A DNA stretch of 64,000 nt from Burkholderiales bacterium. GTDB lineage: Bacteria; Pseudomonadota; Gammaproteobacteria; Burkholderiales; Burkholderiaceae_A. The position numbers and the translations under genes are program-made. The notes beneath the pieces were generated by a model. It was not told the origin of the DNA. It made no database searches and worked only from the letters and a program-made list of their open reading frames with translations. Shown here piece after piece: positions 1 through 64,000 of the stretch (the first letter of the stretch is position 1; every line of letters begins with the position of its first letter). The DNA is taken from the NCBI GenBank assembly GCA_027486725.1, contig JAIXOP010000015.1:341950-405949 (forward strand). Direction: 5' to 3'.

Positions 1-226
1 TGAGCAGAATTTTCTCGATCACGCAGTCGGACTCGGCGGCCACGGCGGCCAGCCGATCGAGGTCGCCCCCGGGGTCCACCCAGGCCGCGCGGCGGGTCTC
101 CTCGCAAACGATCAGCGAGCAGTTCTGCTCAAAGGCGGTGACCGGCACCACCGTGAGGGTGAGGCCCCCGACAGGTCCTGCGGAGGCCGGATTCGAGGGC
201 GTCGAGGCGCCAGAGGTCTGCGACAT
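1..226 (-). CDS. MBL-fold metallo-hydrolase (glyoxalase II-like), N-terminal part, truncated by window edge
   Basis: Reverse-strand translation from ATG at 226: MSQTSGAS...LTLTVVPVTAFEQNCSLIVCEETRRAAWVDPGGDLDRL, typical MBL hydrolase N-terminus. Confidence 0.75.
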   Translation of the reverse strand, partial: MSQTSGASTPSNPASAGPVGGLTLTVVPVTAFEQNCSLIVCEETRRAAWVDPGGDLDRLAAVAAESDCVIEKILL

Positions 227-230
227 GCGG

Positions 231-617
231 CTAGCTTTGGGCCTGCCCCACAAAGGCGTGGTATTCAAGGTCGGCAAGGGCCACGACCTCGAGGGCGCGT
301 TGGTGGGTTGCAGCCAGCACCACGGGCGGTGCCACCCCAGCCTCGGCTGCCTCGCGCCAGCGGGCAGCACAGACGCACCAGCGGTCTCCAGCCTTCAGGC
401 CCGGGAAGCGAAACTCGGGGCGCGGCGTCACCAGGTCGTTGCCCTTGAGCACCGAGAAGCTCAGAAATGGCTCGGTCATGATGGCGCAGACGGTGTGCTG
501 GCCGAAATCTTCGGGGGCGGTGTTGCAGCAGCCGTCACGAAAGAAGCCCGTGAGCGGGTCGAGGCTGCAGGGCTCCAGCGGTCCACCATGGACATTCTTG
601 GCGTTGGAATTGGTCAT
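231..617 (-). CDS. DUF2237 family protein
   Basis: NVHGGPLEPCSLDPLTGFFRDGCCNT...TPRPEFRFPGLKAGDRWCVCAARWREA matches the DUF2237 signature. Confidence 0.88.
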   Translation of the reverse strand: MTNSNAKNVHGGPLEPCSLDPLTGFFRDGCCNTAPEDFGQHTVCAIMTEPFLSFSVLKGNDLVTPRPEFRFPGLKAGDRWCVCAARWREAAEAGVAPPVVLAATHQRALEVVALADLEYHAFVGQAQS

Positions 618-651
618 GGTTTAAGTTTAGACCCTCTCTCCAAGGCCCCCC

Positions 652-1317
652 ATGAACAACCCCAGCCATTCCAGCAGTCCCAGCAGTCCACTGGATCGTC
701 GCATCGATTACACCCAGGGTGCCCTCCAGGAGGGCGACGTCGCGGGCATCGCCCCCCACGACCTGCTCGCCCAATGGCTGGCCCAGGCCGATGAGGCGGG
801 TGCGCCGGAGCCCCAGGCCATGACCCTGGCCACCGTCGATGCCGATGGGCAGCCCTCGGCCCGGGTGGTTCTGCTTCGCGGTCTGAGCGCCGACGGCCTG
901 ATTTTTTTCACCAACCGGGAGTCGCGCAAGGGGCGGGCCCTGGCCCACGAGCCCCGAGCAAGCCTGCTTTTTTATTGGCAGACGCTCGAGCGGCAGGTCC
1001 GGGTCGAGGGGCGCGTCGCCCTGCTCGACGATGCTGCCTCGGATGCCTACTACGCCAGCCGGCCCTTAGGAAGTCGCGTCGGCGCCTGGGCCTCGCCGCA
1101 GAGCCAAGAAATCGAGAGCCGTGCCTGGCTGGAAGAGCGCGTGCAGTCGATGGGGCAGCAGCTCGGCGACGCCCCTCAGCGCCCCCCATTCTGGGGCGGG
1201 TATCGGCTGGTCGCCCAGCACTTTGAGTTCTGGCAGGGCCGCAGTTCCCGCCTGCACGACCGGCTGGCCTTTGAGCGCCGGCCCGACGGCTGGCGGCTCT
1301 CGCGGCTAGCCCCTTAG
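652..1317 (+). CDS. pdxH: pyridoxamine 5'-phosphate oxidase
   Basis: RIDYTQGALQEGD...PSARVVLLRG...FFTNRESRKG...ASLLFYWQTLERQVRVEG...HDRLAFERRPDGWRLSRLAP. Confidence 0.95.
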   Translation: MNNPSHSSSPSSPLDRRIDYTQGALQEGDVAGIAPHDLLAQWLAQADEAGAPEPQAMTLATVDADGQPSARVVLLRGLSADGLIFFTNRESRKGRALAHEPRASLLFYWQTLERQVRVEGRVALLDDAASDAYYASRPLGSRVGAWASPQSQEIESRAWLEERVQSMGQQLGDAPQRPPFWGGYRLVAQHFEFWQGRSSRLHDRLAFERRPDGWRLSRLAP

Positions 1318-1365
1318 GCTTGGACAGGCTTCCTGGGCAAGGGCGTCGGGGAGACGGTCAACCAA

Positions 1366-1689
1366 CTAAGCAGCCAACTTCGCGCTGGCGAGGCGATTCA
1401 AGCTGATGCCCTGCTCGGCCGCCTCCAAAACGAGAGAGCGATGGACCTCTGGGGGGATGCGCACCCGGAACTCGCCACTATAGGTCCGCTCAGCGATGGG
1501 CGAAGGAACCGGCTCGCCGGCTGCGGCCAAGTCGGAGACGACCTCCGCCACCAACTGTCGGATGCCTCGCAGTGCTTTCTCGGGGGTCTTGGCCAACCAA
1601 CTCAATGAGGAGAATTCTGCACAGAGGCCTACGTGCTCCCCATCCTCCGGCGACCAAGTAACGCGATAGGTGTAGTGGTCAGCGTTCAT
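1366..1689 (-). CDS. hicB: HicB family antitoxin
   Basis: MNADHYTYRVTWSPEDGEHVGLCAEFSSLSWLAKTPEKALRGI... plus C-terminal RHH-like SGEFRVRIPPEVHRSLVLEAAEQGISLNRLASAKLAA. Confidence 0.88.
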   Translation of the reverse strand: MNADHYTYRVTWSPEDGEHVGLCAEFSSLSWLAKTPEKALRGIRQLVAEVVSDLAAAGEPVPSPIAERTYSGEFRVRIPPEVHRSLVLEAAEQGISLNRLASAKLAA

Positions 1690-1936
1690 CTTGAACCCTC
1701 TGAAGTTTTTCAATTGCCAACAGAACTTGGCGCACCTGATACGCCTTGGCCTTGCCACGATCGGATTGGATATTGACGCGTGGGTCTCCTGGCCACGATG
1801 TTTTGAAAACCAGATGGCTCGAGCCAGATTGGCGCGGAGAGCCAAAAAAGTGTTCACAAACCCTGCGCAAGTCAGCGAAGCGAACATTGGCGGGTTCGCG
1901 CCGCATTTGCTCAAGAATTGCATCGCGCGACGTCAT
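1679..1936 (-). CDS. hicA: HicA family toxin
   Basis: 85 aa; VRFADLRRVCEHFFGSPRQSGSSHLVFKTSWPGDPRVNIQ...AKAYQVRQVLLAIEKL; overlaps hicB start. Confidence 0.88.
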   Translation of the reverse strand: MTSRDAILEQMRREPANVRFADLRRVCEHFFGSPRQSGSSHLVFKTSWPGDPRVNIQSDRGKAKAYQVRQVLLAIEKLQRVQDER

Positions 1937-1941
1937 TTTTT

Positions 1942-1963
1942 ATGGTGTCATTAATGACACCAT
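1942..1963. promoter_or_regulatory. 22-bp perfect palindrome upstream of hicA (putative operator)
   Basis: ATGGTGTCATTAATGACACCAT, 5 bp upstream of hicA start codon. Confidence 0.7.
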
Positions 1964-1978
1964 TTTTCAAGACCTCCG

Positions 1979-2512
1979 CTACTTCCTCTGCAGCGCAGGG
2001 AACTGCGTGGCCGACTTCTCCACCTTGGGCGCCACCACGAACATGCAGTACCCCTGGGTGGGATTGCGGTCGTAGTAGTCCCAGTGCTCCCGCTCGGCGG
2101 GGTAGAAGGTGTGGGGCTGCACGATGAGCTCGGTCACCACCCGCCGCCCGGGGTGGGTCGCCTCCCAGCGACCGATGGCCTCGCGCGCGGCATGGGCCTG
2201 GGCCTCATCGGCGGCAAAGATCACCGAGCGGTATTGGGTGCCCACATCGTTGCCCTGACGGTTGGGTGTGGTGGGATCGTGGATGGCGAAGAACACATCC
2301 AGGAGCTGGGGCAGCGGCAGCAGCGCCGGGTCAAACTCCACCGACACCACCTCGGCATGGCCCGTTGCGCCAGAGCAGACATCGCGGTAAGTGGGCTCCA
2401 CCGTGTGCCCGCCCATGTAGCCAGACCGTGCGGCGTGGACCCCCGCCAGCCGAACAAAGACGGCCTCGAGGCACCAAAAACAGCCACCGCCCAGAATGAT
2501 TGTTTGCTTCAT
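1979..2512 (-). CDS. msrA: peptide-methionine (S)-S-oxide reductase MsrA
   Basis: GGGCFWCLEAVF...GYMGGHTVEPTYRDVCSGATGHAEVVSVEFDP...QGNDVGTQYRS. Confidence 0.96.
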   Translation of the reverse strand: MKQTIILGGGCFWCLEAVFVRLAGVHAARSGYMGGHTVEPTYRDVCSGATGHAEVVSVEFDPALLPLPQLLDVFFAIHDPTTPNRQGNDVGTQYRSVIFAADEAQAHAAREAIGRWEATHPGRRVVTELIVQPHTFYPAEREHWDYYDRNPTQGYCMFVVAPKVEKSATQFPALQRK

Positions 2513-3330
2513 CGCACTGCCCCTTCGCTGTTGGCCTGCAGGTATGGCTGGGCCCACGCCAGGCCCGCCTCGGTGGGGCTGGTGGTGGGAACATATTCCA
2601 GGCCCACGCAGCCCTCGTAGCCCAGCCCCTCGATGTGTTGGAGCACCCGAGTCAGCGAGAGTTCGCCAAGGTCGGGCTCATTGCGCAGCGGTGCGCCAGC
2701 AATCTGAATGTGGCCCAACACCGCGCGGCTGCGCTCTAGGCTGCGCAAAATGTCGCCGCGCGAGACCTGCTGGTGGTAGACGTCGAACTGCAGCCGCAGG
2801 CCCGGATGGCCAATCGACTCGATCAGCGCCAGGGCGCGCTCCAGGCTCGAGAGCAGATAACCCGGCTGGTCGCGCGCATTGAGGGGCTCGATGGTGAGCG
2901 TCTTGCCCACCGACGCGGCCTGATGAACAGCCCAAGTAAGGCCTTCGCGATAGGCCTCCCAGTGCACCTCGGCCGCGGGAGACTCCGGCGCCAGGCCCTC
3001 GGGCAGGCGGCCTGCCATCACATGAATCAGTGGCGCATCGAGGGCACTGGCGACCTCCAGCGCCTCGCCAATCGAGGCCTGGAACTCGCCGCGCCGATCG
3101 GGCAGGCAGGCAAAGCCCCGCTCGCCCGCCGCCCAGAGCCCCGCTGGGGCATTGATGAGCTGCAGGCCCAAGCCGTGGGCCATGAGCAGCTCAGCCAGCA
3201 CAGGGGTGGGCTCGGCATAAGGAAACAGAATTTCCACACATCGGAACCCCGCCCGCTGGGCCGCGCCAAACCGCTCCAGCAGGGGGATCTCGGGCCACAG
3301 AAAGCTCAGATTGGCAGACAGTCGGATCAT
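2509..3330 (-). CDS. hyi: hydroxypyruvate isomerase family TIM-barrel protein
   Basis: MIRLSANLSFLWPEIPLLERFGAAQRAGFRCVEILFPY...GQIQIAGAP..EPDLGEL-type sequence; 4-bp overlap with msrA. Confidence 0.82.
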   Translation of the reverse strand: MIRLSANLSFLWPEIPLLERFGAAQRAGFRCVEILFPYAEPTPVLAELLMAHGLGLQLINAPAGLWAAGERGFACLPDRRGEFQASIGEALEVASALDAPLIHVMAGRLPEGLAPESPAAEVHWEAYREGLTWAVHQAASVGKTLTIEPLNARDQPGYLLSSLERALALIESIGHPGLRLQFDVYHQQVSRGDILRSLERSRAVLGHIQIAGAPLRNEPDLGELSLTRVLQHIEGLGYEGCVGLEYVPTTSPTEAGLAWAQPYLQANSEGAVR

Positions 3331-3513
3331 GTCCGGAGTGTAGGCGAGCCTCGTGGACATGGTGGGCCTGTGCGGCCCGCGGCGTCGGCCGGCCGCAGTT
3401 CCCCGAGGCCCACGCCCAAAGCGGCCAAGACCTTTTAGACTCACAGGTTGCGCCACCCGCGCGAATCGCTCTGTTCGCGCATCCCGGTCGACTCCACCCT
3501 GCCAGAGGCCCCC

Positions 3514-4566
3514 ATGCCCCAACCGTCACTCCAACACCGCCGCCCCAGCCGCCCCAGCCGCGCGATTGGCCGCCGCTCCTTCCTCACGGCGGCCCTAGCC
3601 TCAGTCCTTGCAACGCTGCTGATGGCGCCTGCCGCCCCCGCTCAGGCCAAGGTCCTGCCGTCTGCGCTCGTGGAAGCCAAGACCTTGAAACCGCTCGTCG
3701 ACAAGAAGGCGGTGGTGGTGCTCGACACCCGAGAGATCTTCCAGACCGACGGCAAGACCCCCAACTTCACCGCGGGCCACATTCCAGGAGCGTTGCCGGC
3801 GCCCTACTCGAGCTTTCGTGGCCCAGACAGCAACCCCGGTCAGGTCAAGCCCTTGGCCGCCCTGGAGGCCCAGCTGGGTGCCCTCGGGCTCGGTCTCAAT
3901 ACCCCGGTGGTGATTGCCGGGTCCGGCTCCGACCCCACCGAATTCGGTGGCCCCGCACGCATCTACTGGACCCTCAAGCAGCTGGGCTTTGCCGATGTGG
4001 CGATCCTCAACGGCGGCACCGGCGCGTGGATCGGCGCGGGCTACGCCCTGCAAACCGGCGAGGCTGCGCCGCGCAAGGCCACCACCCTGAAGGCCAGGCC
4101 CAGCCCTGCCCTGCGCTACAGCACGCAAGACCTTGCCCAGGCCACTCAGAAGGGCAAGGCCGGTGTGGGCCCCATGCTGCTCGATGGCCGGCCTTACGAC
4201 TTCTACTCAGGCGACCTGCGCCTGGCCGCCGCACCCCGCTGGGGCACGCTGCCCGGCGCCAAGCACCTGGAGACCGACGAGTGGTTTGTGGGCGGCACGG
4301 GAACCCTGCAGGCCGCAGACCGGCTGCGCGCCTTGGCCCAGAACGAACAGCTCCTCGGCAAAGAGCCCCTGGTCAGCTTCTGCAACAGCGGGCACTGGGC
4401 CGCAACCCACTGGTTTGTTCTCTCCGAGGTGCTCGGGCGGCCGAATGTCACGCTCTACCCGGAGTCGGTGGTGGCCTGGGGTGCCGCAGGTCTGCCGCTG
4501 GAGAATGAGCCCAGCCGCGCTGAGATCCTCTCGCGCCAGCTGCGCGGTGCAGGCATTCAAAAGTAA
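3514..4566 (+). CDS. exported thiosulfate sulfurtransferase (two rhodanese domains)
   Basis: Twin-Arg/Sec-like leader IGRRSFLTAALASVLATLLMAPAAPAQA; rhodanese features ILNGGTGAWIGAGY and VSFCNSGHWAATHWFVLSEVLG. Confidence 0.82.
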   Translation: MPQPSLQHRRPSRPSRAIGRRSFLTAALASVLATLLMAPAAPAQAKVLPSALVEAKTLKPLVDKKAVVVLDTREIFQTDGKTPNFTAGHIPGALPAPYSSFRGPDSNPGQVKPLAALEAQLGALGLGLNTPVVIAGSGSDPTEFGGPARIYWTLKQLGFADVAILNGGTGAWIGAGYALQTGEAAPRKATTLKARPSPALRYSTQDLAQATQKGKAGVGPMLLDGRPYDFYSGDLRLAAAPRWGTLPGAKHLETDEWFVGGTGTLQAADRLRALAQNEQLLGKEPLVSFCNSGHWAATHWFVLSEVLGRPNVTLYPESVVAWGAAGLPLENEPSRAEILSRQLRGAGIQK

Positions 4567-4581
4567 GGGTTGGGGATTCGC

Positions 4582-5661
4582 ATGATGCTTCGCGTTGGCA
4601 TGGTGCTGGGCCTTCTTGGACTGGCCATGGCCGCTGCCATCTTGGCGGGCGCCCGGGCAGGACTCCTGGTCTTGTTGGGCGTGGGCTTTGGCGTGGTCCT
4701 GCAGGCCAGCCGATTTGGCTTTACCACCGGATGGCGCGAGCTCATCCGCGACGGCAAGCCCGTCGGATTTCTGGCGCAGCTTCTGTTGATTGGCCTGGCC
4801 GCCACGGCCACCACCTGGGTGCTCGGCATGGCTGCACCCGGCGAGGTGGTGGGTGCAGTGGCCCCCATCGGCGCAAGCCTGCTGGTGGGGGCACTCATTT
4901 TTGGCTTTGCGATGCAGCTGGCCGACGGCTGCGGCTCCGGCACCCTCTACAAGGCCGGTGCGGGCGCCCCCCTCACCCTGGTGGTGCTGCCCACCTTCAT
5001 CCTCGGCAGCTTTGTGGGTGCCAGCCACCTGCCGGCCTGGCAGTCGGTGGGGCCCAGCACCGAGGCCCCCATCCTGCTCGACCTCAACACCACGCTGCTG
5101 ATTTGCCTGGTGCTCGCCCTGGCGGCCCTGCTCTATGCGCGCTGGCGCTCAAGCCCCATCCAGGTCCAGGCCCGCTGGGTCTGGGGGGCCCTGCTGCTGG
5201 CGGCCCTCTACCTGGCGCACCTGGTGGTGGCGGGACAGCCCTGGGGCATCGTCTATGGACTCGGGCTCTGGGGCGCCAAGGCCGCCCTGGCCCTGGGCTG
5301 GAACCCGCTCGACGACGCCTTCTGGGGCGTGGCGCCCCACCTGGAGCGCCTGGGCCAGCCCCTGCTCTGGGACACCACCTCCCTCACCAACATCGGCCTG
5401 ATGCTGGGGGCCTCCGTGGCAGCCTTCTGGCCCCGCAGCTCGGCCCCCGAGGGCCGAGGTCTTCGCCCCATCCACTGGCTGGTGGCCGCCCTGGCGGGTC
5501 TGGCCATGGGCTACAGCTCGCGCATGGCCCTGGGCTGCAACATCGGCGCCTTCCTCGCCGGCACGGCCTCGGGGAGCCTGCACGGCTGGGTCTGGCTGGT
5601 GATGGCCTTCTTGGGATCGCGGCTGGCCGTGCCTCTGCGCCAAAGGATCCAGATGCCATGA
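4582..5661 (+). CDS. YeeE/YedE family (thiosulfate uptake) membrane protein
   Basis: Many TM helices; DGCGSGTLYKAG and ALGCNIGAFLAGTASGSLHGWVW motifs; TTG alternative start at 4570. Confidence 0.85.
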   Translation: MMLRVGMVLGLLGLAMAAAILAGARAGLLVLLGVGFGVVLQASRFGFTTGWRELIRDGKPVGFLAQLLLIGLAATATTWVLGMAAPGEVVGAVAPIGASLLVGALIFGFAMQLADGCGSGTLYKAGAGAPLTLVVLPTFILGSFVGASHLPAWQSVGPSTEAPILLDLNTTLLICLVLALAALLYARWRSSPIQVQARWVWGALLLAALYLAHLVVAGQPWGIVYGLGLWGAKAALALGWNPLDDAFWGVAPHLERLGQPLLWDTTSLTNIGLMLGASVAAFWPRSSAPEGRGLRPIHWLVAALAGLAMGYSSRMALGCNIGAFLAGTASGSLHGWVWLVMAFLGSRLAVPLRQRIQMP

Positions 5662-5819
5662 ATCTTCTCCGATCCCTCATCCCAACCATCCTGGCCCTGA
5701 CCATCCTCGGGCTGGCATGGCTCGACTTTGAGCGCACCGCTCAGGTGCGGGTGGAGCCGCCACTCATCGCCCTGGGCAGCGGCAAACTCGCCTCGGGTGG
5801 TCACTGCTCGGGGCGCTGA
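5658..5819 (+). CDS. 53-aa single-TM small protein, translationally coupled to YeeE
   Basis: ATGA overlap with preceding stop; MNLLRSLIPTILALTILGLAWLDFERTAQVRVEPPLIALGSGKLASGGHCSGR. Confidence 0.55.
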   Translation: MNLLRSLIPTILALTILGLAWLDFERTAQVRVEPPLIALGSGKLASGGHCSGR

Positions 5820-5822
5820 CGC

Positions 5823-6689
5823 ATGACGACGGGACCAGACGCCAACTGCCCCCTCTGCCAGTCGCCCGGCGGCCGGCTCTTGCGCAGCACCGAGCATTGG
5901 CGGGTCATTCTTGCCACCGATGCCCCACTGCCCGAGGTCCATCGGGTGGTGTCTCAGGCCCATGTCCGCGAGTTCAGCGAGCTTTCACCCGAGCACCGGG
6001 CCGAGATGATGTCGGTGGTGGCCGAGGTCGAGGCCGATCTCATTGCCCGGCTTCGGCCCGACAAGATCAACCTGGCCAGCCTCGGCAACCGGGTGTCCCA
6101 CCTGCATTGGCATGTGATGCCCCGCTTCCGCACCGACCCCTTCTGGCCGGACAGCCTCTGGTCATCGCGCCGCCCCGCCGTCGTTCATCGCCTCCAGCCC
6201 ACGGGTGCCGAGCCTCCACTGACCCTGGAGGTCGATGGCTGGGACTCTCTGGAGCCCGAGGCGCGCGCCGTGCGCCAGCGGGTCTTCGTCGAAGAGCAAG
6301 GCGTGGACCCCGCCGAGGAGTGGGAGCTGGCCGATGCCTGGGCGCGCCATGCGGTGGTGCGGTGTGGCACGGAGGTGGTGGCCACGGGCCGGATCCTGTC
6401 GCTGGGTCCGGGGCCCACGGTGAAGTGTGGCCGCATGGCCGTGCTGCCGGCATGGCGAGGCCGTGGACTGGGCCAGGCGGTCTTGGAGGCCCTGCTCGAT
6501 GAGGCCGAGGCCTTGGGCTTTGCTGATTGCCTACTGCACGCGCAGTGCGCAGCGATGGGCTTTTATGTCCAGGCCGGGTTCGAGCCCGAGGGCGAGGTCT
6601 TCTCCGAGGCGGGGATTGCCCATCAGCGCATGCGGCTGGCACTCGCCCGACGCAGGCGATCGCGCACCGCATCCCAGTCGACCCCATAG
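5823..6689 (+). CDS. HIT-domain / GNAT acetyltransferase fusion protein
   Basis: N-terminal CPLCQSPGGRLL...HLHWHVMPRFRTDPFWP (HIT) followed by VRQRVFVEEQGVD...VLPAWRGRGLGQAVLEALL (GNAT). Confidence 0.85.
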   Translation: MTTGPDANCPLCQSPGGRLLRSTEHWRVILATDAPLPEVHRVVSQAHVREFSELSPEHRAEMMSVVAEVEADLIARLRPDKINLASLGNRVSHLHWHVMPRFRTDPFWPDSLWSSRRPAVVHRLQPTGAEPPLTLEVDGWDSLEPEARAVRQRVFVEEQGVDPAEEWELADAWARHAVVRCGTEVVATGRILSLGPGPTVKCGRMAVLPAWRGRGLGQAVLEALLDEAEALGFADCLLHAQCAAMGFYVQAGFEPEGEVFSEAGIAHQRMRLALARRRRSRTASQSTP

Positions 6690-7729
6690 CCGTCGCGGGG
6701 GTCTGGCCACTCGGCCACCACACCGGCCACGCCCTCGGCCTGCCAATCCTGCATCTGGGCATACAAGACCCGGCCATAAGCCTGCGGTGTGCGCGGCGCC
6801 ATCTGCTGACGAACGCCCACGGGCAGGGGCTCCTGCAGAAAATGAAAGCCAAAGGCCATCACCACGGGCGATGCAATGCCGGAGGCCGAGAGCTCTTGGG
6901 CCAGGGCCTGGGCATCGCTCAGGATCTGGGCCGAGGTCGACAGGCGCAGGGCGAACCGGGGGGCATAGTGCAGGGCGTGCTGGCCCGCCACGCGAGGCAG
7001 GCCCGACCCCGCAGCCGATGCGTTGGAATCCGTGGGCAGATCGGTGGCATCGGCCGCCAACGCAGTTCCCCCCGCATGCCGAAGGGCGGCCTCGATCTGG
7101 CCGTGCGACAGCCCCCCCAGGCGAAGGATTCGGGGTGGGCACTCGGGAAGTCCGCTGAGGTCCACGATGGTGCTCTCGAGGCCCACGGTGCAGATGCCGC
7201 CATCGAGGACCAGATCGTCTTCGGCAAGCCAGGGCCCCAGGCCCCGCACCACATCCATCGCCCGCACGGGGCTGAGCTCGGTGAATCGGTTGGCCGAGGG
7301 CGCGGCGAGCGCAGCCGGTGCGCCCTGCGACTCGCCCAGAAGCCCCAGAATGCGGCGCGCCGCAGGATGGGCCGGGACACGGATGGCCACCGTGTCTTGG
7401 CCCCCGGTCACGGCATCGAGCACCTGGGGGCCGCGCGGCAGCACCAGGGTGAGGGGGCCGGGCCAAAAGGCCTCGGCCAGGATCTCGGCCTCGCGCGGCC
7501 ACTCCGACACCCAGGCGCGGGCTGCGTGGATGTCGGCCACGTGAAGGATGAGCGGGTGACCCGCCGGGCGGCCCTTGGCCTCGAAGATGCGCGCCACGGC
7601 AGCGGGCTGGCGTGCGTCGGCCGCCAGGCCATAGACGGTCTCGGTGGGGATGGCAACCAGCTGCCCGCGCGCGAGGGCCTGGGCCGCGGCCTCGATGGAC
7701 TGGGGGTCGTGGGCATCGAGGAGCTGCAT
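6623..7729 (-). CDS. tsaC: L-threonylcarbamoyladenylate synthase (Sua5/YrdC, long form)
   Basis: IPTETVYGLAADA...IFEAKGRPAGHPLILHV...FWPGPLTLVLPR...APSANRF; Sua5 C-terminal domain present. Confidence 0.92.
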   Translation of the reverse strand: MQLLDAHDPQSIEAAAQALARGQLVAIPTETVYGLAADARQPAAVARIFEAKGRPAGHPLILHVADIHAARAWVSEWPREAEILAEAFWPGPLTLVLPRGPQVLDAVTGGQDTVAIRVPAHPAARRILGLLGESQGAPAALAAPSANRFTELSPVRAMDVVRGLGPWLAEDDLVLDGGICTVGLESTIVDLSGLPECPPRILRLGGLSHGQIEAALRHAGGTALAADATDLPTDSNASAAGSGLPRVAGQHALHYAPRFALRLSTSAQILSDAQALAQELSASGIASPVVMAFGFHFLQEPLPVGVRQQMAPRTPQAYGRVLYAQMQDWQAEGVAGVVAEWPDPRDGYGVDWDAVRDRLRRASASRMR

Positions 7730-7736
7730 GGTTGGC

Positions 7737-8900
7737 TTAGGGCTTGGCCGAAGGCCAGACGCGGCGCGGGCCGGTGATATGCCCCATCTTTCGGCCCGGC
7801 CGGGGGCTGTGCTTGCCGTAGAGGTGCAGGGTTGCGCCCTCGGGCACCAGGCGGGACCAGGGCGGCTCGGTTGCGCCGGGCTCGGGGGCGGCACCCGCCT
7901 GCCCAGCCGCTGCGGGATCTCCCGAGAGCCAGAGGTCGCCGAGCAGATTCTTCATCCGGTGGGGCTCGCGGCAGTCGGTGGGCCCCAGGCGCAGGCCGGC
8001 ACAGATCCGGGCCTGCTGGGCAAACTGGCTGGTGGTGCAGGCCTCGATGGTGGCGTGGCCGCTGTTGTGTGGCCGCGGTGCCATTTCGTTGGCCAGGAGC
8101 TCGCCCGCCTCGGTGATGAAAAACTCCACGCAGAGCACACCCACGTAGTTGAGGGTCTGGGCAATGCGCAGTGCCGAGGCCTGGGCCGCCTGAGCCACCG
8201 CCTCGGGGACGTCGCCGGGCAGGTCGGTCTCGTCGAGGATGCCCTGCACATGGCGGTTCTCGGCCAGGGGGAACACCGCGCAGTCGCCCTCGGGGTTGCG
8301 GGCCAGAATCACCGAGACCTCTTTGGCCAGGGGCACCCGCTGTTCCAGCACGCAGGGCACGGCGCCCATGCCCTCGAAGGCCCGCATGGCCTCGGAGCGG
8401 CTGGCCACGCGCGCCTGGCCCTTGCCGTCGTAGCCAAAGCGTCGGGTCTTCAGAATTCCGGGGAACAAGGCATCCGGGCAGAGCGCCACATCGAGAAGCT
8501 GCTCGGCCCGGTCGATGGCGGCAAAGGGCGCCACGGGAACGCCCGCCTGCTGCAGGGTCTGCTTCTCGCGCAGACGGTCTTGGCAGACCTCGATGGCATC
8601 GGCCGAGGGCATGCAGGGGCCATGGGCCGAGAGCCGGCGCAGGGAGTCGGCCGGCACATTCTCGAACTCGGTCGTGAAGACCTGGGCCTTGGCCGCCAAC
8701 TGGTCGAGGGCAGCGAGGTCGTCGTAGGCACCGATCACCACCTCGTCGGCGATCTGGCAGGCGGGGGCATCGGCCTGAGGATCGAGCACCACCACGCGAA
8801 GGCCGAGCGCATGCGCGGCCTGAATCATCATGCGGCCGAGTTGTCCACCCCCCAGCAGGCCGATGGTGGGCGCGGGGCTGGCGGGGGTGGGCTGGGTCAT
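7737..8900 (-). CDS. purK: 5-(carboxyamino)imidazole ribonucleotide synthase
   Basis: [30 protein letters not shown]...[11 protein letters not shown]...FGYDGKGQ...[23 protein letters not shown]. Confidence 0.95.
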
Positions 8901-10300
8901 GCCTGCGGGGGGACGAGGCCGCGATTCATCGCCTCGGCCGCCTGGGTCTGCTGCCGGCGGAATGCCGAGAGGGCCTCGGCCGTGCGCTGGGCATCGGCCA
9001 GGGGCTCCGGTGCGGTGTGGCCGGCCAGTAAGGCGATGGCAAAGAGCGCGGCATTGGCGGCGCCCGCCTCGCCGATGGCGAAGGTCGCCACGGGAATGCC
9101 TTTGGGCATCTGCACGATGCTCAGAAGAGAGTCCTCGCCCCGGAGGTATTTCGAGGGAATCGGAACCCCGAGCACGGGCACGGTGGTTTTGGCAGCGAGC
9201 ATGCCCGGCAGGTGGGCAGCCCCACCCGCGCCGGCAATGATGGCGGCCAGGCCACGCTCGGCGGCCGTCTGGGCGTAAGTGAAGAGGGTGTCGGGCATGC
9301 GGTGGGCTGACACCACCTGCACCTCATGCGGGATGCCGAACTGGTTCAACAGATCGACTGCCGGCTGCAGGGTGGGCAGATCCGAGGCCGAGCCCATGAC
9401 CAGACCAACCCGAGGCATGCGCTGGCCCGCAATTCGCCAGAGCGCCTCGCGGTAGCGTGCGGCGGTCTCGTGGCGGACCTGCTCGGGCAGCGCAGGCCCC
9501 GGAGCCTGCTTGTTCCAGTCGAGGGTCTCGAGGTAGTCGCGGATGGGCTGCTTGTCAAAGCTCGGCGGGTTGCTGCCGGGCTGCCACTGATCGGCGGGCC
9601 AGTAGCGCGATGAGTCGGGCGTGAGCACCTCGTCCATGAGGTGAAGGACCCCGCGGTCGTCGAGGCCAAACTCGAATTTGGTGTCGGCGATGATCAGGCC
9701 GCGGGCCGCGGCCTCGCGGGCCGCCTCGGTGTAGAGCTGGATGGAGATGCGGCGAATCTCTTCGGCCAGGGGAGCGCCGATCAGCGCCGCCGCCTGAGCA
9801 AAGCTGATGTTCTCGTCGTGGGCCCCCACCTCGGCCTTGTGGGCTGGGGTGAAGATCGGCTCGGGCAGTTGCTCGGCCATGCGCAGGCCCTTCGGCAGGG
9901 CGATGCCGCAGACCTCGCCAGTGGCCTGGTACTCCTTCCAGCCACTGCCAATCAGGTAGCCCCGCACCACAGCCTCGATGGGCACGGGCTTGAGCCGCTT
10001 GACGACCATGGCGCGGCCACGCACCTGGATGGCCTCGTGGGGCTGGACCACCGACTCTGGATCGATGCCGGTGAGCTGATTCGGAACGACGTGTGCCAGC
10101 CGCTCCATCCAGTACTGCGTGACGCGCGTGAGGATCACGCCCTTCTCGGCGATCGGCTCGGGCAGCACCACATCGAAGGCCGAGAGCCGGTCGGAGGCCA
10201 GCATCAGCAGATGCTGGTCACCCACGGCATAGAGATCGCGGACCTTGCCACGCCCCAGCAGGGGCAGGCTGCCGATCGAGGACTGGAAGAGCGCGCCCAC
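8897..10300 (-). CDS. purC/purE: SAICAR synthetase (PurC) - N5-CAIR mutase (PurE) fusion
   Basis: [28 protein letters not shown]...(PurC) continuing in frame into [43 protein letters not shown] (PurE). Confidence 0.93.
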
Positions 10301-10303
10301 TGC

Positions 10304-11368
10304 TTACTGAACCCGTTGGGCCAGCTGGCCCGAGGCGTAGGCCTGGGCCATCGCGGGAAGCGCGATGGGCTTGATCTTGCTCGCCATGCCGGCACAGCCG
10401 AACTCTTCGTAGCGCTGCTTGCAGATGGCCTCGGCGGCGATGCGGGCGGGCTTCAGGTACTCGCGAGGATCGAAGGCCGAAGGCTTCTCGGCAAAGAAGC
10501 GGCGGATGGCGGCCGTCATGGCCAGGCGAATGTCGGTGTCGATGTTGATCTTGCGCACGCCGTGCTGGATGGCCTTCTGGATTTCCTCGACGGGCACGCC
10601 GTAGGTCTCCTTCAGATCGCCACCAAACTCGCGAATGACCTGCAGAAGGTCCTGCGGCACCGACGAGGACCCGTGCATCACCAGGTGGGTGTTGGGAATG
10701 CGGGCGTGGATTTCTTTGATCCGATCGATGGCGAGGATGTCGCCGGTGGGCTTGCGGGTGAACTTGTAGGCGCCATGGCTGGTGCCAATTGCAATGGCCA
10801 GGGCGTCGAGCCCCGTCTGGCGAACGAAGTCGGCCGCCTGCTCGGGGTCGGTCAGCAGCTGATCGCGGGTCATGGTGGCGTCGGTGCCGTGGCCGTCTTC
10901 CTTATCGCCCTTCATGGTCTCGAGCGACCCCAGGCAGCCCAGCTCGCCCTCGACCGAGACGCCCTGGGCGTGGGCCATCGCCACCACATCTTTGGTGACC
11001 TGGACGTTGTACTCGTAGCTGGCGATGGTCTTGCCGTCGGCCTCGAGGGAGCCGTCCATCATGACGCTGGAGAAGCCCAGGTCCATCGCCCCCCGGCAGA
11101 CATCGGGGCTCTGACCGTGGTCCTGGTGCATGACCACGGGGATGTGGGGGTAGGACTCCACCGCCGCCTGAATCAGGTGCTTGAGGAAGCCCTCGCCGGC
11201 GTACTTCCGCGCCCCGGCACTGGCCTGCATGATGACCGGGGCGTCCACAGCTGCGGCAGCGCCCATGATGGCCTGAACCTGCTCCAGGTTGTTGACGTTG
11301 AAGGCCGGAATGCCATAGCCGTGCTCGGCGGCATGGTCGAGCAGCTGACGAAGGGAAACGAGTGCCAT
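10304..11368 (-). CDS. fba: class II fructose-bisphosphate aldolase
   Basis: [35 protein letters not shown]...VMHQDHGQS...[11 protein letters not shown]...VMHGSSSVP. Confidence 0.95.
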
Positions 11369-11456
11369 AACAGAACGCTCCGAAGGGAATGGGGAAATAG
11401 GCTCGGGAATTTTGGAAAGCCGACATTTTCCCCCGGAAGCCCGCCGGGCTCAAATC

Positions 11457-12899
11457 CTAGGAATCGGCGCGCACCTGGACGATTTTGAGGGTGTTGGTTC
11501 CGCCGGGCTGGCCCAGGGGCTCGCCGATGGTGATGACCACCTGATCGCCCTCGCGCAGCAGGCCCTCGCTCAGCAGCAGTCGCTCGGCAGCAGCCAGCAC
11601 CTCCTCGCGGTCTAGGCCCGCTGCCGGCGAGAAGGCCACCGGGGCCACATCGCGATAGAGGGCCATCTTGCGCATCGTCGAGACCGAGGTCGACAGGGCA
11701 TAAATCGGCACACCGGCATTCAGGCGCGAGACCCAGAGGGGGGTCGCACCCGACTCCGTGAGGGCCACAATGGCCCGGATGGGCAGGTGTCGGGCGATGA
11801 AGAGACTCGCCATGGCAATCGACTGGTCGATGCGGCTGAAGGTCCGGTGCAGAAAGTGGCTGTCGAGCGTGGGCTCGCTCGACTTCTCGGCCTCGAGGCA
11901 GATGCGCGCCATGGTCTCCACCACACGGATGGGGTGCGCTCCCGCAGCGGTTTCGGCCGAGAGCATCACGGCGTCGGTGCCGTCGAGCACCGCATTGGCC
12001 ACGTCGGAGACCTCGGCGCGGGTCGGGACCGGCGCGGTGATCATCGACTCCATCATCTGGGTGGCCGTGATCGTGAGGCGGTTGGCCTCGCGGGCCATGC
12101 GGATCATGCGCTTTTGCAGGGCCGGCACAGCGGCCTCGCCAACCTCCACGGCGAGATCGCCCCGGGCCACCATCAGGCCCTCAGAGGCCTCAATGATCTC
12201 GGCCAGGTTTTCAATGGCCTCCACACGCTCGATCTTGGCGATGAGGGCGGCGGAACCCCCGGCCGCATGCATCAGGGCGCGCGCATCGTGGATGTCGGCA
12301 GCGCACTTGGGAAACGACAGGGCGAGATAGTCCACGCCGAGGCCAATGGCCGTGCGCAGGTCTTCTTTGTCTTTGGGGGTGAGGGCGGGGGCAGAGAGCC
12401 CGCCACCCAGTCGGTTGATGCCCTTGCGGTCGGAGAGCACCCCCGGCTCGGTGACCACGCAGTCGATGAAATCCGACCCCACCGACGCCACCCGCATGCG
12501 GATGAGACCATCGTTCAGCAGCAGGGTGTCGCCCGGCGACACATCCTGAACCAGCTCGGGGTAGTCGAGGCCCACGCGCTGAGCATCCCCGGGCTGGGTC
12601 GCGTGAACATCGAGGCGAAAGGCCTGGCCCATGGAGAGCGCCACCGGGCCCGAGCCAAACTTGGCCACGCGAATCTTGGGGCCCTGCAGGTCGGCCAGGA
12701 TGGCCACCGGCCGGCCTTCGGCCAGCGCCGCGGCACGAATGGCCTCGGCGCGCGCGCCATGCTCTTGGGCGGTGCCGTGGGAGAAGTTGAGCCGAAAGAC
12801 ATCGACGCCCGCGGCCACCAGCGCCCGGATCTGCTCGGGCGAGCTGCTCGATGGCCCCAGGGTGGCCACGATCTTGGTGGCGCGGGTGAGTGGCAGCAT
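11457..12899 (-). CDS. pyk: pyruvate kinase
   Basis: RATKIVATLGPSSSSPEQI...VDVFRLNFSHG...DLQGPKIRV...MVARGDLAVEV...TQMMESM. Confidence 0.96.
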   Translation of the reverse strand: MLPLTRATKIVATLGPSSSSPEQIRALVAAGVDVFRLNFSHGTAQEHGARAEAIRAAALAEGRPVAILADLQGPKIRVAKFGSGPVALSMGQAFRLDVHATQPGDAQRVGLDYPELVQDVSPGDTLLLNDGLIRMRVASVGSDFIDCVVTEPGVLSDRKGINRLGGGLSAPALTPKDKEDLRTAIGLGVDYLALSFPKCAADIHDARALMHAAGGSAALIAKIERVEAIENLAEIIEASEGLMVARGDLAVEVGEAAVPALQKRMIRMAREANRLTITATQMMESMITAPVPTRAEVSDVANAVLDGTDAVMLSAETAAGAHPIRVVETMARICLEAEKSSEPTLDSHFLHRTFSRIDQSIAMASLFIARHLPIRAIVALTESGATPLWVSRLNAGVPIYALSTSVSTMRKMALYRDVAPVAFSPAAGLDREEVLAAAERLLLSEGLLREGDQVVITIGEPLGQPGGTNTLKIVQVRADS

Positions 12900-12901
12900 G
12901 G

Positions 12902-14083
12902 TCAGGCAGCCCGCGCCTCAAGAGCTGCCACGGCCGGCAGCGTGCGCCCCTCGAGGAACTCGAGGAATGCACCACCCCCCGTGGAGATGTAGTCGATCTG
13001 ATTGGCGATGCCGTATTTGGCGATGGCCGCGAGGGTGTCGCCACCGCCCGCAATCGAGAACCCCTGGGCATGGGCGATCGCCGAGGCGAGGGTGCGCGTG
13101 CCGCCCGAGAACTGCTCAATCTCAAAGACACCCACCGGACCATTCCAGACGATGGTGCCGGCGTGGGCGATGATGCTAGCAAGCCGGGCTGCCGTCTTGG
13201 GGCCGATGTCGAGGATCAGGTCGTCGGGCGCGCAGTCGGTGGCAGCCACCTTGTTGGCACGCGCCTGGGCACTGAATTCATTGGCCGTGACCACGTCCTC
13301 GGGGATGGGCACCTCGGCGCCACGGGCCTTCATGATCTCCATGATCGTCTTGGCCTCGGGAATGAGATCAATCTCAGCGAGCGACTTGCCAATCGGCAGG
13401 CCCTGCGCGGCCATGAAGGTGTTGGCGATGCCCCCACCCACGATGAGCTGGTCGACCTTCTCGGCCAGCGACTTCAAGATGGTGAGCTTGGTCGAGACCT
13501 TCGACCCCGCCACGATGGCCACGAGCGGACGGCGTGGCGACTCCAGGGCCTTGCCCAGGGCATCGAGCTCGGCGGCCAGCAGAGGTCCGGCGCAGGCGAT
13601 GGGTGCAAATTGGGCCATCCCGTGGGTGGTGGCCTCGGCGCGGTGCGCAGTGCCAAAGGCGTCGTTCACATACACATCGCAGAGCGCTGCCATCTTCTGG
13701 GCGAGCGCCGGGTCGTCCTTCTTCTCGCCCCGGTTGCAGCGGCAGTTTTCGAGCATGACCAGCTCTCCAGGCTCGCAGCGGAATCCGCCGTCGACCCAGT
13801 CGGGCACCAGGGGCACCTTGCGGCCGAGGAGCTCGGCGAGTCGGGCCGCCACGGGCGCGAGCGAATCCTCGGGCTTGACCTCGCCCTCGGTGGGCCGGCC
13901 CAGGTGGGAGGTCACCATCACGGCGGCCCCGGCCCGAAGTGCCTGCTCAATGGCCGGCACCGATGCGCGGATGCGCGAGTCGTCGGTGATGCGGCCCGCG
14001 TCGTCTTGCGGCACGTTGAGGTCGGCCCGGATGAAGACCCGCTGGCCTGCCAGCGGGAGGTCGGTCATGCGCAGAAACTTCAT
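12902..14083 (-). CDS. pgk: phosphoglycerate kinase
   Basis: [14 protein letters not shown]...[14 protein letters not shown]...[19 protein letters not shown]...[15 protein letters not shown]. Confidence 0.96.
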
Positions 14084-14098
14084 GCTGATCTCGCCGCC

Positions 14099-15115
14099 TT
14101 ATTTCGCGGCCATGAGGGCCACGGTGGTGTCGAGCATCCGGTTGGAGAAGCCCCACTCGTTGTCGTACCAGGAGAGGATTTTCACCAGACGGCCATCGGG
14201 CGAGACGCGGGTCTGGGTGGCATCGAACACGCTGGAGTGGGGGTCGTGGTTGAAGTCGATGGAGACCAGCGGCGCAGTGTTGTAGCCCAGAACGCCCTTG
14301 AGCTCTCCCTCGGCGGCCGCCTTGATCAGGGCATTGACCTCATCGACCGTGGTCTTGCGGCCCGCGGTGAAGGAGAGGTCCACGACCGACACGTTGATCG
14401 TGGGCACGCGCATCGCAAAGCCATCGAGCTTGCCGTTGAGCTCGGGCAGCACCAGGCCCACCGCCGCGGCCGCACCGGTTTTGGTGGGGATCATCGACAT
14501 GGTGGCCGAGCGGGCACGGCGCAGGTCCTCGTGATACACGTCGGTGAGGACCTGATCGTTGGTGTAGGCGTGGATGGTGGTCATGAGGCCGGCCTCAATG
14601 CCGAGCGCGCCATGCAGGACCTTGGCCACCGGGGCCAGGCAGTTGGTGGTGCAGCTCGCATTGGAGATCACCGTGTGCGAGGACTTCAGCACGCCCTGGT
14701 TCACCCCATAGACCACCGTGGCATCGACATCGCTGCCGCCCGGGGCCGAGATCACCACCTTCTTGGCGCCGCCCTGCAGGTGGGCGCTGGCCTTGGCCTT
14801 GCTCGTGAAAAAGCCCGTGCACTCGAGCACCACATCCACCCCAAGGTCGCCCCAGGGCAGCTCGGCGGGGTTGCGGTTGGCCAGCACACGAATGCGGTCG
14901 CCATTGACCACCATGAAGTCGCCATCGACCGAGACCGTGCCGGGAAACTTGCCGTGGGCGGTGTCGTATTGGGTCAGGTGGGCATTGGTCTCAGCCTTGC
15001 CGAGGTCGTTGATGGCAACAATCTCGATGTCGTGTTTCTTGCCGCCCTCGTAGTGGGCACGCAGAACATTTCGGCCGATGCGGCCGTAGCCATTGATGGC
15101 AACGCGGATGGTCAT
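14099..15115 (-). CDS. gap: glyceraldehyde-3-phosphate dehydrogenase
   Basis: [18 protein letters not shown]...[20 protein letters not shown]...[15 protein letters not shown]. Confidence 0.97.
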
Positions 15116-15163
15116 GGGAAGCTCCTGGACAGGTTGGATAGAAGAGAGGTTGCGAACAAAGGG

Positions 15164-17218
15164 CTAGGCAAGGACCTCGCGCGCCGCCTGGGCCAGCGCT
15201 GCAGCGGTGATGCCAAAGGTCTCGTAGAGCACCGGGGCCGGGGCGGAGTCGCCAAAGCGCGAGAGGCCGACCACGGCCTGGCACTGATACTTCCACCAGG
15301 TGTCGGGCACGCCGGCCTCGATGGCCAGGCGCGGGACGCCCGCAGGCAGCACCTCGGCGCGATACTGGGCGCTCTGCCGGTCAAAGGCATTCGTGCTGGG
15401 CATCGAGACCACCCGAACCCGTCGGCCTTCGGCGCGCAGCGTCTGGGCGGCCTGGTGGGCCAGCGACAGCTCCGACCCACAGCCAATCAGCACCACCTCG
15501 GGCTGGCCGTCGCACGAGAGCACGTAGCCGCCGCGGCGCGCCTGGGCGAACTGCGATGGGTCGCAAATCATCTGCGGCACGGCCTGCCGCGAGAGCAGGA
15601 GGGCCGAGGGCCCCTGGATGCGCTCCAGGGCCACTGCCCAGGCGGCCGTGGTCTCCACGGCATCGGCGGGACGCCAGACATCGAGGTTGGGAATGATGCG
15701 CAGGCTGGCCGGATGCTCCACGGGCTGGTGGGTGGGGCCGTCCTCGCCCAGGCCGATCGAGTCGTGGGTGAAGACATGGATGACCCGCTGGTTCATGAGG
15801 GCCGCCATGCGAACCGCATTGCGCGAGTAATCGGAGAAGGTGAGGAAGGTGCCGCAGAACGGAATGAAGCCGCCGTGCAGTGCCAGGCCGTTGCAGATCG
15901 CAGCCATGCCGAACTCCCGCACGCCATAGGAGATGTGGCGGCCGAGCTGCAGGCTGCCCTGCTCGTCCACCGTCAAGGGGGCAACCCCCTTCCAGTTGGT
16001 GAGGTTGCTGCCGGTGAGGTCGGCCGAGCCGCCCAGCATGGCGGGAACGTGGGGGGCGATGGCATCGAGAACCATCTGCGAGGCCTTGCGGGTGGCCACC
16101 TTGGGGGGCTCGGCGCAGAGCTGCTGCACCAGCGCCTCGATGCGCTGGGCGAAGTCTGCCGGCAGCGCGCCCGACCAGCGGGCCTCCAGGGCCTGGGCCA
16201 GCTCGGGATGGGCGGCACGGTAGGCGGCCATGCGGGCATTCCAGTCGGCCTCGAGCTGGGCGCCCTGGGCGCGGGCGTCCCAGGCCTTGGCCACGTGGGC
16301 GGGAACCTCGAAGGGCGGGTAGTTCCAGCCGATGGACTCGCGCGTGAGGTGGATTTCGGCCTCGCCCAGCGCCTCGCCATGGGCCTTGGCGGTGCCCGCG
16401 CGGTTGGGGGATCCGCGGCCAATCTGGGTCTTGCTGATGATGAGCGTGGGGGCAAGACGGCCGCCCTGGGCCGGGTTGCCGGCGGACCATGCGCGGGCCT
16501 GGGCGATGGCGGCATCCACAGCGGCCACATCGTGGCCATCGATGGGGCCAATCACATTCCAGCCGTAGGCGCGGAACCGGGCGGCGGTGTCGTCGCGGAA
16601 CCAGCCGCGCACATCGCCATCGATCGAGATGCCGTTGTCGTCGTAGAGCGCAATGAGTTTGGAGAGCCCCCAGACGCCGGCGAGAGCGCAGGCCTCGTGG
16701 CTGATGCCTTCCATCAGGCAGCCATCGCCCAGAAACACATAGGTGTTGTGGTCGACGATGGTGTGGCCGGGACGATTGAATTCGGCGGCCAGCAGGCGCT
16801 CGGCCAGAGCCAGGCCCACCGCATTGGTGATGCCTTGGCCCAGCGGCCCGGTGGTGGTCTCGACCCCGGGGGTGATGCCGACCTCGGGGTGGCCCGGGGT
16901 TTTCGAATGGAGCTGGCGGAAGTTGCGGATCTCCTCCATCGGCAGGTCATAGCCCGTGAGGTGGAGCAGCGCATAAATCAGCATCGAGCCATGGCCATTG
17001 CTCACCACAAAACGGTCGCGGTCGGGCCAGGCGGGGTTGGTGGGGTTGTGGCGCAGATGCCGATGCCAGAGGGCCACGGCCATGTCGGCCATGCCCATCG
17101 GCATGCCGGGATGGCCGGAGTTGGCCTTCTGCACCGCGTCCATCGCCAGGGCACGAATGACGTTGGCGAGGTCCTGGTCGGTGCAGGACAGCGAATTTTG
17201 AACGACGTTGGTCACCAC
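15164..17218 (-). CDS. tkt: transketolase
   Basis: [35 protein letters not shown]...[12 protein letters not shown]...; GTG start chosen from AAGGAG upstream. Confidence 0.96.
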
Positions 17219-17310
17219 CGGGTCTCCTTGAGCGCGCACCCGGGTCCGCCGCGAGCGGCCCCAGCCAGTTGCATGGGCCTCGATTCTACTCGGGGGCGGG
17301 ACCGGGGCCC

Positions 17311-17349
17311 GAATGTGCAAGACGAATGTGCAAGACGAATGTGCAAGAC
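17311..17349. repeat. 3 x 13-bp tandem repeat GAATGTGCAAGAC
   Basis: Three exact copies immediately upstream of rsmE. Confidence 0.95.
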
Positions 17350-17358
17350 AATGGCTCC

Positions 17359-18096
17359 ATGATTCCCCGCGCCCTGCACCATCCCCTCCTCGCCGGCACC
17401 CAGACCCTGGGCACCGAGGCCAGCCACCACCTGCTGCGTGTGCTTCGCTGTCGGGCGGGCGATGCCCTGGTGCTCTTCGATGGCCAGGGCCTGGAGGCCG
17501 AAGCCACCATCGCCCGCACCGACGGCGGTGAGTGCGTCGTGGAGGTGGGCGAACCCCGGCCCTGCGAGCGCGAGTCGCCCCTGCAGGTCCACGTGATCCA
17601 GGCCCTCTGCCTGGGCGACAAGATGGACTGGGTGGTTCAAAAGGCCACCGAGCTCGGCGCGGCGGCCATCTGGCCTCTGCGGGCCGAGCGCAGCCAGCTC
17701 AAGCTCGACGAGGCCCGGGCGGCCAAGCGGCAACTGCACTGGCAGCGGGTGGCCGAGTCGGCCTCGGCCCAGTCCGGGCGCAGTCGGGTGCCCGAGGTTC
17801 AGCCGGTGGCCGAGCTGCGGGGGGTCTTGGTGGAATTTGCCCAGGCCCGTGGGCAGGACCCCGGGGTGCAGGGCCTGATGCTCGACCCCCACGGCGGCAC
17901 CTCGGTGCTGCAGGCCCCCGCTGCGCGCCAGGTCTGGGTCGCGATTGGCCCCGAGTCGGGCTGGAGCGATGCCGAGGAGCAGCAGCTCATTGCTGCCGGC
18001 TTTCTCCGTGCCCGCCTCGGCCCGCGCATTCTGCGCACCGAGACGGTGGCCGCGGTCGTGCTGACGGCCCTGGCGATCCGCGCCGGGGAGTTCTAG
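17359..18096 (+). CDS. rsmE: 16S rRNA (uracil(1498)-N(3))-methyltransferase
   Basis: [24 protein letters not shown]...[20 protein letters not shown]...[14 protein letters not shown]...[14 protein letters not shown]. Confidence 0.94.
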
Positions 18097-20378
18097 CCGC
18101 CCGCCTTGGCGGCTGTCGCGTCGAGCACCGTCAGGGCGGTCATGTTCACGATGCGCCGGACGGTGGCCGAGGAGGTCAGGATGTGGACCGGGGCGGCACA
18201 GCCCAACAAAATCGGTCCCACCGCCACCCCATTGCCGCTGGCGGTTTTCAGCAGGTTGTAGGCGATGTTGGCCGACTCCATGCTCGGCATGACCAGCAGA
18301 TTGGCCTCGCCCTGCAGCGTGCTCTCGGGCAGGATCTGCGCGCGCGCGGCCGGATCGAGGGCCAGATCGCCGTGCATTTCGCCGTCGATGTTGAGCTCGG
18401 GGGCCCGGGCGCGAATGATGGCCAGGGCCTCGCGCATGCGCAGTGCGCCCTCGGAGTCGCGCGAGCCGAAGTTGCTCTCGCTCAGCAGCGCAACGCGGGG
18501 CTCAATGCCCAGGCGCCGCAGCTCGTGGGCGGCCATCAGCGTGATCTGCGCGAGCTCCTCGCCACTGGGCAGGGCATTCACGTGGGTGTCGACAATCGCC
18601 ACCGTGCGCGAGGGCAGCATGAGAATGTTCATCGCCGCATAGACCGAGGTGTCGGGGCGGCGCCCCAGAACCTGGTCGACGTAATGCAGATGCAGGCTGT
18701 GGATGCCGAAGGTGCCGCAGACCATGCCATCGGCATCGCCCTTGTGGATCATCATGGCGCCGATGAGCGAGTGCCTCCGGCGCATTTCGATCTGAGCGTA
18801 TTGCAGGGTCACACCTTGCCGGCAGGTCATCTGCCGATAGGTCTCCACGTAGTCTTTGTAGCGCGGATCGTCTTGGGGATTCACGATGGTGAAGTCCACG
18901 CCGTCCTTCAGACGCAGGCCATAGCGCTCGATGCGGCGGCCGATGACCTCGGGGCGTCCGACCAGAATGGGCTGGGCCAGGCCCTCGTCGACCACCACCT
19001 GAACAGCCCGCAGCACGCGCTCTTCCTCACCCTCGGCATAGACGATGCGGGCGCCGCCGGCGCGCCGGGCGGCCGCCATGATGGGCTTCATGAAGTTGCC
19101 CGAGTGGTAGACAAACTCCTGCAGCCGCTCGACGTAGGCCGTCATGTCGGCGATGGGGCGCGAGGCAACGCCGTCGGCCATGGCCGCCTCGGCCACGGCC
19201 GGGGCGATCTTCACAATCAGGCGCGGGTCGAAGGGCTTGGGAATGAGGTATTTCGGGCCAAAGCTGAGGCCCGCAGTGCCATAGGCGGCCGCCACGACCT
19301 CGTTTTGCTCGGCGCGGGCGAGATCGGCCACAGCACGCACCGCGGCCAGCTCCATATTGCGGGTGATCGTCGTGGCGCCCACATCGAGGGCGCCGCGGAA
19401 GATGAAGGGGAAGCACAGGACGTTGTTGACCTGGTTGGGATAATCGGTGCGTCCGGTGGAGATGATGGCGTCGCTGCGAACGGCCTCGACCTGCTCGGGC
19501 AGGATCTCCGGGGTCGGGTTGGCCAGCGCAAAAATGAGTGGGTTGGCCGCCATCTTGGCGACCATCTCGGGCTTGAGCACACCGCCGGCCGAGAGCCCCA
19601 AGAAAACATCCGCGCCCTCGATGACCTCGGCCAGGGTGCGCGCCGAGGTCGGCTGGGCAAAGCGCGCCTTCTCGGGGTCCATCAGGCTGGTGCGGCCCTC
19701 ATAGACAACTCCCTCAATGTCGGTGACCCAGATGTTCTGGCGTGGCAGGCCCAGGTCGAGCAGCAGATCGAGGCAGGCCAGGGCCGCCGCACCCGCGCCC
19801 GAGACCACGAGTTTGATCTCGTCGATCTTTTTGCCCACCACGGCCAGGCCGTTGGTGAAGGCAGCACCCACCACGATCGCAGTGCCGTGCTGATCGTCGT
19901 GGAACACGGGGATCTTCATGCGCTCGCGCAGCTTGCGCTCCACGGCAAAGCAGTCGGGGGCCTTGATGTCTTCGAGGTTGATGCCGCCGAAGGTGGGCTC
20001 CAGGGCCGCGATGATCTCGACGAGTCGGTCGACGTCGGTCTCATTGACCTCGATGTCGAAGACATCGATGCCCGCAAACTTTTTGAACAGGACGGCCTTG
20101 CCTTCCATGACCGGTTTGGCCGCCAGGGGGCCGATGTTGCCCAGGCCCAGCACTGCCGTGCCGTTGGTGATCACCGCGACCAGGTTGCCGCGCGCGGTGT
20201 AGCGAAAGGCATTGATGGGGTCGGAGACGATTTCTTCGCAGGCAGCGGCCACCCCGGGGGAGTAGGCCAGGGCCAGATCGCGCTGGTTGGTGAGCTGCTT
20301 GGTGGGCGTGACCGAGAGCTTTCCGGGGGTTGGAAACTCGTGGTACTCCAGGGCCTGCTTGCGAAAATTGCTATCCAT
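18093..20378 (-). CDS. maeB: NADP-dependent malic enzyme with phosphotransacetylase-like C-terminal domain
   Basis: [17 protein letters not shown]...[17 protein letters not shown]...; C-terminal PTA-like domain [18 protein letters not shown]...[25 protein letters not shown]-type. Confidence 0.94.
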
Positions 20379-20456
20379 GGTGCGGTTCCTCGGCAAGCCA
20401 CCGAGAATACACCCAGGCGCGCGCCCATCCCGAGAGGGCAGCGCGCGACAGCCGCC

Positions 20457-21134
20457 TTAGGCCAGCACGCGCCCTCGAGCCGCCGCCTGGATGTTGGCCC
20501 GCATGCCGATGATTTTTTCCGGATAGAGGGTCTCGCCATCGGGCCCCACGCCCACATATGCCCGCAGAGCGGCCTCGAGGTCGCCGTAGCGCGCCAGATA
20601 CTCGCGAATGATGGCCGAGCCCACATAGATATTGATGCGCGGATCGAGCGCGGTTTCGGTGCCACCAAAGGGCTGGAACTTGTCGGCGTGGATCTGGGGC
20701 ATGACCTGCATCAGGCCCGAGGCCCCCACGCTGCTCTCGGCAAAGGGGTTGAAGCTCGACTCCACGGCAATGACCGCCAGCACCAGGTGGGGATCGACAT
20801 TGTGCCGCTCGGCGGCGTCGTAACTCGCCAGCACGATCTCCTTTACGGCCACCCGGGAGACGCGGTAGCGCTTGGAGATCCAGGCCGCGATGCGGGCCTG
20901 CTCGGGCGTGAGCGCGTTGGACGGGGCGGGGCGAGGAAGCGCCGTTTCGGTGGTGGGCAGAGCAGGTGCCGTGGCCTCGGTGGCAATCGAGATCCAGGCG
21001 GCGATGCGGCTGCGGCCCTCGGCGGTGCCCACCGTGAAGAACACCAGAAGAGCGCCAACCAACAGCAGCGTCCCCCAGCGTTCGCTGGCCACTTGGGGCG
21101 GCGGGGGTGGACTGTGGTGGTGGCGAAGGCGCAT
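20457..21134 (-). CDS. membrane-anchored lytic transglycosylase (SLT domain)
   Basis: N-terminal TM WGTLLLVGALLVFFTVG; HLVLAVIAVESSFNPFAESSVGASGLMQVMPQ...DPRINIYVGSAIIREYLARYGDLEAALRAY. Confidence 0.88.
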   Translation of the reverse strand: MRLRHHHSPPPPPQVASERWGTLLLVGALLVFFTVGTAEGRSRIAAWISIATEATAPALPTTETALPRPAPSNALTPEQARIAAWISKRYRVSRVAVKEIVLASYDAAERHNVDPHLVLAVIAVESSFNPFAESSVGASGLMQVMPQIHADKFQPFGGTETALDPRINIYVGSAIIREYLARYGDLEAALRAYVGVGPDGETLYPEKIIGMRANIQAAARGRVLA

Positions 21135-21162
21135 GGGATGGTCTCGATGGACTGGGGGAGGC

Positions 21163-22716
21163 TCAGACGGCCAGATCTTCTGCGGCGAGATCCTGAACAA
21201 ATCGCCAGAAGTGCGGGCGGGCCTCGCTGGACTTCGCATGATTCACGATCAAGGTGAAAACGACGAGTCGGCCACTTGGCGGATGAATGTACCCGCAAAG
21301 AGATCTGACATCCCGGAGGCTGCCGGTCTTCACCCGAATGACCCGCCCAGGGATGCTGGGCGCACGCCGGGCAGACCCGGTCTCGCCCCAGACGGCAAAG
21401 GCGTCGCGCCACTCCTCCCAGGGCATGGAGGGCGGGGGGGACCGCAGCAGGGCATTGAGTTCGCGGGCACTCACTCTGGAGATCCGCGAGAGGCCCGCGC
21501 CGTTGTCTGCACGCAACTGTTCGTGGGGGATCTGGGCGGTCCTCAGCAGCTGGTGGAGGCGGTTCTCGGCGCCCGCCAGGGTGGCCGGCCGGCCGGGGGA
21601 CTGTGGATTGGGGCCGGGATCGGCGTCGAGCTCCAGAAACAAATGGCGGCTGATGATGTTGCTGCTGCGGGCCAGAACATCGCCCAGAAGCTCGGTGAGG
21701 CTGCGCCCACTGCGCCAGCGCAGCAGGGGCTGCCGGCAGACCGCAGCCAGCTCCTCCACGGAGCGCAGCGGCCCAATGCCATCCCCGGCCCGGCCCGGCC
21801 CGCGCCCATCGGCCCTCGCCTGCCAAAGCCCATCGAGCAGGCGGTGATTGAACGACTCGGTCTCGGTGAGCGGCGAGGCGTAGGCCAGCGGCGTGCTGCG
21901 GCCGTCGCCTTCGAGGCACCCCGCCGACCAGCGGCCGGTGACCCGCAGGCCCGCATCGCCTGGAAGCCGGACGATGGAAAAGCTGTGGCTTGGACGGGAC
22001 TCGCAGCCCGGCTCCCACTGGACCCGATCCTGAAGGGGGACCCCTGGCAGAGGGGGCAGGTAGCCCAGGCCCTGGCCCGTGCGCACGAGCGCCGCCGACT
22101 GGAAGTTCATGAGGCAGGCGTGGGGTAGGACGTTGTAGGGCTTTTCGGGGCTGCGATCGAAATCCGCCGGGGACTCCGGCGGCACCCGATAGCGTCGGCC
22201 ATCGAAGGCGATGGCCGTGCCCAGCCGCGCCGCGCCGTGGGCTCCGGGGCCCCGGGCCGCCAAAATCTCGTCCCGCCAGGCCTCGAGGTCCTCCACCAAC
22301 AGCTTGGGGTCGCCACCCCCGCGCACCAGCAGGGGCTGGCGATCGAGGGGCTGGGACCGGTCGCGGCCCCAGATTTCGGTGGTGAAGCGGTGCCCCAGGC
22401 CGAGGCCGACCGCGGCCCCCCAGGCGGTGTAGACCTTCACGCACGAGGCGGGATTCATCGATGCATCCGGCCGATGCCAGACGGCATCGAGCACCCGAGC
22501 GCTTGGATGCTGACCGGCCACCGCCTCCACCGCGACCGAGCAGTCGTCGGCCGTGATGCCCAGGCCGCGCAATCCGGCAAGCAGCCGGTCGACCGCCGCC
22601 CGGCGCGAGGCCACCGCCGAGGACTCGGCACCGACCGATGGCAAGGCGGCCAGGCCCAGGGCTGACCCAGCGAGGCCATGCAGCAGACGACGGCGGGCAA
22701 CCGAGGCGGCGTTCAT
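21163..22716 (-). CDS. dacB: D-alanyl-D-alanine carboxypeptidase / endopeptidase (PBP4, DacB)
   Basis: NPASCVKVYTAWGA (SxxK-like), SSNIISRHLFLELDA (SxN), VKTGSLRDVRSLCGYI (KTG). Confidence 0.9.
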   Translation of the reverse strand: MNAASVARRRLLHGLAGSALGLAALPSVGAESSAVASRRAAVDRLLAGLRGLGITADDCSVAVEAVAGQHPSARVLDAVWHRPDASMNPASCVKVYTAWGAAVGLGLGHRFTTEIWGRDRSQPLDRQPLLVRGGGDPKLLVEDLEAWRDEILAARGPGAHGAARLGTAIAFDGRRYRVPPESPADFDRSPEKPYNVLPHACLMNFQSAALVRTGQGLGYLPPLPGVPLQDRVQWEPGCESRPSHSFSIVRLPGDAGLRVTGRWSAGCLEGDGRSTPLAYASPLTETESFNHRLLDGLWQARADGRGPGRAGDGIGPLRSVEELAAVCRQPLLRWRSGRSLTELLGDVLARSSNIISRHLFLELDADPGPNPQSPGRPATLAGAENRLHQLLRTAQIPHEQLRADNGAGLSRISRVSARELNALLRSPPPSMPWEEWRDAFAVWGETGSARRAPSIPGRVIRVKTGSLRDVRSLCGYIHPPSGRLVVFTLIVNHAKSSEARPHFWRFVQDLAAEDLAV

Positions 22717-22813
22717 GGAGCCAGTCTATCGGCAAGCGTTGCGCCCGCGGCCAATTCGTCTCGACCCCTGGGGGGTCTGGGGGCCTTGAAATCTCGCGGC
22801 CCCTCCCCCACAA

Positions 22814-22840
22814 TTAGCACTCGCTGGAGACGAGTGCTAA
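22814..22840. promoter_or_regulatory. CIRCE element (HrcA operator)
   Basis: TTAGCACTC-GCTGGAGAC-GAGTGCTAA, perfect 9-9-9 consensus upstream of groES. Confidence 0.97.
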
Positions 22841-22921
22841 CAAGGCAGTGCCCACCGGGCCAGCGCCAACGGCCTTCCAGTCCGTTCAATCAATCCCTCA
22901 TCATTTATGGAGCTGACAACT

Positions 22922-23212
22922 ATGAAACTGCGTCCTCTGCACGACCGCCTGGTGGTCAAGCGCCTGGACAACGAGCGCACCACCGCCTCGGGCATCGTGA
23001 TCCCCGACAACGCTGCTGAGAAGCCCGATCAGGGCGAGATCCTCGCCGTTGGCAACGGAAAGATCCAAGATGACGGCAAACTGCGCGCCCTGGATGTGAA
23101 GGTGGGCGACCGCATTCTGTTTGGCAAATACGCCGGCCAGACCGTCAAGGTCGATGGCCAAGAGCTCCTCGTTCTGCGCGAAGACGACGTGATGGCTGTG
23201 ATCGAGGGCTAA
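22922..23212 (+). CDS. groES: co-chaperonin GroES
   Basis: [44 protein letters not shown]. Confidence 0.97.
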
Positions 23213-23247
23213 GCCCCACGCCCCACCCCACTTATTTGGAGAAATAA

Positions 23248-24891
<1,644 letters not shown>

Positions 24892-24948
24892 CTCCCCGGC
24901 ACCACGTCGCGGCCCTCCGACCTCGGCTGGGGGGCCATCGGCCTTCAG

Positions 24949-24994
24949 GCCCCAGCATCACCCCGGCATCGGGGGAGAGTGCTGGGGCTTTTTC
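24949..24994 (+). terminator. rho-independent terminator after groESL
   Basis: GCCCCAGCA ... TGCTGGGGC followed by TTTTTC, with nested CCCCGGCATCGGGG. Confidence 0.8.
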
Positions 24995-25016
24995 ATTTCA
25001 TGGACTCCACCCGTCC

Positions 25017-25076
25017 GGGTGTTGAACCCCCGGGTGTTGAACCTCTGGGTGTCGAACCTCTGGGTGTCGAACTTTT
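25017..25076. repeat. 4 x 15-bp degenerate tandem repeat (GGGTGTYGAACCYCT)
   Basis: gggtgttgaaccccc / gggtgttgaacctct / gggtgtcgaacctct / gggtgtcgaactttt. Confidence 0.9.
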
Positions 25077-25265
25077 CAGGGATCGCCCCGAGAAATGCGG
25101 GGAATGGGCTTCCATCGTCCGACGATTCACCCAACTGAAACGCGCGTTTGATATCGTCGCCGCATCGTTGGAATCCCCTGGGAAATACCCCAACCAATCG
25201 CGCCAACCAATCGCGCCAACTGAGCACCCCCGAAGTCACCCCATCACCATCCATCGGAGCCGGAC

Positions 25266-26747
25266 ATGCACGCCCAGAACCCCATCGCCCCCCTGCCCCA
25301 GAACCCGGAAGTTCGCCGGCAGCTGCTCAAGGCATTTCTCTTTGGCCCCGCAGCCGTGGGTGTTGCCGGCGGCCTGCTGGCCGGCTGCGGCGGAACCGAC
25401 AGCACCGGTGGCCTGACCGGCGGTGGGCAGAGCCCCGTGGGTCCCAATGGAAAGCTGGGGGCCACCTCCTCGCCGGGCCGCTTCAGCAAGATCGGCCCCC
25501 TGCGTGAGGCACCCGACGCCAATGGCGTGCGCACTCCCGAAGGGTTCTCGACTCGGGTCCTCGCCATGGCGGGCTTTCCCCCGGTGAACGGCGCAACCCC
25601 CTGGCATGTCTTTCCCGATGGCGCCGGCGTCATGCCTCTGGACGACGGCGGCTGGCTCTACATCTCCAACAGCGAGATTCCTGGCTTTGGCAGCATCGAC
25701 TACCAGGTGCCCCAGCTCGCCGCCATCACCCAGCCTCTGGAAAATCTGGTCCCGGGCCTGGGCGGCGCCAGCGCCCTTCGGTTTGATCCTCAGGGCAAGC
25801 TGATTGCCTCTTACCCGATCCTCAATGGCACCACCTTCAACTGCGCCGGGGTGGTCACCCCGTGGAAGACCTGGCTCTCTTGTGAGGAGCATCCCGGCGG
25901 ATTTGTCTGGGAGGTCGATCCCACCAAGCCCCTGCCCATCCCCCTCGACCTCGCCAAGGCGGTCACCGATGTGCTGGGCGGCCTGACCGCAGGCCTGGTG
26001 CCCCCGCGGACTCTGGGCTCCGGCGTGGCGCGCAAGACCCTGGGCGTGTTTGCCCACGAGGCGGTGGCGATTGATCCCAGCGCCAAGACCTTCTACATGA
26101 CCGAAGACGAGCCCGATGGACGCTTCTACCGCTGGATCGCCTCGGCCGCCGACTGGCCTGCCGGCGCGGTGCGGCCAGCACTCCAGGAGGGCACCCTGCA
26201 GGTCCTGGTGGCCGACGAGCCGCTCGAGGCCGCGCTCACTCGCCCCATCCGCATCCGCTGGGTGGATGCGCAAAACCCGAGCCAGCCCCAGCGCGACAAC
26301 CGACTGGCCGAGACCGCCGTGTTCGATGGCGGTGAGGGCGTGTGGTTCCGCAACGGCCTTGTCTACTTCACCACCAAGGGCGACAACCGCGTCTGGGTGG
26401 TCGACACGCGCAACAACCTCCTGCAGGTGCTCTACGACCAGGCCACCGCACCCGAGGGGCAGAACTTCATCGATGGCGTGGACAACATCACCATGACCAG
26501 CGAGGGCGACCTCCTCGTGGCCGAGGATGGCGGAAATATGCAGGTCAATGTCATCGCCCCCGACGGAACTGTGCGCACCCTGCTGCAGGTGGTGGGGCAA
26601 GACGTCTCCGAGATCGCCGGCATTGCCTTCAGCCCGGACCGCAAGCGCATGTACTTCACCAGCGACCGCGGCGGACCCATGCCCGGCGGCGGCTTTGGCC
26701 CCGGCCTTGGCCTGGTCTATGAGCTCACCATCCCCGACAACATCTAA
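25266..26747 (+). CDS. PhoX-like (DUF839) phosphatase, Tat lipoprotein-like leader
   Basis: VRRQLLKAFLFGPAAVGVAGGLLAGC leader; GFSTRVLAMAGFPPVNGATPWHVFPDGAGVMPLDDGGWLYISNSEI; VVTPWKTWLSCEEHPGGFVWEVDP; GIAFSPDRKRMYFTSDRGG. Confidence 0.87.
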   Translation: MHAQNPIAPLPQNPEVRRQLLKAFLFGPAAVGVAGGLLAGCGGTDSTGGLTGGGQSPVGPNGKLGATSSPGRFSKIGPLREAPDANGVRTPEGFSTRVLAMAGFPPVNGATPWHVFPDGAGVMPLDDGGWLYISNSEIPGFGSIDYQVPQLAAITQPLENLVPGLGGASALRFDPQGKLIASYPILNGTTFNCAGVVTPWKTWLSCEEHPGGFVWEVDPTKPLPIPLDLAKAVTDVLGGLTAGLVPPRTLGSGVARKTLGVFAHEAVAIDPSAKTFYMTEDEPDGRFYRWIASAADWPAGAVRPALQEGTLQVLVADEPLEAALTRPIRIRWVDAQNPSQPQRDNRLAETAVFDGGEGVWFRNGLVYFTTKGDNRVWVVDTRNNLLQVLYDQATAPEGQNFIDGVDNITMTSEGDLLVAEDGGNMQVNVIAPDGTVRTLLQVVGQDVSEIAGIAFSPDRKRMYFTSDRGGPMPGGGFGPGLGLVYELTIPDNI

Positions 26748-26771
26748 TCACCACCACCAGGACGCATCGCC

Positions 26772-28559
26772 ATGGGATTTGCCAAAAAACTCCAATCGAG
26801 CCGGCTCAGCACGGCCATCCAGCAGGGCGTCAGCCGACGCCTCTTTCTGCGCGCCGGCCTTGGGCTGGGCAGTGGCACCGCCATGCTGGCGGCCGCCGGC
26901 TGCGGAACATCGATCATCGACCCCGTCGGCATCGATGGCTTTCCACCCTCCTCCAAGCTGAGCGGCAACGCGGTGCGCTTTGACCACGGCGTGGCCAGCG
27001 GAGACCCCACCGCAAACTCGGTGATCCTGTGGAGCCGGGTGACCCCCGTGGTGCGCAGCGACAGCGACTTCCCGGTGCTGTTGGAAGTCTTCAGCGATGC
27101 TGCCGCCACCCAGAAGGTAGGCGAGGCCAAGGTGCTGGCGACCGCCGAGCGCGACCACACGGTCAAGATCGACCAGGGTGGCCTGCAGCCCGGCCGCTTT
27201 TACTGGTATCGCTTCAGCTGCAATGGCAGCACCTCGATCCTGGGCCGCACCAAGACCGCACCGAGCAGCGCCCCGGCCGGCGGCTTGAAGTTCGGCATGG
27301 TCAGCTGCTCGAGCTTTGCCCACGGCTTTTTCAATGCCTACCGCTTCCTTGCCGCGCGCGACGACATCGATGCGGTGATTCACCTCGGCGACTACATCTA
27401 CGAGTACGGAACCAACGAGTACGGCACTGCTCGGGCCTACGAGCCGGCCACCGAGATCATCACGCTCTCGGACTACCGCACCCGCCACGCCCAATACAAG
27501 CGGGCCGATGAGGACCTCAAGGCCCTGCACGCCAAGCACCCCTTCATCACCATCTGGGACGACCATGAGTCGACCAACAACTCCTACAAAGATGGCGCCG
27601 AAAACCACAGCCCCGGCACCGAAGGCGTCTGGGAGCAGCGCAAGGCCTGGGCAGTGCAGGCCTACGACGAGTGGATGCCCATCCGCCTGCCGGAGCCCGG
27701 CAATGCCCTGAAGATCTGGCGCAAGCTCTCGTATGGAAGCCTGGCCGACATCTTCATGCTCGACACCCGCCTCTGGGGCCGGGACGTGGAGGCCGGCACA
27801 CCGGTGGCACCCGATGGTGCGGCCAATGCGCCAGAGCGGCAGATGCTCGGCGCCGACCAGCTCGCCTTCCTCAAGGATGGGCTGAGCAACTCCCGGGCCC
27901 AGTGGAAGGTGATCGGCAATCAGGTGGTCTTTCACCAGTGGATCCTCAAGCCCGGCACCGAGGCCACGCGGGTCATCACCGAGCAGCTGGGTCCCCTCGG
28001 GGCGCTGCAGAATGTGGTGAGCCCCACCGGCCTGAACGGCGACTCCTGGGATGGCTACACCGCGCAGCGCAAGGAAATCATGGACCACATCGCGGGCGCT
28101 GCCGGCGAGGCCATCGACAATGTCGTCATCGTCACGGGCGATGTGCACTCGAGCTGGGTGGCAGACATCACCTACGACCCCAACAACCCGATTCCGCAAG
28201 CCGGCGGCTACAACCCAGTCGACGGCACGGGCTCCATTGCCACCGAATTCGTGATGCCCTCGGTCACCTCGCCTGGCCTGCCGATCCCCTCGGAGCTGGG
28301 CGATGCCTTCCGCCTCACCAACCCCCACATCAAGTACATCGACTTCGACCGCAAGGGCTACGGGGTTCTCACCCTCGCCGCCAACAAGGCCGAGTGCGCG
28401 TATTTTTATGTGAGCAGCATCAGCACCCGCGAGAACGTGACTGAAGCGGCCGGACCGGTGTTCCAGGTGAATGCCGGCGGAAACCGCATCGCCAATGCAA
28501 CGCTGCCGATCGTTGGGCCCCTGGTGAGCCCATTGCTCGCGTCCATCGCGCCGCAGTAA
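26772..28559 (+). CDS. phoD: PhoD-like alkaline phosphatase, Tat leader
   Basis: VSRRLFLRAGLGLGSGTAMLAAAGC; FDHGVASGDPTANSVILWSRVTP...HLGDYIYEYG...TIWDDHESTNNSYKDGAENH...VIVTGDVHSSWVADI. Confidence 0.93.
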   Translation: MGFAKKLQSSRLSTAIQQGVSRRLFLRAGLGLGSGTAMLAAAGCGTSIIDPVGIDGFPPSSKLSGNAVRFDHGVASGDPTANSVILWSRVTPVVRSDSDFPVLLEVFSDAAATQKVGEAKVLATAERDHTVKIDQGGLQPGRFYWYRFSCNGSTSILGRTKTAPSSAPAGGLKFGMVSCSSFAHGFFNAYRFLAARDDIDAVIHLGDYIYEYGTNEYGTARAYEPATEIITLSDYRTRHAQYKRADEDLKALHAKHPFITIWDDHESTNNSYKDGAENHSPGTEGVWEQRKAWAVQAYDEWMPIRLPEPGNALKIWRKLSYGSLADIFMLDTRLWGRDVEAGTPVAPDGAANAPERQMLGADQLAFLKDGLSNSRAQWKVIGNQVVFHQWILKPGTEATRVITEQLGPLGALQNVVSPTGLNGDSWDGYTAQRKEIMDHIAGAAGEAIDNVVIVTGDVHSSWVADITYDPNNPIPQAGGYNPVDGTGSIATEFVMPSVTSPGLPIPSELGDAFRLTNPHIKYIDFDRKGYGVLTLAANKAECAYFYVSSISTRENVTEAAGPVFQVNAGGNRIANATLPIVGPLVSPLLASIAPQ

Positions 28560-28598
28560 GCACAGTCCCAAGGCCACGGCGGTGGCACAATTCGGCGC

Positions 28599-29432
28599 AT
28601 GACCTTCTATGCGCAGTGTGCCGCCGCCTGGCAGCGCCACCAGAGCATGCTCTGCGTGGGGCTCGACCCAGACCCGGCTCGGTTTCCCGAGCCCATCCGG
28701 GCGGCAGCCCCCGACGATGTGCTGGCCCAGGTCGAGGCCTTTTGTCGCGGCATCGTCGAGGCGACCGCCCCCCACTGCTGCGCCTTCAAGCCTCAGATCG
28801 CATACTTCGCGGCCCTGGGCGCCGAGGCCGTCTTGGAGCGGCTCGGCCGATGGGTTCGCGCAAGCTACCCCGACCACCTCTGGATCCTCGACTCCAAGCG
28901 CGGGGACATCGGCAGCACAGCCGAGCGCTATGCCACCGAGGCCTTCGGACGCTATTTGGCCCATGCCGTGACCCTCAGCCCCTACATGGGCTCCGACAGC
29001 CTCACGCCATTTTTTGCCCACACCGGCGGCGGTGTGTTCCTGCTGTGCAGGACCTCCAATCCCGGCGGGAATGACCTGCAGATGCTGCCCCTGGCGGGCC
29101 CGGATGCGGGCCTGCGGCTCTTTGAAAAGGTGGCCCAGCAGGTGGCGCAGCGGGCCGACTGGCGCGGTCAGGACCAGGCGGGCCTGGTCGTGGGGGCCAC
29201 CTACCCCGAGGAACTCGCCCGAGTTCGGGCTCTCGCCCCCGAGGCCCCGCTGCTGGTGCCCGGCATCGGCGCCCAGGGCGGAGACCTGGCCGCGGTGCTC
29301 GCGGCCGGCCGCACGGCCGACGGGGGCCTGCTGATCAATGCCTCGCGGTCGATCCTCTATGCCGATGGCAGCGCCCACTGGCAGACCGCCGCAGCCCGCG
29401 CCGCCCAAGAGCTCGCTGCAGCAATGCAATAG
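28599..29432 (+). CDS. pyrF: orotidine 5'-phosphate decarboxylase (type 2)
   Basis: QSMLCVGLDPDPARFP...FKPQIAYFAALG...LDSKRGDIGSTAERYATEAF...LVVGATYPEELARVRALAP. Confidence 0.94.
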   Translation: MTFYAQCAAAWQRHQSMLCVGLDPDPARFPEPIRAAAPDDVLAQVEAFCRGIVEATAPHCCAFKPQIAYFAALGAEAVLERLGRWVRASYPDHLWILDSKRGDIGSTAERYATEAFGRYLAHAVTLSPYMGSDSLTPFFAHTGGGVFLLCRTSNPGGNDLQMLPLAGPDAGLRLFEKVAQQVAQRADWRGQDQAGLVVGATYPEELARVRALAPEAPLLVPGIGAQGGDLAAVLAAGRTADGGLLINASRSILYADGSAHWQTAAARAAQELAAAMQ

Positions 29433-29492
29433 GCCCTGCCCCGCCCCCTCCCACACACACACGCACACACACGCCCCCTCGGAGCAACCCCC

Positions 29493-30281
29493 ATGACCCC
29501 CGCCACGCCCCTGGCCATCGACCCCAGCGCTGCAAGCATTGCCCTCCTCAAAAAAGAGATCCGGCGCTTCACCAAGGTCTCGGTGCAGACCATCCTTGCC
29601 CCGGTGGTCAGTTCGGTTCTGTTTCTCTTGGTCTTTGCCCTGCTGCTGGAAGGACGGCTCGAGCCCCTGCCCGGCATCGGCTACAGCGAGTTCTTGGTGC
29701 CCGGCCTGCTCATGATGACCCTGCAGCAGAATGCCTTTGCCAACACCAGCTCCAGCCTGACCCAGAGCAAGATCATGGGTACGGTGGCCTTCCTGCTGAT
29801 GTCGCCCATGCGCCCATGGGAGTGGCTGGTGGGATATCTCGGCGGTGCCGTGGCCCGCGGCCTGCTCTGCGGTCTGGCGGTCTGGGCCGCGAGCCTGCCG
29901 ATCGCGGCGGTGGGCTTTGAGCACCCGCTGATCGCCCTGATTTTCGCAGTGCTCTCGTGCGTCATCATGGGTGCCTTGGGGCTGATCGCAGCGCTCTATG
30001 CCGAGAAGTGGGATCAGGTCTCGGCGTTCCAGAGCTTTCTCATCAACCCCCTCACCTTCCTGGCGGGGGTCTTCTACTCGGTGAGCAACCTGCCGCCGTT
30101 CTTTCAAACGCTCAGCCACCTCAACCCCTTCTTCTATCTCATCGATGGCTTTCGCTATGGGGTCTTTGGCGTCTCCGACACGCCGCTGGCCTGGAGCCTT
30201 GGGATTTCGCTGGTGTCGGCCGTGGGACTGGTGCTGCTCTGCGGCCGGCTGATTCACACCGGCTGGCGCATCCGCAACTGA
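29493..30281 (+). CDS. ABC-2 type transporter permease
   Basis: 6-TM protein; KEIRRFTKVSVQTILAPVVSSVLFLLVFALLL...FLVPGLLMMTLQQNAFANTSSS...NPLTFLAGVFYSVSNLPPFFQTLSHLNPFFYLIDGFRYG. Confidence 0.88.
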   Translation: MTPATPLAIDPSAASIALLKKEIRRFTKVSVQTILAPVVSSVLFLLVFALLLEGRLEPLPGIGYSEFLVPGLLMMTLQQNAFANTSSSLTQSKIMGTVAFLLMSPMRPWEWLVGYLGGAVARGLLCGLAVWAASLPIAAVGFEHPLIALIFAVLSCVIMGALGLIAALYAEKWDQVSAFQSFLINPLTFLAGVFYSVSNLPPFFQTLSHLNPFFYLIDGFRYGVFGVSDTPLAWSLGISLVSAVGLVLLCGRLIHTGWRIRN

Positions 30282-32075
30282 TCAGTCGAGCTGGCCTGCC
30301 AGCTCCCGATACCGCGGACTGCTCTCGAGCAGTTCCTCATGGCGGCCCTGGGCCACCACCCGGCCTGTCTCCATGACCACAATCTTGTGCGCCTTCTGCA
30401 CGGTGCTCAGCCGGTGGGCAATGACCAGCGCTGTCCGGCCAGGAAGCACCACCTCGAGGGCCCGCTGGACCTCGCGCTCGGATCGGGTGTCGAGAGCGCT
30501 GGTGGCCTCGTCGAGCAGGAGCAGGGGTGGGTTGCGCAGCAGGGCGCGGGCAATCGCAATGCGCTGGCGTTGCCCCCCAGAGAGCCGGATGCCCCGCTCG
30601 CCCAGGAAACTCGCGTAGCCCTCGGGCAGCGCCGAGAGAAACTCGTGGGCGTGGGCCGCGCGCGCGGCCGCCATCACTTCCTCGTCGCTGGCCTCGAGAC
30701 GTCCATAACGGATGTTGCCCATGGCGTCGTCGGAGAAGAGCACCGGGTCCTGAGGCACCAGGCCAATGCTTGCCCGCACTCGGTCGATGCCCCAGTCGGC
30801 CATCGAGCGTCCGTTGAACAGAATCTGTCCCGACTGGGCCGCATAGAACCCCAGCAGGAGTTGAAAGACCGTCGTCTTGCCGGCCCCAGAGCTGCCCACC
30901 AGAGCCACCGTCTGCCCCTCGGGGATGTCGAGGTCGAAGTCTTGCAGCGCGGGGGCTTCGGGGCGCGAAGGATAGGCAAAGCAGATGCCGCGAAAGGCAA
31001 TGGCGATGGGCGCGGGGATCGGCGCGGGGATCGGCGCAGGGATCGGTGCAGGGATGGCGGCCTGCCCGATGGCGGCTGCCCCCCTCGAGACTCGCGAGGC
31101 CTGCGGGGCCTGCGACAGATCGAGCAGCTCCACCAGGCGCTCGGTGGCGCCAGCTGCCCGCTGAAGATCGCCGAAGACTTCCGCCAGGGCTGCAATGGCA
31201 CCCGCCACAATCGCTGCGTAGAGCACAAACTGTGTGAGCTCACCGGCGCTGATGTTTCCCTGCACCACCTCGCGGGCGCCCAGCCAGAGCACCAGCACCA
31301 TCACCGCAAAGGCCAACACGATGGCGATGGCAGTGAGCGCCGAGCGGCGACGAATGCGGTCTTTGGCGGTTTGGAAGGCCAGCTCCACGGCGGCCCGGAA
31401 CCGCCCTTCTTCATAGGGTTCGCGACCCAGGGCCTGCACCGTGGGCATGGCCGAGAGCAGCTCGCCGGCCAGGGCGCTGGAGTCGGCGATGCGGTCTTGG
31501 CTCTCGCGCGAGGCCTTGCGCACCCGGCGACCGAGCGCCAGCACCGGGAGAATCACCGCCAGCAGCAGCACCACCATGAGGCCCGCCAAGGCTGGGCTGG
31601 TGATGATCATCAGCACCACGCCACCGAGCAGGGTGACAGCGCTGCGCAGAGCCATGGAGATGCTGGTTCCGACCAAGGCCTGGATGAGGGTGGTGTCCGC
31701 CGTGAGGCGCGAGAGCACCTCGCCGGGCTTCAAGGTCTCGAAGTAGATGGGCGGCTGATGCAGAACGCGGGAGAAGATCTTTTCGCGCAGATCCGCCACC
31801 ACGCGCTCGCCCAGCCAGGACATCAGATAGAACCGAAGGGCCGTGGCCACCGCCAGAAGGCAGGAGAGGACCAGCAGCGCCACGAAGGGCCCACGGAGCC
31901 CTTCCAGATTGGAGAAGCCCGCATCCACCACCTCCCGGAATGCGAAGGGCACGGCCAGGGTGGTGCCCGCGGCAAACACCAAAAAGATGAGCGCCAGCGC
32001 CCACTGACGGGGATAGGCGGCAGCCTGCCGGAGAATGGGCCTGAGGCTCTGGAGGTTTGATGAGGATTTGGCCAT
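30282..32075 (-). CDS. ABC exporter (TMD-NBD half transporter, MsbA/BmrA-like)
   Basis: Walker A GSSGAGKTT, ABC signature RLSGGQRQRIAIARALL, Walker B LLLLDEATSALD; IPAP-repeat linker before the NBD. Confidence 0.92.
   Translation of the reverse strand: MAKSSSNLQSLRPILRQAAAYPRQWALALIFLVFAAGTTLAVPFAFREVVDAGFSNLEGLRGPFVALLVLSCLLAVATALRFYLMSWLGERVVADLREKIFSRVLHQPPIYFETLKPGEVLSRLTADTTLIQALVGTSISMALRSAVTLLGGVVLMIITSPALAGLMVVLLLAVILPVLALGRRVRKASRESQDRIADSSALAGELLSAMPTVQALGREPYEEGRFRAAVELAFQTAKDRIRRRSALTAIAIVLAFAVMVLVLWLGAREVVQGNISAGELTQFVLYAAIVAGAIAALAEVFGDLQRAAGATERLVELLDLSQAPQASRVSRGAAAIGQAAIPAPIPAPIPAPIPAPIAIAFRGICFAYPSRPEAPALQDFDLDIPEGQTVALVGSSGAGKTTVFQLLLGFYAAQSGQILFNGRSMADWGIDRVRASIGLVPQDPVLFSDDAMGNIRYGRLEASDEEVMAAARAAHAHEFLSALPEGYASFLGERGIRLSGGQRQRIAIARALLRNPPLLLLDEATSALDTRSEREVQRALEVVLPGRTALVIAHRLSTVQKAHKIVVMETGRVVAQGRHEELLESSPRYRELAGQLD
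31008..31057. repeat. 12-bp tandem repeat encoding (IPAP)n linker in ABC exporter
   Basis: ggcgcggggatc-type units, translated AIPAPIPAPIPAPIPAPIA. Confidence 0.8.
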
Positions 32076-32102
32076 GGGCGATTTTGCTATACTTCCTCTT
32101 CT

Positions 32103-32176
<74 letters not shown>

Positions 32177-32197
32177 CCCAGTTTCCCCACCCCGCAC

Positions 32198-32812
32198 GTG
32201 AGCACACCGCTTCCCACCCCCCTGCTGGTGCTGGATTTCGAAGCGACCTGTGCGCGCGATGGCAGCATCCTCGCCGCCGACATCGAAATCATCGAAGTGG
32301 GTGCCGTCTGGGCAGACGCCCAGGGCGAGATCCTCGATCAATTCCAGGCCTTCGTCCGGCCCCAGGTCCACCCGCTCCTCTCGCCGTTTTGCAAAGAGCT
32401 CACGGGCATCTCGCAAGACGATGTCGATGGGGCCGATGGCCTGGTTGCGGTGATGGGCGAGTTTCACCGCTTCTGCTCCATCCACGACACGCAGACCTGG
32501 CTGAGCTGGGGCGATTGGGATGCCAAACAAATGCGGATCGATTGCCGCCGGGCAGGCTGTCCCAACCCGCTCGATGGCTGGACCCACATCAATGGCAAGC
32601 CACTGTTTGCCAAGGTCCACCAGCTGGCGCAGCAGCCAGGACTCGCCCGTGCATTGAAACTCGCAGGGATTCAGGGTCAGGGGCGCGCCCACCGGGGCAT
32701 CGATGACGCCATCAACACCGCCGCGCTCTTGCCCTTTATGCAGGGCCAGCCACTGCCCTCAGAAACGCCTCTGGATTCGCCGCAAAAGTCGCAAAGCCCT
32801 CCGGTCCGATGA
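32198..32812 (+). CDS. DEDDh 3'-5' exonuclease (ERI-1-like)
   Basis: LLVLDFEATCARDG...DIEIIEVGAVWAD...LTGISQDDVD...WLSWGDWDAKQM...GRAHRGIDDAINTAALLP. Confidence 0.88.
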   Translation: MSTPLPTPLLVLDFEATCARDGSILAADIEIIEVGAVWADAQGEILDQFQAFVRPQVHPLLSPFCKELTGISQDDVDGADGLVAVMGEFHRFCSIHDTQTWLSWGDWDAKQMRIDCRRAGCPNPLDGWTHINGKPLFAKVHQLAQQPGLARALKLAGIQGQGRAHRGIDDAINTAALLPFMQGQPLPSETPLDSPQKSQSPPVR

Positions 32813-33950
32813 TCACTGGACGGGCGGTGGGATGTGCCCGCAGAAAGGCATCCAGCCCCTTGGATGTTCGACGCCGACCTGATTTCACCTCGACGGCATA
32901 GAGATCGCCATGCAGGTCCACCACATAGTCCACCTCGTGGTTGCCCTCACGCCAGTAAGAGATTCGGTCAATCCGTTGAATCATTTCAAGACCCACCGCG
33001 AGCTCAAACATGCGCCCGCGCATATCGTCATTTTCGACGGAACGCTCCCCCATCACTGCTGCGACCAATGCGGGACAGCCCGGCAGAAGCTTGGGGCTCG
33101 ATGAGCGCAATTGCCAGGGCTTGCTCGAATACTTTGGCAAGGCATGGAGTAGAAATGCGGCGCTATAAAGGTCCATGTAGTTCTTTACGAGCTCGACATT
33201 GCCGCTCTCCTGCATCTGGCCGAGGAGCTTTGTATAACTAATCTCTTGGGCCGGATAGGCGCTCAGAATTTCAAAGGACTGGCGAAATAGTGCGGGCTTG
33301 CGAACGCGCCCAAGAGTCAGAAGATCCTGACCAATCACCGGCTCGATGATGCTGTCGCGGATGTAGCCCTGCCAACGGGGCCAATCCCCCTGATAGGAAT
33401 GTGCGCCCGGATAGCCGCCACACACCAAGTAGTGCTCGAGCGAATCGCCGAATGCCTCTGACCACTCGGTATAAGTCCACTGCAACATTCGGAGAAGTTC
33501 GTATCGTCCCGCGAGGCTCTCGGTGAGGCCCCTTTGCAGACCCAAGGCACTCGACCCCAGCAACACCACCCGAAGTGCACCGGGTCGCGCATCCCATAGT
33601 GCCTTGACCATTTCGGGCCAATTCGGGACTTTCTGCACCTCATCCAAGATGAGTAAGGCCCCTCGCCCTTTTGCAAGTGCTACCTGCCACTGCTCCAAGA
33701 GCCACGACCGGCCCGCCGAAATGAGGTCATCGGCACTGGCGTAATGACTCACCAGATTGCGATGCCGCTCCAAGAGCTGACGCACGACGGTGGTCTTGCC
33801 CACCTGTCGCGGGCCCAGCAGTACCTGCATCCGAGGCCAATCCTGCACATCGGCAGCGGGCACATCCAGATGAAGACGACGCTCTAGGGTGCGCACCATC
33901 GGGTGCTCAAAACCAGAGGACGATGTCAATTGCGCAGTGTGAGAAGCCAT
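32736..33950 (-). CDS. AAA ATPase with DUF4143 C-terminal domain
   Basis: QVLLGPRQVGKTTVVRQLLE (Walker A), GALLILDEVQKVPNWPEMVKAL (Walker B), CGGYPGAHSY, YWREGNHEVDYVVDLHGDLYAVEVKSGR. Confidence 0.9.
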   Translation of the reverse strand: MASHTAQLTSSSGFEHPMVRTLERRLHLDVPAADVQDWPRMQVLLGPRQVGKTTVVRQLLERHRNLVSHYASADDLISAGRSWLLEQWQVALAKGRGALLILDEVQKVPNWPEMVKALWDARPGALRVVLLGSSALGLQRGLTESLAGRYELLRMLQWTYTEWSEAFGDSLEHYLVCGGYPGAHSYQGDWPRWQGYIRDSIIEPVIGQDLLTLGRVRKPALFRQSFEILSAYPAQEISYTKLLGQMQESGNVELVKNYMDLYSAAFLLHALPKYSSKPWQLRSSSPKLLPGCPALVAAVMGERSVENDDMRGRMFELAVGLEMIQRIDRISYWREGNHEVDYVVDLHGDLYAVEVKSGRRRTSKGLDAFLRAHPTARPVIIGPEGFATFAANPEAFLRAVAGPA

Positions 33951-33988
33951 TCCCGAGTTTGCCCCCCAAACCTATCAAATTCAATAGG

Positions 33989-34014
33989 TATACCTATCAA
34001 ATTTGATAGGTATA
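33989..34014. promoter_or_regulatory. 26-bp perfect palindrome plus adjacent imperfect copy upstream of DUF4143 ATPase
   Basis: TATACCTATCAAATTTGATAGGTATA; preceding half-copy CCTATCAAATTCAATAGG at 33971-33988. Confidence 0.75.
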
Positions 34015-34051
34015 ACGGTCGACCCCGAGGTGGTCGCCCCGGAGGGGCCGG

Positions 34052-34873
34052 TTAAAACCGCTCCAGCAGTGCCTTCAGGGGCATCTCTGGCGTGGGGTAG
34101 TCCATGCGGATGGAAGGCACCTTGCCCGTGGCTGGGTTGGGAATGTTCGAGGGCCCCTTGTAGACCACCAGCCGCCCAGAGTCGCGCTCGTAGACCAGCT
34201 TCAGCGGGTCGGCAAAAACACGCAGAAATGAATCCGGGGCGGCCGAGAGAATGATCAGCGCCTTGCCACCCAAGGAGGTCTCGCCCACCTTGGAAATCTT
34301 GAAGCGGTACTGGTCGCGCCGACCGACCACGCCAAATCGCAGGGCCACCTCGTCGCCCTTGGCCAGGGCAGGCATCTTGGTTTGGATGAGGGCGTGAAAG
34401 CCCGAGTCGGCGGCCAGGGGGGCCTCGGGGCTGCGGCTGATGCGGCCCTCTTTGCGCTCGCTGCCGCGCTGGGCATAGACCACCGCACCACTGCCATCGA
34501 CCCGCGAGATCGCCTCCTCATACGACATGCCGGGCAGGCGCATGCGCATCTCGGGCACGAAGGGGTCGTTGCGGAAATCGAGCGACTTCTCGCCGATCGA
34601 TTCGCCGGCGGGGGTGCGGTAGGTGATCAGGCCCTGCACCCATCGGCCATTCTCAAATCGCTGCTCGTGGGCCTCGGTGTAGAGAAACTCGCCCGTCTTG
34701 AGGTCGCGGGCCTCGCCCACGAAGCGAATCGTCTGCCCCGACGGTTCCGACGCGATTGCTGCCACGGGCGCAGCCCCCACTATGGCGAACACAGCGGCCA
34801 CTGCGGCCACAGCGGCCACTGATGCCACAGCGGCTGCCTCGGCCAGAACCGCCTTCGCAAAGCTTGCTCGCAT
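34052..34873 (-). CDS. exported protein of unknown function, DUF3108-like
   Basis: Ala/Val-rich signal peptide; IRFVGEARDLKTGEFLYTEAHEQRFENGRWVQGLITYRTPAGESIGEKSLDF...MDYPTPEMPLKALLERF; specific family not certain. Confidence 0.65.
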   Translation of the reverse strand: MRASFAKAVLAEAAAVASVAAVAAVAAVFAIVGAAPVAAIASEPSGQTIRFVGEARDLKTGEFLYTEAHEQRFENGRWVQGLITYRTPAGESIGEKSLDFRNDPFVPEMRMRLPGMSYEEAISRVDGSGAVVYAQRGSERKEGRISRSPEAPLAADSGFHALIQTKMPALAKGDEVALRFGVVGRRDQYRFKISKVGETSLGGKALIILSAAPDSFLRVFADPLKLVYERDSGRLVVYKGPSNIPNPATGKVPSIRMDYPTPEMPLKALLERF

Positions 34874-34875
34874 GC

Positions 34876-35970
34876 TTACTCTCCGGTGGGTTTTTGGAAA
34901 AGCGTGTGGACCACGCCCCACTGCTCGCCCTGGTCGTAGCCAAAGAGCTCGGCCACCGCCATATAAAACATGCGCCAGCGCTGGAACCAGACCGAGGCAT
35001 CCTTGCCGTAGCACTCGCGCAGCACCGGCATCACCTGAGCCCGCGCCGCATCGAGATTCTCCAGCCAGTGGTTCGAGGTCTTTTCGTAGTGCTGGCCGTT
35101 GACCCACCACTGCTGCACCACCTTCAGGTCGTCTTGGAAGTGGGTGAAGAGCTCCATGCTGGGCATGATGCCGCCCGAGAAGAAGTACTTGCTCATCCAG
35201 TCGGAGCTGTCGTTGACGGTGAAGTGGTAGGCCAGGGTCTTGTGGGCAAACACATGGACGAACATCTTGGCCCCGGGCTTCATCCAAGAGGCGATGCGCG
35301 CAAAGAGTGCCTTGTAGTTCTTCATGTGCTCGAACATCTCGATCGAGATCACGCGATCAAAGCCCGCCGGCACACCCTCGCAGGGAAATTGAAAGTCGAC
35401 GATGTTGGCCGTGATGACCTTGAGATTTTGGATGCCGCGCTCCCTCATGCGGGCCTCGATGTATTGCCGCTGGCCGTGGGAGTTCGAGAGCACCACGATC
35501 TCGCTGCCAGGGAACCGGGCAGCCATCCACAGCGAGAGCGATCCCCAGCCGCAGCCGAGCTCCAGAATGCGCTGGCCATCGGCTAGGCCAGCCCGCTCAG
35601 CATAGAGCGAGAGCATGGCCTCTTCGGCCTGCGCCAGAGTCTCGGAGCCGGTGGGGTAGAGGGCGCAGGAATACTTTTTGGCGGGTCCCAGGTGCAGGTG
35701 GAAAAACTCGGCCGGCACCTCGTAGTGCTGCTCGTTGGCCGCATCGGTCTCGATGGCGATGGGCGACTCCCTCAGGCCATCCACCAGCGACTGGTGGCGG
35801 ATGCGGGCGAGGTCGGGGCTGAAGGCAAATTCATCGCGCAGGCGCTGGCCCATCAGGCCACGCATGGCCGAGCGCTGCATGCTGTCGGGCACAAGGCCGC
35901 GCTCGCAGGCGGCGATGGCCAGGGATTTCAGGGCCTCGGAGAGGGCCGAGGGCTTGGAGTTCTGAGGCAT
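34876..35970 (-). CDS. cfa: cyclopropane-fatty-acyl-phospholipid synthase family methyltransferase
   Basis: HYEVPAEFFHLHLGPAKKYSCALYPTGSETLAQAEEAML...ILELGCGWGSLSLWMAARFPGSEIVVLSNSHGQRQYI...FEHMKNYKALFARIASWMKPG. Confidence 0.9.
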   Translation of the reverse strand: MPQNSKPSALSEALKSLAIAACERGLVPDSMQRSAMRGLMGQRLRDEFAFSPDLARIRHQSLVDGLRESPIAIETDAANEQHYEVPAEFFHLHLGPAKKYSCALYPTGSETLAQAEEAMLSLYAERAGLADGQRILELGCGWGSLSLWMAARFPGSEIVVLSNSHGQRQYIEARMRERGIQNLKVITANIVDFQFPCEGVPAGFDRVISIEMFEHMKNYKALFARIASWMKPGAKMFVHVFAHKTLAYHFTVNDSSDWMSKYFFSGGIMPSMELFTHFQDDLKVVQQWWVNGQHYEKTSNHWLENLDAARAQVMPVLRECYGKDASVWFQRWRMFYMAVAELFGYDQGEQWGVVHTLFQKPTGE

Positions 35971-35978
35971 GGGCTGCT

Positions 35979-36761
35979 TTACCTTTTGGGGAACCAGGGG
36001 ATGAAGGACGACGTGGTGCGGATGTACTCGGCGTATTCGGGGCGGGTGCGGGCTGCCTGGGCCTCGGTGGTCGGAATGCCCGAGAGCTTCAACAGCAGAA
36101 AGGCCATCACCAGGGGCGGCAGCAGGGCAATCGCGCCATAGAGTGCACCCACGGCCAGCGGCAGGTAGGCCACCCAATGCAGCACCTCAAAGAAGTAGTT
36201 GGGGTGGCGCGAGTACTTCCAGAGGCCTTGACGGCAGACGCGGCCCTTGTTGGCGGGGTTGGCCTTGAAGGCGGCCAGCTGCCGATCAGCGATGGCCTCG
36301 CCCGCCACCGACACCACCCAGATCGCTAGGGTGAGAACCACCACCCAGGGCGCCGGGGCGGTCTCGCGCATCGAGATGCTCAAGAGCCCCAAGGAAATCA
36401 GCATCGAGAAGATGACCTGGTATTGGAAGAACTCCCACATCTTGTAGTCGGCACGGCTTCCCCACTCGGCCCGCAGCTTCGCGTAGCGGCCATCTTCGGG
36501 CTTGCCGTGGTTGCGCACCCAGAGGTAGAGGCCCAGGCGCAGACCCCAGACCGCAGGCAGCACGGCCACAAGCGCCCGCACCACATCGGGCGCGGTGGAA
36601 AAGGCGGCATAGAGGGGGCCCAGCAGCCCCAGGGTGATGGCCCAGACAGCATCCACGATGCCCGCATTTTTGGTGCGGAGCTGGACCTGCCAGGTGAGGG
36701 TGAAGAGGGTGCTGAGCAGTACGGCGCCCAGCAAGAAGGTCTGCCAAGGAGCGAGGGTCAT
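35979..36761 (-). CDS. DUF1295 membrane protein (steroid 5-alpha reductase-like family)
   Basis: GIVDAVWAITLG...LGLYLWVRNHGKPEDGRYAKLRAEWG...GLWKYSRHPNYFFEVLHW. Confidence 0.9.
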   Translation of the reverse strand: MTLAPWQTFLLGAVLLSTLFTLTWQVQLRTKNAGIVDAVWAITLGLLGPLYAAFSTAPDVVRALVAVLPAVWGLRLGLYLWVRNHGKPEDGRYAKLRAEWGSRADYKMWEFFQYQVIFSMLISLGLLSISMRETAPAPWVVVLTLAIWVVSVAGEAIADRQLAAFKANPANKGRVCRQGLWKYSRHPNYFFEVLHWVAYLPLAVGALYGAIALLPPLVMAFLLLKLSGIPTTEAQAARTRPEYAEYIRTTSSFIPWFPKR

Positions 36762-36819
36762 GGGGTCTCCAAATGGGTTCTAAGAGTCGTGGAGCGCGAG
36801 TTGGTTCACACTGGCAGCC

Positions 36820-37104
36820 ATGCTACCCGTTTGCCTTCCCATCAACCCCGAGTGGGTCGGCGCCGCCGCGGCGGTGCTCACCACCGTGGCGTTTGTCCCC
36901 CAGGCCGCCCAGGCGATCCGCTCGCGCGATCTGCGGGGCGTTTCGCTCAGCATGTATGCCCTGTTCAGCTCAGGGGTATTCCTCTGGCTGATCTATGGCC
37001 TCTTGCGGGGCAGTTGGCCGATCATTGTGGCCAACAGCATCACCCTGATCCTGGCCCTCACCATCCTCGTGCTGAAGGCCAGATCCAGCCCTCCGCCCAA
37101 GTAG
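36820..37104 (+). CDS. SemiSWEET-family transporter
   Basis: 94 aa, 3 TM; VGAAAAVLTTVAFVPQAAQAIRSRDLRGVSLSMYALFSSGVFLWLIYGLLRGSWPIIVANSITLILALTILVLK. Confidence 0.9.
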   Translation: MLPVCLPINPEWVGAAAAVLTTVAFVPQAAQAIRSRDLRGVSLSMYALFSSGVFLWLIYGLLRGSWPIIVANSITLILALTILVLKARSSPPPK

Positions 37105-37128
37105 TTTTTGCTGACACCGATCGACACC

Positions 37129-39831
37129 ATGAACAGCTTTCGCGACGCCGCTGCCCCCACATCCCAGCCCCCCGTGGTGCGCCTGGCCGACTACCAGCCA
37201 CCCAGCCACACCGTGGGCCCCGTCGACCTGCATTTTGCCCTGGGGCTGGCCGAGACCATCGTCACCATCGCATTTCCCTTCGAGGCCCGGATTCCGGGGG
37301 CGCCGCTGGTGCTCGACGGTGAAGAGCTCACGCTGCTCTCAGCCCAGCTCAACGACGAGCCCCTGCCTGCAAAGGCCTACACCGCCACCCCCGATCAGTT
37401 TGTGTTGCACGCCCCACCGGCCCAGGGCCGACTCTCGCTCACGGTGCGCATCCATCCCGAGGCCAACACCGAGCTCATGGGCCTGTATGCCAGCCGAGGA
37501 GGCCTCTACACCCAGTGCGAGTCGCAGGGCTTTCGGCGCATCGCCTACTTCCTCGACCGCCCCGATGTGATGACCACCTACCGGGTGGTGCTGCAGGGTC
37601 CGGCGGATCTGTTTCCCACCCTGCTTTCCAACGGCAACCTGGAGTCGGAGACCACCGAGAACGGTGTGCACACCGCCGTCTGGCATGACCCCTTTCCCAA
37701 GCCCTGCTACCTCTTTGCGCTGGTCGCGGCTCGGCTGGCCCACATCGAGAGCTGGGTGACCACCCGCAGTGGCAAGAAGAAGCTGCTGCAGGTCTACACC
37801 AAGCCCGAAGACCTAGGCCGGGCGCAGTTTGCGCTGCAGAGCCTGGAGCGCTCAGTGGCCTGGGATGAACATCGATTCGGCTTCGAGCTGGACCTCGAGC
37901 GGTTCATGATCGTGGCCGTGCCCGACTTCAACTCGGGCGCGATGGAAAACAAAGGCCTCAACCTCTTCAATACCCGGTTCATCCTGGCCGACCCGGACAC
38001 CGCCACCGACCGCGACTACGAGCTGATCGAGGCCGTGATCGGCCACGAGTATTTCCACAACTACACCGGCAACCGCATCACCTGCCGCGACTGGTTTCAG
38101 CTCACGCTGAAGGAAGGCCTCACGGTCTTTCGCGACCAGGAGTTCACCGCCGACATGCTGGCCGAAGGTCTCAGCGCCGAGCAGGCGGCCAGCGCCCGGG
38201 CGGTCAAGCGCATCGATGACGTGCGGGTGCTGCGTGCAGCCCAGTTCCCTGAGGATGCGGGCCCTATGGCCCACCCGATTCGGCCAGCGCAATACGAAGA
38301 GATCCGCAACTTCTACACGGCCACTGTGTATGAAAAGGGCGCCGAGGTCATCCGCATGCTCCAGACGCTGTTTGGGGTCGAGGGCTTTGCCAAGGGCATG
38401 GCGCTCTACTTCGAGCGCCACGACGGCACGGCTGCCACCTGCGAGGACTTTGTCTCGTCGATTCTCGATGCCAACGGCCGCAACGATCTCATGGCGCAGT
38501 GGATGGGCTGGTACCGAACGCTGGGTACACCGCAGCTGCGCATCACCACCGAGTGGGATTCGGCCCGTGGCGAACTGCAGATGCATCTGGAGCAGAAGCT
38601 CGATCCGCGCAACGCTGCGCTTGCGCCCGAGGTGACCGCCCTGCCCATTCCCATCCGTTGGGGGCTGCTCACGGCCGACGGGCACCCGCTGCCAGTGCCC
38701 GGAAGCGATGTGCTGCTCATGCACAGCCCCCGACTCACGCACACCATCCACCTGCCCATGGCCGCGGGTGGACCCGCGCCCATGGTGTCGGCCCTGCGGG
38801 AGTTTTCGGCGCCGGTGCTGCTGGAGCCGCCCGCCCCAGAGACACTCGCCATCATTGCCGCCCAAGACAGCGACGCCTTCAACCGCTGGGATGCGCTGCA
38901 GCAGCTCATCCTCGACCAGCTCATGCCCAGCCCCACGGCAGGCCGGGACCTGGTGCTCAGCGCCATGGCGGCCACCCTGGCCGATGAGCGCTTGAGTCCG
39001 GCATTCATGGCCCAGGCGCTTTCCTTGCCGAGCGAGTCGGTGGTGGCCGAGGCCTACAGCCTGCGGGCCATTGCGGCAGACCCCGAGGCGATCCATGCCC
39101 GTTGCGAGTCTCTGAAGCGTGCCATGGCGAGCCATCCATCGATCCGTGCGTCGCTGTTGCGGTGGGATGCCGAGGTGGATGTGGAGGCCCAGCGGACCTA
39201 CGCGCCCGATCCCTTGTCTTCGGGGCGCCGCGCCCTGGCGCTGCTTGCCCAGGCACTGCTGCTGCCCACCCGCGATGCGCAGGAGGCTGGCCGGGTGCTG
39301 CTGCAGCGCCTGCGGATTTCACCGCACATCACCGGCCGCATCGCCCACCTGCATGGGCTGCTGCGGCTCTCGGGCGATGCTGCAGCCGAGGGCCTCGAGA
39401 TTTTTTATCGTCAGGCCCAGGGCAATGCGCTGGCGCTGGACAAGTGGTTCAGCGCCCAGGCCATGGCCTGCCCGCTGGGCGACCCCACCGGCTCGGGGGT
39501 GGTGGACCGCATCCACGCCCTGCTGCAGCACGCCGACTACGACGTGACCAACCCCAACCGGGTGCGCGCCGTGCTCTCCACCTTCTTCAGCCAGAACCCG
39601 GTGGGCTTTCATCAGGCCGATGGTCAGGGCTATGCCCTCTGGGCCGATGCCCTGGGGACGCTCGATGCGCGCAACTCGCAGCTGGCTGCGCGGCTGGCGC
39701 GCAGCCTGGATCGTTGGGCGATCTATGAGCCCGGGCGCAAGGAGAAGATGCGGGCGGCGATTGCCCAGCTTGCCGCCAAGCCGGGTTTGTCGCCCGACAT
39801 GGCGGAGGTTTGTGGGAGGTTGTTGGTTTAG
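37129..39831 (+). CDS. pepN: aminopeptidase N (M1 family)
   Basis: GAMENKGLNLFN, VIGHEYFHNYTGNRITCRDWFQLTLKEGLTVFRDQEFTAD. Confidence 0.97.
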   Translation: MNSFRDAAAPTSQPPVVRLADYQPPSHTVGPVDLHFALGLAETIVTIAFPFEARIPGAPLVLDGEELTLLSAQLNDEPLPAKAYTATPDQFVLHAPPAQGRLSLTVRIHPEANTELMGLYASRGGLYTQCESQGFRRIAYFLDRPDVMTTYRVVLQGPADLFPTLLSNGNLESETTENGVHTAVWHDPFPKPCYLFALVAARLAHIESWVTTRSGKKKLLQVYTKPEDLGRAQFALQSLERSVAWDEHRFGFELDLERFMIVAVPDFNSGAMENKGLNLFNTRFILADPDTATDRDYELIEAVIGHEYFHNYTGNRITCRDWFQLTLKEGLTVFRDQEFTADMLAEGLSAEQAASARAVKRIDDVRVLRAAQFPEDAGPMAHPIRPAQYEEIRNFYTATVYEKGAEVIRMLQTLFGVEGFAKGMALYFERHDGTAATCEDFVSSILDANGRNDLMAQWMGWYRTLGTPQLRITTEWDSARGELQMHLEQKLDPRNAALAPEVTALPIPIRWGLLTADGHPLPVPGSDVLLMHSPRLTHTIHLPMAAGGPAPMVSALREFSAPVLLEPPAPETLAIIAAQDSDAFNRWDALQQLILDQLMPSPTAGRDLVLSAMAATLADERLSPAFMAQALSLPSESVVAEAYSLRAIAADPEAIHARCESLKRAMASHPSIRASLLRWDAEVDVEAQRTYAPDPLSSGRRALALLAQALLLPTRDAQEAGRVLLQRLRISPHITGRIAHLHGLLRLSGDAAAEGLEIFYRQAQGNALALDKWFSAQAMACPLGDPTGSGVVDRIHALLQHADYDVTNPNRVRAVLSTFFSQNPVGFHQADGQGYALWADALGTLDARNSQLAARLARSLDRWAIYEPGRKEKMRAAIAQLAAKPGLSPDMAEVCGRLLV

Positions 39832-41267
39832 CTGTTCGGTTGGCTGGTCGGTTGGCTGGTCGGTTGGCTGGTCGGTTGGCTGATGGGCGCCGTTTGGGCC
39901 AAGATCCTGGCGAGGCCACCGGCCCAGTACAAGGGCCAGACATGATGGGCCGGATGGTCTGGGGTTCCCAACACCTCAGGGCTCTCGGTGCCCAGCGTGC
40001 CTGCGAGTTTGAGGGTGGTGCCAGGCCGATGCTTGTGAATGTATGAGGCGAGGGACTTCGCGCGGGTCCGATGAGAGCTCTTCACCTCGAGAGGCAGGAT
40101 GCTTCCATCGGCGGTTGTGAGGAGAAACTCGACTTCTGCTCGCGCGTCCTGCCACGAAAAACACGGTTCCATTCCCTGAGCCGCCAACTCCTGTGCCACA
40201 AAATTCTCTGCGACGAATCCCTTGTAGGCATATCCCTGGCCCTGAATCTGTGGGTAGGTGAGGCCCAGGGATCGGCCGAGCAGGCCCACATCGAAGGCAA
40301 AGAGCTTGATTCGATTCTGCTTCGCTTGCGCAGCCAGAGGGTGAGACGGGCGTCCCTCCACCACTTGCGACTTCAGCACCAGGCGACTGCGGTGAAGCCA
40401 CTCGATGGAGGACTCGAAATCGGCATAGCGGTTTTTCCTGGGTGCGATGTCCTTGAACTGAAACCGGCCAACAGAGCCGTCCAACGCCGCCGACAGTTGG
40501 GCGGGAACGGCTGCAAACACTGCTGCCAGCAGTTGGGCATTGACTTTCCCTCCGTACTTCCCGAAGTCTCGGGCATAGCCTTCCAGAAGGTTTGCCTGAA
40601 TGGCTGCAACGCCCTGCACGCGCTCGACCAGAGGCCGGCGCTCCTCCAGCCAATGCGCCACGGCCTCGGGCATCCCCCCGACGAAGAGGTAGTCCAGCAG
40701 GAGCGCCCAGAGCGCTTGGTGGGCCGTCGGCGATCGCCGCCGAGCTTGGAACGCATCCCAGAGCAGTCGATGACTTTCGGAGGCGTGGGCATGTGCTGCA
40801 ACAAACTCGGCGAAGGTTATGGGCCGCAAGATGTGCATGTCCACCTTGCCCACGGGAAAACTTCCCAGGAGTCCGATGTTGGAACCGCTGGCAGCGATGT
40901 GCGCTTGTGGCATCTGCTCCGCAAAGAACTTGAGCGATTGAACCGCCCTCGGGCACTCGCCGATTTCATCGAGGATGATCAGCTCTTTCGCAGGATCGAG
41001 CTGCCGACCAGCGATCAGCGAGAGTTCTGAAATGATGTCTTCGGGGGAAAGCGAGCGCTCAAAGGCGGCGACAAGGCCGGGAGACTCCAAAAAATCGAAC
41101 CGGACCGAGCGCTCGTAGTGGGCAGCGAACATCTCCTTCAGAAGATAGGTCTTGCCGGTCTGGCGAGCCCCATCGAGCAAGAGCGGCTTGCGGCTGGTAG
41201 CCGCCCTCCAGCCCAAGAGGCGATCCAGGATCGTGCGGCGAATGCGGTGCGGCGTCGGATGGCTCAT
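39828..41267 (-). CDS. AAA ATPase with DUF4143 C-terminal domain (second, divergent copy)
   Basis: PLLLDGARQTGKTYLLKEMF, ELIILDEIGECPRAVQSLKFF, GGMPEAVAHWLEE, RAEVEFLLTTADGSILPLEVKSS. Confidence 0.92.
   Translation of the reverse strand: MSHPTPHRIRRTILDRLLGWRAATSRKPLLLDGARQTGKTYLLKEMFAAHYERSVRFDFLESPGLVAAFERSLSPEDIISELSLIAGRQLDPAKELIILDEIGECPRAVQSLKFFAEQMPQAHIAASGSNIGLLGSFPVGKVDMHILRPITFAEFVAAHAHASESHRLLWDAFQARRRSPTAHQALWALLLDYLFVGGMPEAVAHWLEERRPLVERVQGVAAIQANLLEGYARDFGKYGGKVNAQLLAAVFAAVPAQLSAALDGSVGRFQFKDIAPRKNRYADFESSIEWLHRSRLVLKSQVVEGRPSHPLAAQAKQNRIKLFAFDVGLLGRSLGLTYPQIQGQGYAYKGFVAENFVAQELAAQGMEPCFSWQDARAEVEFLLTTADGSILPLEVKSSHRTRAKSLASYIHKHRPGTTLKLAGTLGTESPEVLGTPDHPAHHVWPLYWAGGLARILAQTAPISQPTSQPTSQPTSQPNS
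39836..39883. repeat. 4 x 12-bp tandem repeat TCGGTTGGCTGG
   Basis: Immediately after pepN stop; encodes (SQPT)n C-terminal tail of the DUF4143 ATPase on the minus strand. Confidence 0.9.
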
Positions 41268-41292
41268 GCGTCTGACCTCCTCAGAGTTCGAC

Positions 41293-41341
41293 TTTTATGC
41301 GCATAAAAATGTAAATATATACATTTTTACGCGCATAAAAA
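41293..41341. promoter_or_regulatory. cluster of AT-rich inverted repeats upstream of DUF4143 ATPase
   Basis: TTTTATGCGCATAAAA (41293-41308), AAAAATGTA/TACATTTTT (41305-41328), TTTTTACGCGCATAAAAA (41324-41341). Confidence 0.7.
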
Positions 41342-41435
41342 TGTTTTATCTTGATCTCCCCCTAAAGGAAAGCCTGTCACGAATGGGTCACGCCACTGAC
41401 ATATTCTCGGGGCATCTGCGGCTCGGCGACCCCTG

Positions 41436-42455
41436 ATGACGTCCGCAACCCTCACCACCGCCCCACCACCTCCACCAAGTCCCACACCCCCAACCCTCGC
41501 TGCCTGCACATTCCAACTCCACCAAGCCATGAGCACTGATAAGACCCTCTCTGCCGCCGCCCACGACGACCTCATCGACAGCTACGACGAGGAGCTGGAA
41601 ATGGAGCTCGACGACGACCGTCTCGATGCCCTGCTCATGGAGGGAGACTCCGGCAGCTCGGCCCAGGCCCGCGAGGGGGGCATCGATCGCCGGATTTATT
41701 TCCGCGAACTCTTCCGGCTGCAAGGCGAGCTGGTGAAGCTGCAGGACTGGGTCGTCCACAAGGGCCTGAAGGTGGTGGTCATCTTTGAAGGCCGGGACGC
41801 GGCCGGCAAGGGCGGTGCCATCAAGCGCATCACCCAGCGGCTCAACCCCCGCGTCTGCCGAGTGGCGGCACTTCCAGCCCCATCGCCGCGCGAGCGCACC
41901 CAGTGGTACTTCCAGCGCTATGTGCAGCACCTTCCCGCGGCCGGCGAGATGGTCCTCTTCGATCGCAGCTGGTACAACCGGGCCGGTGTGGAGCGCGTGA
42001 TGGGCTTTTGCTCCGAAGAGGACTACCAAGAGTTCTTCCGCAGCGTGCCCGAGTTCGAAAAAATGCTCGTGCGCAGCGGCATCATCCTCATCAAGTACTG
42101 GTTCTCGATCACCGACGAAGAGCAAGAGGCGCGCTTCCAGATGCGCATCCGCGACCCGCTCAAGCAGTGGAAGCTCTCGCCGATGGACCTCGAGAGTCGC
42201 CGCCGCTGGGAGGACTACACCAAGGCCAAGGAGATGATGCTCGACCGCACGCACATCCCCGAGGCCAAGTGGTGGATCGTGGAGGGCGTGGACAAGAAGC
42301 GGGCTCGCCTGAACTGCATTCGACACCTGCTCGAGCAGATCCCTTATGAGGAGGTTCCCCACCAGCCGGTGGTTCTGCCGCCGCGAGAGCACGACCCCTC
42401 CTACACCCGGCACCCAGTGCCGCCGGAGCTGTATGTGCCGAGCTATTACAGCTGA
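41436..42455 (+). CDS. ppk2: polyphosphate kinase 2
   Basis: VVIFEGRDAAGKGGAIKRITQRLNPRVCRVAALPAPSPRERTQWYFQRYVQHLPAAGEMVLFDRSWYNRAGVERVMGF; start may be internal at 41529. Confidence 0.95.
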   Translation: MTSATLTTAPPPPPSPTPPTLAACTFQLHQAMSTDKTLSAAAHDDLIDSYDEELEMELDDDRLDALLMEGDSGSSAQAREGGIDRRIYFRELFRLQGELVKLQDWVVHKGLKVVVIFEGRDAAGKGGAIKRITQRLNPRVCRVAALPAPSPRERTQWYFQRYVQHLPAAGEMVLFDRSWYNRAGVERVMGFCSEEDYQEFFRSVPEFEKMLVRSGIILIKYWFSITDEEQEARFQMRIRDPLKQWKLSPMDLESRRRWEDYTKAKEMMLDRTHIPEAKWWIVEGVDKKRARLNCIRHLLEQIPYEEVPHQPVVLPPREHDPSYTRHPVPPELYVPSYYS

Positions 42456-42516
42456 GATCCCGAAAACAGGGGCTTGAAACTAGCGGCGGAAGCCAACGGC
42501 GATAGATTCGACTGCC

Positions 42517-43350
42517 TTAGGAAGGTATCAGCCCGATGTCTCGTGTGGCGATGAATGATGGGTTTACGAAGTTTGCCTTTCCGTATCGCAATTGCCTTCC
42601 TTCGAGATCCACCACAACACCGCCTGCCCCCTCCAAAACTGCTTGAGCTGCTGCAGTGTCCCACTCACAGGTGGGTGCCAATCTCGGGTAGATATCGGCC
42701 TTTCCTTCGGCAATGCGACAGAACTTGAGCGAGCTGCCGGCTTGCACAAGGTCTACATCACCGAGACGGTCGATCAACGACTGCGTTCGCTCGTTTGAAT
42801 GGCTTCTACTCGAAAGAACCCGACATCGAGCGCCCACTTTTGGACCAGCCACCCGCATGGGAACGGGTTCAAGGTCACTTGACACAAGCACAGAGGCACT
42901 CTCAGATGTGAACGCACCAAGGCCAGCACCACCCCAGTAGAAGATTCCCGTGCCTGGCGCATAAACTAACCCGAGTACACTTCGCCCTCCATCGATCAAG
43001 GCTATGTTTACTGTGAATTCACCATTCCGTGCGATAAATTCCTTGGTGCCATCCAACGGATCGATGAGCCAAAATTTACCCTTCGGTTGGCGGTGCGCCA
43101 AGGACTCGGGATCCTCCTCAGAAACCACTGGAAAAGCCATAGGCAGCTCGCTCAGCCCCGACGTCAGAACCCGATGTGCGGCAAGGTCTGCATTTGTTAC
43201 TGGGCTGTCATCTGATTTGTGCTGGACCCATCTCGTCTTACTGTTGTATACGTCCATGATGGCGTCGCCAGCAGCTTTGGCGATTGTAATTAACCGCTCA
43301 AAGGGCGGGGCATGATGGGTATCCTGTCGATGCGGTTCTTCGTTTGACAT
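42517..43350 (-). CDS. cysQ: 3'(2'),5'-bisphosphate nucleotidase CysQ
   Basis: [16 protein letters not shown]...PVVSEED...[28 protein letters not shown]...[19 protein letters not shown]. Confidence 0.93.
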
Positions 43351-43979
43351 TTTTCTCAACTGACCCCAAGGAAATAAAGATTAAAACCTACCAAAACTCT
43401 TTCCCAACGCCAAACATCCATACACAATCATTTAGCATTAACCGGGAAGATCGTGAGCAGATGAATGGTTACCCTGGCAAAGTCATCTGGTTTACTGGGC
43501 TGTCAGGCTCCGGAAAGTCGTCCATCGCTAACGCATTGGAGAAACAGCTGTTCGCGCAAGGTAAGCGTACATACATTCTTGATGGGGACAACATTCGACA
43601 GGGGCTCAACAAGGATTTGGGGTTCTCTTCCTCGGATCGGGTCGAGAACATTCGGCGCATCGCGGAGGTGGCCAAAATGATGATGGACGCTGGCCTCATT
43701 GTTATGACCGCCTTTATTAGCCCGTTTCGCGCTGAACGCGAGATGGCAAGACAACTTATTGGTGCTGATCGCTTCCTTGAGGTTTATGTTGCTACTTCCC
43801 TTGAGATTTGCGAACAAAGAGACCCAAAAGGGTTGTACAAAAAAGCGCGAGATGGACAACTGCCTAATATGACTGGTCTTGATAGCCCCTACGAGGCGCC
43901 ACTGCATCCGCAAATGGTGGTAGGTAAGAACAGTGAGCCGCTAGAAGAGTCGATCCGCACACTCATTAGATTTCTTTAG
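43344..43979 (+). CDS. cysC: adenylylsulfate kinase CysC (start uncertain, may be downstream of 43344)
   Basis: [100 protein letters not shown]. Confidence 0.94.
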
Positions 43980-44172
43980 AGCCTTGCACTCCGCACGGAT
44001 CAGATACACCAATGACCCCTTTAAAATCTAGCATCATTCGGTCATTGTCGTGCCTTTGCCTAATTAAAGTTGGCGAGATGTCCAGTACAACATCTCTCGG
44101 CAAATCTAAACGGGGCGTCGCGTGCTTTGACAAATCTTGAATCTGGCTGCCCATAAGCCGTAACTGACACAT
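43966..44172 (-). CDS. 68-aa small protein of unknown function
   Basis: [68 protein letters not shown]; preceded by AAGGAGGT 8 nt from ATG. Confidence 0.6.
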
Positions 44173-44233
44173 CTGCAGAACCTCCTTGTAAATAAAAAGT
44201 TCGATTTACTACCCCATCTAATCGACAACAAGT

Positions 44234-47020
44234 TCACGACCCCTTGGGCAGAACGTCGGGATTCCATGCGCCGAAAATCATAGATGCCAGCTGAGAAGTC
44301 AGTTTTTCACTACCGGCACCTGGGTAAACATGGTTAACATCGCTAAAGTCAGACGCCTGCATCTCAAAGGCTTCCCAATCTACAAAGTGTGCATCAAGGC
44401 TTGAAACTAGCGACTCATAAAGCGACAACCAGTTGTTCGCTGGCCCTTTTGACCCCGTTGACGAAAGGTAACGACGATCGATGGGATGAACAAATACAAT
44501 CACACGATCCGTTACTGCCTGAAGATGACGAAGCCCGGTGAGCCAAAAATCAACGGCAACTTGGTTCGTTTCAACTAAACCAAGGAACACCTGCCTTACC
44601 TCACTTTCACGCTTAAGCTTCCAAGCTGGCATCAACTTGCCGTTTCCTGTCGTTGAGTCTTGAACCATACGTTTCGCGATATTCGGCGCCCCCGCACGCG
44701 CTGAGATCCAGGAAAAGTCACCTCCCAATTCATCTGAAGGCAGCACATCACCGGTAAAATGCTGCGCTGTTAGCCGAATACTTCCGGCAGGTGGGATGAC
44801 TGATAAGAGCATCGGGTCAAGCTCATAGATTGCCATCGGAATTCTATGCTCAACCACCTCACACTGTCGACATACAAAATCGCAGACGTTGGCGATACTT
44901 TCGCAATCGATTGCCGGGAGTCCGATATTTACCGACTGCCAAGAAAAGCCATTTTTAGCAACAATCGAATCAAATGTTGGCGGCCGAAATCCTCGAAATA
45001 CACCGGACGATCCGATGACAGGGACTATCGGGGCGCTTGTGGTGTTTAAATATTCTGGGAAGCGCCGTATGAACTGAAGAACACGGTTTATTCTGGCAGT
45101 TATTTGCACTTGACTCGAAACCAGAGGACTTTGATGTTGGCCATTACTTGAATTATTGCTTAGATGATCCGGCAATCTACCTCCAGCGCGAATCAAAATG
45201 CTCGAGATCGATGAAAGGGAACATTCGGCAAGCGTTACGACAAGATCTTGATCTATCTTTACGGCGAATACTCTTTCAAGTTCGACGGTTAGAGCAACGA
45301 AACTCAAGGAATCCATTCCAGCCTCAAGCAAAGACTTACTTCGCAATATGCGACAAATGTCCAATTCGGGGCTAATTTGAACCACTGTCTTGAGCAACAA
45401 CTTTTCTACAGGGTCTACGCCATCAAACCCAGAGTTTTCTAGTTCTCTTTCAAAAGCCGACTGGACCAATGAGGCTATCGCTTTACGGTCCGACTTGCCA
45501 CTTACATTCGTGGGAAACTTAGGCAAACAAACTATGCGTGATGGAACCATATAGTCAGGCAATGCATCTCGCGTTGCGCTTAAAATTCCCGAGGTATTCA
45601 CATCATTGCTCTCTAGTGCAACAACTACACACGCGGCCGAAATTGCACCGGGGGGCCATGACAACGCCGCTACATTCACCAACGGAAAAGCGGAACGTAC
45701 AACGGCCTCTATTGCCCCAAGCTCTACCCGAAAGCCTCGAACTTTGACTTGATTATCTGCCCTCCCGAGAAACCGAACCTCCCCTAACTCGTCGCAAACA
45801 GCGAGGTCTCCTGTTCTGTAGAACACGTCATCGAATCCCGGCATTGTTACAAAACTTTGCGCAGTGCGCGGTTGGTTGTCAAGATATCCCTTGGCTACCT
45901 GTCGACCGCTTAGAAGCAACTCACCACATTCGCCGGGTCTACACCTTTCAAGTTCATTATTTACTACGGTCAACGTCATTCCTGGGAATGCTGAGCCAAT
46001 CGGTGCAAGATTATTCGGAGCCTCGGCATTACTACCAGGGGACAATTCATAACGTGCACATGCGATTGTTGCCTCAGTTGGACCATACCAGCTTTCAATG
46101 CGACTGTTTGGCGCGGCAGCCGCCCATCTATGCGCTAAATCCATGGGAAGCGCCTCACCGCAGAACATGCTCCAGCGCAGAGACGGAAATGCGCATTTTT
46201 CCAATTGCCCTTGGAGCTTCATTTGATATGCTAATGTAGGCACTGAGAACCAGCACGTAATTCTGTTTTTACGAATGTAGTCTGCTGGAGACGCTAAGTC
46301 GCTTGCACTAGGCACAACCAGATGTGCTCCATTCGTCCATGCAACCAGCAAATCGTGAACTGACAAATCAAAAGTTAGCTCAAAGGTTTGTGAAAGCCGG
46401 TCATCCGGTTTTACGTCCATTACTGTCTCAACTGCATCAAGATACCCAGTTAAATTCCCATGACTTATCGGCACTCCCTTTGGTTCACCTGTACTACCAG
46501 ACGTAAAAAGAATGTACGCACACTGATCGACAGAAATTTTCTTTGGCGGAAGATAGTCTCTGCTCATTGAAGGATACTCATCGTTATCGCAATCGACTTT
46601 TACTATCCGTAAGCGATTGCGTAAGCTGGCCTCCGTCGAAATAATCTCCTCAAGTTTTGCCATGGACTTGGCGTCACAAATAACCTCTGTTGCACCGGAC
46701 CGCTTAAGAACATCAAGAGTTCTATTCAAGGGGCGGTGAATATTGATGGGCACAAAGGTAGAACCACCTAGTAATGCCGAAAGGATACCGACGTACGACG
46801 AAAAACTACGATCAGCAATCACCGCCGTTACTGTGGGCTCAACTTCGGAAGGTCGTAATCTAAGACGCAAACTAATGCAGCACGCGGCAGCAAGCAATTC
46901 CTTGTAAGTCCAACACCCACCATTGACTGTTAACGCAGGATTATCAGCATAGTTACCCGCGCTGACCACAATACGTTCGCCTATGTTCCAAGTCTCTGGA
47001 GATTCAGATGCATACGACAT
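44234..47020 (-). CDS. adenylation domain - carrier protein - SGNH-like C-terminal domain fusion
   Basis: A3 LFTSGSTGEPKGVPISHGNL, A5 ESWYGPTEATIACARYE, A7 FYRTGDLA, A8 LGRADNQVKVRGFRVELGAIE, A10 NVSGKSDRKA, carrier LLEAGMDSLSFVALTVEL; C-terminal GSSGVFRGF...DFSDVNHVYPGAGSEKLTSQL. Confidence 0.85.
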   Translation of the reverse strand: MSYASESPETWNIGERIVVSAGNYADNPALTVNGGCWTYKELLAAACCISLRLRLRPSEVEPTVTAVIADRSFSSYVGILSALLGGSTFVPINIHRPLNRTLDVLKRSGATEVICDAKSMAKLEEIISTEASLRNRLRIVKVDCDNDEYPSMSRDYLPPKKISVDQCAYILFTSGSTGEPKGVPISHGNLTGYLDAVETVMDVKPDDRLSQTFELTFDLSVHDLLVAWTNGAHLVVPSASDLASPADYIRKNRITCWFSVPTLAYQMKLQGQLEKCAFPSLRWSMFCGEALPMDLAHRWAAAAPNSRIESWYGPTEATIACARYELSPGSNAEAPNNLAPIGSAFPGMTLTVVNNELERCRPGECGELLLSGRQVAKGYLDNQPRTAQSFVTMPGFDDVFYRTGDLAVCDELGEVRFLGRADNQVKVRGFRVELGAIEAVVRSAFPLVNVAALSWPPGAISAACVVVALESNDVNTSGILSATRDALPDYMVPSRIVCLPKFPTNVSGKSDRKAIASLVQSAFERELENSGFDGVDPVEKLLLKTVVQISPELDICRILRSKSLLEAGMDSLSFVALTVELERVFAVKIDQDLVVTLAECSLSSISSILIRAGGRLPDHLSNNSSNGQHQSPLVSSQVQITARINRVLQFIRRFPEYLNTTSAPIVPVIGSSGVFRGFRPPTFDSIVAKNGFSWQSVNIGLPAIDCESIANVCDFVCRQCEVVEHRIPMAIYELDPMLLSVIPPAGSIRLTAQHFTGDVLPSDELGGDFSWISARAGAPNIAKRMVQDSTTGNGKLMPAWKLKRESEVRQVFLGLVETNQVAVDFWLTGLRHLQAVTDRVIVFVHPIDRRYLSSTGSKGPANNWLSLYESLVSSLDAHFVDWEAFEMQASDFSDVNHVYPGAGSEKLTSQLASMIFGAWNPDVLPKGS

Positions 47021-47029
47021 TGTTTATCC

Positions 47030-48991
47030 TTAAACGTAACTGCGTTGCAGGGGGTGACCGAGAGCAGTGAGCAAAGTTGACGCACCATCAGTGTAGAAAG
47101 GTGCAGTCTCCCCGTTTACGGCACGCTCGATTGGCTCAAGGAACATTGGCCAAAATAGCTCGTATCGATTTGCCATTGATACATCAGGATAATCCAAATC
47201 GTAGCTGAATCGCGCCATTAGATCTTTAAGATAGATCTCCACCATTCTTACTTGCTCGAGGCTTAAACCCTCACGATACTTTAAAAAATTTTCGGTCATC
47301 AATGGCCTTACAAGATTCTCTCGTGGCCCGCCGGGAACCGCCAACCCTGAGGCATACTCGGTCTTATAAAAGTCAATCATTGCACGATCATAGGGCACAT
47401 CAAGGAATCCGCAAAGCGCTTCGAGTACAGACTCAGGGTTGCTAACGAGATCCTCATATCGCTGAAAGAAGACTCTCTCTTGACCCAGATGTGCGAGCGC
47501 CGCAAGGCCTCCAAGCTGGTCTTCACGCCAAACCTCCAGCGCCCGAAGGCTAGAGCCAAATTTGTTTCCAAATGCACCCCCTTTTCGATTTATTGCTGAG
47601 AGCAAGAAGTCGCGAGGATCTCTCACTTGGAATACAAACTTCGCACTAGGAAAGTGTTGGAGGATAAAGAACAATTGGCGGTGTATATTGTTCTCTTTGA
47701 TAAAGATAATCCGTTTTCCTGTTAAGCCGGACAACTCGCAAAATACCTGTCGCGCGAGTTCCCCGAACGATGGCGTCTCACGCTTCGATAGCCAATTCGA
47801 AAAGATACGCGCCGCCTCGGGGGACCGCATTCTTGTGAGTCGCTGACATACAGCATTCTCGAGTTCCGCCCATACTGCATTCCCACGCTCAGCACCAATT
47901 AGCGCATGCCAACTCAGACCAACATCCCGACACAAGTGGTATGGGGGGGGAGCGCCGATGTCAGGATGACTGTTAAGGATCGCGGTAATGAGGTTAGATC
48001 CGGAGCGCTCTGAACAGATAAGGAAAACGTACGAAGGCTCGGGATGAATTGCTGAAGGCAATACAGTCAATGAGGCAGGTTGCTGCTGGGTAGGCGAGCC
48101 ATATCCAAATTGATTAAGCATCGGGTGCACTATTTTCTCCACCCGTTCATGAAGTTTTTTATGCCCTTCATTACGCCACCCAGTTGACTCGACGATATTA
48201 ATTGACGTTCGCTTCTCAACGATCACAGTCTCATTTGCCGGTGGATAAAGATGTTGACCAGACCAAGATAGTTCTGCAAGAGACTCGCTTGCGAAATAAC
48301 TCACGTCGCTCCCGAGCCCAGCCCAGCCAAGAACCTGTCTAACAAGAGTCCGGGGCGAGGTGGAAAAATCCTCATACCGCAGGACAAACTTACGATTACC
48401 GAGAATATCGGACCATTGTTCTAACCTTGTTTGCCGAGCTAGCCAAGCTCTTGACTGCTGTAGAGCCATTTGCTCGTCACGTTTACGAAGCCAACTCGAC
48501 GCGACCGCACGCGGATCACGGATAAGATTTAAGACACGCAGTTCGACTTCAGGGAGTTGTGAGAATGCCAAACCAATTTCAGGCGACTTCGACGTGTCAA
48601 TTAAAGTATTTACATTCTTGATTGAAGCAATTGAACGCACGACATTGCGAATATCATGTAGGTAGTCTGCGTGGAGATTAGATAGCGCTGCAAGCGCAGT
48701 AGCATCGCCCCAGCTAGAGACCTTTGACGCACTCTGCACGAACGCCATCTGTCGCTCTTCTACTTTCTGTATCGCGGCATGAGGAGATACACCAAAAACT
48801 TCTCGTACGACATCGGACCATATCGGACAAGCCTGGAGGCAAGAGCCGCATGTGCAGGCTTCGTTGCGCGCATAGGCACCCCAGAAATCACGAAGCTGTC
48901 CCATATTAAAGGTGCCCGCCCCCTGGGTCAGCAATAGCGAAAGCAAAGTGCTTCCCGTACGGCCAGAGCCAGCAATTGTGACTATCTTCAT
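47030..48991 (-). CDS. tandem two-domain sulfotransferase
   Basis: Two PAPS-binding P-loop-like starts: VTIAGSGRTGSTLLSLLL and VFLICSERSGSNLITAIL; LNLIRDPRAVASSWLRKRDEQ and VFQVRDPRDFLLSAINRKG. Confidence 0.87.
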   Translation of the reverse strand: MKIVTIAGSGRTGSTLLSLLLTQGAGTFNMGQLRDFWGAYARNEACTCGSCLQACPIWSDVVREVFGVSPHAAIQKVEERQMAFVQSASKVSSWGDATALAALSNLHADYLHDIRNVVRSIASIKNVNTLIDTSKSPEIGLAFSQLPEVELRVLNLIRDPRAVASSWLRKRDEQMALQQSRAWLARQTRLEQWSDILGNRKFVLRYEDFSTSPRTLVRQVLGWAGLGSDVSYFASESLAELSWSGQHLYPPANETVIVEKRTSINIVESTGWRNEGHKKLHERVEKIVHPMLNQFGYGSPTQQQPASLTVLPSAIHPEPSYVFLICSERSGSNLITAILNSHPDIGAPPPYHLCRDVGLSWHALIGAERGNAVWAELENAVCQRLTRMRSPEAARIFSNWLSKRETPSFGELARQVFCELSGLTGKRIIFIKENNIHRQLFFILQHFPSAKFVFQVRDPRDFLLSAINRKGGAFGNKFGSSLRALEVWREDQLGGLAALAHLGQERVFFQRYEDLVSNPESVLEALCGFLDVPYDRAMIDFYKTEYASGLAVPGGPRENLVRPLMTENFLKYREGLSLEQVRMVEIYLKDLMARFSYDLDYPDVSMANRYELFWPMFLEPIERAVNGETAPFYTDGASTLLTALGHPLQRSYV

Positions 48992-49050
48992 TTTTCCGCT
49001 GCTTCCTTGTTCCCATTGAGGATTAAAAAGGTTTACTTACAAGGGTTAAT

Positions 49051-49683
49051 TTAGTTATCGTAGTGAGGAAACCTCTCAAAATCTGCACTATACAAGGAAC
49101 GTACAATTGACCGGGATACGTTCGAAAGTTTTTCACTGGAAACTGCCGAACTTGGATTCGACTTGTTTATATGCGGTAGCACCACCTTCCCAAGCCCCGA
49201 AATTTCGGCAATCTTAGGCCATTTATTCTTAAGGTCTTCAAGATGATAGACTTCATCTAACCCAGTTGCCCCGCTTGGGTTCTGTGTATAGTCAACCTGA
49301 GGTCTAAAAAACCAATGGTTTGGGTGCGTTGGTTCCAGAATTTCTGTGAGGTCCTCCTCTACGAAAGCATTTAGCCCTTTCCGCTTGGCTATATCCAAAT
49401 AGCGGTAGAAGGAGATTAGTCGCTCGTAAGGGTTACGCACCACTGCGAACTTAAAGTAGTTTGTATATTGAACCCTGCTGAGGTAGCAGTTATCGATATA
49501 GTCGCGGAGGAGCAAATGCGCCAGCCTGGGTGGAGCGACCTCACCTCGCACACGCGGACGCAGCAGCAAAGGCGCACGGTTCTGCCAAGTGAGGTTTAGA
49601 GCTTTCAAAAAGGCATGCTCAATGCTTTGGCCGCCACACTTTGGGATATGGACAAAAAGGGTTTGGTGGTGATGCGAAATCAT
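49051..49683 (-). CDS. sulfotransferase, family 2-like
   Basis: LFVHIPKCGGQSIEHAFLKAL...FKFAVVRNPYERLISFYRYLD...FFRPQVDYTQNPSGATGLDEVYHLEDL. Confidence 0.88.
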   Translation of the reverse strand: MISHHHQTLFVHIPKCGGQSIEHAFLKALNLTWQNRAPLLLRPRVRGEVAPPRLAHLLLRDYIDNCYLSRVQYTNYFKFAVVRNPYERLISFYRYLDIAKRKGLNAFVEEDLTEILEPTHPNHWFFRPQVDYTQNPSGATGLDEVYHLEDLKNKWPKIAEISGLGKVVLPHINKSNPSSAVSSEKLSNVSRSIVRSLYSADFERFPHYDN

Positions 49684-51582
49684 GAGCAAACTCTATTTAA
49701 CGTATAACAAAAAAAGTAAGTCCTAATTGACGCCGAGCCTCTTTTTTAATCAGACCAAATATTATTGCCATGAACTTCCTACACTTCACGACCGTTTGGA
49801 TGAGCAGTCGCTTACTGTGCGCCAAGCGTAATGGAATTTCGGTATCCACACAATCTTTAAGCCAGAATAGATCTTTTGTTTTAGATTTATCCAGCGAATA
49901 CCGTATGGAGGCCCTTGCACAAATGTCCTCTTTTGGTTGCTATTGTGATATTAGCATTACTAGTGTTTATTTATTCAAGCTTTGGTGCGATTAAAACGGA
50001 TCGCAGTTCTTCCGCGAGGGTTTGAGATTCGCACTTGCACTTGGTGGGTTGCACATCAAGGTCATAATCAAGCGATGATTATTGAATTTCTCATTTAGGC
50101 TTTCGTTGACTCTCATTTTCCAAGGCGTTTCGGCTTTGAACGGGAGATTGAGTTGTCTTTTTCCAGCCGCCCATTGCATCAAGCATATCTGGCGAGCTTT
50201 ATTCCATTGACACCTTTTAAAATCATTGCACTGCTACGCTAGTTGATAAACTATTAATACACTTGGGTTTGACCGGTAGATCTTATCTAGCCACCCACAT
50301 TATGGTACAGAGTTGATTTGATGAGCGCATCAATCATCGTCGATCACTGGAACTTGTTGCCGTTGTTGCAGCCATCGAACATAAAGCCTTCTCTTCATAC
50401 TCGTTTGGACACCTGTGATACCCTAGGTTTACCCAATTGTTGCGGTTGCGCTTTGCAGGGCTCTTGAGAAGCGTCTGCCTCCCCGAAACCGTTCAAATTA
50501 GGGCAGTTCGTTCTTTACCCGTTTCCCTGCCTTCCCATCGCAGGCCCCCCCCCTATTTACACCATCCCATAGGTAATCTGTTGAGCTATTGCGCGTTGCT
50601 TCAGTCATCGATCTCTCGGTCGGCGGCATCCGGTGTGCATATATACCACTTCTATCCAACGTGTTTCATCATCCTTTGGGTTATTTTTTGGGTAATTATC
50701 GGCCAACTGCATGTCGGAGTTTCTTTTAACTCAGTTGCACGCTTTACATTTTTTTCATCAGTTCGTTAATGCCCTTAGTGCGAAGAGCTTCTCCGGCCGC
50801 AATCTTCTTTATACGGCCGCATTCCTTCTCGGGACGTGTCAAAACTCGCTTCATCATCTCCGCGCGTATCGCAGAACCTCTCTCGCGGCCCATAGGTCGA
50901 GGGCCCACCGATACCCTGTGTCCTCGCCATCTACGCTACATAAATACGGTCGGCTTTCTGCGCGGCCTGTTCTATCGGCTCATCGAGAAAGCTCACGTAG
51001 TTCAACATAGCGTTCCAGGTGTTAAGAGCCATTGTTTTAAAATGATCTTTATTTTAAGAGCCCAGAATATATCCACTATTGAGTCGCATCACTGAGATTT
51101 ATCTCATCGGGCTTGACGCGTGGTTGCCGGAACTGCAATCAACGGCTTACGTTTTGCTTCAGCTTGAATTAGCCAAAGAGCGGCGTAGTGGGGATTAGCA
51201 TTCTAAGGTATATAATCTTAGAAAAAGAATCAGAGACCACCGTGAGCATCCGAGCCACCAGATCCGCCACTTTTTTCGGCCGTTGTTGATGGAGTTGGGC
51301 CTCCCAATAATTGCACCATCAGAGTAGTGAAGTTATATATCTAAGCTAGACTTTTACTTTTACAGACCTATTATTTGAGCATATTCATCTTAACAAACCT
51401 TTCAATCCTTACGATTCGGTTGGGATGCCCTTGCTCAGACACCGCGGCCACCGTATAGTTGGTTATAATCTTACTTCTATAGCGTAGTGTTGCCGTTGCG
51501 CGAACTCGCTCGTGGCGGCCGGGAGCTCCAGATTTGGAGTACGACACATCTTGGCAGCAATCGTCCTAAGGTTGTAGTTATA

Positions 51583-52230
51583 ATGAAATTTCAAAGCGAT
51601 TGCTCCAACACTCAAGCCGCAAGGTTAATCCTTGTCTGCGGTCCATGGAGCAGCGGCACCTCAGCTGTAGCGGGCGCCCTATGCAAGTTGGGGTGTGCTG
51701 CGGTTGGCCCTTTTTTTAAGGTCAACGACCCCATGACCCCCGAAACTTTTGAGACAGAGGCTTTGAGAAGTCTTCTCATTGGACTTCGATCTGAACTTGA
51801 CTTTAGCCCCCGTGTTTCCGACGAAGTGGCGGATGAAAGGATTGGAAAGTTTTCCTCCGAGCTTCTTTCAAAGGCGGGGAGGCAGGCCGTGGAACGGCCA
51901 ATTCTGCTCAAGCACGCCTTACTAGCTTTTTATATCCACCACTTTTCAAAGTACTTTGATGTCTCGGTGGTTGGCGTTATGCGGTCGTTAACCAAGATTG
52001 AGTCAACGCGGGTTCGAAGAGGGTGGCCGCCGAGTTTCGGCCGTCTTGGAGCAATAAAGCTTTATTCGCAGCTATTCAGTGTAGCGGTACAGCACGACTT
52101 CCCACTGGCATTGATTCGCTTTTCGGAAGTTCAATCCGATCCCCAGTGCATTGAGAACCTCGGTCGACATCTTGGTCTTGAGCCGACTCCCGATGAGATC
52201 GCGGCAGCGCTGGCGTTTCTCTCTCGATAA
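51583..52230 (+). CDS. sulfotransferase-like P-loop protein
   Basis: ARLILVCGPWSSGTSAVAGALCKLG...VSVVGVMRSLTKIESTRVRRGWPPSFG...LALIRFSEVQSDPQCIENLGRHLGL. Confidence 0.65.
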   Translation: MKFQSDCSNTQAARLILVCGPWSSGTSAVAGALCKLGCAAVGPFFKVNDPMTPETFETEALRSLLIGLRSELDFSPRVSDEVADERIGKFSSELLSKAGRQAVERPILLKHALLAFYIHHFSKYFDVSVVGVMRSLTKIESTRVRRGWPPSFGRLGAIKLYSQLFSVAVQHDFPLALIRFSEVQSDPQCIENLGRHLGLEPTPDEIAAALAFLSR

Positions 52231-52247
52231 ACTTTGGCAGTTCGCTT

Positions 52248-53948
52248 ATGACCGCAGAGTTCCTCCACAGCCCTGAACAAATCGATGTTTTAGCCCGTGC
52301 CCGCAAGCTTCTACTCACAGACCCGAAGGCAGCCGAGTCGCTTCTTAGTGGCTATCTGAAAGAGGGCGGAGGCTCCCCGGAGGCTTACTTCCTTCTAACC
52401 AACGTCTATGATCACATGGGTCAGCGCAAATCTGCACTGAAGGCGACCCACGATATGCTTGCTACTCTTGATCGGCTCGGGGGATCTGTGCACGATGTCC
52501 AAGGATTCGTCGACCGCTGGCGCGTTGCGGCCTGCAACAATCTTTGTCGATTTGGTGAGGAGTTGAAGGCTTTTTCTATTGCCCAGCAAGCATACGATCG
52601 CCTTGGGAGACCTCTTGGGTTGGCTCCCGCTTATTTATTTGTCGCTCAAGCGGTGGGGCACTTCTCTGAGATTGCGCGGCTTGCGGAGGCACTCGGCAAG
52701 GGTTACGAGGGGGATGTGCATCTCAATCTGAACGAGACCCCAAGATCAAGCACAATTTGGTGTGGAAACCCCGAGATCAATGTTCGAGTTGCGAAGGTCT
52801 GGAGGCAGTCAAACTTGCCCCCAATGGCTAACAACGTAGCCTTCGCTGAGAGGGTATCAGCGAAGATTCGTGTGGGTTACCTTTCCGGCGACTTCCGAAA
52901 CCATCCAACTTCACGACTAGTTAAAGGGCTCCTGAAGAACCACGACAGGTCAAGATTTGAAGTTTTTCTTTTCTGCAGCGGTTGGGATGATGGCTCGAAT
53001 CTCCGTAAGGAGGTTGTTTCATATGTCGACGCAGTTCATTCGGTTGCCGAGTTGAGCGATCTTGAGGCATCGCAGTTGATCCGCAGGTTGAATATCGACA
53101 TCCTAGTTGAGCTCAATGGGCCAACCCGTGCACACCGCCTTGGCATATTAGCTCATCGAGTAGCCCCTGTTCAGATTGGCTACCTTGGCTTTCCCGGAAG
53201 CTATGGTGGAGATTTGGTGGATTACATCATCGCTGACAAAAATACAATCCCACCGCAGACGCGGGAGTTCTACCCCGAGCGCATTATCTATGTCAGCGGA
53301 ACTTATCAGGTCAACGACTACGAGCCGCTTCCAGAGTCTGGTGTCGCTGACACACAACTTGGCTTGCCTGACCGAGGCGATGGACAACTTTTGGGTGTCT
53401 TCAATCGGTCCAACAAAATCACGTTGGAAGCTTGGAATGCTTGGTGTTCGATTTTGCGACAGGTACCAAGTGCCACCCTGTGTATCTTAGATCCCGGGAA
53501 AGCTGTTGCACCGTCGCTCAGAGCGCACGCTAAAAACCAAAAGCTTCGCGCTGGTCAGATTCGTTTGTTGCCCGGGTTGACGCACTCTGAGCATTTGATG
53601 CGATTAACGCGGTTTGATCTGATGTTGGACACTTGGCCCTATGGTGGACACACCACTACCGCAGATGCCCTTTGGGCGGGCGTTCCGGTCGTTGCGATGG
53701 AGTGCGATTCCTTCGCGGGGCGCGTGAGTAGTGGCCTTCTCAAGGCAGGAGGGCTTGGTGCCCTGGTAGCCACTGACCCGAAGCAATATGTGGGCATCGC
53801 CACTCGCCTCTTACTTGAACCAGAAGCGCTTCAGAGAGCAAAGAAATGGGTCAGCGAAAAGACGCGGCGCTCCATCGTCTTCGACTCGCTGACACGCACA
53901 CGAGAAATCGAGGAGGCATATCTGCGTTGCCTCGAGTCAACATCCTAA
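52248..53948 (+). CDS. GT41 / OGT-like (SPINDLY) glycosyltransferase
   Basis: IRVGYLSGDFRNHPTSRLVKGLLKNHDRSRFEVFLF...APVQIGYLGFPGSYGGDLVDYIIADKNTIPP...FNRSNKITLEAWNAWCSILRQVPSATL...LDTWPYGGHTTTADALWAGVPVVAMEC. Confidence 0.9.
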   Translation: MTAEFLHSPEQIDVLARARKLLLTDPKAAESLLSGYLKEGGGSPEAYFLLTNVYDHMGQRKSALKATHDMLATLDRLGGSVHDVQGFVDRWRVAACNNLCRFGEELKAFSIAQQAYDRLGRPLGLAPAYLFVAQAVGHFSEIARLAEALGKGYEGDVHLNLNETPRSSTIWCGNPEINVRVAKVWRQSNLPPMANNVAFAERVSAKIRVGYLSGDFRNHPTSRLVKGLLKNHDRSRFEVFLFCSGWDDGSNLRKEVVSYVDAVHSVAELSDLEASQLIRRLNIDILVELNGPTRAHRLGILAHRVAPVQIGYLGFPGSYGGDLVDYIIADKNTIPPQTREFYPERIIYVSGTYQVNDYEPLPESGVADTQLGLPDRGDGQLLGVFNRSNKITLEAWNAWCSILRQVPSATLCILDPGKAVAPSLRAHAKNQKLRAGQIRLLPGLTHSEHLMRLTRFDLMLDTWPYGGHTTTADALWAGVPVVAMECDSFAGRVSSGLLKAGGLGALVATDPKQYVGIATRLLLEPEALQRAKKWVSEKTRRSIVFDSLTRTREIEEAYLRCLESTS

Positions 53949-53967
53949 GTTCTTCGCACTTTCTTGG

Positions 53968-55287
53968 TTACTTGGCGCTAGCCGTCTTCGTTGGCACCAT
54001 CAACATATCCTCCACCGCCCTCAGTGCAGCCTCATTGGAAACTCCACTCACCAGCTGGACTTGAAGATAAGCGGAAGCAAGGGTGGCAAGACTGTTGACG
54101 TACTCGCGGCGGGCATCGAATAAGGTGAGGATGGCGGACAACACATCGTTGGAGGTAACGATTCCCGCATCAAATCCTTTTAGGTTCGCCTGAACGGCGC
54201 GCTCTGCTGAAGCCACCACTTTCTTTCGAATCTGTACCTCAGAAACGCCTGCACGAAGTTGCGCAGCAGCCTGTTGCGCCTCCAGCCCCACTTGAGTTGT
54301 GACCACCCTCAGCTGGTCTTCCGCCCGATCTGCGGCAAAGATTGCCTTGCGCTGAAGAGCAATGTTGGATGGCGAAACACCGACCGGAACGCTTAGGTTC
54401 AATCCGCTGAAGGTGTCAGACTTTTCACCTTCAATTTTTGTCTGTTGAATGACGTAATCGACTTGTGGGAGGTAGTTCGCCATCACCTTGCGCTGCTCAA
54501 GCTCCGCAAGTCGCACCTGTGCGTTGGCGGCGATGACCTTGGGAGAGTTATCCTTGGCCAAGGCAGCGACCTCGGCCAATGTCGGCAACCTTGGCGCTGC
54601 AAGGTCGGTTGCAAATCGCAGAAGTTCGGGCTGGGGAAGAAGGCCCGTCATCGCTTGATACTGGCGCTCAAAGGTTGCGTAGCTCAGAAGGAGCTGCTGG
54701 CGATTCGCCTTTGCCTGGTCGGATCGCACTTGGGTGCTAGAAACCTCGGTGACCGTCCCCTGGTTGAGTGCCAATCGGCGCTTCGCTCGTACCAATTGCG
54801 CGTCGAGGGTCCTGATTTGCTCTTCATTGTTTTCAAGATTCTCGCGCACCTTGATGAGCTCAAGCACGAGGGCGAGGACTCGGCTAGCAAGCGTCTGCTC
54901 GGCCAATAGAAAGTTGGCCTTCGCGACAATCTCAAGAGAATCAGCCGACTGGAGAGTCGCAAACTTCTTGAGGTCGAGGATAGGCTGGCTGATTTGGAAC
55001 GTCGTCCGTACTCGGTTTTCAATCGGCGACTGCCCGTAATTCGCTGCAAAGGTTGGCAGGTATGCGAGTTGCGCCGCCAAGACATCCGCATTGGCGATGC
55101 GCTGATCGGATTTTGATACGATGAACTCCGGATCGAAATCGTAGGCCTTGCGGAAAATCGAAGAGAGTCCGATGGATTTTTCATCGGCACTAATTGCGAC
55201 GCTTTGGGCAAACGCTGAGACAGATGCTGACATCAGTCCAGCAGAAAACAGAAGAGAAAGCGTGGTGTTGATGGCGATGGGTTTCAT
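53968..55287 (-). CDS. TolC-family outer membrane protein (T1SS)
   Basis: Signal peptide; LSSIFRKAYDFDPEFIVSKSDQRIANADVLAAQLAYLPTFAANYG...QISQPILDLKKFATLQSADSLEIVAKANF. Confidence 0.9.
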   Translation of the reverse strand: MKPIAINTTLSLLFSAGLMSASVSAFAQSVAISADEKSIGLSSIFRKAYDFDPEFIVSKSDQRIANADVLAAQLAYLPTFAANYGQSPIENRVRTTFQISQPILDLKKFATLQSADSLEIVAKANFLLAEQTLASRVLALVLELIKVRENLENNEEQIRTLDAQLVRAKRRLALNQGTVTEVSSTQVRSDQAKANRQQLLLSYATFERQYQAMTGLLPQPELLRFATDLAAPRLPTLAEVAALAKDNSPKVIAANAQVRLAELEQRKVMANYLPQVDYVIQQTKIEGEKSDTFSGLNLSVPVGVSPSNIALQRKAIFAADRAEDQLRVVTTQVGLEAQQAAAQLRAGVSEVQIRKKVVASAERAVQANLKGFDAGIVTSNDVLSAILTLFDARREYVNSLATLASAYLQVQLVSGVSNEAALRAVEDMLMVPTKTASAK

Positions 55288-55324
55288 TCAGGACCTTTCG
55301 CTGCGAGAGCTGTTGGCAAGGGGT

Positions 55325-56743
55325 CTACTGGAGGAAGGACCGTGCAAAACTATCGAAAACAGGCTTGAAGAGGTAAGACATGAAGCTGCGCTCTCCGGCT
55401 TTGAGAACGACCTCCAATGGCATCCCTGGACTCAACGGTGCACCGCTGAGTTGCTTGACTGCATCTGGGGTGAGTTCAATGCGTCCGATGTAGAACTCTC
55501 CCTTTTGATTGTCTTGATTCAACTCGGTTAGTTTGTCACTGGCCACCTTGTCTGCGCCGATCAGGACGAGCGTTCCTTCAACCACTGGCGTCAGTCCACT
55601 GGGCAGCGATACGAAGCGGAGTCTTGCCTCCATTCCAACCTGCGCCTTGGCGGCTTCCAGCGTTGGGATTCGGACCTCAACGATCAAGGTTTCATTCGTT
55701 GGCACAACCTCCAGGATCGGCTGCGACGCATTCACGACACCGCCCACAGTATTGACCTTCAAGCCTGTCACCACCCCCGCCACCGGTGCCTTAATATTGT
55801 TCAGGCTTGCGTCGAATGCCAAGGCCTCGACCTTTTGCTCTAAGGCATCGCGGGTTTTCTGTGTCTCTGCCAATTCCGCGTCGATCTCTGAGAGCCTACC
55901 GTTGGTGAGCTTCGATAGTTCGGCGTCTGCCACTGCCTTATTTCTGAGGATACCGCTCGCCTGCGCTTGGGACATAAAGCCCTCCTTGGCGAGTTGTGCC
56001 GCCTCGGCAGCCTCGATCGTGAGGGTCTGAACCTGAATTCGTTGAGACGCTAGCCGGTTTGCGTAATCGGCGCGGCGAGTTTGAAACAGCTTATCTTGGA
56101 TATCGAGGGCCTCGGCAACTGCGGGCTGAAATTTCGCCTGTTCAATCAGCTCCGGTGGAAAGCTGATCTGCACCTTCCCATCCCTTTCGGCCCGAAGTCT
56201 TGATTCCGTGGCCTGCAATGACACCAGTTGCAGCTGAGCGCTTGTTAGATTCGCATCGGCATCGAGTGGATTGATGCGAATCAGAACCTCATCACGCTTC
56301 ACCTCCTGGCCTTCCTTGACGAGGATTTCTGTCACCACGCCGCCGGTCGGGTGCTGCACCAGTTTCCTGTTGCCCGCAACCGCCAGGTTTCCTTGCACAA
56401 AGACACCCTGATCCAAAGGTGCGAAGAAAGCCCAAATCAAAAACAGGACACCCAATCCCAGTGTCAGCTTGCTTGCCAATAACTTCCCCGGGGGCAGCAG
56501 CAACTCTGCTGGGTCCAGTCCCGCTCGCGCCTTGAGGCGCTCAGGGTCGTAGGGATTCGATTCGTCGATTTTCTTCGTGAGCCATGCATCTGCACGCTTG
56601 TATGCTGCCTTTGACTTTAACCAAGCGAAGAGTGCAAGCCCGACGCTCTGGGTGGCTATAGTCCTCAGATGGGTAGAGAGCCCGGCAAATCGGCCCTTCA
56701 TCAATCCCACGGTCCGCTTCCAAGTGAAGGGTTGTTGCTTCAT
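55325..56743 (-). CDS. HlyD/PrtE-family T1SS periplasmic adaptor
   Basis: DQGVFVQGNLAVAGNRKLVQHPTGGVVTEILVKEGQEVKRDEVLIRINPLDADA...IKAPVAGVVTGLKVNTVGGVV. Confidence 0.93.
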   Translation of the reverse strand: MKQQPFTWKRTVGLMKGRFAGLSTHLRTIATQSVGLALFAWLKSKAAYKRADAWLTKKIDESNPYDPERLKARAGLDPAELLLPPGKLLASKLTLGLGVLFLIWAFFAPLDQGVFVQGNLAVAGNRKLVQHPTGGVVTEILVKEGQEVKRDEVLIRINPLDADANLTSAQLQLVSLQATESRLRAERDGKVQISFPPELIEQAKFQPAVAEALDIQDKLFQTRRADYANRLASQRIQVQTLTIEAAEAAQLAKEGFMSQAQASGILRNKAVADAELSKLTNGRLSEIDAELAETQKTRDALEQKVEALAFDASLNNIKAPVAGVVTGLKVNTVGGVVNASQPILEVVPTNETLIVEVRIPTLEAAKAQVGMEARLRFVSLPSGLTPVVEGTLVLIGADKVASDKLTELNQDNQKGEFYIGRIELTPDAVKQLSGAPLSPGMPLEVVLKAGERSFMSYLFKPVFDSFARSFLQ

Positions 56744-58497
56744 GTCGGAGTCCTCGGCGATGCGGACGTTGGCAGCTGCTGGAGGACCTCTTCTCGCTCA
56801 GACTCTGAGAGTGATTCTTCATGCCCAGCGTTGCCGGCCTTCAGTGCGCGTATCCGGTCGATGACCGTCTGGGTTGGCCCAAACATGACAGATTTTCCTT
56901 GCTTGATGATCAAGACTTGGTCGGCCGCGCCGATAACCCGTGGCCTGTGGGTCGTGATTACGACGGTGGCGCCTGCCTGTCGAAGCCGATGAATGGTCGC
57001 CACCAAGTCGGCCTCTCCCTTTTCATCGAGGTTGGCATTGGGCTCGTCCATGACGATGAACTTTGGTTCGCCATACAGCGCGCGGGCGATGGCCAGTCGC
57101 TGGCGCTGCCCTCCTGAAAGGCCAAACTTCGCAGCATCGCCCAGCGGCGTGTCGTAGCCCTGCGGGAAGCGCAAGATCAGTTCGTGAATACCTGCCGCCT
57201 GCGCAGCACGGATCACCTTCTCGGAATCCGGCTCGCCGAGTCGAGCGATATTCTCAGCAACCGTGCCTTCAAAAAACACAACCTCCTGGGACACATATCC
57301 AAGATGTCGACCTAAGGCGACATGCGGCCATGTCGAAACCTCCACCCCATCCAAACGCACTGAGCCGCTGGACGGCTTGTAGAGGCCCAAGAGAAGTTTG
57401 GCCAAAGTGCTTTTGCCTGCGCCAGAAACCCCTGCGATCGCCAAGCAACTGCCTGGCTCGAGACTGAAGCTCACCCCGAGAATCAGTTCCTTGTCGCTGT
57501 TGGGTGGCCCTCCCGCAACATTGTCGACCAGCAGCCGCCCTTTGGGCGGAGGCAAAGACATTGACTCTGGTGCAGGAGGGTAGTCCGCCAGAAGCTTCTG
57601 AATGCGGTCTCCCGACTGGCGCGCCTTAACGATTGCCGCCCAATTGGTCAGCAAAACATTGATGGGGGCAGCCGTTTTTGCAATCAACATCGCGGCAATA
57701 AATACGAACGACGGGTCCACAGTGCCGGAGATGGCCAGAACCGCGACCAATGCCTTGGCCAGATCGGCCATGGAGCGATTGATGAAGCCCGAGACGCCCT
57801 GAGTGAGACCCTGGGCTTCTTTGGCCGCGAGGCCAAGCCCCAAGGAGTTGCGATGGCTCTGATACCAGCGCGCACGGGCAGCAGGCTGCATTCCGAGGGT
57901 TGATGTGACCTCGGCGAATCGACCGAAAATGCCCGCCGATTGTGCTGCCGCCTGGGCACTGTCATTGGCCGCCCTGAGGATGGGTGTTGCGGACCTTTGA
58001 CTGAGGTAGGCGGAGAAAGCCAAGGCCGTCAACATGATTGCCATGAATCCAGCCAGCCAAGGATGAATGAAGCCAGCGAATGCGATAAAGATCACCGCGA
58101 ACGGCAGAGACAGCGCAGCCACTGCGCACGGGCCCGAGACGAAAGACCGCAACTCCGACAGATCCGACATGATCTGGTGTGGGTTGATTGCTTGTTTTTG
58201 CAATTGCGCACGGAATACTGCGTCAAACACATCCGGCGAGTGATCCCAATCCAAGCGCAGGGCCACGCGAGCTAGGATTTGAGACCGGACCCATTCCAGA
58301 GTACCCCACAGAATGTAGGCACCCACCACAAATAGAGTGAGGGAAATGAGTGTGGCATAGCTGCCTGTGGGGATGGCGCGCTGAAAGAGGCTCAACATGT
58401 ACACCATGGGCACCAGCGCCAACAACTCTACAAGAAATGTGAGAAACAGCAGTGCCCGAATGGGCTTGCTTAACTGATGAACTAAATGATTGAGCAT
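56740..58497 (-). CDS. PrtD-family T1SS permease/ATPase
   Basis: Walker A AGVSGAGKSTLAKLLLGLYKPSSGSVRLDG, signature FGLSGGQRQRLAIARALYGEPKFIVMDEPNANLD; ATGA overlap with adaptor. Confidence 0.94.
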   Translation of the reverse strand: MLNHLVHQLSKPIRALLFLTFLVELLALVPMVYMLSLFQRAIPTGSYATLISLTLFVVGAYILWGTLEWVRSQILARVALRLDWDHSPDVFDAVFRAQLQKQAINPHQIMSDLSELRSFVSGPCAVAALSLPFAVIFIAFAGFIHPWLAGFMAIMLTALAFSAYLSQRSATPILRAANDSAQAAAQSAGIFGRFAEVTSTLGMQPAARARWYQSHRNSLGLGLAAKEAQGLTQGVSGFINRSMADLAKALVAVLAISGTVDPSFVFIAAMLIAKTAAPINVLLTNWAAIVKARQSGDRIQKLLADYPPAPESMSLPPPKGRLLVDNVAGGPPNSDKELILGVSFSLEPGSCLAIAGVSGAGKSTLAKLLLGLYKPSSGSVRLDGVEVSTWPHVALGRHLGYVSQEVVFFEGTVAENIARLGEPDSEKVIRAAQAAGIHELILRFPQGYDTPLGDAAKFGLSGGQRQRLAIARALYGEPKFIVMDEPNANLDEKGEADLVATIHRLRQAGATVVITTHRPRVIGAADQVLIIKQGKSVMFGPTQTVIDRIRALKAGNAGHEESLSESEREEVLQQLPTSASPRTPT

Positions 58498-58518
58498 CGG
58501 AACCCTAGGGTACCTCGA

Positions 58519-58554
58519 TAAAAAACCGCCGCCCTCTGTAAAAGCGGGCGGCGG
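58519..58554 (-). terminator. rho-independent terminator between secreted-protein gene and T1SS genes
   Basis: Minus strand: CCGCCGCCC-GCTTTTACAGA-GGGCGGCGG followed by TTTTTT. Confidence 0.88.
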
Positions 58555-58646
58555 AACGACTTGCTAGTTGAGCGGGAGTCGGTTTTTAGACGCACTCCCG
58601 TCTTGGATCACAGCATAGAGATTTAAAGAATGAATGAGCTGGGCAC

Positions 58647-61600
58647 TTAGGCAGGGAGGTCTGGATTGTCAAACACGACCACCTGGAAGGCTCCACTACC
58701 GAGACTCAGAGCGTAGGCCTTGTCCTGCCCAACACCGACCATAAAGGTGTCTTGGCTGCCTCCTTGCCCCATAGTGAACGTTCCAACCAGTTCCTCGTAA
58801 CCACTGCCGTCGTCCATCACTGCAGCCATATCTAGCGAGCCGAACCCAAGAATCACGTCAAAGTCACCGCTCAGGCTCGCCACATCCCCGGTTGCGGGGT
58901 TGAACGTCGCAATCCCGATTTCGCCAATCTCGTTAATCTGATCTACACCGTCCGATTCGCTGATGTTGTAAAGATCCGCACCTCGACCTAGATCAAGAGT
59001 AGACGTCTGGTCACTGTTGGTGAAGAGTTGCAGAACTTGGGCCTCGCTGTCGCCAGTGATGGAAATTTGCCCCTCAACGCCTTCAACCAGCCGGGAATCG
59101 TCATTAAAAATAACCTCCGTCGCATCAGTCAAATTCAAGTCGACTTGAGCAGAGGTCGCAAATAGGTTCAGGAACATATCAACACTCGAATCCCCGTCAC
59201 CCCCACCATTGATGGTCACCGAAACGCTCTCGGCAGCTTCCCTCTGACTCCGAACGACATCAAGAGAAGTCGATTCATCAGCAAACAACTCGACGCTACC
59301 AGAACCAACATCGGTGAGCGTGACCTCCGAAATCAATGAATTGAGGCTGATATCTGCGGAAGCGGCACCATCAACTTCAACCACGGCCATTTCAGAGGCC
59401 ATCGTTATCGAGGACTCGATTGTGCCGACTCCATTGAAGTTCGCCAAGCCAGCCTCTGTGCGCTCACCGCTGACATTCGTGATGTCAACAGAGCCGTCCA
59501 CATCCGCCACATGAATGTTCACGATGGCGGATCGCACAGAACTCACGTCGACGCGATTCAAACCAGTGGCCGTGATATTCACCGCATCCGCGGCGAAGTA
59601 GGTTGTTTCCGCTGTAGGGACACCCTCCGAAAGTTCAAACGATGTCAGCGAGCCGCCATCAACACCGTCCACAACCAAGTCACCCACGAGATTGGCATCG
59701 ATGTTCAGGCTTTCTGTGTTTCCAAACCTAAAATCAACATCATCAACATTGGTCACATCAATATCGACCATATCTGATGCCAAGTACTCGTAAGATACCG
59801 GACGTCCTTCAGCTTGGTCATCAAATACAAACTTATAACCGCCGTCGACAGACGATATAACAACATCGTCCCCATCGGAATATCCAATAGAAAGGTTGAG
59901 GATTGATGAATTGGAGATATTCAAGTCATTGCCGACCGTGAGGTCAAAGGCCGCAGACTCTGCTGCAATCGCTTCGGAGGATGTGAACTCTGAGTCAGAC
60001 TTTTCAAGCATCCCGCCGTTCACTTGAACCCGGACATCGTCAAAATCAACAGCAACGATATCGAGCTTATTGATCGAGCTGCTGGACGGACCGGTACCAA
60101 CCGTAAGGTCTGAATTCACCAGATCGACAACCAACTCCTCGGCTGCGAGAGTTTGGAGCTCGAATGCCTCGGCTAGTCGCTCAGACTCCCCCTCTCGCTT
60201 GGAGACGGAACCACCGTTTACATCCAACGAAAGCCCATAGGTGCCCTCCAGGGACAAATCAATCGCCTTGGCCGCTACGCTGACATCAAATGATCCGTTA
60301 CCGGAGATATTCAAAGTCACGGAGTCGGCGGCTTTGACGGTCTCATTCAATGTAAACATCTGGTCTTCACAGCGGCTGAAGGGATCCAAACCTTCCTGAC
60401 TAGACTGACGTCCACCGTCGATCGAAACGAAAGTGTCACTGGAATCGTTAGAGCCGGTCGGATCATCAGCAACGGTCAAAGCTACGACGTTGGCTGAGAT
60501 ATTAATTTCAGCCGAGGCACTGTCCGCCAAGCGGATGTCCACAGTCGATGCGGCGATGGTTGTCGACTCGCTCACAAACAATAGCCCCGAATCGGTCGAG
60601 GTTTCGGTGGAGTTAGAATTCTCGCCCCCGTTGACATTAATGTCTACAGAGAAGGAATCGACAATTTCCAGGTCAACTGATTCGCTGCTAACAAAAATAT
60701 CGGCAGAAGAGGCATCCTCAACCTGAATTGCGACATTCTCCGCTGCGACGATCGTCGTCAATTCGAACGATTCTCCCTCAATGAGGGAACTCTGTTGGCT
60801 GAAGCCACCCACGGCTACTATCTCGAGGCCTTCATCGGCACCAGTGACGTTGATGTCGGCCGTCTTGGCAGCGACGGCGATCGTGCTGTCCTGGCCCAGG
60901 AGATCGCTCGCCTCAACACTCGCTTGGCTTGCACCGGCAATGCTGATGTCGCTGCTGGAGCCACCATTGTCACCCCGAATCATCTCGGCGACTTGGACGA
61001 GTGTTTCGAGAGCAGCGTCAACACTACGAACGCCCTCGAGTTCCACATCGCTCACCACGATCACACCGGATTGTTCTGCCATCGAGACTTTCGCGTCGTT
61101 GGCAAAGATCGCAGCGACGGCGTTGGTCAAATTAACCTCAGCGAACGATGTTGCGTTGATTGAGAACGGCTCGCCTTCCCCAGGCTCCGAGATTTCAGAA
61201 GAAACGACAAAAACTCGTGGGGTATTGGAGGGCAGCCCGACATCCAAATCTGCCAGTACGACTTCGTTGGCCTCAAGCAGTATCGTTGGGACCTGCAGTG
61301 GCGTCGGAGGGTCAGTGATTACCGGGGGGGGGGTTACGTCGACCGAATGCGAGATGTCGACCGAATGCGAGATGTCGACCGACCAGTTAATCGTCGGTTC
61401 CGGCATAGAAAGTGCTACTAGCGATGGGCCCCCCTCTTCGGCGTAGCCATACACCAGCACATCCGGCGTGTCGCTATCCGCACCGCGGTTCGGCGCTTCA
61501 ACCGAGTAGATCGACTGGGGGCTGGCCTCGAACGCCGACTCCACAGTAAGAATGTTGTCATCGGCTTGCGTCAAGGCAAATTGGCGGGGATTGCCATCCT

Positions 61601-62441
61601 CGTCGTTGCCGGTGAAGGTGGCTGTGCCGTTACGTACGATATCCTCACCAATCTCGACATCCAGACCGATGATTTCAAGCTCGCCAAGCGTCCCATCAAC
61701 CTCGACCCGGAACACCGCCAGCGGGTCGGGAGCGGAAGTAACAATAACCTCCAGGTTTCTGATGGGGCTCTCTGCTCTTGCGGGCTCCACCACGGGGGGC
61801 TCCACCACGGGGGGCTCCACCACGGGGGGCTCCACCACGGGCGGCGTAACCGCAGAGCCGTTGGAAGACGAGCCCCCTCCGGAAGCGGCAACAGCAACTA
61901 CCGTCGCAGCACCGGCCACCGCACCCACCGTGGCGAGCGTGCTCAGCCCTGTGGTCTCAGCAACGGCCAAGACACCAGCAACGGGAAGAGAAATAGACTC
62001 CGCTGAAGCCAGCGCGGGCGCTGAACCAGCACCCTCTTGCGCACCGATATCGGCGATCAGCTCTGCCTCTGCCTGGGTCTCTGTGGCGGCCTGGGCTGCA
62101 GTGTCTTGGCGCTCAGCGACAATGCCGGCCTCCTGTGCAGCAGCGCGAATCGAAACCACCTCTGCCGAGCTCGCCGCCTGAACCGAAATGCCTTCGCTGA
62201 CGGGTGCTGCGGCCGAGTTTGCTGGCGTTGCGTCGATACCCTCGGCATCCATGTTGTTGAGCACAGCGTCGACAGCATTAGCCAAAGCTGCTTCGCCGCT
62301 GACGGCATCGGCACCAGACGATTGCAGCGACTCAGTCACAGTGACAGCGAGGGCCGCCAGCGCGGCAGTGGAGAGCCCGCTGCTGCGGCGGTTGGAGCGG
62401 ATGGTGGCAATCACTGCCTGCTGAAGATCGCGAAGATTCAT
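58647..62441 (-). CDS. 1264-aa acidic repetitive putative type I-secreted surface protein (S-layer/adhesin-like beta-solenoid)
   Basis: No Sec signal; N-terminal LSTLATVGAVAGAATVVAVAASGGGSSS + (PPVVE)n linker; repeating beta-strand-rich units e.g. ADSVTLNISGNGSFDVSVAAKAIDLSLEGTYGLSLDVNGG; C-terminal LDLGRGADLYNISESDGVDQINEIG...GSGAFQVVVFDNPDLPA; directly upstream of T1SS genes. Confidence 0.75.
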   Translation of the reverse strand: MNLRDLQQAVIATIRSNRRSSGLSTAALAALAVTVTESLQSSGADAVSGEAALANAVDAVLNNMDAEGIDATPANSAAAPVSEGISVQAASSAEVVSIRAAAQEAGIVAERQDTAAQAATETQAEAELIADIGAQEGAGSAPALASAESISLPVAGVLAVAETTGLSTLATVGAVAGAATVVAVAASGGGSSSNGSAVTPPVVEPPVVEPPVVEPPVVEPARAESPIRNLEVIVTSAPDPLAVFRVEVDGTLGELEIIGLDVEIGEDIVRNGTATFTGNDEDGNPRQFALTQADDNILTVESAFEASPQSIYSVEAPNRGADSDTPDVLVYGYAEEGGPSLVALSMPEPTINWSVDISHSVDISHSVDVTPPPVITDPPTPLQVPTILLEANEVVLADLDVGLPSNTPRVFVVSSEISEPGEGEPFSINATSFAEVNLTNAVAAIFANDAKVSMAEQSGVIVVSDVELEGVRSVDAALETLVQVAEMIRGDNGGSSSDISIAGASQASVEASDLLGQDSTIAVAAKTADINVTGADEGLEIVAVGGFSQQSSLIEGESFELTTIVAAENVAIQVEDASSADIFVSSESVDLEIVDSFSVDINVNGGENSNSTETSTDSGLLFVSESTTIAASTVDIRLADSASAEINISANVVALTVADDPTGSNDSSDTFVSIDGGRQSSQEGLDPFSRCEDQMFTLNETVKAADSVTLNISGNGSFDVSVAAKAIDLSLEGTYGLSLDVNGGSVSKREGESERLAEAFELQTLAAEELVVDLVNSDLTVGTGPSSSSINKLDIVAVDFDDVRVQVNGGMLEKSDSEFTSSEAIAAESAAFDLTVGNDLNISNSSILNLSIGYSDGDDVVISSVDGGYKFVFDDQAEGRPVSYEYLASDMVDIDVTNVDDVDFRFGNTESLNIDANLVGDLVVDGVDGGSLTSFELSEGVPTAETTYFAADAVNITATGLNRVDVSSVRSAIVNIHVADVDGSVDITNVSGERTEAGLANFNGVGTIESSITMASEMAVVEVDGAASADISLNSLISEVTLTDVGSGSVELFADESTSLDVVRSQREAAESVSVTINGGGDGDSSVDMFLNLFATSAQVDLNLTDATEVIFNDDSRLVEGVEGQISITGDSEAQVLQLFTNSDQTSTLDLGRGADLYNISESDGVDQINEIGEIGIATFNPATGDVASLSGDFDVILGFGSLDMAAVMDDGSGYEELVGTFTMGQGGSQDTFMVGVGQDKAYALSLGSGAFQVVVFDNPDLPA
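61324..61333. repeat. 10-nt G/C homopolymer inside the secreted-protein CDS
   Basis: accGGGGGGGGGGttacg; coding strand C10 encodes PPP in DVTPPPVITD. Confidence 0.97.
61783..61842. repeat. 4 x 15-bp tandem repeat encoding PPVVE
   Basis: ggctccaccacgggg repeated four times (last copy one mismatch). Confidence 0.95.
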
Positions 62442-62601
62442 GAACTAAATCCCTGTGAAGGTGGGTGGAGGGGCGTACGACTGCTACTGTCTTGTCACGC
62501 TCATTAGAACAGTGCAATGTCTTTTTTGATGCATCGGTGCCGAGGGTAGTCGATAGCCCTCCCAGAAATCTTGCAAATTTTTACACCTTGACCGCCAATC
62601 C

Positions 62602-63375
62602 ATGCCGCAGCGAGAACCGACTAAGGCCACCAGCACCATCTTTGGCCGCAGCCGCAGGCGTGAGTGCAGCTTCGATGGCCGCATTTTTTTGGAGCGTTGC
62701 ATCTGGCTAACACTTCTATTGTTGGGTTGGGCGCCGGTTGTGATCTTGTCCGGCTGCGTTTCCCGCGCGCCGAACCTGTCAAACGCGGGGGCAGCTTGGA
62801 GCATCACCGATGCCGGTCTATCCGCCGCCGCTCGTCGGGGCATGACACTTCAGGCTCGAGATGCCGAGCCATTCTTTCTTAGCCCAGAGGCCGCATCGGC
62901 CTTGCACGAATCAACTGAGCTCATCCAGAGGGCCAGCAACCAGCGCATCGAGTTGGTGATCCTCGATCAGGCAAAGCTCAACGCCTACACCTTTCGCAGG
63001 AAGTCCGAGGCTGTGGTGGTGATCACCACCAAGACCCTGCAACGATTCGGCGGACAATCTGCTGTGATGGCCTACGTCATCGCGCACGAGGCAGCGCACC
63101 ACACCCTTCGACACATCAGCAGCGATGCCGAAAATACCCCTCAATCCAACCTGGGAGCATCCACACCAGAAATGGAACTCGAGGCGGATCGACAGGCTCT
63201 CGTTTGGCTCGAGCAGTCCGGCCCAGGGCCCTGCGGTGCGCTGGTGTTCCTGCGCGAGCTGGGAGAAAAGCCAGTCTTTCGAACCCCCCTCTTTGGGTCG
63301 TCACATCCAGACCCGGAAGAGCGGATTGCACAGGCACAGGCCCTACTGACAACAATGAACCGGGCCTGCGACTGA
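62602..63375 (+). CDS. M48-family metalloprotease, probable lipoprotein
   Basis: Lipobox-like VVILSGC; RIELVILDQAKLNAYTFRRKSEAVVVITTKTLQRFGGQSAVMAYVIAHEAAHHTLRH...ELEADRQAL. Confidence 0.85.
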   Translation: MPQREPTKATSTIFGRSRRRECSFDGRIFLERCIWLTLLLLGWAPVVILSGCVSRAPNLSNAGAAWSITDAGLSAAARRGMTLQARDAEPFFLSPEAASALHESTELIQRASNQRIELVILDQAKLNAYTFRRKSEAVVVITTKTLQRFGGQSAVMAYVIAHEAAHHTLRHISSDAENTPQSNLGASTPEMELEADRQALVWLEQSGPGPCGALVFLRELGEKPVFRTPLFGSSHPDPEERIAQAQALLTTMNRACD

Positions 63376-63461
63376 GTCTTTGATGGGCCGCACGCGGTTT
63401 GCAGCGCTCCGGGTTCCGCGGAGTACGGCAGGTGAAAGCTCCCCTTGGCTTCCCTTGCAAT

Positions 63462-63482
63462 ATGTAAAGAACTACTTTACAT
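63462..63482. promoter_or_regulatory. inverted repeat upstream of higB (putative HigA operator)
   Basis: ATGTAAAG-AACTA-CTTTACAT, ends 8 bp before higB ATG. Confidence 0.75.
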
Positions 63483-63490
63483 TTCTTTGT

Positions 63491-63766
63491 ATGATCGAGT
63501 CGTTCAAGCACAAGGGACTTCAAGAGCTGTTTGAGAAAGGCACCAGCGCAAAGCTGCAAAAAGGTCTCGCTGAGCGGGCGCTTCGTCGGCTCGACGCCAT
63601 TGACGCGGCCAAGACACCAGAGGCTTTGAATGTGCCGGGTTTTGATTTTCACAGGCTTCAAGGCAAGCCAAAGCGCTACAGCGTGCATGTCAATGGGCCG
63701 TGGTGCATTACCTTTGAATGGCAGGGTGAGAATGCCGTGAAGCTCGATTTTGAGAACTATCACTAG
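63491..63766 (+). CDS. higB: HigB-family (RelE-like) toxin
   Basis: MIESFKHKGLQELFEKGTSAKLQKGLAERALRRLDAIDAAKTPEALNVPGFDFHRLQGKPKRYSVHVNGPWCITFEWQGENAVKLDFENYH. Confidence 0.95.
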   Translation: MIESFKHKGLQELFEKGTSAKLQKGLAERALRRLDAIDAAKTPEALNVPGFDFHRLQGKPKRYSVHVNGPWCITFEWQGENAVKLDFENYH

Positions 63767-63772
63767 GAGCAA

Positions 63773-64000
63773 ATGATGCGCAAACGTGTACCAACCCATC
63801 CCGGAGCCATTCTTCGAGAAGACGTGTTACCCAGCTTGCCGGGCATGTCTGTGAGCGCCTTCGCACGCAACTTGGGCGTTTCCCGCCAGACCTTGCACTC
63901 GGTGCTGGCCGAGCGCAGCGGCGTGTCAGCCGAGATGGCGTTGCGTCTGGGAACGCTGCTTGGCAATGGCGCACAACTCTGGCTAGACATGCAGACCAAG
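63773..64000 (+). CDS. higA: HigA-family antitoxin (XRE-type), truncated by window edge
   Basis: MMRKRVPTHPGAILREDVLPSLPGMSVSAFARNLGVSRQTLHSVLAERSGVSAEMALRLGTLLGNGAQLWLDMQTK. Confidence 0.94.
   Translation, partial: MMRKRVPTHPGAILREDVLPSLPGMSVSAFARNLGVSRQTLHSVLAERSGVSAEMALRLGTLLGNGAQLWLDMQTK

Follow-up and report, generated by a model that had tools for sequence, protein, structure and literature searches.

Teichoic acids are D-alanylated by the Dlt system, in which DltA, DltC and DltD provide adenylation, carrier and SGNH activities. Physical linkage of a PAPS-dependent sulfotransferase to a carrier protein is known from two polyketide synthases (PKSs), CurM of curacin A and the olefin synthase Ols, whose sulfotransferase domains act on carrier-bound hydroxyacyl groups. 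PAPS is produced by CysC and consumed by sulfotransferases, and the PAP left behind is cleared by CysQ. GT41 glycosyltransferases, among them OGT and HMW1C, modify proteins in the cytoplasm. In PrtD-type type I secretion systems (T1SS), the genes for the ABC protein, the HlyD adaptor and the outer-membrane channel (OEP) form an operon downstream of the substrate gene; T1SS substrates have a C-terminal signal that is not cleaved, and many carry RTX repeats. Genes that recall each of these systems are found in one block of the window, by which we mean the whole 64,000-nucleotide stretch of DNA analysed here. A preliminary description of the window had joined them into a single surface-protein system. 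The better-founded finding is a recurring module in which sulfotransferases are linked to a protein with amino-acid adenylation (A), carrier (PCP) and SGNH domains.

The inserted block and its genes

The block of about 21.7 kb between the PPK2 and M20 amidohydrolase genes is an insertion, which includes an M48 peptidase gene. In five of ten congeneric genomes M20 follows PPK2 within tens of bases, and the block has thus been inserted between the two in the host. M20 has its near end at 64150 there, just past the window edge. The island genes are absent from the PPK2-downstream stretches of four congeners, and all ten congeners lack GT41 and 1264-aa surface proteins. Base composition departs strongly from that of the host, a MAG that is 83.7% complete and probably belongs to the order Burkholderiales, within Gammaproteobacteria in the GTDB sense: GC drops from about 65% to 47-58% at the island, and GC3 is 0.44-0.66 against 0.83-0.84 for PPK2 and pepN. 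The two end stretches compared hold no island-end repeats of 10 nt or longer. Just outside the island, between an AAA/DUF4143 ATPase gene and PPK2, is a near-perfect (92%) 24-nt palindrome (41293-41340), and a HigA-like antitoxin-like sequence can be made out by eye between M48 and M20, across the window end (L034, about 722-1030). The features of the island are as follows.

42517..43359, minus strand: CysQ, 3'(2'),5'-bisphosphate nucleotidase (TIGR01331, 269 bits, above cut-off)
43344..43979, plus strand: CysC, APS kinase (PF01583/TIGR00455)
44234..47020, minus strand: A-PCP-SGNH protein, 928 aa, with amino-acid adenylation, carrier and C-terminal SGNH domains (PF00501, PF00550, TIGR01733 above cut-off)
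47030..48991, minus strand: fused sulfotransferases, 653 aa; ST-A, residues 1-300, and ST-B, residues ~319-653 (PF13469, Sulfotransfer_3, two stretches)
49051..49689, minus strand: Sulfotransfer_2-family protein, 212 aa (PF03567, 57 bits)
49690..51486, no strand: 1.8-kb stretch with no recognisable gene, short ORFs only, GC 0.45, separating the island halves
51487..52230, plus strand: 247-aa protein with a P-loop-like N-terminus (matched by no Pfam, PHROG or relevant NCBIfam family)
52248..53948, plus strand: GT41/OGT-like glycosyltransferase (PF13844, Glyco_transf_41, 211 bits)
53968..55287, minus strand: T1SS outer-membrane channel, OEP/TolC type (PF02321, two stretches)
55325..56743, minus strand: T1SS HlyD-family adaptor (TIGR01843, above cut-off)
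56740..58497, minus strand: T1SS PrtD-type permease/ATPase (TIGR01842, 518 bits, above cut-off)
58647..62441, minus strand: putative T1SS substrate, 1264 aa (from operon position and composition)
62602..63375, plus strand: M48 peptidase (PF01435), right part of the inserted block

These models bear out what the preliminary description had read from the letters for CysQ, CysC, the 928-aa fusion (AMP-binding and PP-binding domains), the two-domain sulfotransferase, the GT41 enzyme and a complete T1SS.

The stretch between the halves matches no Rfam family. The genes from CysQ through Sulfotransfer_2 have a GC3 of 0.44-0.53, and those beyond, as far as the exporter, of 0.53-0.66. Whether the island consists of two functional units, one at 42517-49689 and the other at 51487-62441, we regard as about evenly balanced. 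Alternatively, the island could have been put together by chance from horizontally acquired genes, as a mosaic whose functions have partly decayed and whose units do not interact; the GC differences within it, the gene-free gap, the unassigned ORFs and the origin in a MAG are consistent with such a history. Every large ORF is intact, however, and the PAPS motifs, the carrier serine and the SGNH and GT41 catalytic positions have all been kept, which makes a chance mosaic very improbable.

The sulfotransferase-linked A-PCP-SGNH module

The PAPS genes at the left end have relatives within the genus. CysQ is 65% identical to the CysQ of a PAPS cassette in one congener (G004), and CysC shares 77% identity with the CysC portion of the CysNC protein there; CysC was not found in the other nine of the ten congeners examined. 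The TTG listed as the start of CysC overlaps the divergent CysQ start, and the true start probably lies farther downstream. The cassette itself, CysD-CysNC-CysQ (contig C7 of G004; L122, 6888-14108), is accompanied by a Sulfotransfer_3 protein and an arylsulfotransferase (ASST), and nucleotide-sugar epimerase genes adjoin it. Linkage of CysC and CysQ to the A-PCP-SGNH module is seen in the window only.

Thirteen loci elsewhere, in Alpha- and Gammaproteobacteria, encode homologues of the A-PCP-SGNH protein; two of these loci (L086 and L094) are nearly identical, and eight aligned homologues are 34-43% identical over their length. The carrier domain (PF00550) was detected in nine of nine members scanned, its phosphopantetheine serine is invariant in 12 members, and it resembles, among others, the D-alanyl carrier protein. 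The specificity positions of the A domain, placed on what we take to be the GrsA numbering, read DLHFLCWIAK in seven of 12 members; three differ by a single change, the code being DLHFMCWIAK in the window and DLHFLCWISK in two members, and larger departures are confined to the Woeseiaceae and gammaproteobacterial members. Because the pocket is near-invariant, a single amino-acid substrate is likely for the whole family, and the large pocket residues suggest that it is small.

No Pfam model matches the last domain. Its GSS and NH motifs are kept in all 12 aligned members, and the AlphaFold model of the carrier and SGNH part (pLDDT 79) was compared with the PDB. The closest folds are chains of DltD (E 4e-5, TM about 0.4, long rmsd, with a model that also contained the carrier), followed closely by other SGNH esterases and the O-acetyltransferase PatB. 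Since TM-scores are about 0.4, the assignment to the SGNH superfamily, made in the preliminary description, is firm, and the likeness to DltD is probable.

ST-A and ST-B each retain intact 5' and 3' PAPS-binding motifs, which are near-invariant (GSGRTGST...RDPRAVASSW and SERSGSNL...RDPRDFLLS). The closest solved structures to ST-B and ST-A are the carrier-acting domains of CurM and Ols (4.5e-24 and 2.5e-10). Tyrosylprotein sulfotransferases match too, and the likeness to CurM and Ols may simply reflect which sulfotransferases of this broad family have solved structures.

Two further sulfotransferase-like proteins had been named in the preliminary description. The 212-aa protein stands, as a member of Sulfotransfer_2; its gene is just upstream of the module on the same strand, and in another genome (G1218, L129) a Sulfotransfer_2 gene overlaps the module end. 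The 247-aa protein was rejected as a sulfotransferase, with no backing from Pfam, a relevant NCBIfam family or profile-profile comparison (HHalign), the last being a weak, single-sequence test in which the unrelated kinase CysC, used as negative control, scored equally low. Its sole hint is a P-loop-like GPWSSGTSAVAG motif, from which a sulfotransferase would be a guess. Motifs of the type GDTKTGSTALQ/GHHKVGSTSIQ occur in conserved proteins of roseobacter exopolysaccharide clusters (L086, 7855-8883 and 21186-23538; L127, 7377-9656). These look like further sulfotransferases; two such proteins of L127 and one of L086 match no Pfam family.

The module was traced in several ways. A tblastn search of plasmids with the carrier-SGNH part gave two roseobacter plasmids, on each of which a sulfotransferase gene adjoins the A-PCP-SGNH gene. 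Further members came from a genome scan and from two profile searches: they belong to Woeseiaceae, Rhodovulum, Silicimonas, three further roseobacter-type genomes, one gammaproteobacterial MAG and, within a single family, four genomes. The module is rare: it occurs in two of 398 genomes of a phylum sample, one being the host genome, and in four of 298 genomes of the family of the other. ST-A is adjacent to or near the A-PCP-SGNH gene at 11 of the 13 loci (one of the remaining two is cut by a contig end), and ST-B is present at eight. One 110-kb contig (NVUP01000014.1) has the module at both of its ends (L091 and L092), and is perhaps an unresolved circular plasmid.

The arrangement of the three genes varies. 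ST-A and ST-B are separate genes flanking the A-PCP-SGNH gene at three loci (L091, L093, L095); they are fused to each other in the window; and in three genomes (G980, G1129, G1218) ST-B is fused to the A-PCP-SGNH protein as its N-terminal portion. The two kinds of fusion sit on different branches of the tree. The ST-B and A-PCP-SGNH genes overlap by 4 nt at L089, L091 and L093. Linkage, fusions and overlaps are the usual signs of a shared function, and suggest that the three proteins work together. A search of the open-licence PMC literature found no description of a sulfotransferase-linked A-PCP-SGNH module.

The surroundings of the module bear on what it modifies. Six of the 13 loci lie within polysaccharide clusters with Wza-type export genes, and the plasmid exopolysaccharide clusters of Phaeobacter sp. 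G2 and Leisingera thetidis carry the A-PCP-SGNH and sulfotransferase pair. No polysaccharide genes were seen at the other seven, several of which are close to contig ends. Because of these seven loci, and because no Wza-class exporter was found in the host genome, the acceptor of the module may not be a polysaccharide. Polysaccharide export by a Wza-class protein of the host was considered and rejected, none having been found in a genome that is 84% complete.

These observations are partly in keeping with a different product, a small sulfated metabolite derived from an amino acid. ST-B would sulfate a carrier-bound aminoacyl group and the SGNH domain would serve as thioesterase, comparable to the sulfotransferase-thioesterase pair of CurM, with no polymer as acceptor. 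The nearest solved sulfotransferases, which act on carriers, the fusion of ST-B to the A-carrier protein in three genomes, the seven loci without polysaccharide genes and the near-invariant pocket are all consistent with such a metabolite. The six loci in polysaccharide clusters argue against it, as does the best fold match, which is a transferase, DltD, and not an alpha/beta-hydrolase thioesterase. A small metabolite is a possibility to be kept in mind, although we think it the less probable product.

The type I secretion operon and the GT41 gene

The exporter genes and the gene of the 1264-aa protein plausibly form an operon. Apart from the island HlyD, none was found in the available host genome. 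The 1264-aa protein is acidic (pI 4.05), has one cysteine and contains 12.0% Ser, 6.5% Thr and 4.8% Asn. It had been described as a Ser/Thr/Asn-rich protein without RTX repeats; it is Ser-rich and holds no GGxGxD motif, but the Asn content does not bear out that part of the description. Its AlphaFold model consists mostly of beta strands and is of low confidence (pLDDT 40.6). No homologues were found in 60 relatives, the GTDB genome collection (pattern scan), plasmids, the PDB or PHROGs. N-x-S/T sequons are enriched: the protein has 18, whereas shuffling of residues 226-1264 gives 9.8 +/- 2.7, an excess that may stem simply from beta-helical sequence patterns.

The nearest solved structure to the GT41 enzyme is XcOGT (2jlb, 7e-55), and alignment to it shows that the catalytic His and Lys positions of OGT are kept. 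The model of the asparagine-specific enzyme NGT matches at E 0.003 only, and the GT41 enzyme resembles OGT. A second GT41 protein, with two GT41 domains and TPRs, is encoded in the host genome (L036, contig C3 of G000, 8945-13258), between an FG-GAP/RTX protein (50-3019) and an RTX protein (13359-15404) and together with other glycosyltransferases. GT41 thus stands beside a secreted repeat protein twice in this genome.

In the single system of the preliminary description, the cytosolic GT41 enzyme would glycosylate the 1264-aa protein, the sulfotransferases would sulfate the glycan, the carrier protein would acylate or aminoacylate, and the T1SS would export the product. Several observations speak for this system: the whole gene set is contained in one inserted block, GT41 is twice found beside secreted repeat proteins, sequons are enriched in the 1264-aa protein, no clear membrane segments were seen in the modifying enzymes, and no Wza-type exporter was found that would supply another acceptor. 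The lone HlyD of the genome is in keeping with a link between T1SS and GT41. At its other loci, however, the module has no GT41, surface protein, CysC or CysQ beside it, as far as the sequence examined extends, and one locus shares its plasmid with a T1SS. The halves of the island differ in GC3 and are split by the gene-free gap, and the GT41 enzyme resembles OGT rather than the asparagine-specific NGT.

Co-occurrence had been named in the preliminary description as the way to check the proposal. No homologue of the 1264-aa protein was detected through which to follow it. In the searchable sample, none of 20 loci with related T1SS (ABC identity 33-40%) has a GT41 or sulfotransferase gene nearby, and none of 20 loci with GT41 relatives has a T1SS; the relatives compared are distant (about 28-40% identity), so that for this pair the comparison is a weak one. 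By this check the proposal fails in the sample; the T1SS, GT41 and sulfation genes are neighbours within one island, which is not conserved linkage. We consider it unlikely that they form one system.

Proposed roles and comparison with known systems

In the reading that we prefer, the left half encodes a Dlt-like enzyme that carries out aminoacylation as one protein and is coupled to sulfation, and the right half is a T1SS operon with a GT41 gene; we give this reading an even chance. CysC would supply PAPS and CysQ would remove PAP. The A domain would activate one conserved amino acid, probably a small one, and load it onto the fused carrier. ST-A and ST-B would sulfate either the group held on the carrier or the acceptor of that group. 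The SGNH domain, in a role like that of DltD, would pass the aminoacyl group to a glycan hydroxyl or release it. We infer the amino acid, the order of these steps and the acceptor from the domains and their surroundings. The A-PCP-SGNH protein would thus unite the equivalents of DltA, DltC and DltD as a single soluble protein and do without DltB, and in several roseobacters the module would serve an exopolysaccharide cluster. In the right half, the T1SS operon would have a private non-RTX substrate, the 1264-aa protein, which the product of the convergent GT41 gene may glycosylate prior to export.

A bolder extension would join the halves: the single-protein enzyme and two carrier-acting sulfotransferases would attach an amino acid to a surface glycan, either sulfated itself or together with sulfate, the glycan here being that of the T1SS-secreted protein. 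This extension is speculative and unlikely. Modification of a surface glycan by a sulfated amino acid would be of a kind not known so far. The preferred reading, if true, would mean that a compact, soluble form of Dlt chemistry exists in Gram-negative bacteria and is tied to sulfation, and roseobacter exopolysaccharides would be expected to bear an aminoacyl or sulfo-aminoacyl substituent that is new. With the two types of fusion protein, it can be tested directly in vitro whether sulfotransferases act on amino acids bound to a carrier.

Among the known systems, PrtD-type type I secretion shares with the window the ABC, HlyD and OEP genes, arranged as an operon that follows the gene of a linked, putative substrate, and differs in that this substrate has neither RTX repeats nor detectable relatives. 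The GT41 enzyme has the domain and catalytic positions of OGT and XcOGT, and is matched by the model for the HMW1C/NGT type only at the value given above. The roseobacter plasmid exopolysaccharide clusters share the A-PCP-SGNH and sulfotransferase pair, which in the window has no adjoining genes of polysaccharide synthesis or export. In CurM and Ols a PAPS sulfotransferase is likewise physically linked to a carrier protein; they combine it with a PKS and an alpha/beta-hydrolase thioesterase, whereas in the window it is combined with a domain for amino-acid adenylation and one that resembles DltD.

The Dlt system appears to share adenylation, carrier and SGNH/DltD-like activities with the window protein, whose FCGE motif has a cysteine, as in DltA. 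The DltA model TIGR01734 scores 237 bits on the 928-aa protein against a cut-off of 559.85, so that it fails as a DltA equivalog, and no DltB (MBOAT) gene turned up among those of the island that family models could identify. The module is therefore called Dlt-like in its logic, and not a Dlt system. It differs from Dlt in having all three activities in one protein that shows no clear membrane segment, in its linkage to sulfotransferases and in its Gram-negative hosts.
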